A stretch of 64,000 bases of DNA from Beroe forskalii (Eukaryota > Ctenophora > Nuda > Beroida > Beroidae), in NCBI GenBank assembly GCA_011033025.1, contig WFMF01000146.1, positions 310,001 to 374,000 on the forward strand, given 5' to 3'. Position numbers and translations under genes: made by a program. This document shows, in pieces, positions 1 to 64,000 of this stretch. The stretch's first letter is position 1. Every line of letters starts with the position of its first letter. The notes beneath the pieces are model-generated. The model made no database searches and was not told the DNA's origin. It worked only from the letters and a program-made list of their open reading frames with translations.

Positions 1-262
1 TGATGGCTAACACTCGCGCGGCTCCCGATTTTCGCATTTGATTGAAGTTAAATTAGCTTGATCAGTAGATACGAAGAAATATGCCTTTAAAATCCTGGCC
101 TGAAGGTCTTCTTAAATTTCAATACGTTTTTGGTACTCAAGTTCAATAACACGATGATAATCAGTCATCACAAAACAGGAGTAGCACTTTGCACACCTTT
201 ACAAATACCACCAACACAACATCACATGTCACTTGAACATCGAGAACATGACATTCACATAC

Positions 263-323
263 CTGTAGCACCCCAGCGTTTTATCTCACAGGCAGCCATC
301 TTGGGAAACAGCTTGTCTTGGAT
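263..323 (-). CDS. Innexin exon 7 (loop 2, FPKM..C motif)
   Basis: 61 bp, phase 0 in and phase 1 out. It encodes IQDKLFPKMAACEIKRWGAT, which lines up with the innexin FPRVTxC extracellular motif. The following exon (TM4) is not in the window. I see no coding sequence in positions 1-262. Confidence 0.82.
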
Positions 324-3300
324 CTGAGTCTTGTAGTTCACACCAATCTGTCGAAGAATTCATTGCATAATCACAACTTTGCTTTTGAAGGCTTTGGGGA
401 AACTGGATGTTTAGTGAAATGAATTTATGAATCAGACATCTGTAGCCATCAAATTCAAGCTCAATGTTCCATAAGGGTGCGCTCCAAAGAAACATTAAAA
501 AAGGTGCACCCCAGTGTTTAAGATGAAGTGAATTGCCTGCAGTCCATACCTCTTCCTCCTCCCGGGACCAGAGAATCCCGTACTCGAGGAAGCTGCCAAT
601 GTGGAACATCTGGGCAGTGAGCCAGAAGAGGAAGACAGAGAAGGCCAGGTAGCAGGTCTTGGTTGACACGATGGTGAAGAAGAGCAGGTGCTTCTCCACC
701 CTCTTCCCGAAATACTGGTCTGTGTGCATGTAGGCGTGTATCCTAACAAATAACCACCTGTGGGAGGTAGGTTGGTAAAAGTGGGATATCTTCATGGGGG
801 CATGTTCAATGTTCATCATATCTTATTATGGGAGTTGCGACTTAAGAAAAATATTCAGGGTTATTGAATGATGGTCGTAGGAAAAAGGGAATTTTATGTA
901 CGCTGGATTAATAAATACTAATGACTATGGTTAATAACGCATCAAAGTTTTGAGCCTCAAAGCTGAGATGGAATAATTCTACGTCTCAGTTTTGGACAAT
1001 TAGTATCACTATTTTGCAATAAACCTTGCAGCTTTGCTTGTTAACAGCTCCAGATCCTCTGCCGTCTCCACAGGGTTGTGTAGCATTGCTATAACTGGCT
1101 TTAGAGCGCCCATGCCTGCAATACTTGTGGTTAGAAATAGGTTAATGTCATGTGGACCCATGCCTGGGATAAAACTTGGGGTTGGTAATAGCTGCATATG
1201 CAGACCCCATGCAAATTATATCTCCACTTCAGCCCACGAAATTTATAAAATAGAAATAATTCGTCCCAAATAACATTTTATGAAGGTTACACACTGGTAG
1301 TATTACGCGTCTTTTTAGAGACCTTAGTATTACAACTGATCATGAATTTATTGCGAATTAAACAAAATTAATCAAACAGAATTATTGAGTATGTGATAAT
1401 AACACCCCCCAGTTTATTACCGAAGAACTTGAACATCATGTAGGGCACGAAGAAGATGCAGGAGGCCGTCCAGAAGTAGAAGGCAGTGAACTGGTACCAG
1501 GAGTGGTAGATCCTGGGGAGTGGGGACATGATTAAAGTTAATCCTATCTTCAACAGATGGTTATTTATTTGTCGTGCTCTTTAGTAAGGGATGTATCTGC
1601 CCCAGGCTGTAACCCCCTGTGAACTAAATCCTCCCAAAGATGTTAGAACGTTTTTCGGTAGTTCATAGGTCATAGAAACCCCTAAGAAAGTTATCCAAAA
1701 ATTCCTTGGGGAACCTTGATTTTTACCCCTTTTTTACCCGCGTGTGGGTTAAAACTTTAAATGGCGATATCTCGGCTTCCTTTTGAGATACGGAGCTCAA
1801 CAACCACACTAAAATATGCGCAATGGACACATTTAGTTGGGCGGGTCATGGTCCCAGGTCGCTATTTTGAACCGTTTTCGAGATAATCGCCAAAAACCCC
1901 TTTTTAGCTATGCGCGAAGGGGGTAAAAAAAGTGGTCCCGGTAAATACAGCTGTACTGTGGGTAAATTGGCACTAATTATGCTCACAGACACTTCTATCA
2001 GTTCTTCATAGCCTAAAGTAACACCAAAAAAAAGTTATCCAAAATATTCCATAATTTAACCCCCTTTTCACCCCTTTTTCAAACCCCTGCGTAAGCCAAA
2101 TTTTCAAATGGCGATATCTCGGCTTTCTTTTGAGATACGGAGCTCAACAACCACACTAAAATATGCGCAATGGGCACATTTGGTTGGGCGGGTCATGGTC
2201 CCAGGTCGATATTTTGAACCGTTTTCGAGATAATCGCCAAAAACCTCTTTTTCGCTATATGCGCAAAGGGGTAAAAAGTGGTCCCGGTAAATACAGCTGT
2301 ACTGTGGGTAAATTGGCACTAATTATGATAATAGACATGTCTATCAGTTGTTCATAGCCTGAAGTAACACCAAAATAAAGTTATCCGAAAAAATTCCATA
2401 ATAAAACTCCGACTTAATATGCAGGCAAGTCTCGTCTTGCTTTGCAGTCTGATTGATGCCACGGGCGTTGGCAGCTTGCCAGTCCAGAGAGGTCCTGGAC
2501 AGACTGGCTGCTCTCAGCTCAGGATATAGCCCGGCAGTCCGGTGGCCTAAAAACCACCCAGGAGTTCACACCCTTGGCCTAGCGTATTAGGGATAGTCTC
2601 TATGCTCAGCATGGCTGCCACTGGCCTGGTCGATTAAACCGACCTTGGCCTTTCTACTAAGACTAAGACAGCTGTACTGTGGGTAAATTGGCACTAATTA
2701 TGATCATAGACATGTCTATCAGTTGTTCATAGCCTGAAGTAAACCCCTGTGTAAGCCAAATTTTGAAATTGGGATATTTTGACTTTCAATCGAGATACGG
2801 AGGTCTGGTATTTGTATATAAGGTTTTCAACTTTACATGCTAACCGGTAAATTTTTAATAGGTAACTCAATGACTTTTGCACTGATGATGATGATTTGAA
2901 AGTACTTTGCATTAAAATGTCAGCTCGTTGTGGTTAGTCGTGTTGTGGAACTTGGCAATTACAGTGTTTTATTATCTTACAGCTGTCAAAAACCAATCTA
3001 GAATGTCTAGAAAAAGCACATTTGGTGGGTTAAAACATGGTTTCAAGTCTTTATATCATACCAATTTAGCAATTTGATGAAAATTTCTAAAAACCCTATT
3101 TTTTGCCAAATTCAGTGGGCTAAACGTATAAAAGAGGTCGAAATATGTCTTAGGCGAGTAATCATTTTCACATAAGATGACCATTTCTGATTGTTAACAA
3201 AACATAAAACACTATTACTGTATAATCCATAAATACATCGTACTGAAATAGGGAAGCAGTAATTTTAAGTTTCGATATTACAAAATAAGCAACTAAAATC

Positions 3301-6300
3301 ACTTCTTTTCATCTTATAAGGGTCCTTCAGATTTAGATGCTACTTATCTTTCAAACCCATGAGGTTTGAAATAGCAGTGTTTCTGAACTTCTTTCTCCAG
3401 CAGAAAGCACACAGAATCATGCTTGCAACAATACACAACATAACTGCTGCCAGTAAGGAAATTTCTGTCCTATCTCTTTATTAGATAAGCCTCATGGATG
3501 TTGGATAGTTGCTTTCATGGTGTCATTCTCTAAAGAGTGTTTTAACATGGTATATATCCAACCAAGTATATCCCATATCTTCCTTGCTGCCAGAGTTGGG
3601 ATTAATATCTGCTTGAAGAGTCATATTTTTTTCAGGTGGGTATAATATCTTGTGGTAAGTGCTTGGGAATTTACCTTCAACTTAAATTCTTGAGAAACCA
3701 TTCCAAAATCCAAGGTATAAGGGCACACCCATTTATACATTTATGGTAACCATACTCCGACGCCCAGCTAGACTCACAGCAATAGAACTGTGGTTTGTGG
3801 CCAGCCATATGCCACCATCCATAATGAAAGTTGACAATTGCTTGCAATGCGAAATCATGAATGGACAAGTTATGTTGAATACATTATTTAGGCAAGAGCA
3901 CGAAATTGATGCTTTAAGGCCATCTATGCATTGTCTGATTGACATTAAATTCCATAGAAACCCCCATCTTTCCTGGCCAGTACGTTTGGCAGGATAATAT
4001 TTGAGCATGGCTTTGCTTCATGGCATGGCCAGCTCTAAAATTCTACCTGAATACCACGAATGGTCAATCAGAAATGGTCATTATATATCAAAATGATGAC
4101 TCACCTAAGACGTATTTTGACCTCTTTCATACGTTTAGCCCCCTGAATTTGGTAAAAAAATTTCCAAATTCCATCAAATCGATCTGAGATATGAGATAGA
4201 AACTTGCAACCTTGTTCTACCCCACCAAATGTGCTCATTCTAAACATTTTAGAGTGGTTGTTGATCTCTGTAGATATCTCAATTGAAAGTCAAAATATCC
4301 CAAATTCAAAATTTGGCTTACGCGGGGGTTTGAAAAAGGGGTGAAAAGGGGGTTTTATTATGGAATTTTTTCGGATAACTTTATTTTGGTGTTACTTCAC
4401 GCTATGAACAACTGATAGACATGTCTATTATCATAATTAGTGCCAATTTACCCACAGTACAGCTGTATCTACCGGGACCACTTTTTACCCCTTTGCGCAT
4501 ATAGCGAAAAAGGGGTTTTTGGCGATTATCTCGAAAACGGTTCAAAATATCGACCTGGGACCATGACCCGCCCAACCAAATGTGCCCATTGCGCATATTT
4601 TAGTGTGGTTGTTGAGCTCCGTATCTCAAAAGAAAGCCGAGATATCGCCATTTGAAAATTTGGCTTACGCAGGGGTTTGAAAAAGGGGTGAAAAGGGAGT
4701 TAAATTATGGAATATTTTGGATAACTTTTTTCTGGTGTTACTTTAGGCTATGAAGAACTGATAGACGTGTCTGTGAGCATAATTAGTGCCAATTTACCCA
4801 CAGTACAGCTGTATTTACCGGGACCACTTTTTTACCCCTTCGCGCATAGCTAAAAAGGGGTTTTTGGCGATTATCTCGAAAAAGGTTCAAAATAGCGACC
4901 TGGGACCATGACCCGCCCAACTAAATGTGTCCATTGCGCATATTTTAGTGTGGTTGTTGAGCTCCGTATCTCAAAAGGAAGCCGAGATATCGCCATTTAA
5001 AGTTTTAACCCACGTGAGGGTAAAAAAGGGGTAAAAAATCAAGGTTCCCCAAGGAATTTTTTGGATAACTTTCTTAGGGGGTTTCTATGACCTATGAACT
5101 ACCGAAAAACGTTCTAACATCTTTGGGAGGATTTAGTTCACAGGGGGTTACGGGTCAATCCCTTACTACTTCGACTATTTTCCCGTTACACGAAACCGAA
5201 ATTGTTATTAAAAAATCCAAACACCCATATAATGATTGAGAACCCGCGGTGGGGAACCACTAAGGGCTTTGAAAATATATAAATAAATCTGAAATAATTA
5301 TAATCCCATTCCCTTCTGCTGACCACCACTTTCATTAATCAGCGATCACTGATCACCCTACTACTGTCCATACCACCCCCACTGGTGTGATTGGAAGATT
5401 TCACGCGCTTTAGAATTTCAAAGCCGAGTGGCTGAGGAGCACTCATGATTATATGGAGCTGTATTGAATAGTATTACTATTGTACTATTTCTTTTCTTTC
5501 ACAGCCCTAGTTATGGGTACCCCACAACTAAATTGATTTGGAAAGCAAAATAAACGGGTTGATTATCAAAAAACGATTAAAATTGGTATAGAACAAGCAC
5601 TTCAACGAGGGTCCACAATAAGAAATCTAAAAATTAAACTTGAGCAAAAAGGATATGGTCCTCATCAAAATACAGTCATTTGCTGATAAATCTTAAATCC
5701 ATTCAATGTTCACCATGTCCTCTGTCTTTTTCTAAAGCTTCGTTTCTTTCAAATATGTTTTTTGGAAACACAGCAAATAATATCTTTTTTAAATTTTTTT
5801 AATGAGCAGCACAACAAATATCCACTCAATGAAAATTTGTCATCAGTGTTGATATTCCCAACATTCATTAACCACTCAAGTAAGTGTTTGTTCGCAGAAT
5901 TATTTCTCTGCTGTATTTGTCGTCTTGATATTTGCTGACATTTCCACAGACTCATCAGCTAAAACTTTGCCATTCATGCGACTAAACATTCCAACTATGG
6001 ATTGCAAAATCCAATGGCTCCTCACTTTTTTGAAAACCTTTGAAACCCAATCAGAAATGACATTATTGAGAATCAGTGGATTCAGCACCGATGTGAAAGG
6101 TATGAGAACCAGAGAAAAGATAGGATACCATATGGAAGCATCTAAAACCTCTGTGGCATGCAATAAGCAGATAACGAGGAAGGCCACCCAGCAGCAAACA
6201 TCAGATACGATGATGAGCATGATCTTCCGCTGCATGGCGTTGTTCCTGGCTTTTATCTGCTTCTTGTTGGCAGATACAGCAAGATTTCCAGAAGATTTGA

Positions 6301-9300
6301 CAGTGAATTTCCAGATACCTATGTAGGAAACAGAAATAGCTGTCATAGAAGCTGAAAGGAAGAATAAGATAGTCCAGACAAATGAACCTTGGGGATCTTT
6401 TTTCGTCACCAAATACTTGAAAAGACAGACAGCATCGTTGCCATAAAAATGTAATTTTTGAGGCCAAACACCACCATAATCATTTGAAAACATATTTGAT
6501 GCCAAAGACCTCATACCAGACCAACTTGGGTAATTATTAGATACAGACCTAATTCGTCCATAATAGGCTCTCAAAATTTCAAATAATTTAACTTTGTTGG
6601 ATGTTCCAATAAATAGAGGATTTTTAACGTCATAAACTAAGCCATTCACAAAGAAATCTTCAAAACCATCATACAACGGGCCTATGGCAACTACCAAAGA
6701 AACCACAACCATAGCTGATACCATGAGCACAACTTTGAGGACATATTTCCTGGTTATGCCCCTGGCTTGGGTAAAGTCCTTCTGTATGACATGGAACCTA
6801 TTCACACTTAACACTGTCATGGACATAACAGATACACATGTGGAGAAGGTGCTCAGTATCCCAATCCATGAACAGCTCTTGCTGGTCAACCAATCATTCT
6901 GCGAGGTGCAGTAAGTCTGTCCATAGATTGCATCGTGAATAACGACTATCAGAACATAAACCCCAGTGAGAAGATCGCCTATGTTGATTAACAGGAGGAA
7001 TAATGTGTTGAACAGAGTACGAACAGATTTACAGTTAGCCAATGCAGAGATTTGCTTCGGTAAAATGATAACATTGTATCCCATTGCCTGAACCCCCATA
7101 AACCAAGCCAGCACTTTTATCGACAGTGATGAGATTATCTGCTTGTTACACCTATCATTACATTCATCAGAATAGTCCATACAATCGACATTATCATCAC
7201 ACACCATGGATAGAAATATCAACTCTCCTGAATCCTTGCACTTGAAGTGGTTTAAGCAATTCTTCTCGTCTGACATGTCTCCACAGTCGTCAGTAATATC
7301 ACAGACCCTCTCAAACCCCACACATCGGAGGTTTGCACATACAAACACCTCACTGTGGTAAACCACTTTGTGGTCTTCTTTCCTTTTCAAGAGGAATGAA
7401 AGTGCTGACCTGTTCATCAACGTGTATATTCTATCTGGATACTGGCCTACACATGAGTTGTGTCTGAGCAATCTCTTGAGTGGGCAAAGTGACTTTTTGC
7501 ATAGGTCTGCACAACTTAGAATCAAATAATTTTTACCAAAAACATGTCCACAATCCACCAGTCTTTCTGGATATGTAAGGCGAATGGCAGCTGTCCGTCC
7601 GAGAAAGTGTAAACTGGGGGCTTTTAAAATCCCTCTGCTACACATAGAGCTGTTTCTTAGTAACATCAAACTTTCCATGCCTTCCAAGCATTCCAATAGT
7701 AAATATCTTCTTTTGACTTTCACTGGAGTGGTAAGCACATGAAATTGCCGGCGAGATTTTTCACAGACTCTATTTTCATTTCCACAGGTATCTTTCCTGT
7801 CGCAAAGTCGGTTGAACTCCACGAATTTCCCGTCATCCTTGCAGAGATACACTTCAGAACACTTTCCGCTGTCATTCAAACTGACAAACCTGTGTGTTGC
7901 TGCGGATCCACAAGACTCCCAGCTATCACCTTCATCAACACCATCCCAACAGTCTGCAATCTCATCGTGAATCCATCTTAGAGGGAATGGAAGTGGTTTT
8001 TCTCACGAACGCTATAAGTTCGGATACATGATTTCTCAGTCATGAGCTTGCACTCCGAATAGTCCTCATCCGAGTAGTCTTTACAATCTGGGAAGCCATC
8101 GCACAGCTGGTGCTTATGGATTTCACAGGATACCGATGTCCTGACACATTCCTTATCAAGACCATTGTCACACAAAGCCTCCCTTTCTCTGACTAACCTC
8201 AGTTTGCTACAAATTAAAATCTTTGCGACTGAAGAAGAAAACCCGTCAATTTCACAATTAAGTCCAACCTTTGCTTCGTCGGAACAATTAGTTTGATCAA
8301 GGTAATTTCGACAATAAGGCGTATCATCAAACATTATCTTGGGCAACAATGGGACCCTCCCCACAGGACCACATCTATTGAAATTGAATAATGGGACTGA
8401 CTTGTTCAACTTCACATTTCTTATGTCAGAACGAAGGCACAACTTATCGCTTTTAAATTCAGCAATTGCTGAACTATTTGCGGAGCAAATACTCTCATCA
8501 TACCCATCTTTACACTCCATTTCACCATCACACAGATTATGTATCGCAACGTACGTTCCGCCGTCACAGTGCACGCCATACCGGAACCCATTGCAGAAAC
8601 TCTCGTCCGAGCACTCCGGAAAGCCGTAGAGCAACTGGCAGTATCCGTCACACTCCCCCTCAATGTCACGAAACGTGACACCTGATAATTAGCTGTGATA
8701 AATGCTGATTTTCCTCTAATATTTGCGACAAAATGAGAAGCAGCTTTTAATTCGTCGTAAAAACTTTATTTATCATTCAACTTTCAACGACATCGTCAGA
8801 AATTCCTCGAATTTGAAGTAGTCCTGTAAAGTTTAAAACTCACCTGACGTTACAAACGTCTTAGCTGACTCTGAACACACGGCTGTTTTCTTGATCAGGT
8901 TGGTGATTGCAGGACTTTCGTTTGGGATATGGTAGTAATATCTTTCATCAACAGCATTTCTGCAGATAAATCCACAAGGAAACTCTTCATCTGAGAGTTC
9001 AGCTTCCGGGTTCAAACCACATGCTTGGTAGAACTTAGCATCGCCTTCAGGGCAGACATTCGTAACAATTGTTTGCTTTGAGCTCCTATGAAATCGACTG
9101 AGGTATGTCTCCTTGGACATTGCACACTGATATTGTGACTTTTGCACAGTTGAGTTGAGAACTCGAACCTTTTTCATGAAATTTCTACCTCTTGTGTCCT
9201 TGAAAGTAGGATCTGGCATAATGACGTATCCATCTGAAAACAACTTAGCTACTTGAAGGAGTTGGATGGAGGGAAGAGACCAAAGATGCTGTGCGCAAAT

Positions 9301-12283
9301 TTAGACCATTTCACTCATAAAACCATTGGTGAATGTCCAATCGATACCAAAATTTGCATGGATTTTTAAATATTATGGCATAATAAAGTGCCCGTGAAAA
9401 TTCGAAGCACTTTCATCAAAAATGAAGAAGATATTGCAAAATGAAGTCAGTTTCGGACCAAAACTGGCAGTTTCGGTCCAAAACTGATTGAATTACGCTA
9501 TATTTCCGTCTTATGCCATGAACTGCTTCATCATGCAACTTTTAAACTATCCATGCAAATTTTGGACATTCTGAAATGGTTTTATGAGTGGAATGGTCGA
9601 AATTTGCGCGCAGCACATTCGGTCCGAAACTGGTCTATGTTGTGCACAGTAATTTTGATTTATTAATTTATGAATAAGAATCACCAGGAAAAATTCCGAT
9701 ACATTTCAAATATTTCAATTTTTACTCTTATTGCAACGAAAACAGATGATGTGGAATTCATATAATTTTTAGGCAGAAAAGAATAAAATACCTTTGCTTT
9801 TCTTGGCGGCTGCTCCAAACCATACCATAATTAGGACAATCAACATTGCTCGATAGTGGTTTCAGATAACGAATTCGTGTCTTTAGACTGCTCAATTTTT
9901 TGAGATTGGGTATATCTATAGAAAATAAGCAAACTAAGGTAAATTTCTGTGAGCAAACGAACGTTGATTTGCTCGTGATTACGATTGAAAGAAATGGACA
10001 CTGGCTCATTTAGTGGGAATTTTCCCTCTTTTATACGCCCAATAGAGCTTAACATGCGACAAATCGCACCAACCTGACATGGCTACAAGTACGTGACTGA
10101 CAAAAGCCTTTTAGAGCAACACCTCCGCTCTAAAAATGAATGTTGTAAGTAGCACATGCATATTACTAGCCCCATGATAATGAGATGATGTCACAGATAG
10201 TAGAACACATCTTGGTTATTGGTTCGAAACATGGCGTTATGATCAGGTCTTCAGTAGACAGTCTCCAGGAACACCGAATTGCCTTAGCTGACATAAGGGG
10301 GGTCCCGGGTCACCGTTACCCTAACTACAACCCTTACCGGCCCTAATCCTTCTCCGTAAGCGCTACTGAGTAAGTACTTAAATAGTATAACGTATTGCAA
10401 CTGTTACTGAGTAAATAAAACTTGACTAGTTTTCCTCACACCAATGCGCGCATTTTAACGTGTCTGTCTTCATTCTGCTATATATGTTGTAACCATGACA
10501 AAATATGTGTCTGGTCACGATCGTTAACAATAAAAACAACAAGGGTACGCCTTCCCTTGTATTTCGGGCGCTATATTTTCGCTTAAAAGGTTAAAATAGG
10601 AAATGAACCTTATCAGAAAAATTCAACCCCCCTCATTTTACGTTGTAAGTTTGATGCATTAAAATATTCTCTCCAACCTCTCTTGATGTCCTTCTGATCC
10701 CCTGCTAACCCCCTGGTGACCCCTACATTTTACCCCTGGTGAACTCTACTGACCCCTTGGTGAACCCTACTGACACCCTGGTGAACCCCTAGTGAACCCC
10801 CCAATACTGACCCCCAATACCGACCCATATTGAACCCCTGCTAATTGACCTACCTCTCATATTTGATGTCCTTCTTGTCGAGGGGGCAGACAATGCGACC
10901 CCCGTTGTCCAGGATCCTGTCCAGACACCCCGGAGCGTCCTCCGGAAACACTCCTGATACGAGTATCACATTCATGTTCATACATATGGGTGAAGCCCCA
11001 CCCACTATATTTAGTTTCCATCTCAAGAAAACATTGAAAGTTGTGGAATATTAACTTTTAGCCGGGGACTGGACCAACGATCTCTAACTCAATATCAATT
11101 TATCATCATTGCATAACGCTTACGTAAAACATTAAAAGTCCCCACATATCAACCCATGTACATGAAGGCACACCTACCAGGGTAAGGTAGGATGGAGGAG
11201 TGATAGTCATAGCCTTCCCTAAGCGTATACAGCCCCTGTGTCCAGCAGTAGTCCTTCGCAAACTCCACAGGGACCTTGGAGAGTTAAAGGGTCAGGGTTA
11301 GGGACCTTTCAGAGGGTAATAGGGTCAGGGACCTTTCAGATGGTTATAAGGTGGCAGACAGGACCTTTCGAGGTCCTCAGCTGCCTGTAGGTTTAGGGTA
11401 AGGGACGCACTTTGTGGAGTGGTGCGTTCGTTATTTGCACGCAACAACTGCATCATATTTAGTTTAACTTTAAGGGGCCATATATAAAGGACGTCCGCAA
11501 GATTTCGGCCATTTTTGACCCCTCCCCCTTGTACGCAAACGTCCGCATTCAAGAAACCCGCATTCGGCATTTGTCTTGAAAATCTTTTGGGTCATCATTT
11601 TTGGGCCCGAAATTACAAGTTCTTGTGAAGTACTTGTAGAATCGATCAAAATTTCCATAAACTGTGGACGTATGCATTTGGACGTATGCATTTGGCCCCC
11701 CTTTGTCCGCAAACTTCCGCATTGGCCGGAATTCCCCTCCCCTCATCGAACTGCAGTTTTGTTTCGTAAACCTCCTCAAACCCCCGTTTGCCAATTTTCA
11801 TATTCATTCGGGGTTTTTCGGGGTTGCCCCCCTACATACCTTTATAAAGCCGTCGCACTCTATGACACTAACCTTTATAAAGCCGTCGCACTCTATGACA
11901 CTAACCTTTATGAAGCCGTCACACTCTATGACACTAACCTTTATAAAACCGTCACACTCTATGACGCTTACCTTTATAAAGCCGTCACACTCTATAACGC
12001 TTACCTTTATAAAACCGTCACACTCTATAACGCTTACCTTTATAAAACCGTCACACTCTATAACGCTTACCTTTATAAAACCGTCACACTCTATAACGCT
12101 TACCTTTATAAAGCCGTCGCACTCTATGACACTCCCCGTGTAACTCCGCATCGTTATCACACTCCCAAAGAGCACGCACATAATGAACATGAAGCTCCGG
12201 TTCCACTGGTCCCATCCGTCGTCCAAAGTGATGACTTTGAAGGGAGCAAGTCGCGGGAAAAGGGCGAGGACTTCTAACACCAT
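263..12283 (-). CDS. Innexin gap-junction/hemichannel protein, 7 exons, 3' end outside window
   Basis: Innexins are four-TM proteins that form gap junctions and hemichannels in invertebrate plasma membranes. Exons on the minus strand: 12104-12283, 11178-11274, 10854-10953, 1421-1512, 1025-1115, 550-742, 263-323. All six junctions have GT/AG borders and keep one frame without a stop (phases 0,1,2,1,2,0), giving 231 residues. Visible parts in order: short cytoplasmic N-terminus, TM1 (FMFIMCVLFGSVITM), first extracellular loop with an IEC cysteine and the family-typical YCWTQGLYTL, TM2 (YHSWYQFTAFYFWTASCIFF), cytoplasmic loop, TM3 (LAFSVFLFWLTAQMFHIGSF), and the start of loop 2 (LFPKMAACEIKRWG, matching the family FPRV..C). 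The usual YYQW at TM2 reads YHSWYQF here. TM4 and the C-tail lie beyond position 1. Intron 3 is 9.3 kb and contains another gene. The family call is firm; the subfamily is unknown. Confidence 0.9.
550..742 (-). CDS. Innexin exon 6 (TM3)
   Basis: 193 bp, phase 2 in and phase 0 out. It encodes FGKRVEKHLLFF, TM3 and the beginning of loop 2 ending in an acidic EEE run. Acceptor TGTTAG, donor GTATGG. Confidence 0.87.
1025..1115 (-). CDS. Innexin exon 5 (cytoplasmic loop)
   Basis: 91 bp, phase 1 in and phase 2 out. It encodes GMGALKPVIAMLHNP and ETAEDLELLTSKAAR, the hydrophilic loop between TM2 and TM3. The acceptor is TTGCAG and the donor GTTTAT. Confidence 0.8.
1421..1512 (-). CDS. Innexin exon 4 (TM2)
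   Basis: 92 bp, phase 2 in and phase 1 out, bordered by CCCCAG and GTAATA. It encodes the TM2 segment starting IYHSWYQF and ending YMMFKFFG. Confidence 0.85.
1584..5166. mobile_element. Palindromic DNA transposon with about 1.5 kb inverted arms, TA target duplication
   Basis: The arms 1584 to about 3190 and about 4050 to 5166 are reverse complements, with sub-repeats inside each arm (the block beginning ATGGCGATATCTCGGCTT appears twice per arm). The outer ends read GTAAGGGAT and ATCCCTTAC and are flanked by TA on both sides (1582-1583, 5167-5168). The unique core (about 3200-4050) has only short ORFs on both strands and no recognisable transposase, so the element looks non-autonomous. The TA duplication suggests a Tc1/mariner-like or similar cut-and-paste source, but I cannot place the family. 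It sits in innexin intron 3. Confidence 0.8.
2408..2742. repeat. Insertion or rearrangement inside the left arm of the palindromic element
   Basis: The left arm departs from its mirror arm here. About 260 bp of unrelated sequence (2408-2668) is followed by an extra copy of the arm segment from ACAGCTGTACTGTGGG to TTCATAGCCTGAAGTAA. The right arm has no counterpart, so this was added after the element formed. No SINE or tRNA-like structure was recognised in it. Confidence 0.6.
5900..8681 (-). CDS. GPCR exon 3 (LDLa repeats and 7TM domain), frame break near 7980
   Basis: The exon opens after AATTATCAG and reads through the first LDLa-like repeats. It meets TAA at 7978-7980 right after SVREKNHFHSL, while the next frame continues immediately as RWIHDEIADCWDGVDE and stays open to the stop at 5900. 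The protein pattern is continuous across the break. A one-base loss or two-base gain is the simplest explanation: recent damage or a base-calling error. A 30-nt GTGAG...AAG stretch is too short for an intron and would not restore the frame. The 7TM part starts roughly 250 residues into the second frame. Confidence 0.8.
5900..9846 (-). CDS. LDLa-repeat rhodopsin-type GPCR (GRL101/relaxin-receptor-like ectodomain), with one frame break
   Basis: A plasma-membrane receptor of about 1070 residues in three minus-strand exons: 9792-9846, 8844-9233, 5900-8681. Exon 1 is a signal peptide (MLIVLIMVWFGAAAKKSK). Exon 2 is a cysteine-containing region I do not recognise. Exon 3 carries several LDL-receptor class A-like repeats (CDG..C.D..DE patterns such as NLCDGEMECKDGYDESIC and VCDITDDCGDMSDEKNC) and then seven TM segments. 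The 7TM part resembles relaxin/LGR-type receptors: W..S.SC.WIG.LSTFS...SV, NRF in place of DRY after TM3, and LNPLIL for NPxxY in TM7. No leucine-rich repeats are visible, unlike snail GRL101. The frame shifts once near 7975-7985, inside an LDLa-like region. The ligand is unknown. The whole gene lies inside innexin intron 3 on the same strand. Confidence 0.85.
8844..9233 (-). CDS. GPCR exon 2 (N-terminal ectodomain)
   Basis: 390 bp, phase 1 to phase 1, acceptor GTTTTCAG, donor GTGAGT. It encodes about 130 residues with several cysteines (for example VCPEGDAKFYQACG and EEFPCGFICRNAV) and no domain I can name. Confidence 0.75.
9288..9617. mobile_element. MITE-like palindrome in GPCR intron 1
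   Basis: The ends are imperfect inverted repeats (about 50 bp: GCGCAAATTT, ACCATTTCACTCATAAAACC and their complements). The centre carries a short direct repeat of CAGTTTCGGWCCAAAACTG. There is no ORF. It occupies most of the intron 9234-9791. Confidence 0.65.
9792..9846 (-). CDS. GPCR exon 1 (signal peptide)
   Basis: The ATG at 9846 starts an 18-residue hydrophobic leader ending AAAKKSK. The donor is AAAG|GTAT, phase 1. The next exon supplies AT to make D and continues in frame, which fixes this start. Confidence 0.75.
9850..10640. other. Part of innexin intron 3 upstream of the GPCR start, no gene seen
   Basis: AT-rich sequence that must contain the GPCR promoter. No convincing core promoter motif was identified, and the short ORFs here overlap each other without any recognisable product. 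Confidence 0.5.
10680..10840. repeat. Degenerate minisatellite, CCCCTGGTGAACCCTACTGA-type unit
   Basis: Repeated CTGGTGAACCC and TACTGACCCC blocks of about 20 bp lie just downstream (in the minus sense) of the innexin exon 3 donor. Confidence 0.6.
10854..10953 (-). CDS. Innexin exon 3 (end of loop 1)
   Basis: 100 bp, phase 1 in and phase 2 out. It encodes a cysteine-containing stretch with GCLDRILDNGG and IVCPLDKKDIKYE. The next exon of the gene is 9.3 kb away, across the nested GPCR gene and a palindromic transposon. The phase fit and the protein order support the join. Confidence 0.8.
11178..11274 (-). CDS. Innexin exon 2 (loop 1, YCW motif)
   Basis: 97 bp between AG at 11275-11276 and GT at 11176-11177. 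It enters in phase 0, leaves in phase 1, and encodes VPVEFAKDYCWTQGLYTLRE. The YCW..G.YTL block is the most recognisable innexin signature of the gene. Confidence 0.88.
11840..12136 (-). repeat. Nine tandem copies of a 33-bp unit spanning the innexin exon 1/intron 1 border
   Basis: Units start at 11840, 11873, 11906, 11939, 11972, 12005, 12038, 12071 and 12104. Each holds, in the minus sense, the end of exon 1 and a usable donor after AAG. The donors read GTAAGC in the units nearest the exon, GTTAGT in the next, and GTATGT in the last. All units are open in the innexin frame and would each add VSVIECDGFIK, with one cysteine, to the first extracellular loop. Confidence 0.92.
12104..12283 (-). 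CDS. Innexin exon 1 (start, TM1, start of loop 1)
   Basis: The ATG at 12283 opens MVLEVLALFPRLAPF, followed by TM1 and the first loop cysteine (SVIECDGFIK). If the first available donor (AAG|GTAAGC) is used the exon is exactly 60 codons, phase 0. Eight more copies of the exon end plus donor follow as a 33-bp tandem repeat, all open in the same frame, so the exon could end at any of nine donors. Confidence 0.85.
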
Positions 12284-13428
12284 GGCTAAAATATGGGTGA
12301 TAGTGGTTAGATGGGCTGAGATATGGGTGATAGGGTTAGGTGGGTTAAGGTGGGGTGATAGGGTCTGGGCAAGGTGCATTAAACTTAAAGTGGGGTGATC
12401 GTAGTTAAGCGGGTTATAGAGGGTTTGAATTTGATATTGGATTTTGTAAGTTTGGCTGATTCTGAAGTGGAGCTGACAGAGGTTTGGGCTAAAGTGGAGT
12501 TGATAATGGCCTGGTTAGGTGGGCTTCAGTCGAGTTGATAGTGGTTAGGTGGTCAGGTGCCCAGGTGGGTTTAAGTAGATTTCATTGTGGATATGTGCTT
12601 GCAGACTGCTGACACCTCTGCAACTTCTATTCCAATTTCTTGTTCAACTATTGGTCTGCACTAACCGATTTACTGATGCAGAGATGAATCATGAATGTAT
12701 TTCTTACATGGACCACTGAAGATATCATTGAACTTGCTAATTGCATGAGCTACTTTTTACTGTTTTAACATCAGAATATTCTACTCCTGCAACCAGTTTA
12801 AAATTTAAACTTTCGTGGAAAGAATGTAATTTGAAAGGAAGGAATTCTCAATCGAAACGTCGCACAAAAAGTAAACTCAGATCAAAACAAAGTACAATCT
12901 TGTGTGTAGAGCAAACAAGCGGCATTGTATTTTGTACTATTGTTGTGAGAGAATTGTAGAAGAATTGCACGCTGTTAACAAGCAAAGGAGCAGATGAGTA
13001 GAAAAGGAGAAGACGAATAGAAGAAGAGTGTATTGTGCGATCAGGAGGACATTTATAGAGATGACTTGGACAGTAATCATCGGTTGAGGTTGGGAGCAAT
13101 GGCAGACGACGAGAAAATTTTGTCGCAAGGCTCTTTTTTCTTTTTTAACGATATGGTAATTATTCAAGTTCAACGATGAGGTTAATTTAAAGATAATTTT
13201 AAACATAAAGAATCTATAGCTTTAAATCATGTCAACTCAATAATGCGGGCAGATTTGTTCTGGAATCTTTATTTATTAAAATATTTCAAGTTACAGATTA
13301 AAAAAGAAAGTCAATTTCAGGGTAATTAAATGAGACGAAGAACTTTTTAAATATGAATTGAATTCTACTTTTTCATATATAACAAAAGAACAGTGACAGG
13401 AATGGATTATACAAATATTTAATGTAGA
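12284..13428. other. Upstream flank of the innexin gene, no gene seen
   Basis: It contains degenerate GGGTGATAGGGTTAGGTGGG-like repetition (about 12290-12560) and AT-rich unique sequence. No promoter motif is secure. The short ORFs show no recognisable domain. Confidence 0.5.
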
Positions 13429-13429
13429 A

Positions 13430-13648
13430 TGAACCTTACGAAATAAATTTACATGGCACAATTACAATAATTCTGGAGATCGAAATTTTGAGGTTACGAA
13501 ATTGGGGAAATTTTTGGAATAATTCACATATTTTAACGTGTGATGATGACGTCATATTGAGATTTGGAGGGGAATGAAAATATGGGATTTTTCAAAAAAT
13601 CCCCAAACTTCGTACCTTATAAATATGTCTCGTAAGGTTGGTTCATTT
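13430..13648. mobile_element. MITE-like element, ACCTTACGA ends, copy 1
   Basis: The left end ATGAACCTTACGAAAT and right end TCTCGTAAGGTTGGTTCAT are inverted repeats. A related element with the same CCTTACGA ends lies at 14930-15086. Confidence 0.55.
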
Positions 13649-13868
13649 AGGCTCATATTTAGGTCTAAAGAATCAGCATTTTACATTCTCCACCCAACCT
13701 TTTCAATACCGTAAACTGTAAAATCTCAGAGTAAATCACAAATTATGAGAATTTCCATTAATTTAAAATTGAATATATATTCTATCTACTACTACTACTA
13801 CTGTATGAAGTGGACTTAAATGATTGCCGGCGTTTTCTGTCCCTTTGTGGACGATAACAGGATAACTA

Positions 13869-14235
13869 ACGAGGGATATCTACATTTTATGGCCTGTTGC
13901 AATTGTTTGAAACTTCGGTAGAAAAATAAGAGGAGTTATTATTCAAAAATCCCAAAATTTTGCACCGATATCAAGATTCGAGGAAAATGATTAATTTGGC
14001 AATAACAGGGGCAGTTTGCACTGCAGTTTGCACATCTTTAGAGTATGCACCGGTCTGCAGTGTAAGTTCGCACGTCGATAGTTTGCGCGGCGTATAGACA
14101 ATTAGACATAGATAACATGTCTGCACGCCGTGCACACCAAAGACGCGCAAACTGCAGAGGTGAAAAATATGGTGTCATGGTGATTTCTTTCAAAAAATCC
14201 AAAAATATCGGCCATAATTATAGATATCCCTCGTC
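13869..14235. mobile_element. MITE-like element with ACGAGGGATATCT ends and a nested GC-rich palindrome
   Basis: The ends are ACGAGGGATATCT and AGATATCCCTCGT. Inside, about 14005-14160, is a second palindromic segment with GCAGTTTGCAC and GCGCAAACTGC blocks, so one element probably inserted into another. Confidence 0.6.
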
Positions 14236-14929
14236 AAGTAGGTTCAAGTATGAATTACTTCAAGCCAAATATAAGCATCTACGCAAGAATATATTAATAA
14301 CAAAACCAGCCTTCAACGAACTAAATAGCCAATTGAATAATGAACTAATTTCTAAGTTTAACTACTATTCTTATTAAGGGGCAGTTCACACTATTACGTA
14401 ATCATTTCATCGCCAATTCCATCCCCCTCCGTAGTCATGTTTTCTGTACACAGCATTTGATACAATAACATGCGACGTAATCATTTGAAAACCCCCTCCC
14501 CTAATGGTAACGTAAAATGTAGACAATCCTCAACAGCTTTCAATAAGCTTTAATTTCTCATTAGCACTTGGCAGAGTAAAATAAAATACCAAAGTGATGA
14601 TGGTGGACTAAAATCATATAATTGGCAAAGCTACGTTAAAAGAAAAATCACAAATTTTAAACCTCAATTTGTTCATCCTATATAATATTCCATTACTACT
14701 TCAATTCTAACTAATTCATATATTGAAATTAGAATCATCTTGTTGAAATATTATTGAGGCTAGCTTCCTCGGGAATACTACTTTTATCTCTGAACTATGC
14801 ATTTGACATTTTCAAGCAGTTTTTGGTGTTTTAAATCTCATTTCCATCACGTTTGTAATCAATCGTTCCCAAGAGAGCCGTAACGGGATTTGAAATGTGT
14901 CGTCCAAGTCACCTGACCGAAGCTTTGAA

Positions 14930-15086
14930 CAAATAACCTTACGAACATACTTGTGACACGAAATGTGGGGATTAAACAAAAAAAAGCCCCATATTTTGGC
15001 ACCCCATAAATATTAAAAAATGGCATCATCTTCATACTTTCGAACCCCAAAATTATTTTCCCACATAAAAATGTCTCGTAAGGTAA
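14930..15086. mobile_element. MITE-like element, ACCTTACGA ends, copy 2
   Basis: The ends are AACCTTACGAACAT and ATGTCTCGTAAGGT. The interior shares ATTTTGGCACCCCATAAATA-like features with copy 1 only weakly. The ORFs crossing it are not credible genes. Confidence 0.5.
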
Positions 15087-15270
15087 CTGAAATAGATCAT
15101 GTTCAAGTCTTTGTTCAAATGTTGGTGATATGTTTCACGTATTCGAAATTACAAAATCTCTTATTTTTTAACAACAGCTACATAAACTTAACTGCATTTC
15201 ACAACTTTTCGTGAATAAAAGCAATAGAAAATTTGGCCACATAACTTTTCCGGCAGTTTTCAAATCCGCC

Positions 15271-15357
15271 AAACAGGGAAATGTAGATGCGAAAGCTATT
15301 ACTATGTGCCAGTATGCTGCTAAGTTCGGAAAAAAGCATCTACATTTCACTGTTTAT
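15271..15357. repeat. Short inverted repeat (hairpin), 87 bp
   Basis: AAACAGGGAAATGTAGATGC pairs with GCATCTACATTTCACTGTTT across a short loop. Confidence 0.6.
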
Positions 15358-15920
15358 ATAGTGCACGGACGCTTCCATATACGGAGAAGACGGCTGATTT
15401 TGTATAGAATTAGAACACGCTAAAAATGAGCGGCCGTGCACTTCATTCTTTAGAACACTGCACGGCATACCGATCTATTTTGAAACAATCACTCACTAAG
15501 TTCGTTCATACATTAAAAGCTTAATTTAGTGAACTTTGAGATAAAAGTAAATTCTGTGCAATGTTCTAAAGTATGTATAGGGATTTACAATGAGATGGAC
15601 AATGAACATATTTGCAAAGTTATTTTCAATGATAGTGTTCATTTGATTCAAAATGAAGCTTGTTAGTTAATTGATCATTGAAAATCCTATTCAATTACAA
15701 TTACTATTATGTAGACTGTTCTCCCAGAAACTTCCAAGTATGTTATTCATGACATTATTCTCGATATATTTACAATTATTCACATCAAGATACGATATTG
15801 ATTGGCATTCTAAAATCTGGAAATGACATAGAAATCTTGTGAAATCAGGGAACAAACAAGTCAACCGGTGCCAAAAAGAGAGCCCTAGAACAAGTAATCT
15901 AGTTTCAACAACCCATTTAT

Positions 15921-16070
15921 GTGTGCACTGTGCAGATGCATCGGATCGATAACAGGATTGATAAAGACGCGAATTTTAAAGTGCACGCAATTTACTTTTA
16001 TAGAAATTCTGTCAAAATAACAGTATCCTTACGCGTTTTCATCGAACGATCCTTGTGCACACATATGGGT
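15921..16070. mobile_element. MITE family with TGTGCAGAT/ATCAATCGAT ends, copy 1
   Basis: The left end GTGTGCACTGTGCAGATGCA and right end GATCCTTGTGCACACATATG are imperfect inverted repeats. The same family recurs at 17381-17540, 17911-18072 and, interrupted, at 60277-60586. Confidence 0.6.
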
Positions 16071-16611
16071 AAATTGTCACGTTTTACACAACAAATAATC
16101 ATCACGAATGATCTAAAAATTCTACATTGAGAAAAAATAGTCTCACGACAAGTTTTGACCGATTTAAAGGGTAGTACTATATGCGTAGAGTCGTGTTCTA
16201 CACGCGTTTTATATCATGTGTCTGTTATGACTTACAACTTTCAATGAAAATCTATGCGACCTTTGTATTACGAAAACGTGCATATCTCCGAGGTCTTTTG
16301 AGCAAACTTGATGAAACTTTCAGGATATTTAGAGCTCGATGAAAGCAACATCTCAGTGAAGTTTAGATTCATTTTGAGCTCCAGAAGCGGAGTTATGACC
16401 GAAAAGCCAGTTATTAAGCGACAACTTTAAAACAAAAAACCGGTTTATTTGTCATATCTCAATTTCTGAAGGTCAAAAATGTTAGCTACTCTAGGATTAT
16501 ATTGGTCATAGGTTGCCCGTAATATCCTGAAAATTTGATCAAAATTGCTCAAAAAACGGCTGAGTTATGCGCTTTTTGTTTTGTGTAAACAAGCATTTCT
16601 TATTATCACCA

Positions 16612-16850
16612 TATAAGGTAATGTGTGCTTGTTGTGTACAGGGTGTGTCTTGTGTACACCGTTCGACTACTATAGTACTTTAGAGGCTCAAACTCACCGC
16701 AGAAATATGATTTAGAGCACTCGGCTCAGCTTCAGCTTCGCCTCGCACTCTAAATCATTTAAATGTCTCCAGCTTCGCTGTCGACATTTAAATATTATAT
16801 AGAGCCCTGCTCTCGCAGGGCTCTATATTGTCTGCGTGTTCGTCTTACGC
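16612..16850. repeat. Interspersed repeat with three hairpins
   Basis: It begins AAGGTAATGTGTGCTTGTTG and contains TCTTGTGTACACCGTTCGAC, which recurs at about 56995-57125. The 3' part has nested hairpins, including AGAGCCCTGC with GCAGGGCTCT and CATTTAAATG with its complement. Confidence 0.65.
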
Positions 16851-17380
16851 CTCTAAAGTACATAAAAATACAATAGCACTTATATATTACGTTGAGAAGG
16901 ATTTAAGTTTCATAGGATAGGTGGAACCAGAAACACATTTAGAGATGAAATCTTGAAATCGTGGTATCTGAGATGGGGAAGCACAAGGCATCGAACTATT
17001 GAAAGCGTTTTGAAATCTGTTCCAGGCAAGCAAATGGTAGTTAACACGACTTCTTAGCCGTTTTATTTTAAGAAATGGTACAAAACAGTGTTCAATAAAA
17101 TCTTTGATATCAATAAGATATAAAAATGGTGCGACCTGATCAAATTAAAACAAGAAATCAAATCCAAAGCAATAGGATAGCTTATTCCTAGCGTAAAACA
17201 TTGAACGACTATGGTGGCTAAGGGACGGTACACTTTCAATCTAAAATCACATAGCATTCTTATTAGTAAAAATTTAAAATCTACAACTGTCTGAACACGA
17301 ATGAAGGAGTTACCAGATAAACTTTAGTCCAAGGGGCCGGTTAAAGTTTGGACCAGTATAGTTTTAGTTCCAATTACAGC

Positions 17381-17540
17381 AAACACATGTGTGCAGATCG
17401 CCCGATTGACAGAGGGCTCGATAAATACGCGCAAAATTATGTGCTTTCGATAGATCTATCATGTAAAAACTTGACGCGCAAACAGGAAATTCACGCGTCT
17501 TCGAGTTTTCCCGTAATCGGACGATCTGTACACATATATG
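17381..17540. mobile_element. MITE family with TGTGCAGAT ends, copy 2
   Basis: The left end ACATGTGTGCAGATCGCCCG and right end CGGACGATCTGTACACATAT are inverted repeats. Confidence 0.6.
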
Positions 17541-17910
17541 CGCGAAATTCCATTGAGTTGTTATCAACATTTTTGATATGGTTTTCACTTAGGTAAAAAG
17601 AATAACTAATCAGCATTCGCGTATTACTATCACTTCTTGGTTTTCCTCTAGCTGTCTCTTGCATGATATAAGTATAACAGCCAGTATAGTAGCCTCAAAC
17701 CGGTTACTCAAGATTTCTAACAATCGTAAATCAATAAACATGTTGTTTTGATCTTCACGTATTTCAGTGATTCATTTGTCGGGCTTAACATTTTTTCCAA
17801 GTTGATTTTACAATGTGCATAATAGTTGAACTTCTGATTAAGTTACCAGTTAACAGCAATAACAGGGTACTCAAGCTAGCACTAGTACCTATAAGTATAT
17901 AAATTCACAC

Positions 17911-18072
17911 CTATAAGTGTGCACATGGATCAATCGATAAAATGTGTTACGAAAAAAGCAAAAAGACTGGACTTTCGATAGAAATTCTATGAAAAGTAAA
18001 TTGCGCGCACATTAAAATGCGCGTCTTCATCAATCCCTTCAAATCGATTGATGCATTTGCACACAAATGGGT
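17911..18072. mobile_element. MITE family with TGTGCAGAT ends, copy 3
   Basis: The left end GTGTGCACATGGATCAATCG and right end CGATTGATGCATTTGCACAC are inverted repeats. GC-rich GCGCGCACATTAAAATGCGCG lies inside. Confidence 0.6.
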
Positions 18073-18747
18073 CAATGACAATATACTAATATAGAGCAAC
18101 CTTCATCCTTCAAAGAAGTGATTGTGATCTTACTTGAATAATGCTCAGCTTGAACGGCGATTCTAAGATCCTAATATCCTACAGAATTTGAAGTATGATT
18201 TTTAGAAATAATAGGATTAAAAACAACAAAACTATACATCGCGGGGAAAGCTTTAATCAAACTTGAAAATTAATCAGCCGTTAGCAAAGCGGCAAGATAT
18301 ATGTGACTAAGCTTCAAGAGATAAAACAGCAAATAACTGCGATCTGCGAAACATCCAAGATTACTCACACATCTTTATCTTCGGGAAAAAGAAGATTCGA
18401 AATCGACTGATTTGTATCGTGCACTGTGAAACACGAAGTGATATCTTTTATCGTAGCAATCACGTGAGTAATCTTTGGAGCATCAATGCGATGCTTTTAA
18501 AGCACAAACTTAGCTCTTCAGCTATACATAATAAAAACCTGACGGCCACTGAGCTAAATTACATATTTGTAAAATCATCCATAAAACAATATTTACAAAT
18601 TAACTTCCTGAAAACGAAAATCAGCACGACGACCACGAATTTCGGCGTGTTATTAATCAGCTAATAGTTAGAGAAGAGACCTTAAACAAGAAATGGTGAG
18701 GGGGAGGAATCAGGTCGGATAATCTGGAAAACTCGAATTTGAGACAA
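18073..18747. other. Intergenic, no gene seen
   Basis: AT-rich. The open stretch at 18419-18664 has no recognisable product. Confidence 0.45.
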
Positions 18748-18847
18748 GGGTTGATCCGAAACGGTACATCCAGTGGGCCAACTTTTGGCAAGACCATAAA
18801 ACCAGACCGAAAAATTTGGCCCACTGAGTGTACCTTTTAGGTCAACC
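18748..18847. mobile_element. Very short palindromic MITE, about 100 bp
   Basis: The ends GGTTGATCC and AGGTCAACC enclose inverted GGTACATCCAGTGGGCCAA and TTGGCCCACTGAGTGTACC. Almost the whole element can fold. Confidence 0.6.
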
Positions 18848-18994
18848 ATTACCTCTACAACCCTCTCCAGGTAAAGGAATTTACTTTGAATGACAAGTGT
18901 ATCATTTTCGAATCATTATAACTATGGTGGCAAGTCGGTATTCTGGCAGCTAATCAATAACTCGTCGACTCTAATATTAGCGGAGTATCAGCTC

Positions 18995-19100
18995 ACCCAT
19001 AGTGTCCTGTAATTATCATGACATCGACCAATCGGCGATCGAATTCACGGCCAACTCGCGCGCTGATTGGTCAATGTCGAGCGGACCTGTGGGTAAACCA
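18995..19100. repeat. Short inverted repeat downstream of the SLC25 gene
   Basis: TGACATCGACCAATCGGCG and its near-complement CGCTGATTGGTCAATGTCGA flank a short centre. The outer parts ACCCATAG and CTGTGGGT also pair. Confidence 0.5.
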
Positions 19101-19138
19101 CCACCCCGCCAGCGCTTCCTCCCGCGATGCCGGCACTA

Positions 19139-19416
19139 CTATCTATTGAATTGTTGCTGCAGGTTGAGCCGTTCCATGTCGTCTGACAGCTCTGAGTTGG
19201 TGGTGTCCTTGCTGAAGTGTCCTACACAAGTCTCGTAGACCAGGAAGGTGATGATGGTGAAGGGGATGGTGCGACACAGTTGCAGTGTCCAACCACTGTA
19301 GAGTCCTGCAATCCCTTCCTCTCTGTAGATAATGGCACATGTCTGCCAGAACTTGTGGTAACGTCGGGCTCGCACCTCAGACGTCAAGTCCTCGCGTAGA
19401 CGTGTCCTGATCACCT
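19139..19416 (-). CDS. SLC25A36: SLC25A33/36 exon 8 (repeat 3, C-terminus)
   Basis: It encodes EVIRTRLRED, then YHKFWQTCAIIYREEGIAGL, RTIPFTIITFLVYE and a stop at 19139-19141. The family-consistent start (AG GTG ATC) is preceded by CCACCG and not by a usable acceptor. The nearest good acceptor (GATCAG, exon start 19432) would enter in phase 0, while exon 7 leaves in phase 1. So the border is uncertain or the sequence has an indel. Confidence 0.78.
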
Positions 19417-22400
19417 CGGTGGGGAGAATGGGCTGATCACAATGTGGATTGTGGCTAATGTAAGTGCCTGTTTAACATTGAAATTAAAACCAGATTTTCT
19501 GGGAAGTTTGTAAAAGGAAATAAAGTGCAATGTGATCAAAAAACGAAAGGCAATATTAAATCGAATTGAGCTGGGATCTGGGTGTCAGAAATTCGCTGAA
19601 ATCTAACATATTTTCAGGGAAATGACTGAAACCTAACATATATTCGGAGAATGACTGAAACCTAACATATTATATTCGGGGTAATGACTAACCGGTGGGG
19701 TAGATGATGGTGTTTGAGATCATCTTGGCAATGCAGGAGGACAGGGAGAGGTGGACTGCAGCTGAAACAGGGGCGTTAGTTCATAATTAGCAACAGATCA
19801 CATTTACCTTAGTCCTTACAACAGATCACAGGGGGGGGTTTATTAACAACGGATCACTTTGGTAACAAGAGCTCACATTCTGTAAATGTACATACTGATG
19901 CTTTCCGAATGGAATTGGGCTCATGGAGCTTGATTTGTAGAATCAGTTCTGTGTAACTGATTAAGAACTGAGTATGAAGTTGAGTCACTGAGTCTAAAAC
20001 GAAATGCTAGCTTTCGTTTTTAGCCCGTTTTACTTAGTTATTTACAGTTAATGTGTGATAAACAAAGCAGCCCGTCAGCAGGTATGATCTATTTTCGTAA
20101 CATTCTCCAAGTCCTTCTAGAACATTCGAAACCCTCCAATTTCAGAGGCATTGTAAATTAATTAATCGCTCGGCGTATTGAAAGCGAAAAAGCAGAATTT
20201 AAAACGTGCGTGCACACTGCAATAAAATGGTTTGGTGGCCGCGCGTTACGTTATCGCGCCATTAGCAGAACATCTTTTACGAGACTTGTCACAAGCCGCG
20301 CACGCACCGCGCCGCATATTTCAGCACTCCATATGCGCGCGGCCGCGCGCGCGGAAATGTAACTTCCTCCCATACACAACACAAAATTTATGAAAATTAC
20401 ACGGGATCGTTCACTCATTGAAAACAATTTCAGTCTGCTATCCCTACCTCAGTCAGCTGTCAATGCATTGTTTTTTTTAAATCAATTCAATTATTTGTTT
20501 GTCATAGGTTCGATATCTGGAGTTGTTGATGACACTCAAATCAAAATTTATTGTCGTTTTTAAAACTAAGGAGTCTCAAACCTAAGTTTATTAAAGTTTA
20601 TTAAAAAAAAAACTGCTTGCGTGTACAATGATATTGATATGAATAAATGAGTTTCAGCCTGATGTATGATGTTACAATTAAAATTTTTCGCAAAGCATGC
20701 TCTTTTTGCAGTAAATTGTATTAATACGGTTCACCAATATGTTGACTGCTTATTTGAAACAAGCTTAACACTATAAGGAATTTGAGGCGATATATTATGA
20801 CTTGCTAAACCTTTAACGGTGGTCAGATAACGAATTTCAAGTTTCTGAAGACCAAAACAAGCTGAAACATTTCCAACTATTGATTGATCAAGCCAAAATC
20901 CAAATTCTTCTACGGATACGTTCACAAGAACCAGTTGATCCAGAAAGATCAACCACCACGGCTCGTGTTCTCTTCTTCTTGGAGAAACCCCTCCATCTTG
21001 ACGACGCCTCAGGAATGCGAAAAAACTGCCACAAATTTGTAACAAGCTATGAGATTTGGGATTTAAAGGCGAAATATCACTCAAAAACACAATATTATGG
21101 TGGGATAACACACTTTAGAGTTTCACAGTGCCAAAGGGACCACTCCCATCCCTTGGACACGCCCGAATCCCAAATCTCATGAATGCGCAAAAACTGTCAC
21201 AAATGTATCACAATTGTCTCGTGCCATGAGACTTGGGGATTTGAGGCGATATACGACTCCCTAACCTATTATTATGGTCAGATAACATATTTGAGAGTTT
21301 CTGGAGGCCAACAGAAGCATTTCCAACCCTCGGCCACGCCCAAATCCCAAGTCTCATAAATGCGCGAAAAGTGTCACAAATCTGTAACAAGCTATGAGAC
21401 TTGGGATTTTAAGGCGAAATATCACTCCAAAACACAATATTATGGTGGGATAACATACTTTAGAGTTTCAGAGTGCCAAAGGGACCATTTCCATCCCTTG
21501 GCCACGCCCAAATCCCAAGTCTCATAAATGCGCGAAAACTGTCACAAATGTGTCACAAGTCTCGTGCTATGAGACTTGGGGATTTGAGGCGATATACGAC
21601 TCCCTAACCTATTATTATGGTCAGATAACATATTTGAGAGTTTCTGGAGGCCAACAGAAGCATTTCCAACCCTCGGCCACGCCCAAATCCCAAGTCTCAT
21701 AAATGCGCGAAAAGTGTCACAAATCTGTCACAAGCTATGAGACTTGGGATTTTAAGGCGAAATATCACTCCAAAACACAATATTATGGTGGGATAACATA
21801 CTTTAGAGTTTCAGAGTGCCAAAGGGACCATTCCCATCCCTTGGCCACGCCCAAATCCCAAGTCTCATAAATGCGCGAAAACTGTCACAAATGTGTCACA
21901 AGTCTCGTGCTATGAGACTTGGGGATTTGAGGCGATATACGACTCCCTAACCTATTATTATGGTCAGATAACATATTTGAGAGTTTCTGGAGGCCAACAG
22001 AAGCATTTCCAACCCTCGGCCACGCCCAAATCCCAAGTCTCATAAATGCGCGAAAAGTGTCACAAATCTGTAACAAGCTATGAGACTTGGGATTTTAAGG
22101 CGAAATATCAAGAAAAAACACAATATTATGGTGGGATAACATACTTTAGAGTTTCAGAGTGCCAAAGGGACCACTCCCATCCCTTGGCCACGCCCAAATC
22201 CCAAGTCTCATAAATGCGCGAAAACTGTCACAAATGTGTCACAAGTCTCGTGCTATGAGACTTGGGGATTTGAGGCGATATACGACTCCCTAACCTATTA
22301 TTATGGTCAGATAACATATTTGAGAGTTTCTGGAGGCCAACAGAAGCATTTCCAACCCTCGGCCACGCCCAAATCCCAAGTCTCATAAATGCGCGAAAAG

Positions 22401-25400
22401 TGTCACAAATCTGTAACAAGCTATGAGACTTGGGATTTTAAACAAATATCACTCCAAACACAATATTATGGTGGGATAACATATTTTTTCTTTGAGTTTC
22501 AGAAGTGCCATTTCCACCATCCCATCCTGCCACGCCCAAATCCCAAGTCTCATAAATGCGCGAAAACTGTCACAGCTATGAGACTTGGGATTTTAAGACG
22601 AAATATGACTCCCAAACACAATATTATGGTCAGATAACATATTTGAGAGTTTCTGGAGGCCAACAGAAGCATTTCCAACCCTCGGCCACGCCCAAATCCC
22701 AAGTCTCATAAATGCGCGAAAAGTGTCACAAATCTGTCACAAGCTATGAGACTTGGGATTTTAAGGCCATCACTCAAAACACAATATTATGGTGGGATAA
22801 CATATTTGAGAGTTTCTGAGGCCAACAGAAGCATTTCGCCTCGGCCACGCCCAAATCCCAAGTCTCATAAATGCGCGAAAAGTGTCACAAATCTGTCACA
22901 AGCTATGAGACTTGGGATTTTAAGGCTAAATATCACTCCAAAACACAATATTATGGTGGGATAACATATTTGTGAGTTTCTGGAGGCCAACAGAAGCATT
23001 TCCAACACTCGGCCACGCCCAAATCCCAAGTCTCATAAATGCGCGAAAACTGTCACAAATCTGTCACAAGTCTCGTGCTATGAGACTTGGGATTTTAAGG
23101 CAAAATATCACTCCAAAGCACAATATTATGGTGGGATAACATATTTGTGAGTTTCTGGAGGCCAACAGGACCATTTCCAACCCTCGGCCACGCCCAAATC
23201 CCAAGTCTCATAAATGCGCGAAAAGTGTCACAAATCTGTCACAAGCTATGAGACTTGGGATTTGGGCGTGGTCGGATAACATATTTGAGAGTTTCTCAGG
23301 CCAACAGAAGCATTTCCAACCCTCGGCCACGCCCAAATCCCAAGTCTCATAAATGCAGAAAATTGTGACAGTTTTCGTCATTTATGAGACTTGGGATTTG
23401 CCAAAACAAATGGTTATGGTGGCACTAACATACTTTGAAATTTGTTATCCCACCATAATATTGTGTTTTGGAGTGATATTTACGCCAAATCCCAAGTCTC
23501 ATAGCTTGTTACAGATTTGTGACACTTTTCGCGCATTTATGAGACTTGGGATTTGGGCGTGGCCGAGGGTTGGAAATGCTTCTGTTGGCCTCCAGAAACT
23601 CTCAAATATGTTATCTGACCATAATAATAGGTTAGAGTCGTATATCGCCTCAAATCCCAAGTCTCATAGCACGAGACTTGTGACACATTTGTGACAGTTT
23701 TCGCGCATTTATGAGACTTGGGATTTGGGCGTGGCCAAGGGATGGAAATGGTCCCTTTGGCACTCTGAAACTCTAAAGTATGTTATCCCACCATAATATT
23801 GTGTTTTGGAGTGATATTTCGCCTTAAAATCCCAAGTCTCATAGCTTGTTACAGATTTGTGACACTTTTCGCGCATTTATGAGACTTGGGATTTGGGCGT
23901 GGCCGAGGTTGAAATGCTTCGTTGGCCTCAGAAACTCTCAAATATGTTATCTGACCATAATAATAGGTTAGGGAGTCGTATATCGCTCAAATCCCCAAGT
24001 CTCATAGCACGAGACTTGTGACACATTTGTGACAGTTTTCGCGCATTTATGAGACTTGGGATTTGGGCGTGGCCAAGGGATGGAAATGGTCCCTTGGCAC
24101 TCTGAAACTCTAAAGTATGTTATCCCACCATAATATTGTGTTTTGGAGTGATATTGCTTTAAAATCCCAAGTCTCATAGCTTGTTACAGATTTGTGACAC
24201 TTTTCGCGCATTTATGAGACTTGGGATTTGGGCGTGGCCGAGGGTTGGAAATGCTTCTGTTGGCCTCCAGAAACTCTCAAATATGTTATCTGACCATAAT
24301 AATAGGTTAGGGAGTCGTATATCGCCTCAAATCCCCAAGTCTCATAGCACGAGACTTGTGACACATTTGTGACAGTTTTCGCGCATTTATGAGACTTGGG
24401 ATTTGGGCGTGGCCAAGGGATGGAAATGGTCCCTTGGCCTCTGAAACTCCTAAAGTATGTTATCCCACCATAATATTGTGTTTTGAGTGATATTTCGCCT
24501 TAAAATCCCAAGTCTCATAGCTTGTGACAGATTTGTGACACTTTTCGCGCATTTATGAGACTTGGGATTTGGGCGTGGCCGAGGGTTGGAAATGCTTCTG
24601 TTGGCCTCCAGAAACTCTCAAATATGTTATCTGACCATAATAATAGGTTAGAGTCGTCGTATATCGCCTCAAATCCCCAAGTCTCATAGCACGAGACTTG
24701 TGACACATTTGTGACAGTTTTCGCGCATTTATGAGACTTGGGATTTGGGCGTGGCCAAGGGATGGAGTGGTCCTTTGGCACTCTGAAACTCTAAAGTATG
24801 TTATCCCACCAAAATATTGTGTTTTGGAGTGATATTTCGCCTTAAAATCCCAAGTCTCATAGCTTGTGACAGATTTGTGACACTTTTCGCGCATTTATGA
24901 GACTTGGGATTTGGGCGTGGCCGAGGGTTGGAAATGCTTCTGTTGGCCTCCAGAAACTCTCAAATATGTTATCTGACCATAATAATAGGTTAGGGAGTCG
25001 TATATCGCCCCAAATGCTGCTTCTTTTGAAGTAGGTAATTGGTTGCAAACCATGGCTACTTCTTAATTACAGCTATTATTACAGTTCATGAATATCGTGG
25101 CGGTAATTACCCTAATTACCAAATTATCTACTCAACTCGCACCTCGATTGTTAAGTTAGACACGCCCTACTAGCATTTGGAACAAAGCCAAATACATGTA
25201 ATTTGACTACAAATATCCCTGCTGGAAATGGAACTAGGAGTTGCAGTGATAATCATTGGTTTTTGATTACTTATTTCGTCACGATCATTGACATGACTGA
25301 CTTATGTTGAAATTAGAGCATTTGAACTTGTGAGATTTGACCATATAAAGCCATATTACAAACCAGTGAAGTTCAAACGGTGAAATTAATTTTCTTATCT

Positions 25401-28400
25401 CTCAGTCTCAAGTTGAAGGTTACGTAATACTGCAATGAAGGGTACAGAATGAATCTAATCTAGTTTTAAGTAGGTATAATAATTTCTGGGAAGGAAGGCA
25501 TAATTTTGCATTCCGATTTCCGTGCTAAAACTACGCAACGAAGTGAAACATATTACAGCATTATGTAATTGGTTCAAGCTGACTTCTTGTTTTCTTGTAA
25601 TAGAGGTTTTGTAAACAAGGAAATCAACTGGGCCGATGAATCAAATACCAATATTCCTTTGGAGTTATGACTATTGGAAAAGAGAGCGTCACTGAATGTA
25701 CTATAACGTAGTACTGCAGTTGGTGGGTACATAAGTGTATAGTGTATACAGTATACAGTTCATTGTACATACTGACTTATCATCTCTCATTTCCAAGTAA
25801 TGCAACACCCTAAATTCATCTAGCGATGCTAAATTCTTGTGTCGGACAAATGTCCGACTACCGTTTGACATGAAATAACAGTGTTTGACAAACAGATTCC
25901 GAAAACATTTGAATCTCACAAACAAACAGACAGACTAGCAGAGTAACAGCCAACAAGCAGACAAACAGACAAATCACAGAGACAGACAGACAACAGTCAA
26001 GTGCAGTCAGAGCACAAACAGACAGACAGACAAGACACGCTTGTAAATGACTTGCCTTCTAAGTTCTAACACGGTATTTACATGTATTGTTGTAGGTCTG
26101 ATAACTAATTGACTCAGACCTTCTCATACTCTCATACCAAATAATAGAGTGATTTACTGCATTGTCATTATTTGAAAGGAGGAGGTAAGCTATGTAGAAT
26201 GGGTTAGCAGGAGGTTTAGCGTATTTGAAAGGAGGGGGTAAGCCTTGTAGAAGCCATGTAGAATGGAGGTTTAGCGTGTTTGAAAGGAGGGGGTGAAGGA
26301 GGGTAGGCGGGACCGGCGTGACCGGGGGAGGCTTTATCCCACGGTATTATGTATACAGTAAACTACATATTCAAGGATAGAAGAAATGCAATGTTCGATA
26401 AGACGAAGTGGGGTGGAAAACTGCATATTCTAAAATAGAAGAATATGCCCGATATGGGTTAGTTCTCTGTCACTAGTCACTATTGGAGATAGAGTTATAA
26501 ATAGTACCTAGAAATAGGGAGAAAAGAATCATATTCTCTGTGTATCACGGTCACTTGTCATGTTGGGTAGTGCTCCGAAATAGAGAAAAGATAAAAATAG
26601 GATAAAAGAATCATAGCTTTGAAATTAGATGATCAACTAGTCAGTAGTAGACAGCTTACACTCGGACCTAGAGGCGTTTTACAACAAAAAAACAATTTTT
26701 TTAGCACCTAAAATAGCCGAGACTGTATTTCAACGAATGATTGGACGACATGGGTTTTGTTTACATCACATTAGAAGCGCCTGGAACACGAGAAAAAAAC
26801 GCTATTTTGGAATTTTCTACTATTCTATATATCCAGGAGACGGCATGATAAATGAAATCATTCCTGAAATACTGCCAAAATACGAGTAGTAAAGTCCAAA
26901 GCTTTATCGATACAGAGTTTTATGGGCATTATTTGATAAACATAACGTAAATATACAGAAAAATATCACTTCTCTATATTTCGAAGATTGGTTTATGATG
27001 AGGGAAGATACAGTGAATCTTCAGCAGTTACCCCCCAGATGCGATGTCAACTGTCTCTATACAAGAGTACAGGTAGGTAGCTTGGGTGTTTTGTCTCAAT
27101 ACATCAGCAGGTGGCAAGAGAATGGTAGGTAATGGCTATCCTGGCCCCTCATTTGATGAAAACTTTATACGAATTTCACTTGTTTACACTTACTGGGTAT
27201 GAAGCTAGTGTGTTTCGCTTGTTTACACTTACTGGGTATGAAGCTGGTCTCCCGGAACTGCGGATCAAAGAGGCTGTATCCGATCTGAGCTGACTTCAAG
27301 TCCTCGTAGATAAGGAAGTACAACCCGAACTCTACGGAACCTGAAGGGGGAGAAGTTACTATGGTTATGGGGGTGGTAGCTATGGTAGCTATGGTTATCT
27401 CTTTATCTGGACTAATTGCGTCCAGGCCCGTAGGCAGGGGGAGGGCCGTAGGGCCTGCGGCCCCCCTCGGAAAAATGGAAACCTCACAAAATCTTGCTAT
27501 GATTTCAAAGAATATCGTAATATTCGATAAAATTGATATATTTGACCCCAGAAAAAAGTATAGAGCACCCTATCTTCAAAATTTTTCCGGGGATTGCGTC
27601 CTACAATCAGGTGCGTCCTACAATCAGCTGGTATGTCAGGTGCTTGCGTTAATTACTTCAGGCAATATCAACACCTTAAGAAGGGGCACCTAACATGTCC
27701 CCGACAAGCCTTCTCAACCGGTACTCAGTGACCCACAGTGTATGATTGGAAATAAACTGCTTGATACCACGTCATGGTGATGTTTCCTACCTAAAATTAA
27801 AAGTTTCCGCGCCTCCAATGAGTCCAATTTCTTATTCATGAATTAGCAATAGATCAATAAGGCGCAGCCAAATCTCCTATTGTTAATAAATCAGGTCGTT
27901 AACTGCGCACTAAGTTTCATGGGGCTCAGGCGCCGTCGAATTCCCACTTTCCAACGTTTTTTGTCTTTGTTTCCTTTTCCTAGTCTCCATCTCCAGTGCC
28001 ACGTTTCAGTCTAGATTTGTTTCTTTCAAACTTTCCAAGTTTCCAACCCTACGTCAATCTTCTTGTCTTTGTTTTCCTTTCCTAGAATCATTATTACATC
28101 GGAGTTCTATCACCGAGCACCACAGTTTCGCGAATACTAATTGCGTAAGAATATTTCACCAATATCAATACTTAGTCTATATATTCATATAGGTCAATAA
28201 ATGTAATAACGTACCGACAACGCTGGCTGTAGCCCCTCTCAAGAAGGCCCTTAGACCACCTCTCCGCCACAAACTCTTTGTAGTGTCTAACACATTCTTC
28301 CGTGTACACCTGAAACGATAGAATTAGATACTCTCATTACCATAAGGAAGTATGGAAATGCCAAAAACTAACGGTGGGCTTTGGAACAAAATATAATCAG

Positions 28401-31400
28401 TACAAATCATACGGGCACATTACCACTTATGCAAACCGCCGATTCGGCGCCGATAAGCGCCGAATCGGCGCCTATAGGCGCCTATAAGTTTTTTTCGGCG
28501 CCGAATCGGCGCCTATAGGCGGTTCGCTTTTCGGCGCCTAGGCGCCGAAAATTGACATTTTCCACTTTTTCGGCGGTCATCGGCGCCTATAGGCGCCGAT
28601 AAGCGCCGATATGCGCCTATGCACCGCCCATCGGCGCCGTCGGCGCTTTTCGACCGCTGATCGGCGCCTAAGTTTTCAACCGCGTATAGGCGCCTAGGCG
28701 CCTATAGGCGCCGATACCGCTTCTTCGTCCCCGGCGATGTCTCTATGCATCGGCGCCTATAGGCGCCGATTTTGCCTTCTAGCAATCTGTGTTTTTCCAC
28801 CTTTTTTCGGCGCCTATAGGCGCCTATAGGCGCCTATGAATCAAAACAGTCGTAAATTGGCGTGTGCTGTCGTTTCACGGTATGTCAAGCCAGGGTTAGG
28901 GTTTGGGTTAGGGTTTGGGGTTTCAGGTTAGGGTTTTGGGTTTGGGTTTGGGGTTAGGGTTAGGGTTGGGTTTAGATAATGGTTTGGGTTGGGTTTTAAA
29001 CCCTTTGGGTTAACCCCAACCTTAACCCAAACCCTAACCCTAACCCCAACCTTAACCCCAACCCCAACCCCAACCCCAACCCCAACCCTAACCCCAACCC
29101 CAACGTTGTTGGGGGCCAATTTAGGACTGCTTCAATTTATCGGCGCCTATAGGCGCCTATAGAATTTAGGTCGATGAATGTAGGTCATTGACTCGGAGCT
29201 CAGCTAATAAAACTCATCCTCCCCAGTTCAGGATTGTCTTAATTCATCGAAAAAAAGAGGATGAACACAGGTTGCTAGAAATCAATATCGGCGCCTATAG
29301 GCGCCTATAGGCGCCGAAATATAGGCGCCGATGGCGTCAAAAAGCATGACGGCGCCGATAGGCGGTCCATAGGCGCTTATCGGCGCTTATCGGCGCCTAT
29401 AGGCGCCGATGACCGCCGAAAAAATGAAAAATGTCAGTTATAGGCGCCTATAGGCGCCGAAAAGCGGCACCGCCTATAGGCGCCGAATCGGCGCCGAAAA
29501 AAACTTATAGGCGCCTATAGGCGCCTATAGGCGCCTATAGGCGCCGATTCGGCGCCTATAGGCGCCGAATCGGCGGTTTGCTCAAGTGGTAATGTGCCAT
29601 CATACGTACAGTGTACTCAGTACCCCTCATTGCAAACTGCACAATAACACAAGCAGCACTCCTTAACATAAGAGGAGCTTTTTCGTGAAATTAGTGACAT
29701 TAAAACTTTTCTGAATGTGAGTACTCACAGGGACCTGGATAGCAACAAATACATAACAATTCAAGTGTACCAAGAGTCCATGGATCTTTCGTAACGCTTT
29801 GCATTTCTTCAGGACAATATTTCAAATTGAATTTCCATTTTGATGGAGTACCCTAGTTTGCAGTATCAAATAGAAGGGGGAGACAGTTTAATTTTTTGAA
29901 TTTCTGAGTTTTTAACATGATGGGGGACAGTTCTTTATCACTCTCCCATGTATGATATTTTGAAAAAGAACAATGAAAACTAATTAGATTTTAACATTTT
30001 TCGAAGCAACATTCCCCTAGCTTATTACCTAGATATGAAACACCCAATTAAAGTTTTTGGAAATTAAAAACCTACACCGGGGACAGCAATAACAGCCCCC
30101 CCCCCCTATATTTGTATTCATAGATTTTGTGGAAAATTTTCGATACAGCAGTTTACAGTAGAAAATATATTTTAAACAATGTCCGAGCGATGAATTTCTT
30201 TTCTAATTTCAATACAGTACTGTAATAGATTCCAAGAGTTGTCTTTTGAACCATGAGATGAAATTGGAAAGGGATCGTTCATAATATAAATCAATCAGCC
30301 GAGGGAGAGAGGGGTTGGACTGCATAATATTTTTCAGGAAGGGTTTGAGCCATGGTCACCGAAGGGGGATTGAAAACATTTGACTACGCAATATGTAACG
30401 ATCCTTCATTCATGGGACTACACGGCCAGGCCCCCCCCCCCTAGTTTTGAAAAGCCCCCCCCCCCCCTAGAAAAATCTTAGAGGGGACGGCTAATTCAAA
30501 TAATAAAAGTAAAAGTACAGTGAATAAAACATGAAGTGAATAGAATATGAAGTTAGAAATGAAGCCACAGGATTCAAGAGTAATACTTCACACAAGGGCT
30601 TGGAAGGGCACAGGGTTCAGGGTGAAAATTGATAAGTAGATTTTAATCTCATGTTAAGGCATGAGAATTCCATGAACTTTACCAGCGATAATCCTTCAAC
30701 AACTGGCACTAGTTCAACAACAGACTACCTCAAACTTGGAACCGGTTCTTGGCACTGGTTTACAAAATGAATTTCGGTAATTTGATACGTATTTACACCA
30801 TCCACCACCTCCAACCCAGCCGACACTCTAACCGGGCTCATGTTGCCAGCAACGGAGCTCCATGCAGCAAGTTATGAGTCATGGTTTGGGTACTGGGCAA
30901 CTCATGTTTGTTTGGAGTCCACGTTCGCTGGTTGCAACACCAGAGCTAATATCCTTGGGCTAATCCTTGGGCTACCCGGGCGAGTGCTGCACCGTGCTGG
31001 ATATTTGGATATTCCCATCACGTACACTAATTACTGGGTGCACCACGTTCTGTAATTAATGAGGAGAAAGATTTCTTATTAGGCAATAAACCACCAATAG
31101 ATTAATTTGGGAGGCTTCCATTTGACCTTTTTTCACGTGTTTTTAACAAGGAAATTCTAGAATTAATTATAGGCTTACGTACTTTTCCAATATCAATTAT
31201 CAGCAAAAAAAACTAACAGTATTACCCTCGTTAATGAACCTGGATCATCGGACACAGAAACCCCGAGAGACCGATTATCTGACTGAAATTAAGTCCTATA
31301 CTGAGATTTCAATATTTTAGTCACTAAATTACTGAAATTCCCAATTTACGAGACTTTATTGGTCCCATTCGTGACCTGGTTAGTTATTTACTCGCTCATT

Positions 31401-34400
31401 ATCAACTGATCAGCTGAGAATGCGATAATATCGTATTAGTACTTGATTACATGATTTTAAATAATCAGTAAGATGTGACTTAAGTATCTTTTAAAACTGC
31501 AGCGTGCATACCACTTTTACATGAATTTAAAACAGTCGCACGATAGCACAGATATTGCAGACAAGAAACATGCTATGATGAAATGAACTCACTTATTAAC
31601 ATGTCACATATCGTTCTAGAACACAAATCTTGTTCCACATAAAATAATAATTCATCCAATAGATCTTTCCTGACCGACATTAGTTGAATGACAAATCTTT
31701 TGTTTATTAATTAAACTATTGATAAATAATTATAACTCGGATTTTGCCTCCTGCCTGATAGTATTATTACAGTACTAGCAGGCCCGTTGGGCCTGCAAAA
31801 ACACAGCTCACCCGGCGCTGCTACGCAGCACCTCGTTCGCAAGTTTTAAACACTGCCATTCGAATTGATTGGATACGTTTTACCGCATCAAAAAATTCCT
31901 ATTAGATCGAAAGTCAACAGTTATGTGCAAAAAATCAAAAAAAAATATGAAGGAGCAGAGTGGAAAATAGATCGAATTCGTCGGTTAGTCTTAGACGTGC
32001 TAAACCATGCGAGTTTTGTTCTAGCGTTCCGTTTCGATTGCAAGATGTTGTAAATTCTGATAACTGATTCTCATACTGACACTGACATTGGATAATTTTG
32101 TTTTGTTCACCGGCGAGGAACTGTCTTTGAAATGTGCTACAACTACATTCGACTCGATTGAATTGTGCACACCTTGTAACCTTAACAGTAAATTTCACAA
32201 CTGCAGTTACTGCTTTTTTACCAGACTCAACTTTGATTATCGACCAACTTCTGCCCCAATGAAAGCAATCCATCTGGAATATCTTCCGTTGTTCAAGTTA
32301 TGCCCATTCTCCATCTTAAGGAAACGTCAAAAAATTTTTCAAAAACTACAGCGCAGCATTCAACAGTAGTAGCGTAATGGGAAGCACTCGCATAGAACTG
32401 ATCATAATCTGCACGTGCAGAATATCTGTATCCATAGCAACGGCGCGACTTAGCTCGGTTAAGCCTTCGTTTCCCTTGATATTTTCTTGGCAAGCTCAAA
32501 TCTAAACTGTGCGCCCGCACAGACATTATTCACGTGCTCTTACGAAATTATATATAAGAAGACTAGAATGCCCGTTGGGCCTGCTAATACACAGCTCACT
32601 CGGCGCTGCTACGCAGCACCTCGTTCGAAAATATCAGATCAGCTGAATACTTTTTACCGCATCAAAAAACTCCGATCCGTTCAAAAGTTAAACATCACAA
32701 CGTAATCAAAACACCATTAACAGAAATGAGCGCGCGCACAATTCTCCGTGCACGTGTCACCATGGTTACCCGCACAAATCGTAATGCGCGCGCGTTCCGA
32801 AGATGTTTACGCCGTTACGCACAAACAGAAAAACAGAGGTTGCGAAATTATATTAGAGATATAAAACATTGGCAAGCCGCTCAGCGCTCCCTATGATATT
32901 ATTATGCCGACATATTTTAAACACAAGTTAAGCTCACTTTAAGCACTATCGTACCTGTTAAACTCGAGATAATTGCCTGACCACGTACGGTTGGCGCGTA
33001 TTTCCTCGAGTTTATACCTAGATCAACAGAGGTGTGCCTTCTGGAGTGATTGAGTAATGATACTGATATAGTTGATAATTGATCCTCTCTTTCTGTTGGG
33101 TCCCAGCAAATACAATTAAACACGTTAGTTGTTTAATGTTTATTAATACTCTCAGCAGAAGGTCCTATCAAGTTTCTATAATTCTACTAGCACTTCGACA
33201 ATACACGGAACTTTCTATTTAAATTCTTGCAGTAACGCAGTTAAAATACATTCTATTTTAATACTCGTATATAACTATTGATGACTTTATTTGGCATAAC
33301 AATTTTAAAAACAGTCAGAATTATTATTCGTATGTATTTCAGACTATGTTGGTCATTACATAGATATGTTAATATTTCAACAGGTCAAGAATATTCTAGT
33401 CCGCCTTTCTAAGTGGTCAATTTTCCATTTTAAAGCGAGAATATGACGTCACCCTTTTCCCGTGCCCTTCAGGATATGTCCCATTCAGTTGACACCTCCA
33501 GCAAAGACTTGATAACAGCTGACATGAGGACAAGTCACATTAAAGCTATTGTAAAATTGGTAGAAAGTAGTTGTGAAATTAACTTTTTCAATGCATCGCG
33601 TTCATTATCAGAGAGAACCTCAGGGGAGCTTTCAATCAATACCCCAGGGGCATGGCTTTCACTCAAAATCATGGAGTGAATAATCACTCTTCTCTCATAA
33701 CCCTGAGATATGGACTGATATTACTACAGCACTTCTGTACTGTGGTTCGTAGATAAAAATACAGCAAGGTACTGCACAATTCAGCCATCGTAAAATATCA
33801 TTAATAAGGTTCCTTTGCTTTCTCCATTCAAAGTATGCAGAGAAAAACTTCTGGTCACCTAGAACCGAACAGGCCGTCGTTCCGATGCATATTAGTGCAT
33901 ACAAAACTCGGCTTCTCCTCGCCAGAATGCAATATAAGATAGATACATGTAAGCATGCATATATCAATGCTGTCCAAAGTATATTATATAGAGATATAGG
34001 CATTACTAATGTTTCCTGTATGTGTCGAGACACACAGGGTATTAAAGTACGTATAACATTGCGCATATTATCATACAACTCAAGTTGGTAACATGCATAT
34101 TTAAATCATGGACCTGGCAGCCTCGTTTAAATTATAGAGAAAAGGTGCAATTGCCTTGCATGATGCTGTCGTAAATCCAAGTCTTATCGATAGATAATAA
34201 ATAAATTTATGAGTAAATTCGCAGCGTTTATGGGCAATTTATTGGGTTTTATTGATGTATTTGAATTTAAATACATCAATTTGAATTTAAACTTGAATTT
34301 GAAACTATCTTCTACACCCAACTGTGTAATACACAGAAGGGTGATAATTATAATGATTAATTAATTAATTATGATGATTGCTGATTGGAATATGTGAATG

Positions 34401-36860
34401 GAATCTTGTTTCTGACAACCAACCCGGTTTCGGGGCATCCACTAATCGAAGATTTGTAATTAGAGAGCCACTACTAAAAAGTGTTGTACCTAATATCATA
34501 GCATTTGCATAATTTTGAGTGGGACAAGACAGTTTGAATTTCAAACAAAACATTGCACACCATAATAGAATTTATAGCGATGACTTTTAAACAAACAATG
34601 GCTTAATGGTTTAAATCTAATTTTACAATTTGAAACAGATGGCCATAGAATCATGTAACAAACAAATAATACAAGACATTAACAATACAATACCGCCAAT
34701 TTCAACTGAAATTCAATTTAAAAATGCACTGGCTTAGAACCAAAATATTATAAGTAGGTCTGTGGGTACCTACCAACAAATAACAATACAAAATCAGGCG
34801 TTTATAATGGGGTCACTGCATTTAAAATCATTATAGCACAAGGTTTAGTCATTACTCAGTACAGTGTAATAGGATTAAAGATGAGGATTATAGTTACTGA
34901 GGATAACTGAGGATTACTGAGGATAACTGAGAATTACTGAAGATTACTGAGGATTACTGAGGATTTCTGAAGATATCACTTACACTTGCTCGTCCAGCTG
35001 CAGCTTTGTCTTGACCACCCAGAATGGATTCATCGCCAGAGCGTTGATCACCCCAGCAACAGTGCCTGAAATCCAGTTCAATAACAGGCATGTTTGCTTA
35101 CGTGGTAAAATGGCACTGATTTACAAACATTAGCCATTGACTGAATCTTAAGGTGAGATATATCGATGGGTTGTACTCCTTGATTATACTATGATCTTAT
35201 GATGAAGGATTACTAAAATAGGGTAAAATATAGGCTACAAGTACAGATTTTCCAGCAGAAAGGAACAAATTTAAGATACTCTTTAATAATGAAGCTTCAC
35301 TTTACCTGCAGTAAGATTGACAACTTGCCCTTGGGAGCACACATTCTTAAGATGTTTCCTGCACTGTGCATTAGCTGCAAAGAACAGAGCCTTGCTGGGG
35401 ACTACAGCTGCCAAGGATGGAGTTAGACCTTTGAACAGAGACCTGTGGGATTTTTATTTCATTAAAACTAATCTTCATTATTGTGGTAATTCAGCAACAA
35501 TAGTATTTTTTTAATTTAAAATCACAAATAGTATACACATCAAATTATACATTGTCACTCGCCCTATATAAAATATTGTGGCAAGAATATTGGTATTGAA
35601 GAATAATTGGCAAATAATAAATCCTTTTCCTGACACATTTGGCTACTTAATAAAGTACCTGTATCCCTCCTTTTTGACAATCTCTAACCATACAGTTCTG
35701 AAACTGTTCTCATTTATACACTTGGCTTGAACTGCTTTTGTTGATTTCAAGGAATATGTGGAGATAGATGATTGTCGGCGAGTTTTCAACAATTCAATAG
35801 GTGATGTTACTATGACACCAATAGAACCACCAATTCTGAAAAGTTACATAACAGTTTTTGCTTATCTGTTCTCAAATAAACATTGCAACTTGTCAATAGT
35901 TTAGTTGATCATGAAATTTCATCATCATGGATATGCAAATTTGGTAAGGACTAAGGTTACACAATTTGTGTATGACCAACTTTAGATTGAAATTACCGAA
36001 TAACATACAATGAAACCAGAAATTATTGATAGAACAATCAAATCAGATGCAATCAATAATTGATTGATTGATCATCACAGTGAAAGTTTTATGAATGTAC
36101 CTTCTAAACAACTAAACAAGGAACCTAAAATTTCTACATAAAAATCCATCCATAGGCCTATATGTTCAGGCATATATGTTCAGTGTGTGTTTTAGATGCC
36201 ATTTAAAGTACATCCCATTATGAAAAGCCCATCAAAACGTGCCAAAACTATATTTGCAATTGCTACACAATTTGATTTGATCACACCTTGTTATTTAATG
36301 ACAATATTTTTCGTATAGCTGTGCATTGGTTTGTGTTGGCATACACATGCAGAGTGAGGAGAGTGCATGCATTGGTTGTTTTATGTGACTCCCATGATTG
36401 AAAATTTTCAATGAATTAAAATATAATTTTCATTAATTTGAATTGCATGGGTCAAAATTTGTCAGAGGCACAGTGTAGCAGCTGCATATTAGCATGCCAA
36501 CCAGGCCTACTGATATTTGATATCAGCAAGCCTGATTCAAACAAATTATTTGTTAGAAATACTGTAGTAACTGTAATTATAATGACGAAAGCTGTTGTGA
36601 GCTATTGATATTTGTTTGACTAATCATTTGTGAAAATATCCTTTGACCTGTGAACCATAGAAGTTAAATTCCATAATGTCCAATTCATATTATGTCCAAT
36701 TCATATTATGTGTTTCACTGAAACACTACAAATTTTTCAAACAAGCTGGTAGAAATATTAATTTAATTCCATCAACCTAAACTTAAGTACTATCCAAGTA
36801 TTAAGGTACTTACGCTCCAGCAGAGATGTGAACCAAAGGGTGGACCTCTATATTCTTCAT
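19139..36860 (-). CDS. SLC25A36: Mitochondrial carrier, SLC25A33/36 type (pyrimidine nucleotide carrier), 8 exons
   Basis: Carriers of this group exchange pyrimidine (deoxy)nucleotides across the inner mitochondrial membrane. Exons on the minus strand: 36814-36860, 35659-35835, 35306-35442, 34984-35065, 28215-28309, 27233-27340, 19693-19761, 19139-19416. The first seven join with GT/AG borders in one frame. The predicted length is about 330 residues; the family is usually about 310-320. All three carrier signatures are present: SPIELLKTRRQS, NPFWVVKTKLQLD and YPTEVIRTRLRED. The tryptophan in repeat 2 and YP.EV.RTRLRE in repeat 3 are typical of SLC25A33/36 and not of the folate carrier A32. 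The start exon MKNIEVHPLVHISAGA leads straight into the first helix. Two introns are large and hold repeat arrays. The join of exons 7 and 8 is not canonical. Confidence 0.88.
19693..19761 (-). CDS. SLC25A36: SLC25A33/36 exon 7
   Basis: 69 bp, acceptor TTTCAG, likely donor CCG|GTTAGT. It encodes AVHLSLSSCIAKMISNTIIY and PT, leading into the third signature. Confidence 0.8.
20774..25016. repeat. Palindromic satellite array, about 171-bp monomers in 343-bp dimers
   Basis: Two alternating monomer types share TCCCAAGTCTCATAAATGCG and GAGACTTGGGAT blocks. They form a 343-bp dimer (same block at 21542, 21885, 22228). The left part (about 20774-23370) is head to tail. From about 23440 the same dimers run in the opposite orientation to 25016, so the array is one large palindrome centred near 23400. 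Short open frames within it are by-products of the repeat. It lies in SLC25 intron 6. Confidence 0.92.
25897..26035. repeat. CAGACA-type simple repeat tract
   Basis: Imperfect runs of ACAGACAGACAA. A similar tract lies at 42138-42240. Confidence 0.65.
26165..26305. repeat. Three imperfect direct repeats of about 60 bp
   Basis: Blocks with TTTGAAAGGAGG, GTAAGC, TGTAGAA and GGAGGTTTAGCGT recur three times. Confidence 0.6.
27187..27246 (-). repeat. Direct duplication of the SLC25 exon 6 donor region
   Basis: GTTTACACTTACTGGGTATG plus AAGCT occurs twice, about 40 bp apart, so two GTAAGTG donors with identical upstream bases are available. Confidence 0.85.
27233..27340 (-). CDS. SLC25A36: SLC25A33/36 exon 6, donor region duplicated
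   Basis: 108 bp, phase 1 to phase 1. It encodes GSVEFGLYFLIYEDLKSAQI and YSLFDPQFRETSFIP. The donor GTAAGTG and the last bases of the exon are repeated 40 bp further into the intron. Confidence 0.82.
28215..28309 (-). CDS. SLC25A36: SLC25A33/36 exon 5
   Basis: 95 bp, phase 2 to phase 1, acceptor TTTCAG, donor GTACGT. It encodes CTRKNVLDTTKSLWRRGGLR and AFLRGATASVV. The preceding intron is 6.7 kb. Confidence 0.83.
28414..29598. mobile_element. GGCGCC-rich palindromic element with perfect 8-bp target duplication
   Basis: The ends GGCACATTACCACTT and AAGTGGTAATGTGCC are perfect inverted repeats flanked on both sides by ATCATACG (28406-28413 and 29599-29606). Internally the element is built from runs of AGGCGCCTAT, GGCGCCGAT and CGCCGAATCGG and folds on itself almost everywhere. 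The centre is telomere-like. It has no ORF of note. An 8-bp duplication fits hAT-, P- or Merlin-type integration. It sits in SLC25 intron 4; the same intron's 3' end lies at exon 5. Confidence 0.88.
28885..29108. repeat. Inverted telomere-like repeats at the centre of the GGCGCC element
   Basis: 28885-28975 is G-rich (GGTTAGGGTTTGGGTTAGGG and variants). 28995-29108 is C-rich (CCCTAACCCTAACCCCAACC and variants). The two halves are inverted with respect to each other. Confidence 0.85.
30263..30410. mobile_element. Degenerate MITE of the GGGATCGTTCA family
   Basis: The left end AAAGGGATCGTTCATAATAT and right end ACGCAATATGTAACGATCC match the intact copy at 60309-60470. Confidence 0.7.
30428..30471. 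repeat. Two adjacent poly-C runs
   Basis: Runs of 13-14 C, each followed by CTAG, separated by TTTTGAAAAG. Confidence 0.7.
31773..31920. repeat. Direct repeat with CCCGTTGGGCCTGC hairpin, copy 1
   Basis: GCAGGCCCGTTGGGCCTGC, then CGGCGCTGCTACGCAGCACC, then TTTTACCGCATCAAAAAA. The same order returns at 32558-32705. Possibly terminal pieces of a transposon; the DNA between them has no recognisable gene. Confidence 0.7.
32558..32705. repeat. Direct repeat with CCCGTTGGGCCTGC hairpin, copy 2
   Basis: Same block order as copy 1, preceded by TTACGAAATTATATATAAGA. A CpG-rich stretch follows (32720-32830). Confidence 0.7.
33695..34078 (-). other. 127-codon open frame with membrane-like segments, possible GPCR remnant
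   Basis: The frame is hydrophobic in the middle (LYNILWTALIYACLHVSILY) and ends with NDILRWLNCAVPCCIFIYEP, which loosely resembles TM7 of rhodopsin-type receptors (L.WLNS..NP.IY). There is no signal peptide, no further exon was found, and it sits inside the large SLC25 intron. It may be a chance ORF in AT-rich DNA. Confidence 0.2.
34984..35065 (-). CDS. SLC25A36: SLC25A33/36 exon 4 (repeat 2 signature)
   Basis: 82 bp, phase 1 to phase 2, donor GTAAGTG. It encodes GTVAGVINALAMNPFWVVKT and KLQLDEQ. Confidence 0.87.
35306..35442 (-). CDS. SLC25A36: SLC25A33/36 exon 3
   Basis: 137 bp, phase 2 to phase 1. It encodes SLFKGLTPSLAAVVPSKALF and continues to VVNLTA, the second helix pair of repeat 1 (SLFRGLxPxLxGxxPSxAxxF in the family). 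Confidence 0.87.
35659..35835 (-). CDS. SLC25A36: SLC25A33/36 exon 2 (carrier repeat 1 signature)
   Basis: 177 bp, phase 2 to phase 2, acceptor TTTCAG, donor GTACTT. It encodes IGGSIGVIVTSPIELLKTRR and a loop ending in EIVKKEGYR. Confidence 0.87.
36814..36860 (-). CDS. SLC25A36: SLC25A33/36 exon 1 (start)
   Basis: The ATG at 36860 gives MKNIEVHPLVHISAGA. The donor is GC|GTAAGTACC, phase 2. Joined to exon 2 it yields the usual H..AG...G carrier start. Confidence 0.8.
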
Positions 36861-39386
36861 ACAAAATCAGGTGATAGAAACCTGACTTTTGCTTGAGCTA
36901 TACAAGAAATGGGTCATAAATTCAAACAAATTATTATATAAGTGTATTATAATACCATTCAGTCTGATGGAGTCTATTAGGTGAAGTTTGATAGTCATAA
37001 CCAATCTATGACTTTATGAGATAATGAAACTCACAGGACAATTACTATTCTTTTTGAATCAGAGCTCCAAAGCAGAACGATTGAACAGACTAGTTCTCAC
37101 AAATGTAAAATATGAATTTTTAATTACAAAATTTCAAAACACAGAAATAAGATGTCTTTAGAAGAAGAGAAGCCACCAACAAGTTCGAACAATTATGTCA
37201 ATATGAATGAATTGAATCCATGGATACTAGTAGACATGATACAGGATGCTTAAAAATGCTTTGCTTTGATTTGGTCATAAACTAACTAATTAATCTAACT
37301 ACCACAAGAAGGGTTCAAATTTCATCTACAATTTGACCAGAGCTGTTTAAGTGTCTCACCCTGCTCTGCATAAACCAGGGCTATAGAATATAAGGTGAAT
37401 TCTGTCAAACTAGTTTAAAGACACAAGATTCTTCTGAACTAGAACTATTAGGTTGACTATCAATTATAGTCTCTGCATCAAAGTATGAACACCACAAATA
37501 TTTCTCAGCTTAGCAGCAGCATCAACAGAAATGATATTGTTGTCAAACAATGTCTAACTCGCTGAATCTGGTGCAAGCCCCTCAGCAGTTTGCTTCAAAT
37601 AATGGGTCTGATAACGTCGGAAACTCATACAAAACAAACTATTATTTAGGCAGAAGCATTAACAATTTACCATTAATATATTGATATAAGTCAATCACCC
37701 TTGTGTATGTTGCCAGACGTTGCCTGCCCCATATTTTTTTCGACTCTGCGAGTCGAGGCGCGCGCGCTTCGCGCGCGCGAGGGGGCCAGGAAACGCCTGG
37801 CAATGTGTATGTGCGCAGCTTGCGGAACACGTATACTTGAACTCGACTCCTGTTCGCGTTATGCACATCTGTGCGTGTTTAGGAAGTACGCTGCGCGGCG
37901 TTAAACGACAGAGATGCGCGCGCCGCGCGAATAACTAGGGATTTGGTTGGAGCTGGAGCAAAGCAAAGCTACGGCATGCGCATTTGTAAGATATATTATT
38001 TTGATTGCGCTGGTCGCGTTTTATCTATCCATGCCAGGCCATGTAGGATTGCACTTTGCAGGAATTTGATAAATTTCTCCCATGATCCCTGCGCGCAACA
38101 CTCGGAGGTTTGGAGGGTCGTGTTGCGTACGGAAAACGTTGCTCTAACCAGATCCCTAGTTTTACGCGCGCGCGCCGCATGACACCCCTGGTTAGGGGAT
38201 CAACGGAAAACGTTGCGTGCGCGGTGGAGGGTATGGTATTCCTAAGCCCGCATAGGTGTGCGTACGCGCGCCGCGCTACCCTACGCGCAACTCAGACAGG
38301 GATATACGTGTTTAGCAAGGTATGGTAACATCCTACAAGCGGCTTGTCAGACGATGTCTGACCCGCTGACGCAAGCCGCTGCGCGGCTTGCGTCAACGGC
38401 GCGTCGCTCGGAAGGGTCTATCAAGGATTGACAACGCGCGGCGTGCCGCGGATTTTCACGAATGACGAAGGTCTTTCAGCGACAGACATTTATTCGCGCC
38501 GCGCACCAATGTGTGTAGAGTGGGAACTTATGAAAATCGAGCGCTTTTTTATACTCTGGTTTTGAAGTGGCAAGCGCAGAGTCGTTTAACAATAAACTTA
38601 CTTTACTGTAGAGACTCAACTGCATTGAAGATTGTGATTGATATTCGATCATTGTTTCAATGTCCCACCCGAAGATTTATCTTAACATCGTTTCACTCCA
38701 ATTGCATTTGAGTGGTAAATGAAAATTTGTTGTGTGATATTTGAATTGTCCACGCCTACCCATATTAGCACGATTTTCTACTTTTAAAAGTAAATTGCCT
38801 TACACTGAATGTCCAATAGTCAGTATTTCGCAAGAAAACAATTTTTGGCTGATTTCCGTCAGCAAGACCTTCTTGTTTTGGTCGTTGAAAAAAACAACCA
38901 TGTGTGTCGTGGCAAATGCACAGGCATTGAACTTGTCCATGATTTTACTGTTCAATTATTGTTGATATGCCTTAGTATTGCACCCTTCTCCCCCAAGACA
39001 ACTTTGGAGGTGTATTTCATACTGTTTAAAAGGGCGTGGATGCTGGTCTGATGCATTACAGATCAAAGTTGACAACGGGGCTATTCCCCCGTCCAACTAG
39101 CTGAAAAAACGCTTTCCTCACGAAAATATAACAACTCAGCTTTTGGGTCTTTCGCCTATGGCTTTTTGCCATTAAGGATTTTCTTTCTTGTGTTCAACTA
39201 TGTCCCAATATTAAGATTCATTGGTTTACGATTTCAGATGAATTTTATGGGATTTGTGATTGATCTTCGATGGATGATTTCAATTATTAGAAGTAATTAT
39301 GGGGTAATAAGTATATATAATAGTAATTGATTTTGGTAATCCATCTTCAAATTTGAGATTAGATTGTAGTATTCAACGAAACCATC
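36861..39386. promoter_or_regulatory. Divergent intergenic region between the SLC25 gene and the multi-terminal-exon locus
   Basis: The SLC25 start (minus, 36860) and the transcription factor start (plus, 39387) face away from each other, so both promoters should lie here. No TATA box is convincing. A CpG-dense block (37700-38480) occupies the middle. Confidence 0.5.
37700..38480. repeat. CpG-rich cluster of palindromes
   Basis: Inverted pairs include TGTATGTTGCCAGACGTTGC with GCCTGGCAATGTGTATG, ACTAGGGATTTGGTTGGAGC with CTCTAACCAGATCCCTAG, the hairpin GAGGCGCGCGCGCTTCGCG, and the near-perfect palindrome ACGCAAGCCGCTGCGCGGCT. Open frames here follow from the high GC and are not considered genes. 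Confidence 0.7.
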
Positions 39387-39540
39387 ATGGCCTCGGCTGC
39401 TGGTCCCTTCCCTATTTACTACAACCCTGATGTACACAACTTCTACATAAAGCAGAAACAAGAGTTTCACTTCAATCAGAAAAGTGACAATGAGTTCCTC
39501 ATGTTTTTATTGGACACAGCAGTCAGAGTTATATCTATTG
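39387..39540 (+). CDS. Common exon 1 (N-terminal module)
   Basis: The ATG at 39387 opens 51 codons plus one base. The peptide MASAAGPFPIYYNPDVHNFY continues through a charged helix-like stretch to FLMFLLDTAVRVISI. I do not recognise the domain; its place corresponds to the BTB domain in lola. The donor is ATTG|GTGAGT, phase 1. Confidence 0.75.
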
Positions 39541-42500
39541 GTGAGTCTTTGAAGCCAAAATTCCTTCTCGATTTTGTACTTAAGCACATTTAGAAGCTGA
39601 TTTTTTTTCCGTTCTTGACATGCTGGGATATGTTTTTATTTTCATCTGCATACCGTCGTCCACAAGTTCTGCAATATGATCACCCATGTCTCTGTACTTT
39701 AAGTGATTAGTTAATCATATCTTCAGTGCAACACTTAGCACCAGTAATCGAAGCTGTGTCTGATGCCAGCGCAGATATCGATGAAATCGACGACCTATCT
39801 CCTGAAAATCACATAGCTTCTGCGACCTTATCCGGTAACTTATCAGGTTTAAAATTTGACACACATTTTCTCATTCAATAACAAATGCTGTAGAACAGTT
39901 TTTCATCAGTTAATTTTCAATTTTATGAATGTTGTTTGACTTGCAATGATACCATTTCTCGCTTCAGGTACCATGGAAGTAGACTCGACCACAGTCCCCC
40001 CGTTATCAGTTGAACTGGAGCAAATAAACCAGGAAATCACGAACTCTCAAATCAGTTCCAAATCTAACTTCTCAACGACCCGATACAAAGCTCCGACTTC
40101 TCTGGCACCTACCGAGCCTGAAGTCATTCAAACCACACCATTACTGCAAACATCAGCACCTGTACAGACTGTGTTACAGGCTCCTGTCTTGCAGGCACCA
40201 GCGCCTGTTCAAACTGTATTACACACGCCAGCGCCTGTACAAACTGTATTACAAGCGCCTGTTCAGACTTTGTTACAGACGCCTGCGCCTGTTCAGACTT
40301 TGTTACAAACACCAGCGCCTGTTCAGACTTTGTTACAAACACCAGCGCCTGTTCAGACTGTTCTTCAGAGCACTGTACAAACTGCCGCACCCCCCGTCTT
40401 TCAGCCAAACAAAGCGTCAGCTCCTCCAGTTTCCTCCAAACTAGACCACCCCACGCCGCCAACAGTCACCTCGTCCTCCTTATACAACGAACCCATCACG
40501 TTAACTCCGAATGTTCCTTCAACTCAGCAACCCTCCTCCGCGCAGTCCTCTGAGAATCTCCCCACCACTCTGTCTCCAGCCACACAACCCATCGCTCAAC
40601 CAGCCTCCAGCAACGATGTGAAAACAGAGCTGCCAGTCCCGGAAGTTATCGATATCAAGGAAGAAATGGATGATGTAGACGATCAAGGGACCGATTTACT
40701 GACCCAGGACAGTCTGCAGCAACTCATGTCTTCCATTTCTGCGACAGACGTTAGTTCAGGACTACAGAACTTTGTGCCCACCGCCACTCCCTCCAGTTTA
40801 CCTCCTTCTTTCTTAGATCGGACTTCTAAAAACCCTTTGTCGATGGTGGGAAGTCTGAATGCCGGGGATGGTCCGGGTCCTTCGGGGATCAACGTTCCAA
40901 ACATTCCAGAGAGCATGATGTAAGTCGTGTAGAAATCGCAGAGTAAGATAAAGTGTAATAAAGATTTGATACAAGTTATCATTGTTATTTGTTGTTGATC
41001 CACAAAATTCAATCTTATATTTTGATTCTAATTAGTACACTGCATTACATATTTAGAACAGTATTTTGGTGTTTGATGTTAGCACTTTTACAGGAAGAAC
41101 ATTAGCGACGCCGGACTAGCTGTTTCAAGCATCAAAGGACAAGCTAACCCAAGTAAGATTCTTTCTCTTTTGCAAGTAGAGCGGGAACCAGTACTCGAAT
41201 TCCTCCTTTTTCCTGCACCTTGTACAATGTACAATGTACAATGTACATTGTACCTACAGTGTACATTGTGCACACAGCAAATTTTAGAGGGATGCGGCGG
41301 CGTAATATTGCATTCATTGGCGGCTTTAAATCTGCTTTTCGAAAAATTCCAATAACAAACGCCCAAGGGATATAAAAATTGATGGGTCGTCATAACTGGG
41401 GCCTTTTCTACTGTTTGAAAATTTGTTTTTGGCACTGTACTGCTGTCGACAGTTAGATTTGTACATCATGTAAGACACGGCACAAAATGCTGAAATAAAT
41501 CAGCTTGATTAACTTGATTAATGGTTCCAAGCTCTACTTTAAATGTACAGGTTTACAACTTGCAGTGAAGCTTTTCAATACAATACCAACCTATATCTTC
41601 TAATCTATTTTCTACGCAATATGATAACAATAATGATATTAAAATTCGTATAGTTATACCCATTTGTTACGTAAGATCATCTATTGTATCACAATTTGAT
41701 GTTAATATATAAGTCGGCACTTGTAGCCAAACCATAAAAGTTGGTGGCAATTCCTTTGGTTCAGTTCTATTTCGATCCGTTGCGATTGGATTTGAGTGTG
41801 AAATATTATTCAACTCCAAATGTAGAAAATTTAATGAAAGGACAAATTGGAAAGCACCCAAAGCACCGAATTTTGCTAACATCTAAGCTTTATTTCTGGC
41901 CCTTCTGGCATTTTTCAAACTGTACCACATGATTTGTTGTTAAATTTTTTATTGCTGCAGACGGGGGTGTCTACCAAGCCTGTATTGGGTAATTTACCAG
42001 TAAGTTATAGTTGTGAAACTGGAGGAACTGTTTGTTGTAAGTCACGTCACAACTCATGCGTTTAACCCTTTCAAAACATACAAACTGACAGCTGCTAGAC
42101 ACATTGTTCAATAGCAGAAGTACAGACTCCAACAAACTGACAAACAGACAGACAGACAAACAAACATACATACAGACAATCACAGCCAAACAGACTGGCA
42201 AATATAATAGATAGTCACACTAAAACAGACACTCACAGACAATTCTTACTCAATAGAACCTCACTGACCCACTGGACCCAGTAGAAAACCCCACATTATC
42301 GACTGTGATCCCGCACTGCCCAAGGAACAGGTGCGTTGTAAGTCTTGTCATGGTGTAGTTTTCAGATGCTCTCATTTCCTTCTATTCCGTGCTCCATGCA
42401 TGTTTAAGATGCAAGGGTGTCCTTCTGCTCCCTATATTTATTGATCAATCATGTGCCGTATTTCCCGTTCATTTTAATTGGAATTAATGTTGCTCAATGT

Positions 42501-45500
42501 GTTAGTTTGTTATGCATACCGAAAAAAACTAATTGGTCTGCCTTCATTTTTGGCCGGCCCTTCGGAAAAATGTTTTAAGCTGTCGCCGAGCCAAGGAATT
42601 TTCTCTCAAAGATAGCCACAAAAGCCAATTTAAAATCAGTAAATTGCATCAAAAAACTCAAATGCCAGTCTTGTATCAAAATTGAGGTCCTTTACAATAA
42701 AGGAAACACTAAACACTGTATACTTATAATAACTGAAACATGCCATCCCAAACCTACCACCTCCCCGCCACAGCTACAGACACCAAGCCTCCAGACGACG
42801 CCCTCACTGCCCCAGCGGAATCTGACCAACCACCCAAGAGGAGAAGGCTTTCTACATCCCTTAATGAGGACGTCTTGCTGTACAACGAAGTCCGAGAGAG
42901 ATGCATCTCTGGGGAGCCGATGAAGGACGCTCTTGAGAGGTGTGGAAGTAAAAGGACCGCCTTCTACCAGATGAAACCCATCGTAGAGCTGCTCCTCACT
43001 GATCAGTTCCAGCAGCTGCTGAGTCAGGAGACACGGAAGAAGCAACTGAATGCAGCGTGTAGGGAGGCACTGGCTTCCTCTCCCTTCAAGAGAAAATGTA
43101 GCCACCTCAGAAAGACTGGCCGACTCCTCCCATCCAAATTGTTCTGAATTTACCAGTATAATCAGTTATAAGTAGTGTAAAATTTGCCACATTACGTGTG
43201 ATATGAGTTATGACATAATAACACGTCAATTGTTCGAGTATTACGTCATCTGGTCCTTGATCTGCAGTTCACTGTTCTTGTTGCATGTATTTGTAGTTTG
43301 AAGGCCCACCCCTCACCAGGAGGTCCACTGAGGTGGGACCGGAAGACAAGATCCCGGTGTGGAGCGCACCATGCTCCTCAGCTACCAGAATGTGTTAGCA
43401 GAGGTTAACAGCGGCGTCTCTATCAACCGAGCCATCGCCAAGCACCGCATCAATCGGTCCACCTTCTTCAGGTGGAAGTGGATTCTGGAATGGAGCTGGT
43501 TAACCCAAACCGTCACTTCTCACTCAGTAGAGAGCTGACTTCTAGAGACCTTTACGTGACCTGCAAGAGAGAACTTATGAGTGGGACCTCATACGAGGCT
43601 GCGTCACAGAAACGTCAGGACGGACTTCTACTCCCAATCCACCGGAGTCCCAGCGACACTACTAGTCTAAACGCCTTGCTATTCTAGGACCATTCTGGTT
43701 GGAGGAATTTGTCGCAGTTTTCTTGGTTTCTACCAGATTGTAACACCTGCTGGTTGTATGGCATGTTTGTACCAGTACTATCTAATTGCTGATAAACCGA
43801 GTGTCTCACTCCCCCATTGCTCTATACACGCTCCATCAAGGTCTGCTGCCTAAGTCTCCCAAAACACCCCGGTTTAGACGGACGGGATTTAAATGCTTGA
43901 ACGTCAAACAGTTTGCGCTCTTCCTTGTTGCCTGACCCTCTCAGTGTTCTGCGTTTGTGGGTTCTTTGTAGCGATGTCTAAGAATGCATGTGATTTGGCA
44001 TTATTCAATGGTTTTGAATCAGTTGTAACCAACTAATCAATCAGGCCCAATCAGCATCTGTGGCCGTGGTTTCACAATCTAGTTTACGCCGTGTATGTCC
44101 CAGGTGCGGCGTATTATGCTTTTATCCCATCGCCCTTAACATCAGCAGATCTGCAGATATCTGCGTAGAAATTTAGGAAAAATGGGATGATATTGTCATT
44201 TTTGGTGAAAGACTAGAAATAATTAAACACGGACAAGGTTATAGTTTAGTAGTTTTTAGTACTGGATTTGCGGCGCGAGTTTACGCTAATTCGCTAACTT
44301 ACCATTGATTATCAATCACAAGCACTGCACTTTGACAGCGTGGGAAAGCATAATACGCCGCGTAAACTCTTGGGCGTTACAGGGCGCAAACTCGTATCAG
44401 GGACAATACGCACCTGTGATACAATCTCATTTTGTGTCCCTTTTGTGTTTAATTCCGCACGTTTTATTGCGAAATCAATGTATGTTTTGAGCTTTTGTTT
44501 TGAGTGTCGTTTTAAATAAAACAGTATGTTTTTATTTTTACTAAATAAAACTGGAAATGTGATTCCGAACTTCTGTTAAAATAAAAGCTTAAAAGTAGAA
44601 ATCTGGAGTTTCAGAAGGAGTTCCTCTACAGTAACTACACTTCCCTAAATAGAGGTGAGTTGTTTGTTCACATCACAGTAAGACCACGTGTGTGTTTATC
44701 TGCATAGCTTCTTCTGAAATGCTTCCTCTAAGTCGCGAAATTTGTGAAAATATCCAATATTTAGATAGCAAGGGCATTTTGAAATTGTCCTGGTAACATA
44801 TCTAAGTGATAAGCTAATTGGAAATAATTTTCAAAGCTGGCGGCTAAAATAACCTGCCCCGGGCACAAAGTAATTTATTTGTCTAAATATTTAGCAAACA
44901 TTTCAGCGAATGATAACAATCAAGTGTTTCAATCAAGGAAGCTGTGTGGAATTGTGCGTCCTAGTTGTTGTATTTATGTTTGTGTATTTATGTTCGAACC
45001 TGAACCTATGTTTTCCGTTGAAATACCTAACGTCTGTTGCTAATACTTGAGGAGCTTCACTGCAATTTGTAGATTTGTACATATGCCTACTTGTGGAGCA
45101 CATTGCTAGCTCCATAGCATGACATATACCCAACTAAATCTTGGATCTCGGTAGAATCCTTGGTATAACTCATTGATTGAGTTTTCAATTTTGCAAAATG
45201 ATTTGTAACTTGAGAAAATTCAACAACTCCGGGATTCCCGAATATGTCTGAGAAGATTGCCAAGATTTAGATATTATCATCAAAATGGAGCTAGTGATGA
45301 TCTCCACATTTTGGTTTAATATAGGATTCATTTTCATGATATTATCTTATTCATTTTAATTTTACAACATTTATGGTCATAATTATCAATTTCATAATGC
45401 AATAATTGCTTCGCTTACAACCACTTGTTGTTGTTACCTCCTGTGACTTGTCCTCGGTCTTATGGTCGAATGCAGCACCTATAATCCAATCAAAAATAAA

Positions 45501-48500
45501 GACTAAATAATAATTATCTACACGGGTCTGTTATCTATGACTTGGTTTGGCTCATTTCGAAAAGGCTTAAATTTTACGTTCTTGTATGCTAAGAACTAAT
45601 TATCATGAACTTGTATGAACTACCCGTCAAAAATAGTTGTACCGTCTAAGTATCCCGCTAGTTCCTCGGTGGATTTAAAGCCCATCGTACACTCTGGACT
45701 CAATTCCATGGTAAAATTCTATGGTAGACTCAATTCCATGGTAATATTCTATGGGAGACTCAATTCCACGTTAGACTCAATTCCATCGTAGACTCAATTC
45801 CACGTTAGAATCAATTCCATCGTAGAGCCAATTCCTTGGTTGACGGAATTCCATCGTAGACTCAATTCCACCGTAGACTCAATTCCACCGTAGACTCAAT
45901 TCCATCGTAGACTCGATTCTATCGTAGACTCAATTCCATCGTAGACTCGATTCTATCGTAGACTCAATTCCACGGTAAACTCTCATATTCCACCCCTATA
46001 TTATTTACCTGCTGCCCCCGCCGAAGGACCCGCTGAGACCATCCACCTTTACTACACCAAAGCTCTGGAGCTTGTGAAGGCTGGCACCCGGACAGCGGAA
46101 GCCATCAGAGCCACCGGACTGCCACGCTCCACGTTCTACAAGTGGAAACCCGTGGCGGAACTGAAGATTCTGGCGGGGGAGGACTTCAGGCAGTTCTGTG
46201 CGGGTTACTTTGAGCCTGCAGACCTGCTGCGGGTCTGCAGGGCTGCCATGATGGGGGACCCGTATGCGGGCAGAGCGCAAGCTATGAGGAGAAGCGGGGA
46301 ACTTTGTAGTGGAAAATGAGGAGGATAATGCATTCTTTGATCCGGGTTCATTCAGTTCCATGTTTCCATCCAGTTTTCAAATAAAAAGCAATGTATTACA
46401 GTTTATTTCAAACCGTTATTCGTGTTGTCAGGGGAATGGCTGGGAAACACGATTTTGAGATATGAGTTGGCTATGATGGCCGGGACATGTCCTAACATTT
46501 TTAGAGTGGATTTGGGCCCATGTCTCCCATATTACCCATGCCAATTTTGTGGTTTTGGGAGTTTTCTACGGGCTAACATGGCCAAATTATATCCAATTCA
46601 CTCCAGAATCAGTGTATTCGTAACCAAAATGGCCTCCAGCCACTTGGCCCGCGCTTTGCAATGTTACAATTTGGTCATTTTCAATCCAATGTTGATGAAA
46701 TAAAATGTATGCACCTCTTGATTGAAATGATCTGCACTTCGAGACGTTTGTAAAGCTAAGCTCTATCTCCTCTATTTCGTTTTTGAACCCCATTTTGCCC
46801 CGAGGCGAGGCCTTCGTGCCTTTTAACTTAAACCACTGCCAAAATGTTGGTACATGTCCAGGCCATCTTGTCTGACTCTTAAAGTCGTGTTTTGCAAGTT
46901 AACAGGCCCCAAACCCCCTGCGAATGAAAAGTACGCATCAGGTTTTTAGAGTTCACTGTCACGGTAAAGTCCACTGTTCATGTTGAATTCTGTCGTGGAA
47001 CGGGCGGGCTATTTTCTTCTAACCATTAGAAATAGAAACATCCGGGGTTAGAAAAGTGCTGAGACCTATAGGACCGGAGATAGTTCCCGTAACAGTCGAG
47101 TGGTTGTAAGCGGCATCACATTTCACATGAGCCGGGTTTGGGCAGAGTGACAAGGCTCACTGTATTCGAATACTTTCCCTTCGATAGCGACTCACTCTGT
47201 CCTTACGACGGCGCATTTTCATTCCATAACCCACAAATTTTAGGTCGATGGCACCATGAAATTTTCAGCTTAGTTTCATATTGGCGGCCGAAATTGCATA
47301 AATTTCGTTCGTAAGGTTTTTGCAAAAGTCGCAGTGAAACTGCAAAAAGCCTTGCATGAGCCATCCTAGGGTAGGTCAGCTTGCATAAGAACAAATTTTG
47401 GAAAATTTTGTCTGTCGAGTGTCATTTTCTGGCCATAACTCGAGTCTGGGCGTTTTAGAGTATTCTCTTAGCATTTGTAAAGATGTTATTAGTTCAAGTT
47501 TTTAAGTTAATAGTGATTGTTGTCTTTTTAAAATGATTACTAATTTCTGAAACTGCGTGTCTACTTATTGCTTCTTTACGTTGCTAAAACAACTAGCAAA
47601 ATTCACGTTTATTTGGAAACAAAGCAAAATGGGTAGGAATAGTGTTGTGCGCGGCTTACGCCGCGCGCTATTGTCATTAAAGCGGCAATTTTGCTTGTAT
47701 GATGTTCTTGTTCAAACAGAGCATGAAAACGGTAGTGGGCGGGTTCCATGATTGAAATGTCATGTCAATACTGAAGTCAGCCCAGTTTGATGCGTTGGGA
47801 AATACCTGAATTTGCACAGTCTACAGATTTCACTTCGCTAATAGATCCGTTAGTCAGTAGTTTTGGTCTAGGAAAGGAATCTACCGCAACAGGACATGAA
47901 ACACGAAATGTAAACGTTTGATGGTGCGATATGGGAATAGAAATATCACTATAAAAGTTTGGTTTCGCTTTCTCCGCGAAGAATCATGGAAGGGGAACCA
48001 GATGCTGGGGCCCAGGTTGAGTATTTTGACTTGGAGTGCATATGTTTTGGTAATTCAAACTTGGCATCTTTTTGAATGTGGAAATTATTAATATTGTGCT
48101 TCATTAAACCTGTCACTAAGAGAGTGACATAAGAACTTGGAATCGTTCCAATCACTTTCTGTGGTCTCTTTCATGTCTCATTGTGTGTAAACTCAGCAGT
48201 TTAATTTGGGCTTAAAAAAGTTCTCACTTTCTGCCGTGGTAGAAATACACGTGACTTCCTTTTCCTCTATAAAATGATGGCAGATATGCACTCTGTCAAG
48301 TCGCCGACTCGGCGCTGATCAGTGCCGATGACCGCTTATGATCGCCGATGGACCGTCGATCGGCGCCGATTTGCGCTGATCGGCGACGACCGAAACACCT
48401 GCTTAAGTTATACAAAACGGAGTTTCTCGATTTAAAATTGTAGTGTCCCAACATCGTACCGTTTGACAACCCCGAAATAACCCCGGTTGATGTAAACATT

Positions 48501-51500
48501 GGCAAATGGGGGTTTTCGAAGTGTTATGGGGATTAAACAAAGAGGCTAAACTGAATAAAAATCACTGTTCCTAAACTCATCTCAATTTTAGATCATTCTA
48601 CGCGTAATATTTTAAACTTGATATACTTTAAACTCTAAAACATATCTCTTCAGTGATTATTCCTGAAGTATCATTTTTGTCCGGAAAATACGCCCCTTTC
48701 TTGGTTGACTTTACCCAAGAGAATACGAAAGAAATCAAAACGAGGTTTAATTTTTCGCGGTTAACGTTTTTTCGGTGTTGCCCTCCACCGAATAAGGGAA
48801 ACAAGATGTAGGTACGATCTGCCAACTCTGAAACGGCCCATGATGAAGTTATCATAACAGAAATTTTGAAGTAATCCAGAGAGACTAGTAACCAAGTACC
48901 CTCAATCCTCATCACCACCCCTGAGTTGGCTCATTCCCACCCGTCCAATCCTGACTCCGTGTTTGTGTGTTGTTCAGGTTGCGGTTACTGCGGCAAGGTA
49001 TTTCGGGGGAACAGTCGGATGTCAAACCTGAAACGACACGTGTCCATCCACCTAGACAGCCGCCCCTTCCCTTGCCCGGCGTGTGATAACGCCTTCCGGC
49101 GCAAGGAACACCTCCAGAAACACATCCTCAACAAACACCCGCACCTAGCAGACTCCAAGGATGAGACTTTGTATGAGTAGAGGAGAGGAAATGAGAGGAG
49201 AGGAGAGGAGAGAAAAGGAGAGGAGGAGAAGAGGGGCAGAAACACATCCTCAACAAGCACCCGCACCTAGCAGACTGCAAGGATGAGACTTTGTATGAGT
49301 AGAGGAGAAGACTGACAGAGTATGTTCACTCTGTAGGAGAGGAGAAGTGTCGAGGCTGCAGAGTAGAGACAGCTCATCGAACACTGCAAGTGAACCTTTG
49401 AGTGTACCTTAGCCGCTGTGTGGAATATAATACCTGCTGTAATTAGTCTCCGTGCATAATAATCTGTTTGTGGAATATATTGATGGTAGAATATAGGAAA
49501 ATGATCAAAAACAATCAGAGGAATTTTCCTTTTTGCGTATTATATATTTGGCATGTAACGAAGTCTGGCATTTTTCGACCTATAGATTGAGACTTGAGAG
49601 AAAAAGGCCTCGTTGTATGAAAAATATTGAGCTAAATGCCTAGATGTTATTATGTTATACTCTTTTGAACCATTGTGTCGTATTTGTCATTTATTATGTG
49701 CGAGTGAACTAATAATTTTGAATAATTTCATCTCCTTGTCTTATTTTGAACTTATTTTTGAGGATGAGATTTCCAAGGATGGGATATACCAGAATTCCAG
49801 CTCTAATTGATAATCCTAATCACACTGTCTATAATACTTCAACTCACTTTTTTCTTAAAATCTTGAAACCCTATTTCACTGCGTTTCCTAATTCATGATA
49901 AATAATTTCGCCTCCCGTAAGATTCATCTGGGAGGAAACTCTATCACTGTCCGAAAATTGGGTGCGAGAAAATCTACCAGACAAAGAGAGGCCTCCACAA
50001 GGTATTATAACTGCACCCCTTTATTGCACCCCCTTCACTGCTCCACCTTCTCGTCATCAACTTCACTGCACCCTCCTAACTGCACCCCTTCACTGCACCC
50101 CTTCACTGAACCCCTTCACTGCAGCCCTTCACTGCACCACCTTCTCGTCATCAACTTCACTGCACCCCCTTCACTGCACTTCTTTCACTGCACTCCCTTC
50201 AAAGCACGCCTTCACTGCACCCCTTCACTGCACCCCTTCACTGCACTCCTTCACTACACCCCTTCACTGTACCCCCTTTACTGCATCCCCTTCATTGCAC
50301 CCTCTTCACTGCACCTCCTTCACTGCACTCCCTTCACTGCACCCCTTCACTGCACTATCTTCAGTCTTCACTGCCCCTTTCACTGCACCCCTTCACCACA
50401 CCCCTTTACTGCACCTCCTACACTGCACCCCTTCACTGCATCCCCTTCTCGTCATCCTCCTCACTGCACCCCCTTCAGTCTTCACTGCATCCCCTCTACT
50501 GCACCCTTCACTGCATCCCCTCTACTGCACCCCTTCACTGCACCCCTTCACTGCACCCCCTTCACTGCACCCCTCACTACAAATAGACCACCTCAGAGAT
50601 ATTTCCAGTGTACTTAAATTGGTAATGGCTTATGAGGGGGGGGGGTAACTCTGAGGGTGAAATAACAGGGGATAGTGTGTTGGGGGGTAGGATGTCGCGA
50701 GGTAGGAGCTGGTATATCCTGAAACTGCCACATTTCGCAGCACAGCGTGCTCCTGCATGGCACACCACAGCTGATAACGTGTAATGAGTGTGGGGCCACG
50801 TTCTGTGAATCTTCCCGTGAGTCTAGTATAGAGACTTCTCCCTCAATCTTGTGCATCTGATGGACTAACTGGCATATAGTGTGATGAAAATACTTCATTC
50901 TTTGGCATCTCGAATATATTTTCCTTCCCGCATGATTCATTAAAGTGTCACGGAGATCGCCATTTTCAGGATTAAAGCGCCACAAACGGGATGTCCATGA
51001 AACAAAGACAAAGAAATGTGATTACTGCGACAAAATGTTCACTAGAGGTGATTTCTACGCAACATAGTCCTTTCATTTTGATTGTCAGTTGAAACAAAAT
51101 GGCAAACAAGAAGACACGTCTGCAATATTGTTTAGGATAAGGATGTTATATGACCTCAGGGCATTTAAGGGCCACTGTTCTGAAATAAGGGTTGATATCT
51201 TTTGCCGATTGCCATGTAAAAATTAAACATAATTTATCCCCGCATACCACCTCTAGATGCTAACAGGCTGAGGCACCAAATGACACGTCACAACTCCCTG
51301 TCCCAACTCACTGACCAATTAAAATCATCTTCGTAGGATCGAGGTTTTGTGAGTATGTTTTATAGTATAAGAATGATTCTGGATGATCTAACGTTTCTTA
51401 GTGGTGGTTAAGTTTTAAATTGTGTTATGGTTTATAAGAATTTTTAGAAAATGACGCGAAAATGAATAAATTTGACTCGTGAAAATTCGGTTCACACAAA

Positions 51501-54500
51501 ATAACAAAGTGTTGAAATTTTTGACTTTCCTTATTCATATTGCACAGTGTCGCTTCTTTCATCGAGCCTCGTTACATTTATATCATAAAAGAAATTTATG
51601 CCGTTCGCACGTCGCAAGTCCCATTTGTGAACAATTTTACAGGCACAAAAGTGAACTCTATACACCATGTTGCCCCAGGTGTCCACTACTCCTGCAAGTT
51701 TTGTGATAAAATGCTGACTTCGTACGGAGGAATGAAGCATCACGAAGAGACAGTCCATCTGAACAGAGCGAGGTACCAATGCCACATGTGCGACATAACC
51801 TTCTCCACCAAATCACACAGGATTCGTCACGAGAAGATTTCCTGCAGGAACCGTCCGATGGAGTGAAATTAGTTAGACATTGTGAAAACCCTATGAATCT
51901 TGGAGTGAAGCTAAATCATGTCTCTTTGAAACTCTGCACTCTTTTTATGTCATGGATATCTTTATATGTTTATATCCACTGTGATTTAAGAGAAATTTAA
52001 TGTCCTATGGATAATTTAAATTGGTTGGTAACTGTATGTTGTTTATCGGGCACCTTATCCTATTTTTGCATATCTTTGTTTTCTTGAATAGTTATTAATT
52101 GATACCAATCTTTAAAACTGTTCATACGGTTTCATCAATATAAACATTTTAGCTATAAATTTGTGTTTAATTTGTGTGTTTAGAAAAATTTTGGATGCCA
52201 AATTTCAATTTTGAGGACTTACTCTAAACACAATGAATCAAATCACCGGCTTTCAATCACGAGCTTTCTTACATCATATGCTATATTAAAGCTCATGCTG
52301 ACGTTGCCATCAACCCACAGGAGGCCTGTATTCCTGTCAGTACTGTAGCAAAGTTCTGACTACTGCCACGGGCATCAGACAGCATGAACAGATCGTTCAC
52401 ATGAAGAAAGCTAGGTACAAGTGTCGACAGTGTGACAGTACTTTCTCTTACATGTCCAACCGGAGATACCACGAGAAAACGTACTGCAAAAACCGTCCTT
52501 CATTGCTGGAAAGGATGTGATGTATTGAAAAAACGTACTGCAAAAACCGTCCTTCCTTGCTGGAAAGGATGTGATGTATTGATGAGAAGACGCACTGCAA
52601 AAACTTTCCTTGGTGGAAAGGATGTGATATATCGACTTATTGACGAGAAAATGTACAGCAAATACCGTCCTTCATTGCTGGAATGCTGGATGTGATGTAT
52701 TGAGAAGGATTTGATGCATTGATACTATGCTGTTAAACCCGTCCTGATTGCTCATATTCCTGGTGCTCATTTAATGGGTGTGGTATCTTGAATTTGTGAT
52801 TATGGAGTTTTCCAGATACTACTTAGAATACTTATTAATTAGGGAAATGGGTATAGATAGTTGGGCATTAAATATCTTACAGCATCATATTTTATTATGC
52901 TTATTTATCTTCATTCATTTTATTCAATGATAGACTTAGGGAACCCTTAGAGGTGACCTATATAAAATGTGTGGTATATAAAAGATGGTTCAATGACCAA
53001 AATTTCGATTTTTAAAGAACTGCATTTGGCACCATTTGCAATGCTATATCACGTACCATATCTAAAAATCATCCAAGCAATCAATTTTTGGTAATTTACA
53101 GTAGCGTATTTAGTCGGGTGTGCTCTTTTTTCAAATCTTCTGAAGAACTATCAATTCCCGGTAAATCTCAGCTGATTTTGAATATACCAGGCTTTTTGAA
53201 AATGAAGGCAGAGGCCTTTTTTGTTTCCTGATGTCTTTTAACGTGATCTGTGAGCTAGTACTTTTTGTGTTCAGTTTTTCTGTGCTAGTGTTCTAAGTCG
53301 TCTAGTTTATTGATCACCTTCAGTGTGCTTGTAGGCAATTAAGTATAATATATTAATATAAATTCGCTTGTTAGCATTGTATAATAAAAAAATCCGAGTT
53401 CAGATTGAAAATGACATAAAGAACTTGTCGAAATAAATGACAGCGTTTTACTTGAGGATTATGATGTCATATTTACTTATTTACATCCACTTCATATTGG
53501 TTTACTCACTCCAATAAAGTAGCCAACAACTTAATACATTAATACCTGTGTGTTGCAGGTGGTAAGATTTCCTGCAAGTTCTGTACCAAGGTCCTCACAA
53601 CGACACAAGGTATCAAACATCACGAAGAAACAGTTCATTTAAAGAGAGCCAGATTTCAGTGTCGGATGTGTGACAATACTTTCTCTTCTCTCTCCAATAG
53701 AAGTTGCCATGAAAAAGCATTTTGTAAGAATCGTTTCAATGCACCCAAAAACTGGTAGTACTGGTCTTAGATCTGAACCAGAAACAAAGAACCTACCAAC
53801 TTCAACCTATCGAAACCCAGAGGCTGTCAGGCCCCTTATTAAGTTATTAGTTCTACTTTGCTGCTCAGATACCATCCAGTCCATCCACCATCAATCAAAT
53901 TATGCCTATTTTAATTGTGGAAAAATCATTTATGTATCAATAATATTGACAGATATTGGAATGAGAATACATATTATCAAAAAATATCTTTCAGTACTGT
54001 GTAAGATAATTTTTTTTATAATGAGGACAGTTCAAAACATAATACTGTTGAGCAAGGACTTTAGAAAATTGATGAAAATTAGAAAGCTCACTTTTTCATT
54101 GTTCATAAATTTTCTCTCGGAATTACTGAATAAGATAAATTTTGTCATGTTTTTTGATGAAAAAATGAATTTCAAAAACAGGACTTTTATTGCAATACCG
54201 GCCAATACCTTCCTCTGAAGTTTCATACCATTTCAATTTTAATACTGCAAAATATGTTATCAATGTAAATTGTCTGCAGGATTTTGTGAAATTTGTGGCC
54301 TACAAGGATTTTCCTCTCTGTATGCACTGAAACTCCACAAGGAGTCTTCCCACCCAGGTGGAGAGATAACATGCAAGCACTGTGGACTGTATTTCAAAAA
54401 CAAGTCATGGCTAAGACGGCACATGGCAGAAGTTCACCTCAAACCTCGTCCCCATCATTGTTCATTATGTAGCATGAGATTCAAGAGAAAGGAACACTTG

Positions 54501-57500
54501 AAGAATCATTTCCGCACAAAGCACAAGGATAAAGATACTATGCTATCAGAGATTTTGTCTTTGAAATAAGTGACTTTTGAATTTGATATGTCTATTAGCA
54601 ATCCTGTAGTTGCACTTAAATCTTATCATTTAATGTACATATTATATCTATTTATGTAATGTCGAATTACTCAGAGCTGTCGACCTTATGTGAGCAGCTG
54701 ATTATTCTTTTAATTATTTAACTTATTGTATAACTTGTGCTCTTCAAGTTTTATCGATCAATCCATTAGAAATTACTAAAAATTAGGAAATTTCTTGTAG
54801 CCTAAACACTAAACAGTACAGTTAGTTAACTGAAATTTCTCGTATCATGATCATGTGGTGACTAGTTTTTTTCAGAGTTGGCTAAGATGGCAAAGACATC
54901 CTTAAATAAGGTCCATAGGCCTCAGAGCAAAAATCACATCCAAATTTTGGATGTGATCCAATGGTTCAAATTTGGATTTTTGATCCAAATTTTTGCTCCA
55001 AGGCCTCACATGGCCACTTTCGGGCCTATGGACTCAAAACCACTGTCAAAATGTTAGTAAATGTGTCCTGGTCATATTGACCAACTCATATCCCAAAATC
55101 GTGAAATTCCAAAAAGTTTTTTGGGACTAAATTGGCATACTTTCTGAAACCAAGGCCATGACTCAGCTCAGTGTAATACTCCCTTTCAGTTTCAGCAGAC
55201 GGCAGGAAATGTCTAATTTGTGGGAAAGAGTTCTCCTTCTCAAAAAGTGTCCGGGAGCACATAATCTCAGTGCATATGAAGCAGCGGCCTTTTATTTGCA
55301 AGTACTGTCACAAGACCTTTGGCACCCAGCCAGCATGTAACCGACATGAGAACCACCATTGCTCCAGAAACCCCAGTAAAGGGAGAATACCAAAACCCTC
55401 AAGTTATCCACTCTGGGACACGAATAATTCATGATTTTATTTGCAGATAGACTTAAAACAACCAAATGAAAAACTTGATAAATTAGTATGATGAATATAA
55501 TCATAAAACTCTTGGCTGCTCCTGCCATTACCTCATTTCTAAATTTCCCAAAAATTGGTGAAAAAGTTTTGATTTGAATCTATAGGAACTGTAGCCATTT
55601 TTTGACAATTCAAGTGATCAAATTTTGGTCAATTCAATTCAAGCTGCAAATATATAAGTTACCTAGGTACTTTATTTTCACATTAATCTTATTGACCCTC
55701 ATTCAACCATCCCTTCAGGATTAAAATCGACTTTGGAGTTTTTGTCCTAAGAGCTAATTAAAAACGTTTAAAGTGGCCATGAGGCATCTTATTTAGACTA
55801 AATGAAATTTGTATTAGAGTTAATAAGCTTATTATACAGTTTTTGATTAACTTAATGTCTCAGTATAGCACAGATTATGACTTAAATCATGAGACCAAAT
55901 CCAGATTTTGAGCATTATAAAGGAGTTTTAGTGTTTAGGTATTTCAGAATATTAATGTCCAAAGAACCAGTTTTTGTGGTTCAAAAATGATTTGATTTTT
56001 GTCCATAGTGCCAGTTAAAAAGTTAAAAGAAGGCCAGTTAAAATCTAAAATGGTACCATTGCATATTAATTTTTATCTGTGATATGAACTATAAATCAAT
56101 ATCCAATAAGTTGAGAATGCACTATTTAGACTTCCCTCATTGCACTTTCCCATCACCGTCATTGCATTCTATTCAATTTCAGATCGGATGTGTCCCATCT
56201 GTTTCAAGATCTTTGCAGAAAAGAAGTACATCAAAGTTCACATAAACACTGTTCACCATAAACTTCGAACCAGCAGGTGCAGAAGGTGTGGTAAAGCTTT
56301 CAGGCAGAATAGCTCAAGATTAAGGCATGAACGGATGAATCGTTGTAAAATGTCTATTTATGATGGCTTTTAACACAGGATTAATTCTGGGCAATTCTTT
56401 GGATAGTTCCCTGTACTTGCTTACTAATACTTTATGTTTAATCTTAGATATCTAGTGAATAGGGTGTGGCACATGTCCTGTAAGAGTGTATGACCCATCT
56501 TAAGATTTTAGTTTATGGAGCAGGAGAATGACAGTCACTGAACAATATTTAACTTACATTATTAAGTGAATTTTATCAACAGTTTAAGTTAAAACAGTTT
56601 GATGTTTGATGAGATTTTTCGATTTTAATTTCATTGACCCTTGAAAACCAGATTATAGTTTTCCGTGGAAGTAACATAAGCCATTGTTCTACAGGTTCTG
56701 CTGGTTTTATAAGTTTATCAAAATTTCTTATTTTATTATCATGATAATGTGGAATGTTATGTGTTCCCAAAAGATCTGCTCTGAAACTCACTGAGCCAGA
56801 AATTAGGAGCAAATTTTAACTACGCTTCAAGGATGAAACTTGTTGTATAAGAACTCAAGTGAGGGGGTGTGGGTTTGGGCTTTCATTACATTAATTAAAA
56901 CGAGGGGTGTTGAAAATGACCAAAAATTGATAACATAATATTTGAACGATCTCTAATGTGTAAACAGGCAATTTGCTCATTTTCGTGTAAGGACTAAGGT
57001 AATGTGTGCTTATTACATACAGGGGGTGTCTTGTGAACACCATTCGACTACTATAGAGGCTCAAACTCACTGCAGAAATATGATTTAGAGCACTCAGCTC
57101 AACTTCCCTATGCCTCAATCTACACAAATGCATTATGCATCATGGGACATATTCAACTTTGAGGCATTTTGAGCATAATATGTTACAAATTTCATGTGAC
57201 TAAAGCAGCTGATCATAAATGAGGCTCAGATTCTCACAAGGGTAAATATCCCTTTTTGGACGAAATTCCTGTCATAGCACCATTTCATGTCATTCAGTCT
57301 AATCAAATCATTCTATACTTCCTTCTCTACTTCAGACCGATCTGCAGACCGAGAGTTTTACTGTTCAGTATGCAGCAGGACGTTCAGAACATCATCCAAT
57401 GCTAAAATACATTTCAATGAAGTGCACCTGGGGATAAAGCCATACAAGTGCCCAAAGTGCTCGAAATCATTCAGCAGACAATCTAACCTCAACAGACATT

Positions 57501-60500
57501 TAACTGTTCATGACTTGAAGGGAAATCTTGGAAAACAGTATGTGTCTTCAGACTCAGAATAATCTTCCTCTTCATTGTGCACACTTTATAGAATGCTAGC
57601 ATCGAATTGACAAATTTGCTTCCTACCAATGCATTTGCTTGTTATCACATAGAGCAAAGCAGTGAGCTGCTGCATGCAGCTGACGTGGATAGTCTACAAT
57701 CTGAGTAAATCAACCTCCAGAGTGAGTTCTTGTCTGCTAAGGAGGAGGTTTTGAAGGTAGAGGATGAAGAGCTTATTAAAGAGATAAAGAGGACTGTGAA
57801 AACAGGGATTAAGAGCTGGGTGGACCTTGTCAATAAGAGCGTAAAGAGTTCTAAAATCACCACCCAAGTGATCAAGGAGGCAGTGAAGTCTGTACTGACA
57901 GAGGAGACTTGTTCACAGAGCGTGATGTGAACGGGTTGAAGGACAGAAAGGGCTCTATGGAAGAAGACACTTGGCAGCAGGTGGAAATCGTGGGGGAAAT
58001 TGAAGTATCATCATTACTATTCAAGTTCTTATTGATTTTTCTTGAAAACTTTCTCTCAATCTTTAGACTTAATGTGGCGTTTGTTGCTATGCTTTGAAGC
58101 AACTTGTCTATGTTTGCTATGTGCAAGGAACTTTTGAAATTAAAAAGTAGTTTTTACATTTTATTAACATTCTTCACTAGTTAGGTCATAGTTATTATGG
58201 ATATACAGTGTGGCATCTGAGAATGATTCTGAAATCTCCACTCACGTGACATATTTCGTTAGAACATGAAACTGATTTGATAATAATGGAATGTAGTGGT
58301 GCCAACCAATTGGAAATTTCAGAGGGATTTTCCTCTCTCAATGTGTGACACCTGTGTAAAATATCCTTCAGTTCACGATTCATGGGTTATTGGCATGTTT
58401 TTTCTTATAATTGCCCTACAGTTGAATAACTTTTAAATTTTTGAATAAGTTTCGTTAGCTAACATAAATTCAATAATTTTAATTGCTTGTCAAGTGTTGA
58501 ATTACTATTTCAACTGTTGAATCACTAACTGTTATTTCAAACTGTCGAATTACTATTTTCAACTATTCAATGGTAATTTTACTGTACTCAAATCACTTGT
58601 TGGCCCCTTTTGGACAATAATAGATCAAATTTGACCACTTCTGCGTATATTTTGACCAATTTCACATCTTGGTTTGTGGCCAAAATTGAAGAAAAATTTT
58701 GTCCCTTCAGCTGATGGTAATGTGTTTTTCAGATCAGATACTTGCCTTTGACGGCCTCAGGTTCCGAGATGGGACCCCACAAACTCGCAAACCTTCTAAA
58801 ACCACTGCACATGTGACATGCACCCACTTAAATAACTTCAGATGCTGAATATTGAATAATTATTATATTTCAGCACTCTCCTTAACCTTTAAGTTGAGTG
58901 CTGAAATATAATAACATTCCTCTAACTAGAGGTGTCGTGTGCTATGTCTGGCTTAAATCATAACTAAAATCTTCATAAAAAACATTGCCATACAAATATC
59001 ATTACTGTCTTTTCGCAGGGTGGATGGAAAGAGACCAACAGGGCAAAACACCACCCAGACAATTGATATCACCTTAGAGCACAAATTGTGCAAAAGCGAC
59101 GCTCATGTGTAATTCTGTGACACAATTTTACAGTTAGGGTTAGGATGTATGATCTGCTCAAGCATTCCCATTGCATAATTTCTGCTTTAAGGTGGTGTTT
59201 GGTCCGAGTGGTGTTATGTCCTGCCATCCTTTGGCATCAATCTGGTTGAATAAGATATAGATTTTCAATTATCTTGGAAGGTAGCTAGACCTATATTACC
59301 TGGGAAAAATGGGCATAATATGTCGTTATCAAAAAGCTGTCAAGCTGCTGGGCTAGAAAAATGCAGCTCAAATAAACTATTTATGACATGGTCCTATATG
59401 ACATATTATGATATTCTTGTGTTCCAGGTGATGATGTGAGGAAGTACTGTGCTCCCTGTAACCGATGGTTCATCAGTGTGAGGAATGCCCAGTACCACTT
59501 CCAGGAAGTCCATCTCCAGATCAAACCATTCTCTTGTAATGAGTGTGGCAGGAGTTTTGGGAGACAGTCATCTCTCAATCGACACCTGGCTACCAAGATA
59601 CACAAGGACCAATATAGGAGGCAGCATCCCAGACAACACAATGATTGAGTTAAATAACCATTGACCATGGCTGTGACCCATATCATTATCAATACAACAT
59701 AGCATTTTTAAGTGATAAACGATGAGAATTGTTACTTTGCATGCTGGATATTATAGTGCAAATTAGTACTTAGGTTGAAGTTTGAATGTTTTAACTGATA
59801 CCACATCAGATACGAAAGGGTTATCCTCAGAAGCTTTCAAAAATCATGTGATAATTGTCATTAAGTTAATATTCTGTATTTGTAAAAAATGCACATACCT
59901 ACGTGCATATTGATATATTAGTTAAATAATTTACATGCTGGACACTGGACAGTGGACATTATGTTATATTCTCAAGAGTGCAAATAAGTTATAAGTATTC
60001 TGCATGTAAAATATAAATGAGGGATGAACTGGATTTATCTACACCAATCTTATTTTCACGAGTGTGGTGTAATTTCAGTAACAGAGGTGTCGACACATCT
60101 GAGATCGGTGTCTGAAATTTCCACAAAACTGCAATTTGTACGTGCGTGATACTGATTTAACAGTATATTCATGTACATATATGGCGCTGTGCAATCAGAA
60201 ATTTCAGAATGATTCTCAATTCTCGAAGTGGCGACACCTCTGTTATACTATTATGTGAGTGTAAATCTTAAGCCAATGTGCATGTGTGCAGATGGATCAA
60301 TCGAATAAGGGATCGTTCACATATTACGTAATCGCCTAGAGGGGGGAGGGGTTTCCGAATGATTACGTTACATGTTATTGTAACAAAAACAACTACTGTA
60401 AACTTGATTAAGAGGGGGAGAGGGGGTTGAAATCGGCCAAAAATTGATTACGTAATATGTGAACGATCCCTAAGGGATTTTCCATTCTCATGTTTGTGAT

Positions 60501-61459
60501 TGTTAGAAATTCTATCAAATAAAGATGCACTAAAAGCAAAATTTTACATCACTATTCATGGATTGATCCAGCTACACGCATTTTATGTGTTACTGACAGT
60601 TGATTTTTTATATTGGTGACAGTAAACAATTGTTCAATGCTATCTATACAGTGTACAGTGTACACATATGGGTCATGATGGGCAGGGCTGAATCTTCTGT
60701 CACATGAATCTGGTGTATTAGATAACTAGACCTATCAGCTGAATTTTTATTCAATGGTTTAATTCTGTGTACTGCAATTTTCAATTCCCTTGAAGTGGAA
60801 TAATCATTGACCATATTCAAACTTTCAAACATTGTTAAATAATTTAGTTAATTCCAAATTTATCTAGCTTTCTTTTTCGTATATTGCAAAGTTTCAAGAT
60901 CAATGATTCATGAAAATCATTCCAATTCATAACTCAATGAAATATTTCCCCTCCAATTGCTATCATTACAAGCAGGCATTGAGGGAGGGTTACAAATGGT
61001 CAGTTTCTGAAAATGGCCCAAAATTTCTATGTATTCCCTCCACTCTCCAGTGTGGCGACCGAGATAACAGCCAATTGAACTTTTAAAAAACTAATGCCTC
61101 CCTCCTTGTTCCATATGGAATCTGCATGTTTTAGTTTATTTTAGGTACTCATATATAATGCTTATCATGTGATTTCAGATGCGGTGTGTCAAATATGTTA
61201 CAAGTCCTTCTACTCTGGTAATGAAGTAAAAGCTCATGTGGAAAGGGTTCACCTCAAGATCAAGAAATACCAATGTGAAACATGTGGCCAGCAGTTTTAT
61301 AAGAGAGGAGATATCCAGAGGCATCACAAGAGACGTTTTCATTTTGGAACTATCAATGTGGAGGGTGAATCTAATCCAGCATGCTACAACTTCCTGAAAG
61401 AGGCTCTTAATTTTCTTGATACTGTGAAGCTGCAAACTGATAGTGAAACTTCAAAATAA
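39387..61459 (+). CDS. Transcription factor locus: 4 common exons plus an array of alternative 3' terminal DNA-binding exons (lola-like architecture)
   Basis: Common exons 39387-39540, 39727-39834, 39968-40919 and 41094-41152 join in frame to 424 codons and end in phase 1. Downstream are 14 candidate terminal modules. Thirteen begin after a canonical AG in the matching phase (two bases, then codons) and run to their own stop. Modules 1-3 encode a helix-turn-helix-like fold. Modules 4-14 encode two or three C2H2/C2HC fingers with a shared VH[LM]-K/R linker before the second finger; module 5 is split over three exons and lacks a phase-matched first acceptor. One protein body with many swappable DNA-binding ends is the arrangement of Drosophila lola and mod(mdg4). 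Here there is no BTB domain. The gene's name and targets are unknown. Alternative splicing is inferred from structure, not observed. Confidence 0.8.
39727..39834 (+). CDS. Common exon 2 (acidic)
   Basis: 108 bp, phase 1 to phase 1, acceptor CTTCAG, donor GTAACT. It encodes QHLAPVIEAVSDASADIDEI and DDLSPENHIASATLS, an acidic stretch. Being phase-neutral it could be skipped without breaking the frame. Confidence 0.8.
39968..40919 (+). CDS. Common exon 3 (P/Q/T-rich, 10-residue repeats)
   Basis: 952 bp, phase 1 to phase 2, acceptor GCTTCAG, donor AT|GTAAGT. It encodes a low-complexity region with about ten repeats of the type TPAPVQTLLQ (30-bp units, about 40150-40390), then Ser/Thr/Pro-rich sequence and the acidic motif VIDIKEEMDDVDD, which contains a SUMO-consensus IKEE. 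A disordered transactivation or protein-interaction region is the likely role. Confidence 0.82.
41094..41152 (+). CDS. Common exon 4 (last shared exon)
   Basis: 59 bp, phase 2 to phase 1, acceptor TTTACAG, donor A|GTAAGA. It encodes KNISDAGLAVSSIKGQANP. Its one-base overhang (A) is completed by the first two bases of each terminal exon. Confidence 0.78.
41217..41275. repeat. TGTACAATG tandem palindrome just after the last common exon
   Basis: Three TGTACAATG copies, then ACATTGTACC and GTGTACATTGTGC. The segment can fold on itself and is dense in TGTA. Confidence 0.75.
41276..42773. other. Intron between the common exons and the first terminal exon
   Basis: AT-rich. It includes a CAGA simple repeat (42138-42240). 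An acceptor at 41959-41960 followed by a ten-codon frame to a stop could make a short alternative end, but support is weak. Confidence 0.45.
42774..43147 (+). CDS. Terminal exon 1: helix-turn-helix-like module
   Basis: It follows CCACAG in phase 1 and ends TTC TGA at 43147. A PPKRRRLS basic signal is followed by about 45 residues of HTH character: YNEVRERCISGEPMKDALER, CGSKRTAFYQMKPIVELLLT. This pattern (short helix, turn, [ST]TFY.[WM]K.[IV].EL) recurs in terminal exons 2 and 3. The acceptor phase matches the common exons. A DNA-binding role is inferred. Confidence 0.78.
43333..43690 (+). pseudogene. Terminal exon 2: helix-turn-helix-like module, frameshifted
   Basis: The phase-1 acceptor at 43331-43332 opens a frame with MLLSYQNVLAEVNSGVSINR and INRSTFFRWKWI, then hits TGA at 43536-43538. 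The next frame (from about 43475) carries the rest of the family pattern (LSRELTSRDLYVTCKRELMS, GTSYEAASQKRQDG) to a stop at 43685-43687. Compared with terminal exons 1 and 3 the two halves form one module, so an indel near 43475-43490 has split it. It may be a dead exon or a sequence error. Confidence 0.6.
44105..44365. mobile_element. MITE-like palindrome, GCGGCGTATTATGCTTT ends
   Basis: GGCGTATTATGCTTT at the left is mirrored by AAAGCATAATACGCCGCG at the right, with GTTTACGC blocks outside both ends. Confidence 0.6.
45705..45980. repeat. 17-bp minisatellite TAGACTCAATTCCATCG
   Basis: About 14 variable copies (CAATTCCATCG, CGATTCTATCG, CAATTCCACGG) end about 45 bp before the acceptor of terminal exon 3. 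Confidence 0.88.
46027..46319 (+). CDS. Terminal exon 3: helix-turn-helix-like module
   Basis: The acceptor GCCGAAG enters in phase 1, and the frame runs to TGA at 46317-46319. It encodes TIHLYYTKALELVKAGTRTA, EAIRATGLPRSTFYKWKPVA and FEPADLLRVCRAAMMG. The A.R.TG[LI].[RK]STFY.WK core is the HTH-like pattern shared with exons 1 and 2. A canonical AATAAA lies about 60 bp after the stop. Confidence 0.78.
46380..46385 (+). terminator. Poly(A) signal AATAAA for terminal exon 3
   Basis: AATAAA about 60 bp after the stop of terminal exon 3, followed by A/T-rich sequence. Confidence 0.6.
46443..46895. mobile_element. MITE family with ACACGATTTTGAGATATGAG ends, copy 1
   Basis: The ends carry GAGTTGGCTATGATGGCC and, inverted, GGCCATCTTGTCTGACTC, plus CCTAACATTTT and AAAATGTTGG. 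A second copy lies at 54845-55110. Confidence 0.65.
46900..48925. other. Spacer before terminal exon 4, no gene seen
   Basis: It includes a short CGGCGC-type stretch (48296-48390) related to the GGCGCC element of the SLC25 intron. No terminal exon with matching phase and stop was found. Confidence 0.5.
48296..48390. repeat. CGGCGCTGATC-type GC-rich palindromic fragment
   Basis: CGACTCGGCGCTGATC, GATCGGCGCCGATT and CGCTGATCGGCGACG blocks resemble the composition of the element at 28414-29598. Probably a decayed relative. Confidence 0.5.
48978..49180 (+). CDS. Terminal exon 4: two zinc fingers
   Basis: Acceptor TTGTTCAG, phase 1, stop at 49178-49180. Finger 1 CGYCGKVFRGNSRMSNLKRH has two extra residues between the second Cys and first His (x14 instead of x12). 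Finger 2 is CPACDNAFRRKEHLQKH with a normal C2H2 layout. The second finger resembles the last finger of terminal exon 9. Confidence 0.82.
49110..49305 (+). repeat. Partial duplication of the 3' end of terminal exon 4
   Basis: The block CAGAAACACATCCTCAACAA through the stop and GTAGAGGAGA is present twice (49110-49190 and 49230-49305), separated by GA-rich repeats. The second copy lacks the finger start. Confidence 0.88.
50010..50585 (+). repeat. Minisatellite of CACTGCACCCCTT units (12-13 bp)
   Basis: About 45 variable copies of TTCACTGCACCCC. All frames appear open because stops are rare in it; the long frames here are repeat artefacts. Confidence 0.9.
50732..51336 (+). CDS. Terminal module 5: zinc fingers split over three small exons
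   Basis: Exon a ends at 50816 (CNECGATFCESS, donor C|GTGAGT). Exon b is 50970-51047 (LKRHKRDVHETKTKKCDYCD). Exon c is 51257-51336 (ANRLRQHMTRHNS, stop TAG). Joined, they give two perfect C-x2-C-x12-H-x4/x3-H fingers, and both introns (about 150 and 210 bp) fall inside fingers in phase 1. The start of exon a is unclear: the acceptors near 50731-50770 are not in phase 1 with the finger frame, so another exon or an indel may precede it. Confidence 0.55.
51679..51866 (+). CDS. Terminal exon 6: C2H2 plus C2HC finger pair
   Basis: Acceptor GCCCCAG, phase 1, stop at 51864-51866. Finger 1 is CKFCDKMLTSYGGMKHHEET followed by VH. Finger 2 is CHMCDITFSTKSHRIRHEKI followed by SC, with Cys in place of the last His. 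Close paralogue of exons 7 and 8. Confidence 0.85.
52321..52520 (+). CDS. Terminal exon 7: C2H2 plus C2HC finger pair
   Basis: Acceptor ACCCACAG, phase 1, stop TGA at 52518-52520. Finger 1 is CQYCSKVLTTATGIRQHEQI; finger 2 is CRQCDSTFSYMSNRRYHEKT ending in YC. It is followed by tandem copies of its own 3' end. Confidence 0.85.
52473..52710 (+). repeat. Tandem copies of the 3' end of terminal exon 7
   Basis: The block with AAAACGTACTGCAAAAACCG, TCCTT..TTGCTGGAAAGGATG and TGATGTATTGA recurs about four times with increasing divergence. Confidence 0.88.
52711..53558. other. Spacer between terminal exons 7 and 8, no gene seen
   Basis: AT-rich; nothing recognisable. Confidence 0.45.
53559..53758 (+). 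CDS. Terminal exon 8: C2H2 plus C2HC finger pair
   Basis: Acceptor GTTGCAG, phase 1, stop TAG at 53756-53758. Finger 1 is CKFCTKVLTTTQGIKHHEET; finger 2 is CRMCDNTFSSLSNRSCHEKA ending in FC. With exons 6 and 7 it forms a clear tandem-duplication trio. Confidence 0.85.
54280..54569 (+). CDS. Terminal exon 9: three zinc fingers
   Basis: Acceptor TCTGCAG, phase 1, stop at 54567-54569. Fingers: CEICGLQGFSSLYALKLHKE (one extra residue), CKHCGLYFKNKSWLRRHMAE and CSLCSMRFKRKEHLKNHFRT. The last finger resembles finger 2 of terminal exon 4. Confidence 0.85.
54845..55110. mobile_element. MITE family with ATGAGTTGG/TAAGATGGC ends, copy 2
   Basis: The left end AGAGTTGGCTAAGATGGC and right end ATGACCAACTCATATCCC are inverted. 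The centre is a hairpin with ATCCAAATTTTGGATGTGAT. Related to 46443-46895. Confidence 0.65.
55196..55434 (+). CDS. Terminal exon 10: C2H2 plus C2HC finger pair
   Basis: Acceptor AGTTTCAG, phase 1, stop TGA at 55432-55434. Finger 1 is CLICGKEFSFSKSVREHIIS; finger 2 is CKYCHKTFGTQPACNRHENH ending in HC. A 25-residue tail (RIPKPSSYPLWDTNNS) follows. Confidence 0.85.
55435..56182. other. Spacer between terminal exons 10 and 11, no gene seen
   Basis: AT-rich; nothing recognisable. Confidence 0.45.
56183..56373 (+). CDS. Terminal exon 11: C2H2 plus C2HC finger pair
   Basis: Acceptor AATTTCAG, phase 1, stop at 56371-56373. Finger 1 is CPICFKIFAEKKYIKVHINT; finger 2 is CRRCGKAFRQNSSRLRHERM ending NRC (His-x5-Cys). 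Confidence 0.84.
56900..57125. repeat. Interspersed repeats: half of a GATCGTTCA MITE and second copy of the AAGGTAATGTGTGCTT repeat
   Basis: 56900-56955 matches one end of the MITE at 60309-60470 (CCAAAAATTGATAACATAAT, GAACGATC). 56995-57125 matches 16612-16745 (GGTGTCTTGTGAACACCATT, GACTACTATAGAGGC). Confidence 0.7.
57336..57562 (+). CDS. Terminal exon 12: two C2H2 zinc fingers
   Basis: Acceptor ACTTCAG, phase 1, stop at 57560-57562. Fingers CSVCSRTFRTSSNAKIHFNE and CPKCSKSFSRQSNLNRHLTV are joined by a VHLGIKPYK linker. Paralogous to terminal exon 13. Confidence 0.85.
57650..57985 (+). pseudogene. Fragment of a non-LTR retrotransposon ORF1-like coding sequence
   Basis: A mostly open frame with LSAKEEVLKVEDEELIKEIK, TGIKSWVDLVNKSVKSS and TTQVIKEAVKSVLTEE resembles the helical ORF1 region of some invertebrate LINEs (…TEIKSWSDVV…VKEAV..V..EE). 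It has an in-frame stop upstream (TAA near 57706) and a frame change at about 57925, and no RT domain. Confidence 0.45.
58205..58357. mobile_element. MITE family with ACAGNGGTGTCG-like ends, copy 1
   Basis: The left end ACAGTGTGGCATCTGAGAAT and right end ATGTGTGACACCTGTGT are inverted. TTCTGAAAT and ATTTCAGA pair inside. Related to 60080-60248. Confidence 0.6.
58358..59427. other. Spacer between terminal exons 12 and 13
   Basis: It includes a loosely palindromic stretch at 59013-59225 (GGATGG.AGAGACCAACAGG and a partial inverse). No further exon was recognised. Confidence 0.45.
58861..58913. repeat. Perfect 18-bp hairpin stem
   Basis: TATTATATTTCAGCACTC pairs with GAGTGCTGAAATATAATA across a loop of about 17 bases. 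Confidence 0.85.
59428..59648 (+). CDS. Terminal exon 13: two zinc fingers
   Basis: Acceptor GTTCCAG, phase 1, stop at 59646-59648. Fingers CAPCNRWFISVRNAQYHFQE and CNECGRSFGRQSSLNRHLAT (His-x5-His) are joined by VHLQIKPFS. Close to terminal exon 12 in the second finger. Confidence 0.85.
60080..60248. mobile_element. MITE family with AACAGAGGTGTCG ends, copy 2
   Basis: The left end TAACAGAGGTGTCGACACAT and right end TGGCGACACCTCTGTTATA are inverted. CTGAAATTT and AAATTTCAG pair inside. Confidence 0.7.
60277..60586. mobile_element. MITE family with TGTGCAGAT ends, copy 4, interrupted by another MITE
   Basis: The left end ATGTGTGCAGATGGATCAAT and right end ATGGATTGATCCAGCTACAC belong to the family at 15921, 17381 and 17911. 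The element at 60309-60470 lies inside it. Confidence 0.65.
60309..60470. mobile_element. Intact GGGATCGTTCAC MITE with TAA target duplication (Harbinger-like)
   Basis: 162 bp with inverted ends GGGATCGTTCACATATTACG and its complement, flanked by TAA on both sides (60306-60308, 60471-60473). A three-base TAA duplication is typical of PIF/Harbinger elements. Degenerate relatives lie at 30263-30410, about 14390-14500 and 56900-56955. Confidence 0.8.
61179..61459 (+). CDS. Terminal exon 14: two zinc fingers with a long tail
   Basis: Acceptor GATTTCAG, phase 1, stop TAA at 61457-61459. Fingers CQICYKSFYSGNEVKAHVER and CETCGQQFYKRGDIQRHHKR (His-x5-His) are followed by about 40 residues ending LDTVKLQTDSETSK. 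Last terminal exon found in the window. Confidence 0.85.
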
Positions 61460-62398
61460 CTTTTAATAATTTTACTAGATGTGATTTTGAACTGCTGTCC
61501 TTTGACAATTGAACTACTTAGATTAAATTTGAAAAAGCATTTTCTCTTTTTCTAGTTATAGATATAGGCCGAAAAACAAATGAAATTGTTTGGGTTTCTG
61601 GATATAATGATATTATGGACTTCAATTGCAGCACTGGAGTAGAAGTGAGCCTGTCGCTGTAAATGATATTGTAAATGTAAATATCATCTTGCCATGATTA
61701 TTGACAGCATATAAGGTATATTCCCTAAATTTCACTGCAACACCAGCACTTCCATTTAATTCCATATTATCATATGCAGAAACCCAAACTAATTCAATTG
61801 TTTTTGGACCTCAGTACCATATCAATGTTTTTCGTCTTTGGAAAATATCTGGTATTTTTTGTGATATTTGTGATAATAGAGATTAGAGGCACTGAGGCTT
61901 ATACTTGGCTTATTAGAGAGTGTTTGATTTATTAGGTACTTGATAAACATCATTATTTAACACAATTAAGCTTATGAGCTAAATGATGATATTAGAACAT
62001 TATTTGGGTCGTTTGATATGTTTTAATGAGTATAAATTGTTTTTAGTAATTATTTTTGAACAGAAAAGGCCAATAAGGTATCCTAGTTTTTGAATTGAAG
62101 GACTTTAACATTGATTCGATCAATGATGCAATCTTTCTTTAAGCACAAAATCGTCAAACAGTGCAGTGGGCAGCTGTAAGCTTTGTCTTATTTTCATTTT
62201 TGTATGGTTCAAGTATTGACAATTTGATTTTCTCAGAATCAATTATTAGTATAAATTCACCTTATTTTAAAAAATTTTCATTGATGTGTGTATATCAAAA
62301 TATTCTATGATTGAAATTCAAAGAAATTTGAATTGTGAAATAGTCTCTCAGCTGGCAAAGCCAACAATTAAAGGCAGTATCCAAGTTGCCCGACACAC
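61460..62398. other. Intergenic stretch downstream of the array, no gene seen
   Basis: AT-rich, no recognisable product. Confidence 0.5.
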
Positions 62399-62547
62399 TT
62401 AGTGGAATTCCACTATCGAGTTAGTGGAATTCCACTATCGACTTAGTAGACTTCCATTAACTGATAGTGGACTTCCATTATGAGATAGTAGACTTCCATT
62501 AAGAGATAGTGGAATTCCACTACGAGTTAATAGACGTCCACTATCTC
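62399..62547. repeat. Seven tandem 21-22-bp palindromic units upstream of the transposase
   Basis: The best units are TTAGTGGAATTCCACTATCG, containing the perfect palindrome AGTGGAATTCCACT. Others are TAGTAGACTTCCATTAAGAG-like variants. The array ends about 65 bp before the TATA box. Confidence 0.88.
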
Positions 62548-62611
62548 TGATGAGTCTAATCAGCTGAATTAGGGGACACCTTATTACCACGAAATCGTAT
62601 GCAGAGGAAAG

Positions 62612-62620
62612 TATAAATAG
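62612..62620 (+). promoter_or_regulatory. TATA box of the transposase gene
   Basis: TATAAATAG, about 34 bp before the ATG. A CTCTCTTCATCGCATTC stretch between them could hold the transcription start, which would leave a very short leader. Confidence 0.6.
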
Positions 62621-62653
62621 GAGTGATTCCCTGCTCTCTTCATCGCATTCACC

Positions 62654-63547
62654 ATGATTCCCTCTCTACAACAAGAGCTCATCTCCATCACAGACACTGA
62701 GGAACACGCCAGAGACTTCCTGTTCCGGAGGGGGATCCTGAAGAACACTCTTTCCTGCTCTTCCTGCAACGCACCGATGGACCTCGTCTCTTGTGCCGCC
62801 TCCAAAACCCCTGACCTGAAGATATGGCGCTGCTCTCCCTGTCGGAAGTTCAGAAACATCAGATCGGAGAGTGTCCTCTATGGCTTCAGGCTCTCCATGC
62901 AGCAGTTCCTCACCCTCATCTTCTACTTCAGCATCAAGTGCATGACGAACATCGCCATCTCACAGCTGGTTGGGTTGTCGGAGAACACTGTTTGTGACTG
63001 GAGGATCTACATCCACACCAGAGTTGCAGACTGGCTAGCTGTTAACTCCACTCCCCTTGGAGGTCCTGGAGTGATAGTCGAGTTGGACGAGGCCAAGTTC
63101 GGGAAGATGAAGTACAACAGGGGCGCCTACCGGGAGGGACAGTGGGTTCTTGGAGCAGTGGACAGGAATACCAACCAGTGCTTCCTCCTCATCTGCCCTA
63201 ACAACAGTCGGGATGCTGCTACACTCCTTCCCTTGATACAGCGCTGGATCCTCCCTGGGAGCATCGTGTACACCGACGAATGGGGAGCCTACAATTCCTT
63301 GACTGTGGCTGGCTACACTCACGAAACGGTGAACCACAGTATCCAGTTTGTGGACCCCACCACTGGAGTTCACACCAACACTCAGGAGGGGCTGTGGGCT
63401 CACGTGAAGCGATCTGTTGTTGGGAGCACAGACCTGGAGATGGCACTGATTGACTTCATGTTCAGGAGACGGTTTAATGCTACTGGAGGGGCGACTCAGA
63501 TTGCAAATTGTTTTAATGGTTATCTTACAGTTTTGAGGGCTAATTGA
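62654..63547 (+). CDS. Merlin/IS1595-type DDE transposase, intact ORF
   Basis: 297 residues without interruption. Order: a Cys4 zinc ribbon (C35, C38, C60, C63), a helix-turn-helix (NIAISQLVGLSENTVCDW, about 99-116), then the RNase-H-like DDE core with catalytic candidates D145 (VELDEAKFGK), D208 (VYTDEWGAY) and E245 (HTNTQEGLWAHVK). FVDPTTGVHTN and VNHS are typical of Merlin and bacterial IS1595 transposases. The length matches the family. It is a single exon with its own TATA box. No clear terminal inverted repeats were found around it, so it may be an element with unrecognised ends, a remnant, or a domesticated copy. Confidence 0.88.
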   Translation: MIPSLQQELISITDTEEHARDFLFRRGILKNTLSCSSCNAPMDLVSCAASKTPDLKIWRCSPCRKFRNIRSESVLYGFRLSMQQFLTLIFYFSIKCMTNIAISQLVGLSENTVCDWRIYIHTRVADWLAVNSTPLGGPGVIVELDEAKFGKMKYNRGAYREGQWVLGAVDRNTNQCFLLICPNNSRDAATLLPLIQRWILPGSIVYTDEWGAYNSLTVAGYTHETVNHSIQFVDPTTGVHTNTQEGLWAHVKRSVVGSTDLEMALIDFMFRRRFNATGGATQIANCFNGYLTVLRAN

Positions 63548-63583
63548 TGGACTTTATTTTTCAGTTTAAATGATTGAATGCTT

Positions 63584-63615
63584 TAGTATTGTATTGTATT
63601 GTATTGTATTGTAGG
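63584..63615. repeat. GTATT microsatellite after the transposase
   Basis: About six copies of GTATT between the transposase stop and a unique sequence. Confidence 0.85.
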
Positions 63616-63903
63616 TTCCCCAAACTCGGAAGTAAGGGGGACAGTACCCTTAAGGGCACTGCCAGCACTGGGGCCACGGGACACCACTTATAGCGACGGC
63701 AAGTTGCCACTGGTACCCACTGGGTGCTCTGGCTTTATTGGGAACAGCATTTCAGTGACATTGGCTTGGTGAACTTCACTGAGCAATGGGGTCCGGTGTT
63801 AGGCCAGACAAGCCGCCTTTACTGCTGCACACTACAGTTTGAGTCAACTATATCTCTGTCCAAAGCACAGAAAAATAGATTTACTCTCTCTGTCCACATT
63901 GCC

Positions 63904-63928
63904 ATGGGTCGGTCAAAAAGTCATAAAG
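63904..63928 (+). CDS. Possible first exon of a further gene
   Basis: CCATGG-type start context (GCCATGGG) with MGRSKSHK, then AAAG|GTAAGT, a strong donor. The peptide is too short to identify. The preceding 280 bp are GC-richer than the surroundings, as a 5' UTR might be. The candidate rests on the start context and donor alone. Confidence 0.25.
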
Positions 63929-64000
63929 GTAAGTGTAGTTTTGAAGGCGTGAGCTGGGTTGCCTTCGGTAACATAAGTGTATTTAAAACTGGGGGTAAAA

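Follow-up and report, generated by a model that had tools for sequence, protein, structure and literature searches.

The closest described systems are the Drosophila genes lola and mod(mdg4). According to an excerpt of PMC11426971, 17 of the 20 lola isoforms carried different C-terminal C2H2 fingers, the alternative ends of mod(mdg4) were mostly of the FLYWCH type, and the TTK-type BTB domain was not found outside Arthropoda. In mod(mdg4), four constitutive exons were joined to one of >30 alternative 3' ends, and these ends lay on both strands and were all joined in trans (excerpt of PMC12692577).

The window, i.e., the whole 64,000-nucleotide stretch analysed here (bases 310001-374000 of contig C188 in the 216-Mb, 1134-contig assembly of Beroe forskalii), harboured one member of a ctenophore gene family, and this family very probably operates in the same way as Drosophila lola and mod(mdg4), with common exons spliced to one terminal module. 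The likeness to lola consisted of common 5' exons plus alternative C2H2 ends, and that to mod(mdg4) of a common 5' part that closes in one phase plus many terminal exons each with an acceptor and a stop, the ctenophore side of both being known from DNA alone. There were also clear differences, as far as the two excerpts describe the insect genes: (i) the front end of lola is a BTB domain of the TTK type, whereas the ctenophore loci had an apparently unrelated front end, were several in number, and used homeodomain, SIX, and HTH ends too; and (ii) the ctenophore zinc-finger ORFs defined by HMM lay 83/83 on one strand, in contrast to the ends of mod(mdg4) on both strands. Because the TTK-type BTB is unreported outside Arthropoda in that source and none was detected here, the relation to lola and mod(mdg4) is taken as an analogy, and no membership is claimed. 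The architecture is known from insects with BTB front ends, and its occurrence in a ctenophore would be new: among the literature matches listed, which were mostly open-access and were assessed from their titles and the opening lines of their abstracts, no such arrays were found in ctenophores or outside insects.

In the proposed model, the conserved N-terminal domain comes from the four common exons, whose frame closes in phase 1, and a single terminal exon would be attached to exon 4. This exon would be chosen from the many that lie downstream, each of them composed of a small DNA-binding module and a stop. One locus would give tens of transcription factors with a common front end and differing DNA specificities, and the joining might proceed in cis (alternative splicing plus polyadenylation) or in trans.

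Structure of the common exons

All four common exons lay on the plus strand of the window. Exon 1 (39387..39540) had an ATG start with an in-frame stop directly upstream of it, 51 codons, and a phase-1 end, and it encoded the conserved N-terminal domain; exon 2 (39727..39834) was of phase 1-1, with an alternative donor after 39846, and its segment VQHL(A/S)PVIEAVSDA was common to all ten loci read; exon 3 (39968..40919) was of phase 1-2 and comprised a low-complexity linker, the C-terminal segment of which was also conserved at paralogous loci; and exon 4 (41094..41152), with 20 codons, was of phase 2-1, with A as its last base and the donor AA/GTAAGA (slash at the splice site). The three introns between them measured 186, 133, and 174 nt, and the common donors scored 2.9-4.7 bits. 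The sequence-only reading had proposed four common exons ending in phase 1, and this was reproduced when exons 1 to 4 were joined by script, giving a single open frame that ran from the ATG through 424 codons and left over one base (A), in phase 1.

At E<=1, Pfam assigned no family to exon 1 alone or to exons 1 plus 2, and nothing to exon 3 beyond one chance-level match (E 0.88); exon 1 had no PDB match at E<=10. The TTK-type BTB domain was absent from the Pfam results for exons 1-3, in agreement with the earlier statement that the locus has no BTB domain. The common N-terminal domain probably serves in oligomerisation or cofactor binding.

A conserved element was sought in intron 4, and only a palindromic TGTACA-rich hairpin was found, at 41220-41272, about 70 nt past the exon 4 donor (z -2.6 as an RNA hairpin); a similar stretch was present about 4.8 kb past exon 3 of the C158 locus. 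Elsewhere in the window, the minus strand contained a 700-codon ORF at 5900-8002, receptor-like by eye with LDL-A repeats plus seven helices, and an ORF at 19139-19471 that by eye fitted the SLC25 carrier named previously.

Array of terminal modules on contig C188

Downstream of exon 4 and on the same strand, the window contained three HTH candidates followed by ten C2H2 modules. HTH-A (42774..43147) had a phase-1 acceptor at 42774, 42780, or 42816, and it was assigned as HTH by similarity to sister modules, having no Pfam match of its own. HTH-B (43333..43687) was degenerate, with a frameshift and no usable acceptor, and would represent either a pseudo-module or an assembly indel. HTH-C (46027..46319) matched CCDC106 (E 1e-4, under the cut-off) and HTH_23 (E 9e-4), and its phase-1 acceptor was weak (score -0.2), with a higher score at a phase-0 site. 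Minisatellites were present within array introns at 50010-50578 and 45697-45972, with units of about 14 nt and 17 nt, respectively, and the 17-nt one overlapped higher-scoring out-of-phase acceptors near HTH-C.

Each of the ten C2H2 modules ended in its own stop. A phase-1 acceptor was found for modules 1 (48978..49180), 2 (51679..51866), 3 (52321..52520), 4 (53559..53758), 5 (54280..54569, with three fingers), 7 (56183..56373), 8 (57336..57562), and 9 (59428..59648), as well as for module 6 (55196..55434), which had further phase-1 acceptors at 55190 and 55199. For module 10 (61179..61459), the nearest CAG was in phase 1 and a phase-0 acceptor at 61145 scored higher; this exon was the exception to the rule that the top-scoring acceptor was in phase 1, which held for 9/10 of the window C2H2 exons. 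Pfam recognised C2H2 in all four finger exons scanned of these ten, and FLYWCH was absent from the Pfam results for the ten sequences of one scan and the seven of another. As to the thirteen in-phase terminal exons counted at the outset, the ten C2H2 exons and HTH-A stood, whereas HTH-C (weak acceptor) and HTH-B (frameshift, no usable acceptor) did not; the supposed fourteenth, multi-exon module was not found.

The array did not end at 61459, as had been thought, since 13 further listed zinc-finger ORFs followed beyond the window on the same strand of C188, at window-equivalent positions 64331-84633, with the contig ending at window-equivalent 87311. Between two array modules, a 306-codon ORF at 62627-63547 on the plus strand encoded a DDE transposase domain of the ISXO2/IS1595 type (PF12762, E 9e-20), which we take to be Merlin-like. 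No Rfam family was detected in the window at gathering scores.

Distribution of paralogous loci in the genome

At E<=10, the exon 1 protein had 17 matches across the assembly; the one on C1 (E 0.79, 29% identity) was dropped, leaving 16 places with the window included, and a repeat search with the exon-1 copy of C158 gave the same 16. These corresponded to about 15 loci, because C388 and C423 were a probable allelic pair (96.7% over 688 bases). The window locus had been read as one locus of this kind, and it was borne out as such, although as one of about 15 sharing exon 1, so that the reading had been too narrow. The most diverged exon-1 copies were 43-54% identical over the matched part. Exon 2, sought by its V-x-H-L start, was present past exon 1 in all ten copies read, and a G/GT donor followed exon 1 in nine of the ten, the one without it being C846. 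Seven loci, the window among them, had the conserved exon 3 end, with C158 only at E 0.014, and the exon 3 donor was again in phase 2 in C158 and in C202 minus; C202 minus also had, by eye, an exon 4 that agreed with window exon 4 in its phases and in its last base, and an exon 4 of C158 was looked for and not found.

Finger exons were carried downstream of exon 1 and on the same strand by nine loci, and two more were added by weaker matches, namely C250 by one weak place (E 0.0033) and C165 by homeodomain matches only (E 8e-4 and 0.023). When the window finger exon of module 8 was used as the query, 161 matches were obtained; among the 150 listed, 55 lay <=75 kb downstream of a same-strand exon-1 copy, at nine loci, and none lay <=75 kb upstream of an exon-1 copy. 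Four of the module 8 matches were flagged as opposite because the two arrays on C202 converge. With a C158 finger exon as the query, 150 of 291 candidates were scored, of which 130 lay <=75 kb downstream of a same-strand exon-1 copy, 5 on C319, and 15 elsewhere.

The resulting number of finger modules was about 180, composed of (i) 101 HMM-defined zinc-finger ORFs in the DNA read (C158, 54; C188, 24; C202 minus, 5; and C319, 18) and (ii) 77 merged search places (C543, 41; C202 plus, 20; C846, 6; C326, C247, and C77, 3 each; and C250, 1), the latter being counted as places and not as verified exons. The median spacing of modules was 0.65-1.2 kb.

The two arrays on C202, headed by exon 1 at 267624 (+) and 369588 (-), faced each other, and their exons 1 differed by only two synonymous changes in 43 codons, which suggests a recent inverted duplication of the head. 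On the minus strand of C202, a tandem duplication (352300-349900 and 347968-345500, 95.5% over 2.4 kb) comprised two finger modules and one homeodomain module, and a single-ORF papain-family cysteine protease gene with an I29 propeptide (366153-364771) was nested on the same strand between two HTH modules of the array.

Several further observations concerned the genome as a whole. For the S1 lobe of an ionotropic glutamate receptor (iGluR) at one locus, Mnemiopsis ML032222a was the best match (112.9 bits), followed by 4zdm (81.4 bits), presumably a Pleurobrachia structure, and by the next entry (66.1 bits). Longer iGluR queries placed full-length mammalian kainate receptors first (240.8 vs 215.8 and 135.1 vs 131.9 bits), the Mnemiopsis entry being a 256-residue construct. 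Three of eleven iGluR loci were compared with the Mnemiopsis receptor, and none matched it near-identically. The mitochondrial genome was contained in a 13.3-kb contig, its cox1 read TGA as W, and ARAGORN found no tRNA in the 9,999 bases read. The S1-lobe match and the reduced mitochondrial genome agree with a ctenophore.

Diversity of DNA-binding ends

The earlier suggestion of two classes of terminal module gave way to at least four kinds across the family: C2H2, CCDC106-like HTH, homeodomain, and SIX plus homeodomain. In C202 minus, Pfam identified homeodomains at E 8e-19 and 1.1e-12, and a second copy of the former was detected by HMM in the duplicated block; homeodomain matches downstream of exon 1 were also present on C165 and C77. 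C158 harboured two SIX modules, at 148393-148971 (SIX1_SD, 1.7e-15; homeodomain, 5.1e-5) and 149790-150281 (SIX1_SD, 2.2e-11; homeodomain, 7.4e-7), both with finger modules on either side (147.2 and 152.0 kb). Neither had a Met before the SIX domain, and both had phase-1 CAG acceptors, with a higher-scoring phase-0 site for the first.

Among the six HTH modules scanned, CCDC106 (PF15794) exceeded the cut-off of 30.2 bits in one (C202 358292; 38.4 bits, E 1.6e-9) and stayed below it in C202 367402 (24.4 bits, E 3e-5), HTH-C (22.6 bits, E 1e-4), and HTH-B (11.9 bits); HTH-A and the C158 HTH had no Pfam match. Some HTH modules matched the C-terminal part of the PF15794 family, and the difference from that family was that the matched part here formed an alternative terminal exon. 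HTH-C additionally matched nine places with 37-38% identity (E 7e-14 to 8e-16) on C218, C691, C263, C358, C531, C380, C736, C891, and C171; none of these nine contigs held an exon-1 copy, and the places perhaps belong to a gene or mobile-element family that was the source of the HTH modules.

In Mnemiopsis, an excerpt of PMC2959044 described 18 SINE-class homeodomains, five of which (MlSIX59a-e) were without W48 and were cut at codon 57. By eye, the C158 SIX modules resembled these five in having KNYFKNKR instead of the usual W48, and one of the two C158 modules likewise ended early, about two residues past homeodomain position 53; they differed from SIX/sine oculis genes and from MlSIX59 in lying within a zinc-finger array with no Met before the SIX domain. 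The missing W48 and the early end suggest, as a lead, an age of the arrays greater than that of a single species.

Acceptor phase, strand, and coding features of the modules

Acceptors were scored with a generic frequency matrix. The best acceptor was in phase 1 in 57/73 regex-defined modules vs 111/306 control ORFs (Fisher 8.9e-11), and in 65/77 HMM-defined finger modules of three arrays, with 12/77 otherwise; these 77 were the 83 HMM zinc-finger ORFs minus 5 without a finger pattern and one without an AG. The array on C319, which was held out and played no part in the set-up, gave phase 1 in 16/18 (p 1.7e-6). The HTH, homeodomain, and SIX modules gave 8/11, the exceptions being HTH-B, HTH-C, and the first SIX module. 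The same test on the nearest YAG was weaker (phase 1 in 48/76); in-frame CAG glutamine codons probably interfere. As for strand, all 83 HMM-defined zinc-finger ORFs of the three arrays were oriented with their array, vs 0 in the opposite orientation (C319, 18 and 0); a looser pattern gave 74 and 2, and both opposite ORFs were non-finger by eye. Chance ORFs were rejected as an explanation on the 83 vs 0 strand split and on the acceptor phase relative to the controls.

In 62 modules the phase-1 acceptor had a score above 0, and 54 of these contained no Met between acceptor and first finger; in 48/78 modules there was none back to the upstream stop. Modules without such a Met therefore cannot use a local ATG start. 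These counts bear on the alternative that the modules are independent small zinc-finger genes, each receiving a spliced leader at the acceptor seen and unrelated to the common exons. Leader trans-splicing is frequent in ctenophores (excerpt of PMC8527503), and 8/62 modules did have a Met between acceptor and finger; however, a non-coding leader would be indifferent to phase, and the exons here were coding and showed the phase-1 preference in both the three arrays and C319, most modules offered no Met past the acceptor, the H. californensis leader as printed had no ATG, and the arrays were placed downstream of same-strand exon-1 copies. Independent leader-spliced genes are thus very unlikely, and spliced leaders alone were rejected on the phase-1 bias and the missing Met. 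With the swappable-end model, the existence of leader trans-splicing nevertheless has to be counted in part as a difficulty, since it makes another kind of acceptor, even if it explains neither the phase nor the missing Met.

A phase-1 donor of >=2.9 bits, the score of the weakest common donor, was found between the last finger and the stop in only 1/96 modules, and one of >=2.0 bits in 4/96; hardly any module had such a donor before its stop, and the modules are therefore regarded as terminal. A threshold of 5 bits gave no information, since the common donors themselves reach just 2.9-4.7 bits. This result was set against one long serial zinc-finger gene with its exons joined in a row, for which phase-1 donors would allow in-frame joining: the few donors just given could serve it, whereas the modules were identified as ORFs that terminate in a stop, and a phase-1 donor of common-donor strength was missing from nearly all of them, so that serial joining was rejected and its probability is close to nil.

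Selection was assessed on both the common and the terminal parts. Exon 1 of C188 and that of C247 displayed 13 synonymous and 0 nonsynonymous differences over 43 codons, six close exon-1 copies had dN of 0 to 0.034 with dS of 0.09 to beyond 1, and for the distant copies (C388, C250, and C158) dN was about 0.2, dS being saturated in most cases. Finger modules formed 29 pairs with >=60% identity; dS was defined for 18 of them, with a median dN/dS of 0.25 and none >1, indicating purifying selection. A decaying array of functionless pseudo-modules would fit the frameshifted HTH-B and some C158 and C202 ORFs that looked truncated or were without good acceptors, but it is most improbable in view of this median dN/dS, the near-zero dN among close exon 1 copies, and the finger residues, acceptor, and stop kept in most modules.

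Taken by phase, strand, missing starts, missing internal donors, and selection, the view that one N-terminus serves many alternative DNA-binding ends was well supported, and from these features we infer the joining itself. Some results counted against this model: the common introns were <200 nt, yet modules lay up to 43 kb from exon 4 in C188 (and those of C158 reached about 58 kb from exon 3); 12/77 best acceptors were off phase 1, the scores came from a generic matrix, and a few modules had no good acceptor at all; C846 was without the G/GT donor and C158 without a found exon 4; and poly(A) signals were not enriched, AATAAA/ATTAAA occurring within 200 nt past the module stop in 21/83 vs 24.9% at random and 38/83 on the antisense strand of those stretches.

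An array with no detected exon 1

The array at C319:193196-220252 contained 18 zinc-finger modules, and no exon-1 match was found on this contig in two genome searches, and an HMM screen of 50 kb, including 20 kb upstream of the array, likewise gave no exon 1. Helicase-like ORFs were seen by eye about 7-9 kb upstream of the array on the same strand. Either this array is served in trans, or its front exon is unrecognisable.

In a trans version of the model, the common exons and the groups of modules would be transcribed separately and then combined in trans in the manner of mod(mdg4), perhaps with the aid of the spliced-leader machinery, and some arrays would need no common exons of their own. 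C319, with 18 modules, phase 1 in 16/18, no detected exon 1, and helicase-like ORFs upstream, speaks for it, as do the great distances between the common exons and the last modules and the fact that ctenophores trans-splice leaders onto many mRNAs, spliced leaders being common in these animals (excerpt of PMC8527503). On the other side, nine loci (eleven if the weaker matches are included) had exon 1 and modules together in cis on a single strand, a strongly diverged or different first exon at C319 would escape detection, and the median module spacing given above leaves scant room for one promoter per module; on balance, the trans version is less likely than not. Rather more doubtful is a genome-wide trans system, in which about 15 donor N-termini and at least about 180 terminal modules, some of them in orphan arrays like that of C319, would be joined by the same phase-1 code. 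If that system were true, an early-branching animal lineage would make much of its transcription factor repertoire, homeodomain and SIX included, combinatorially at the RNA level.

Implications for ctenophore transcription factors

If the model of common exons spliced to one terminal module is true, whether joining occurs in cis or in trans, these loci would probably be an independent invention on a larger scale than that of the insect genes, with an apparently unrelated front end, many paralogous loci, and several unrelated folds as ends. The rules of long-range alternative splicing or trans-splicing would become testable outside insects. Counts of ctenophore zinc-finger and homeobox genes may then mislead, as some of the "genes" counted would be exons of these loci.
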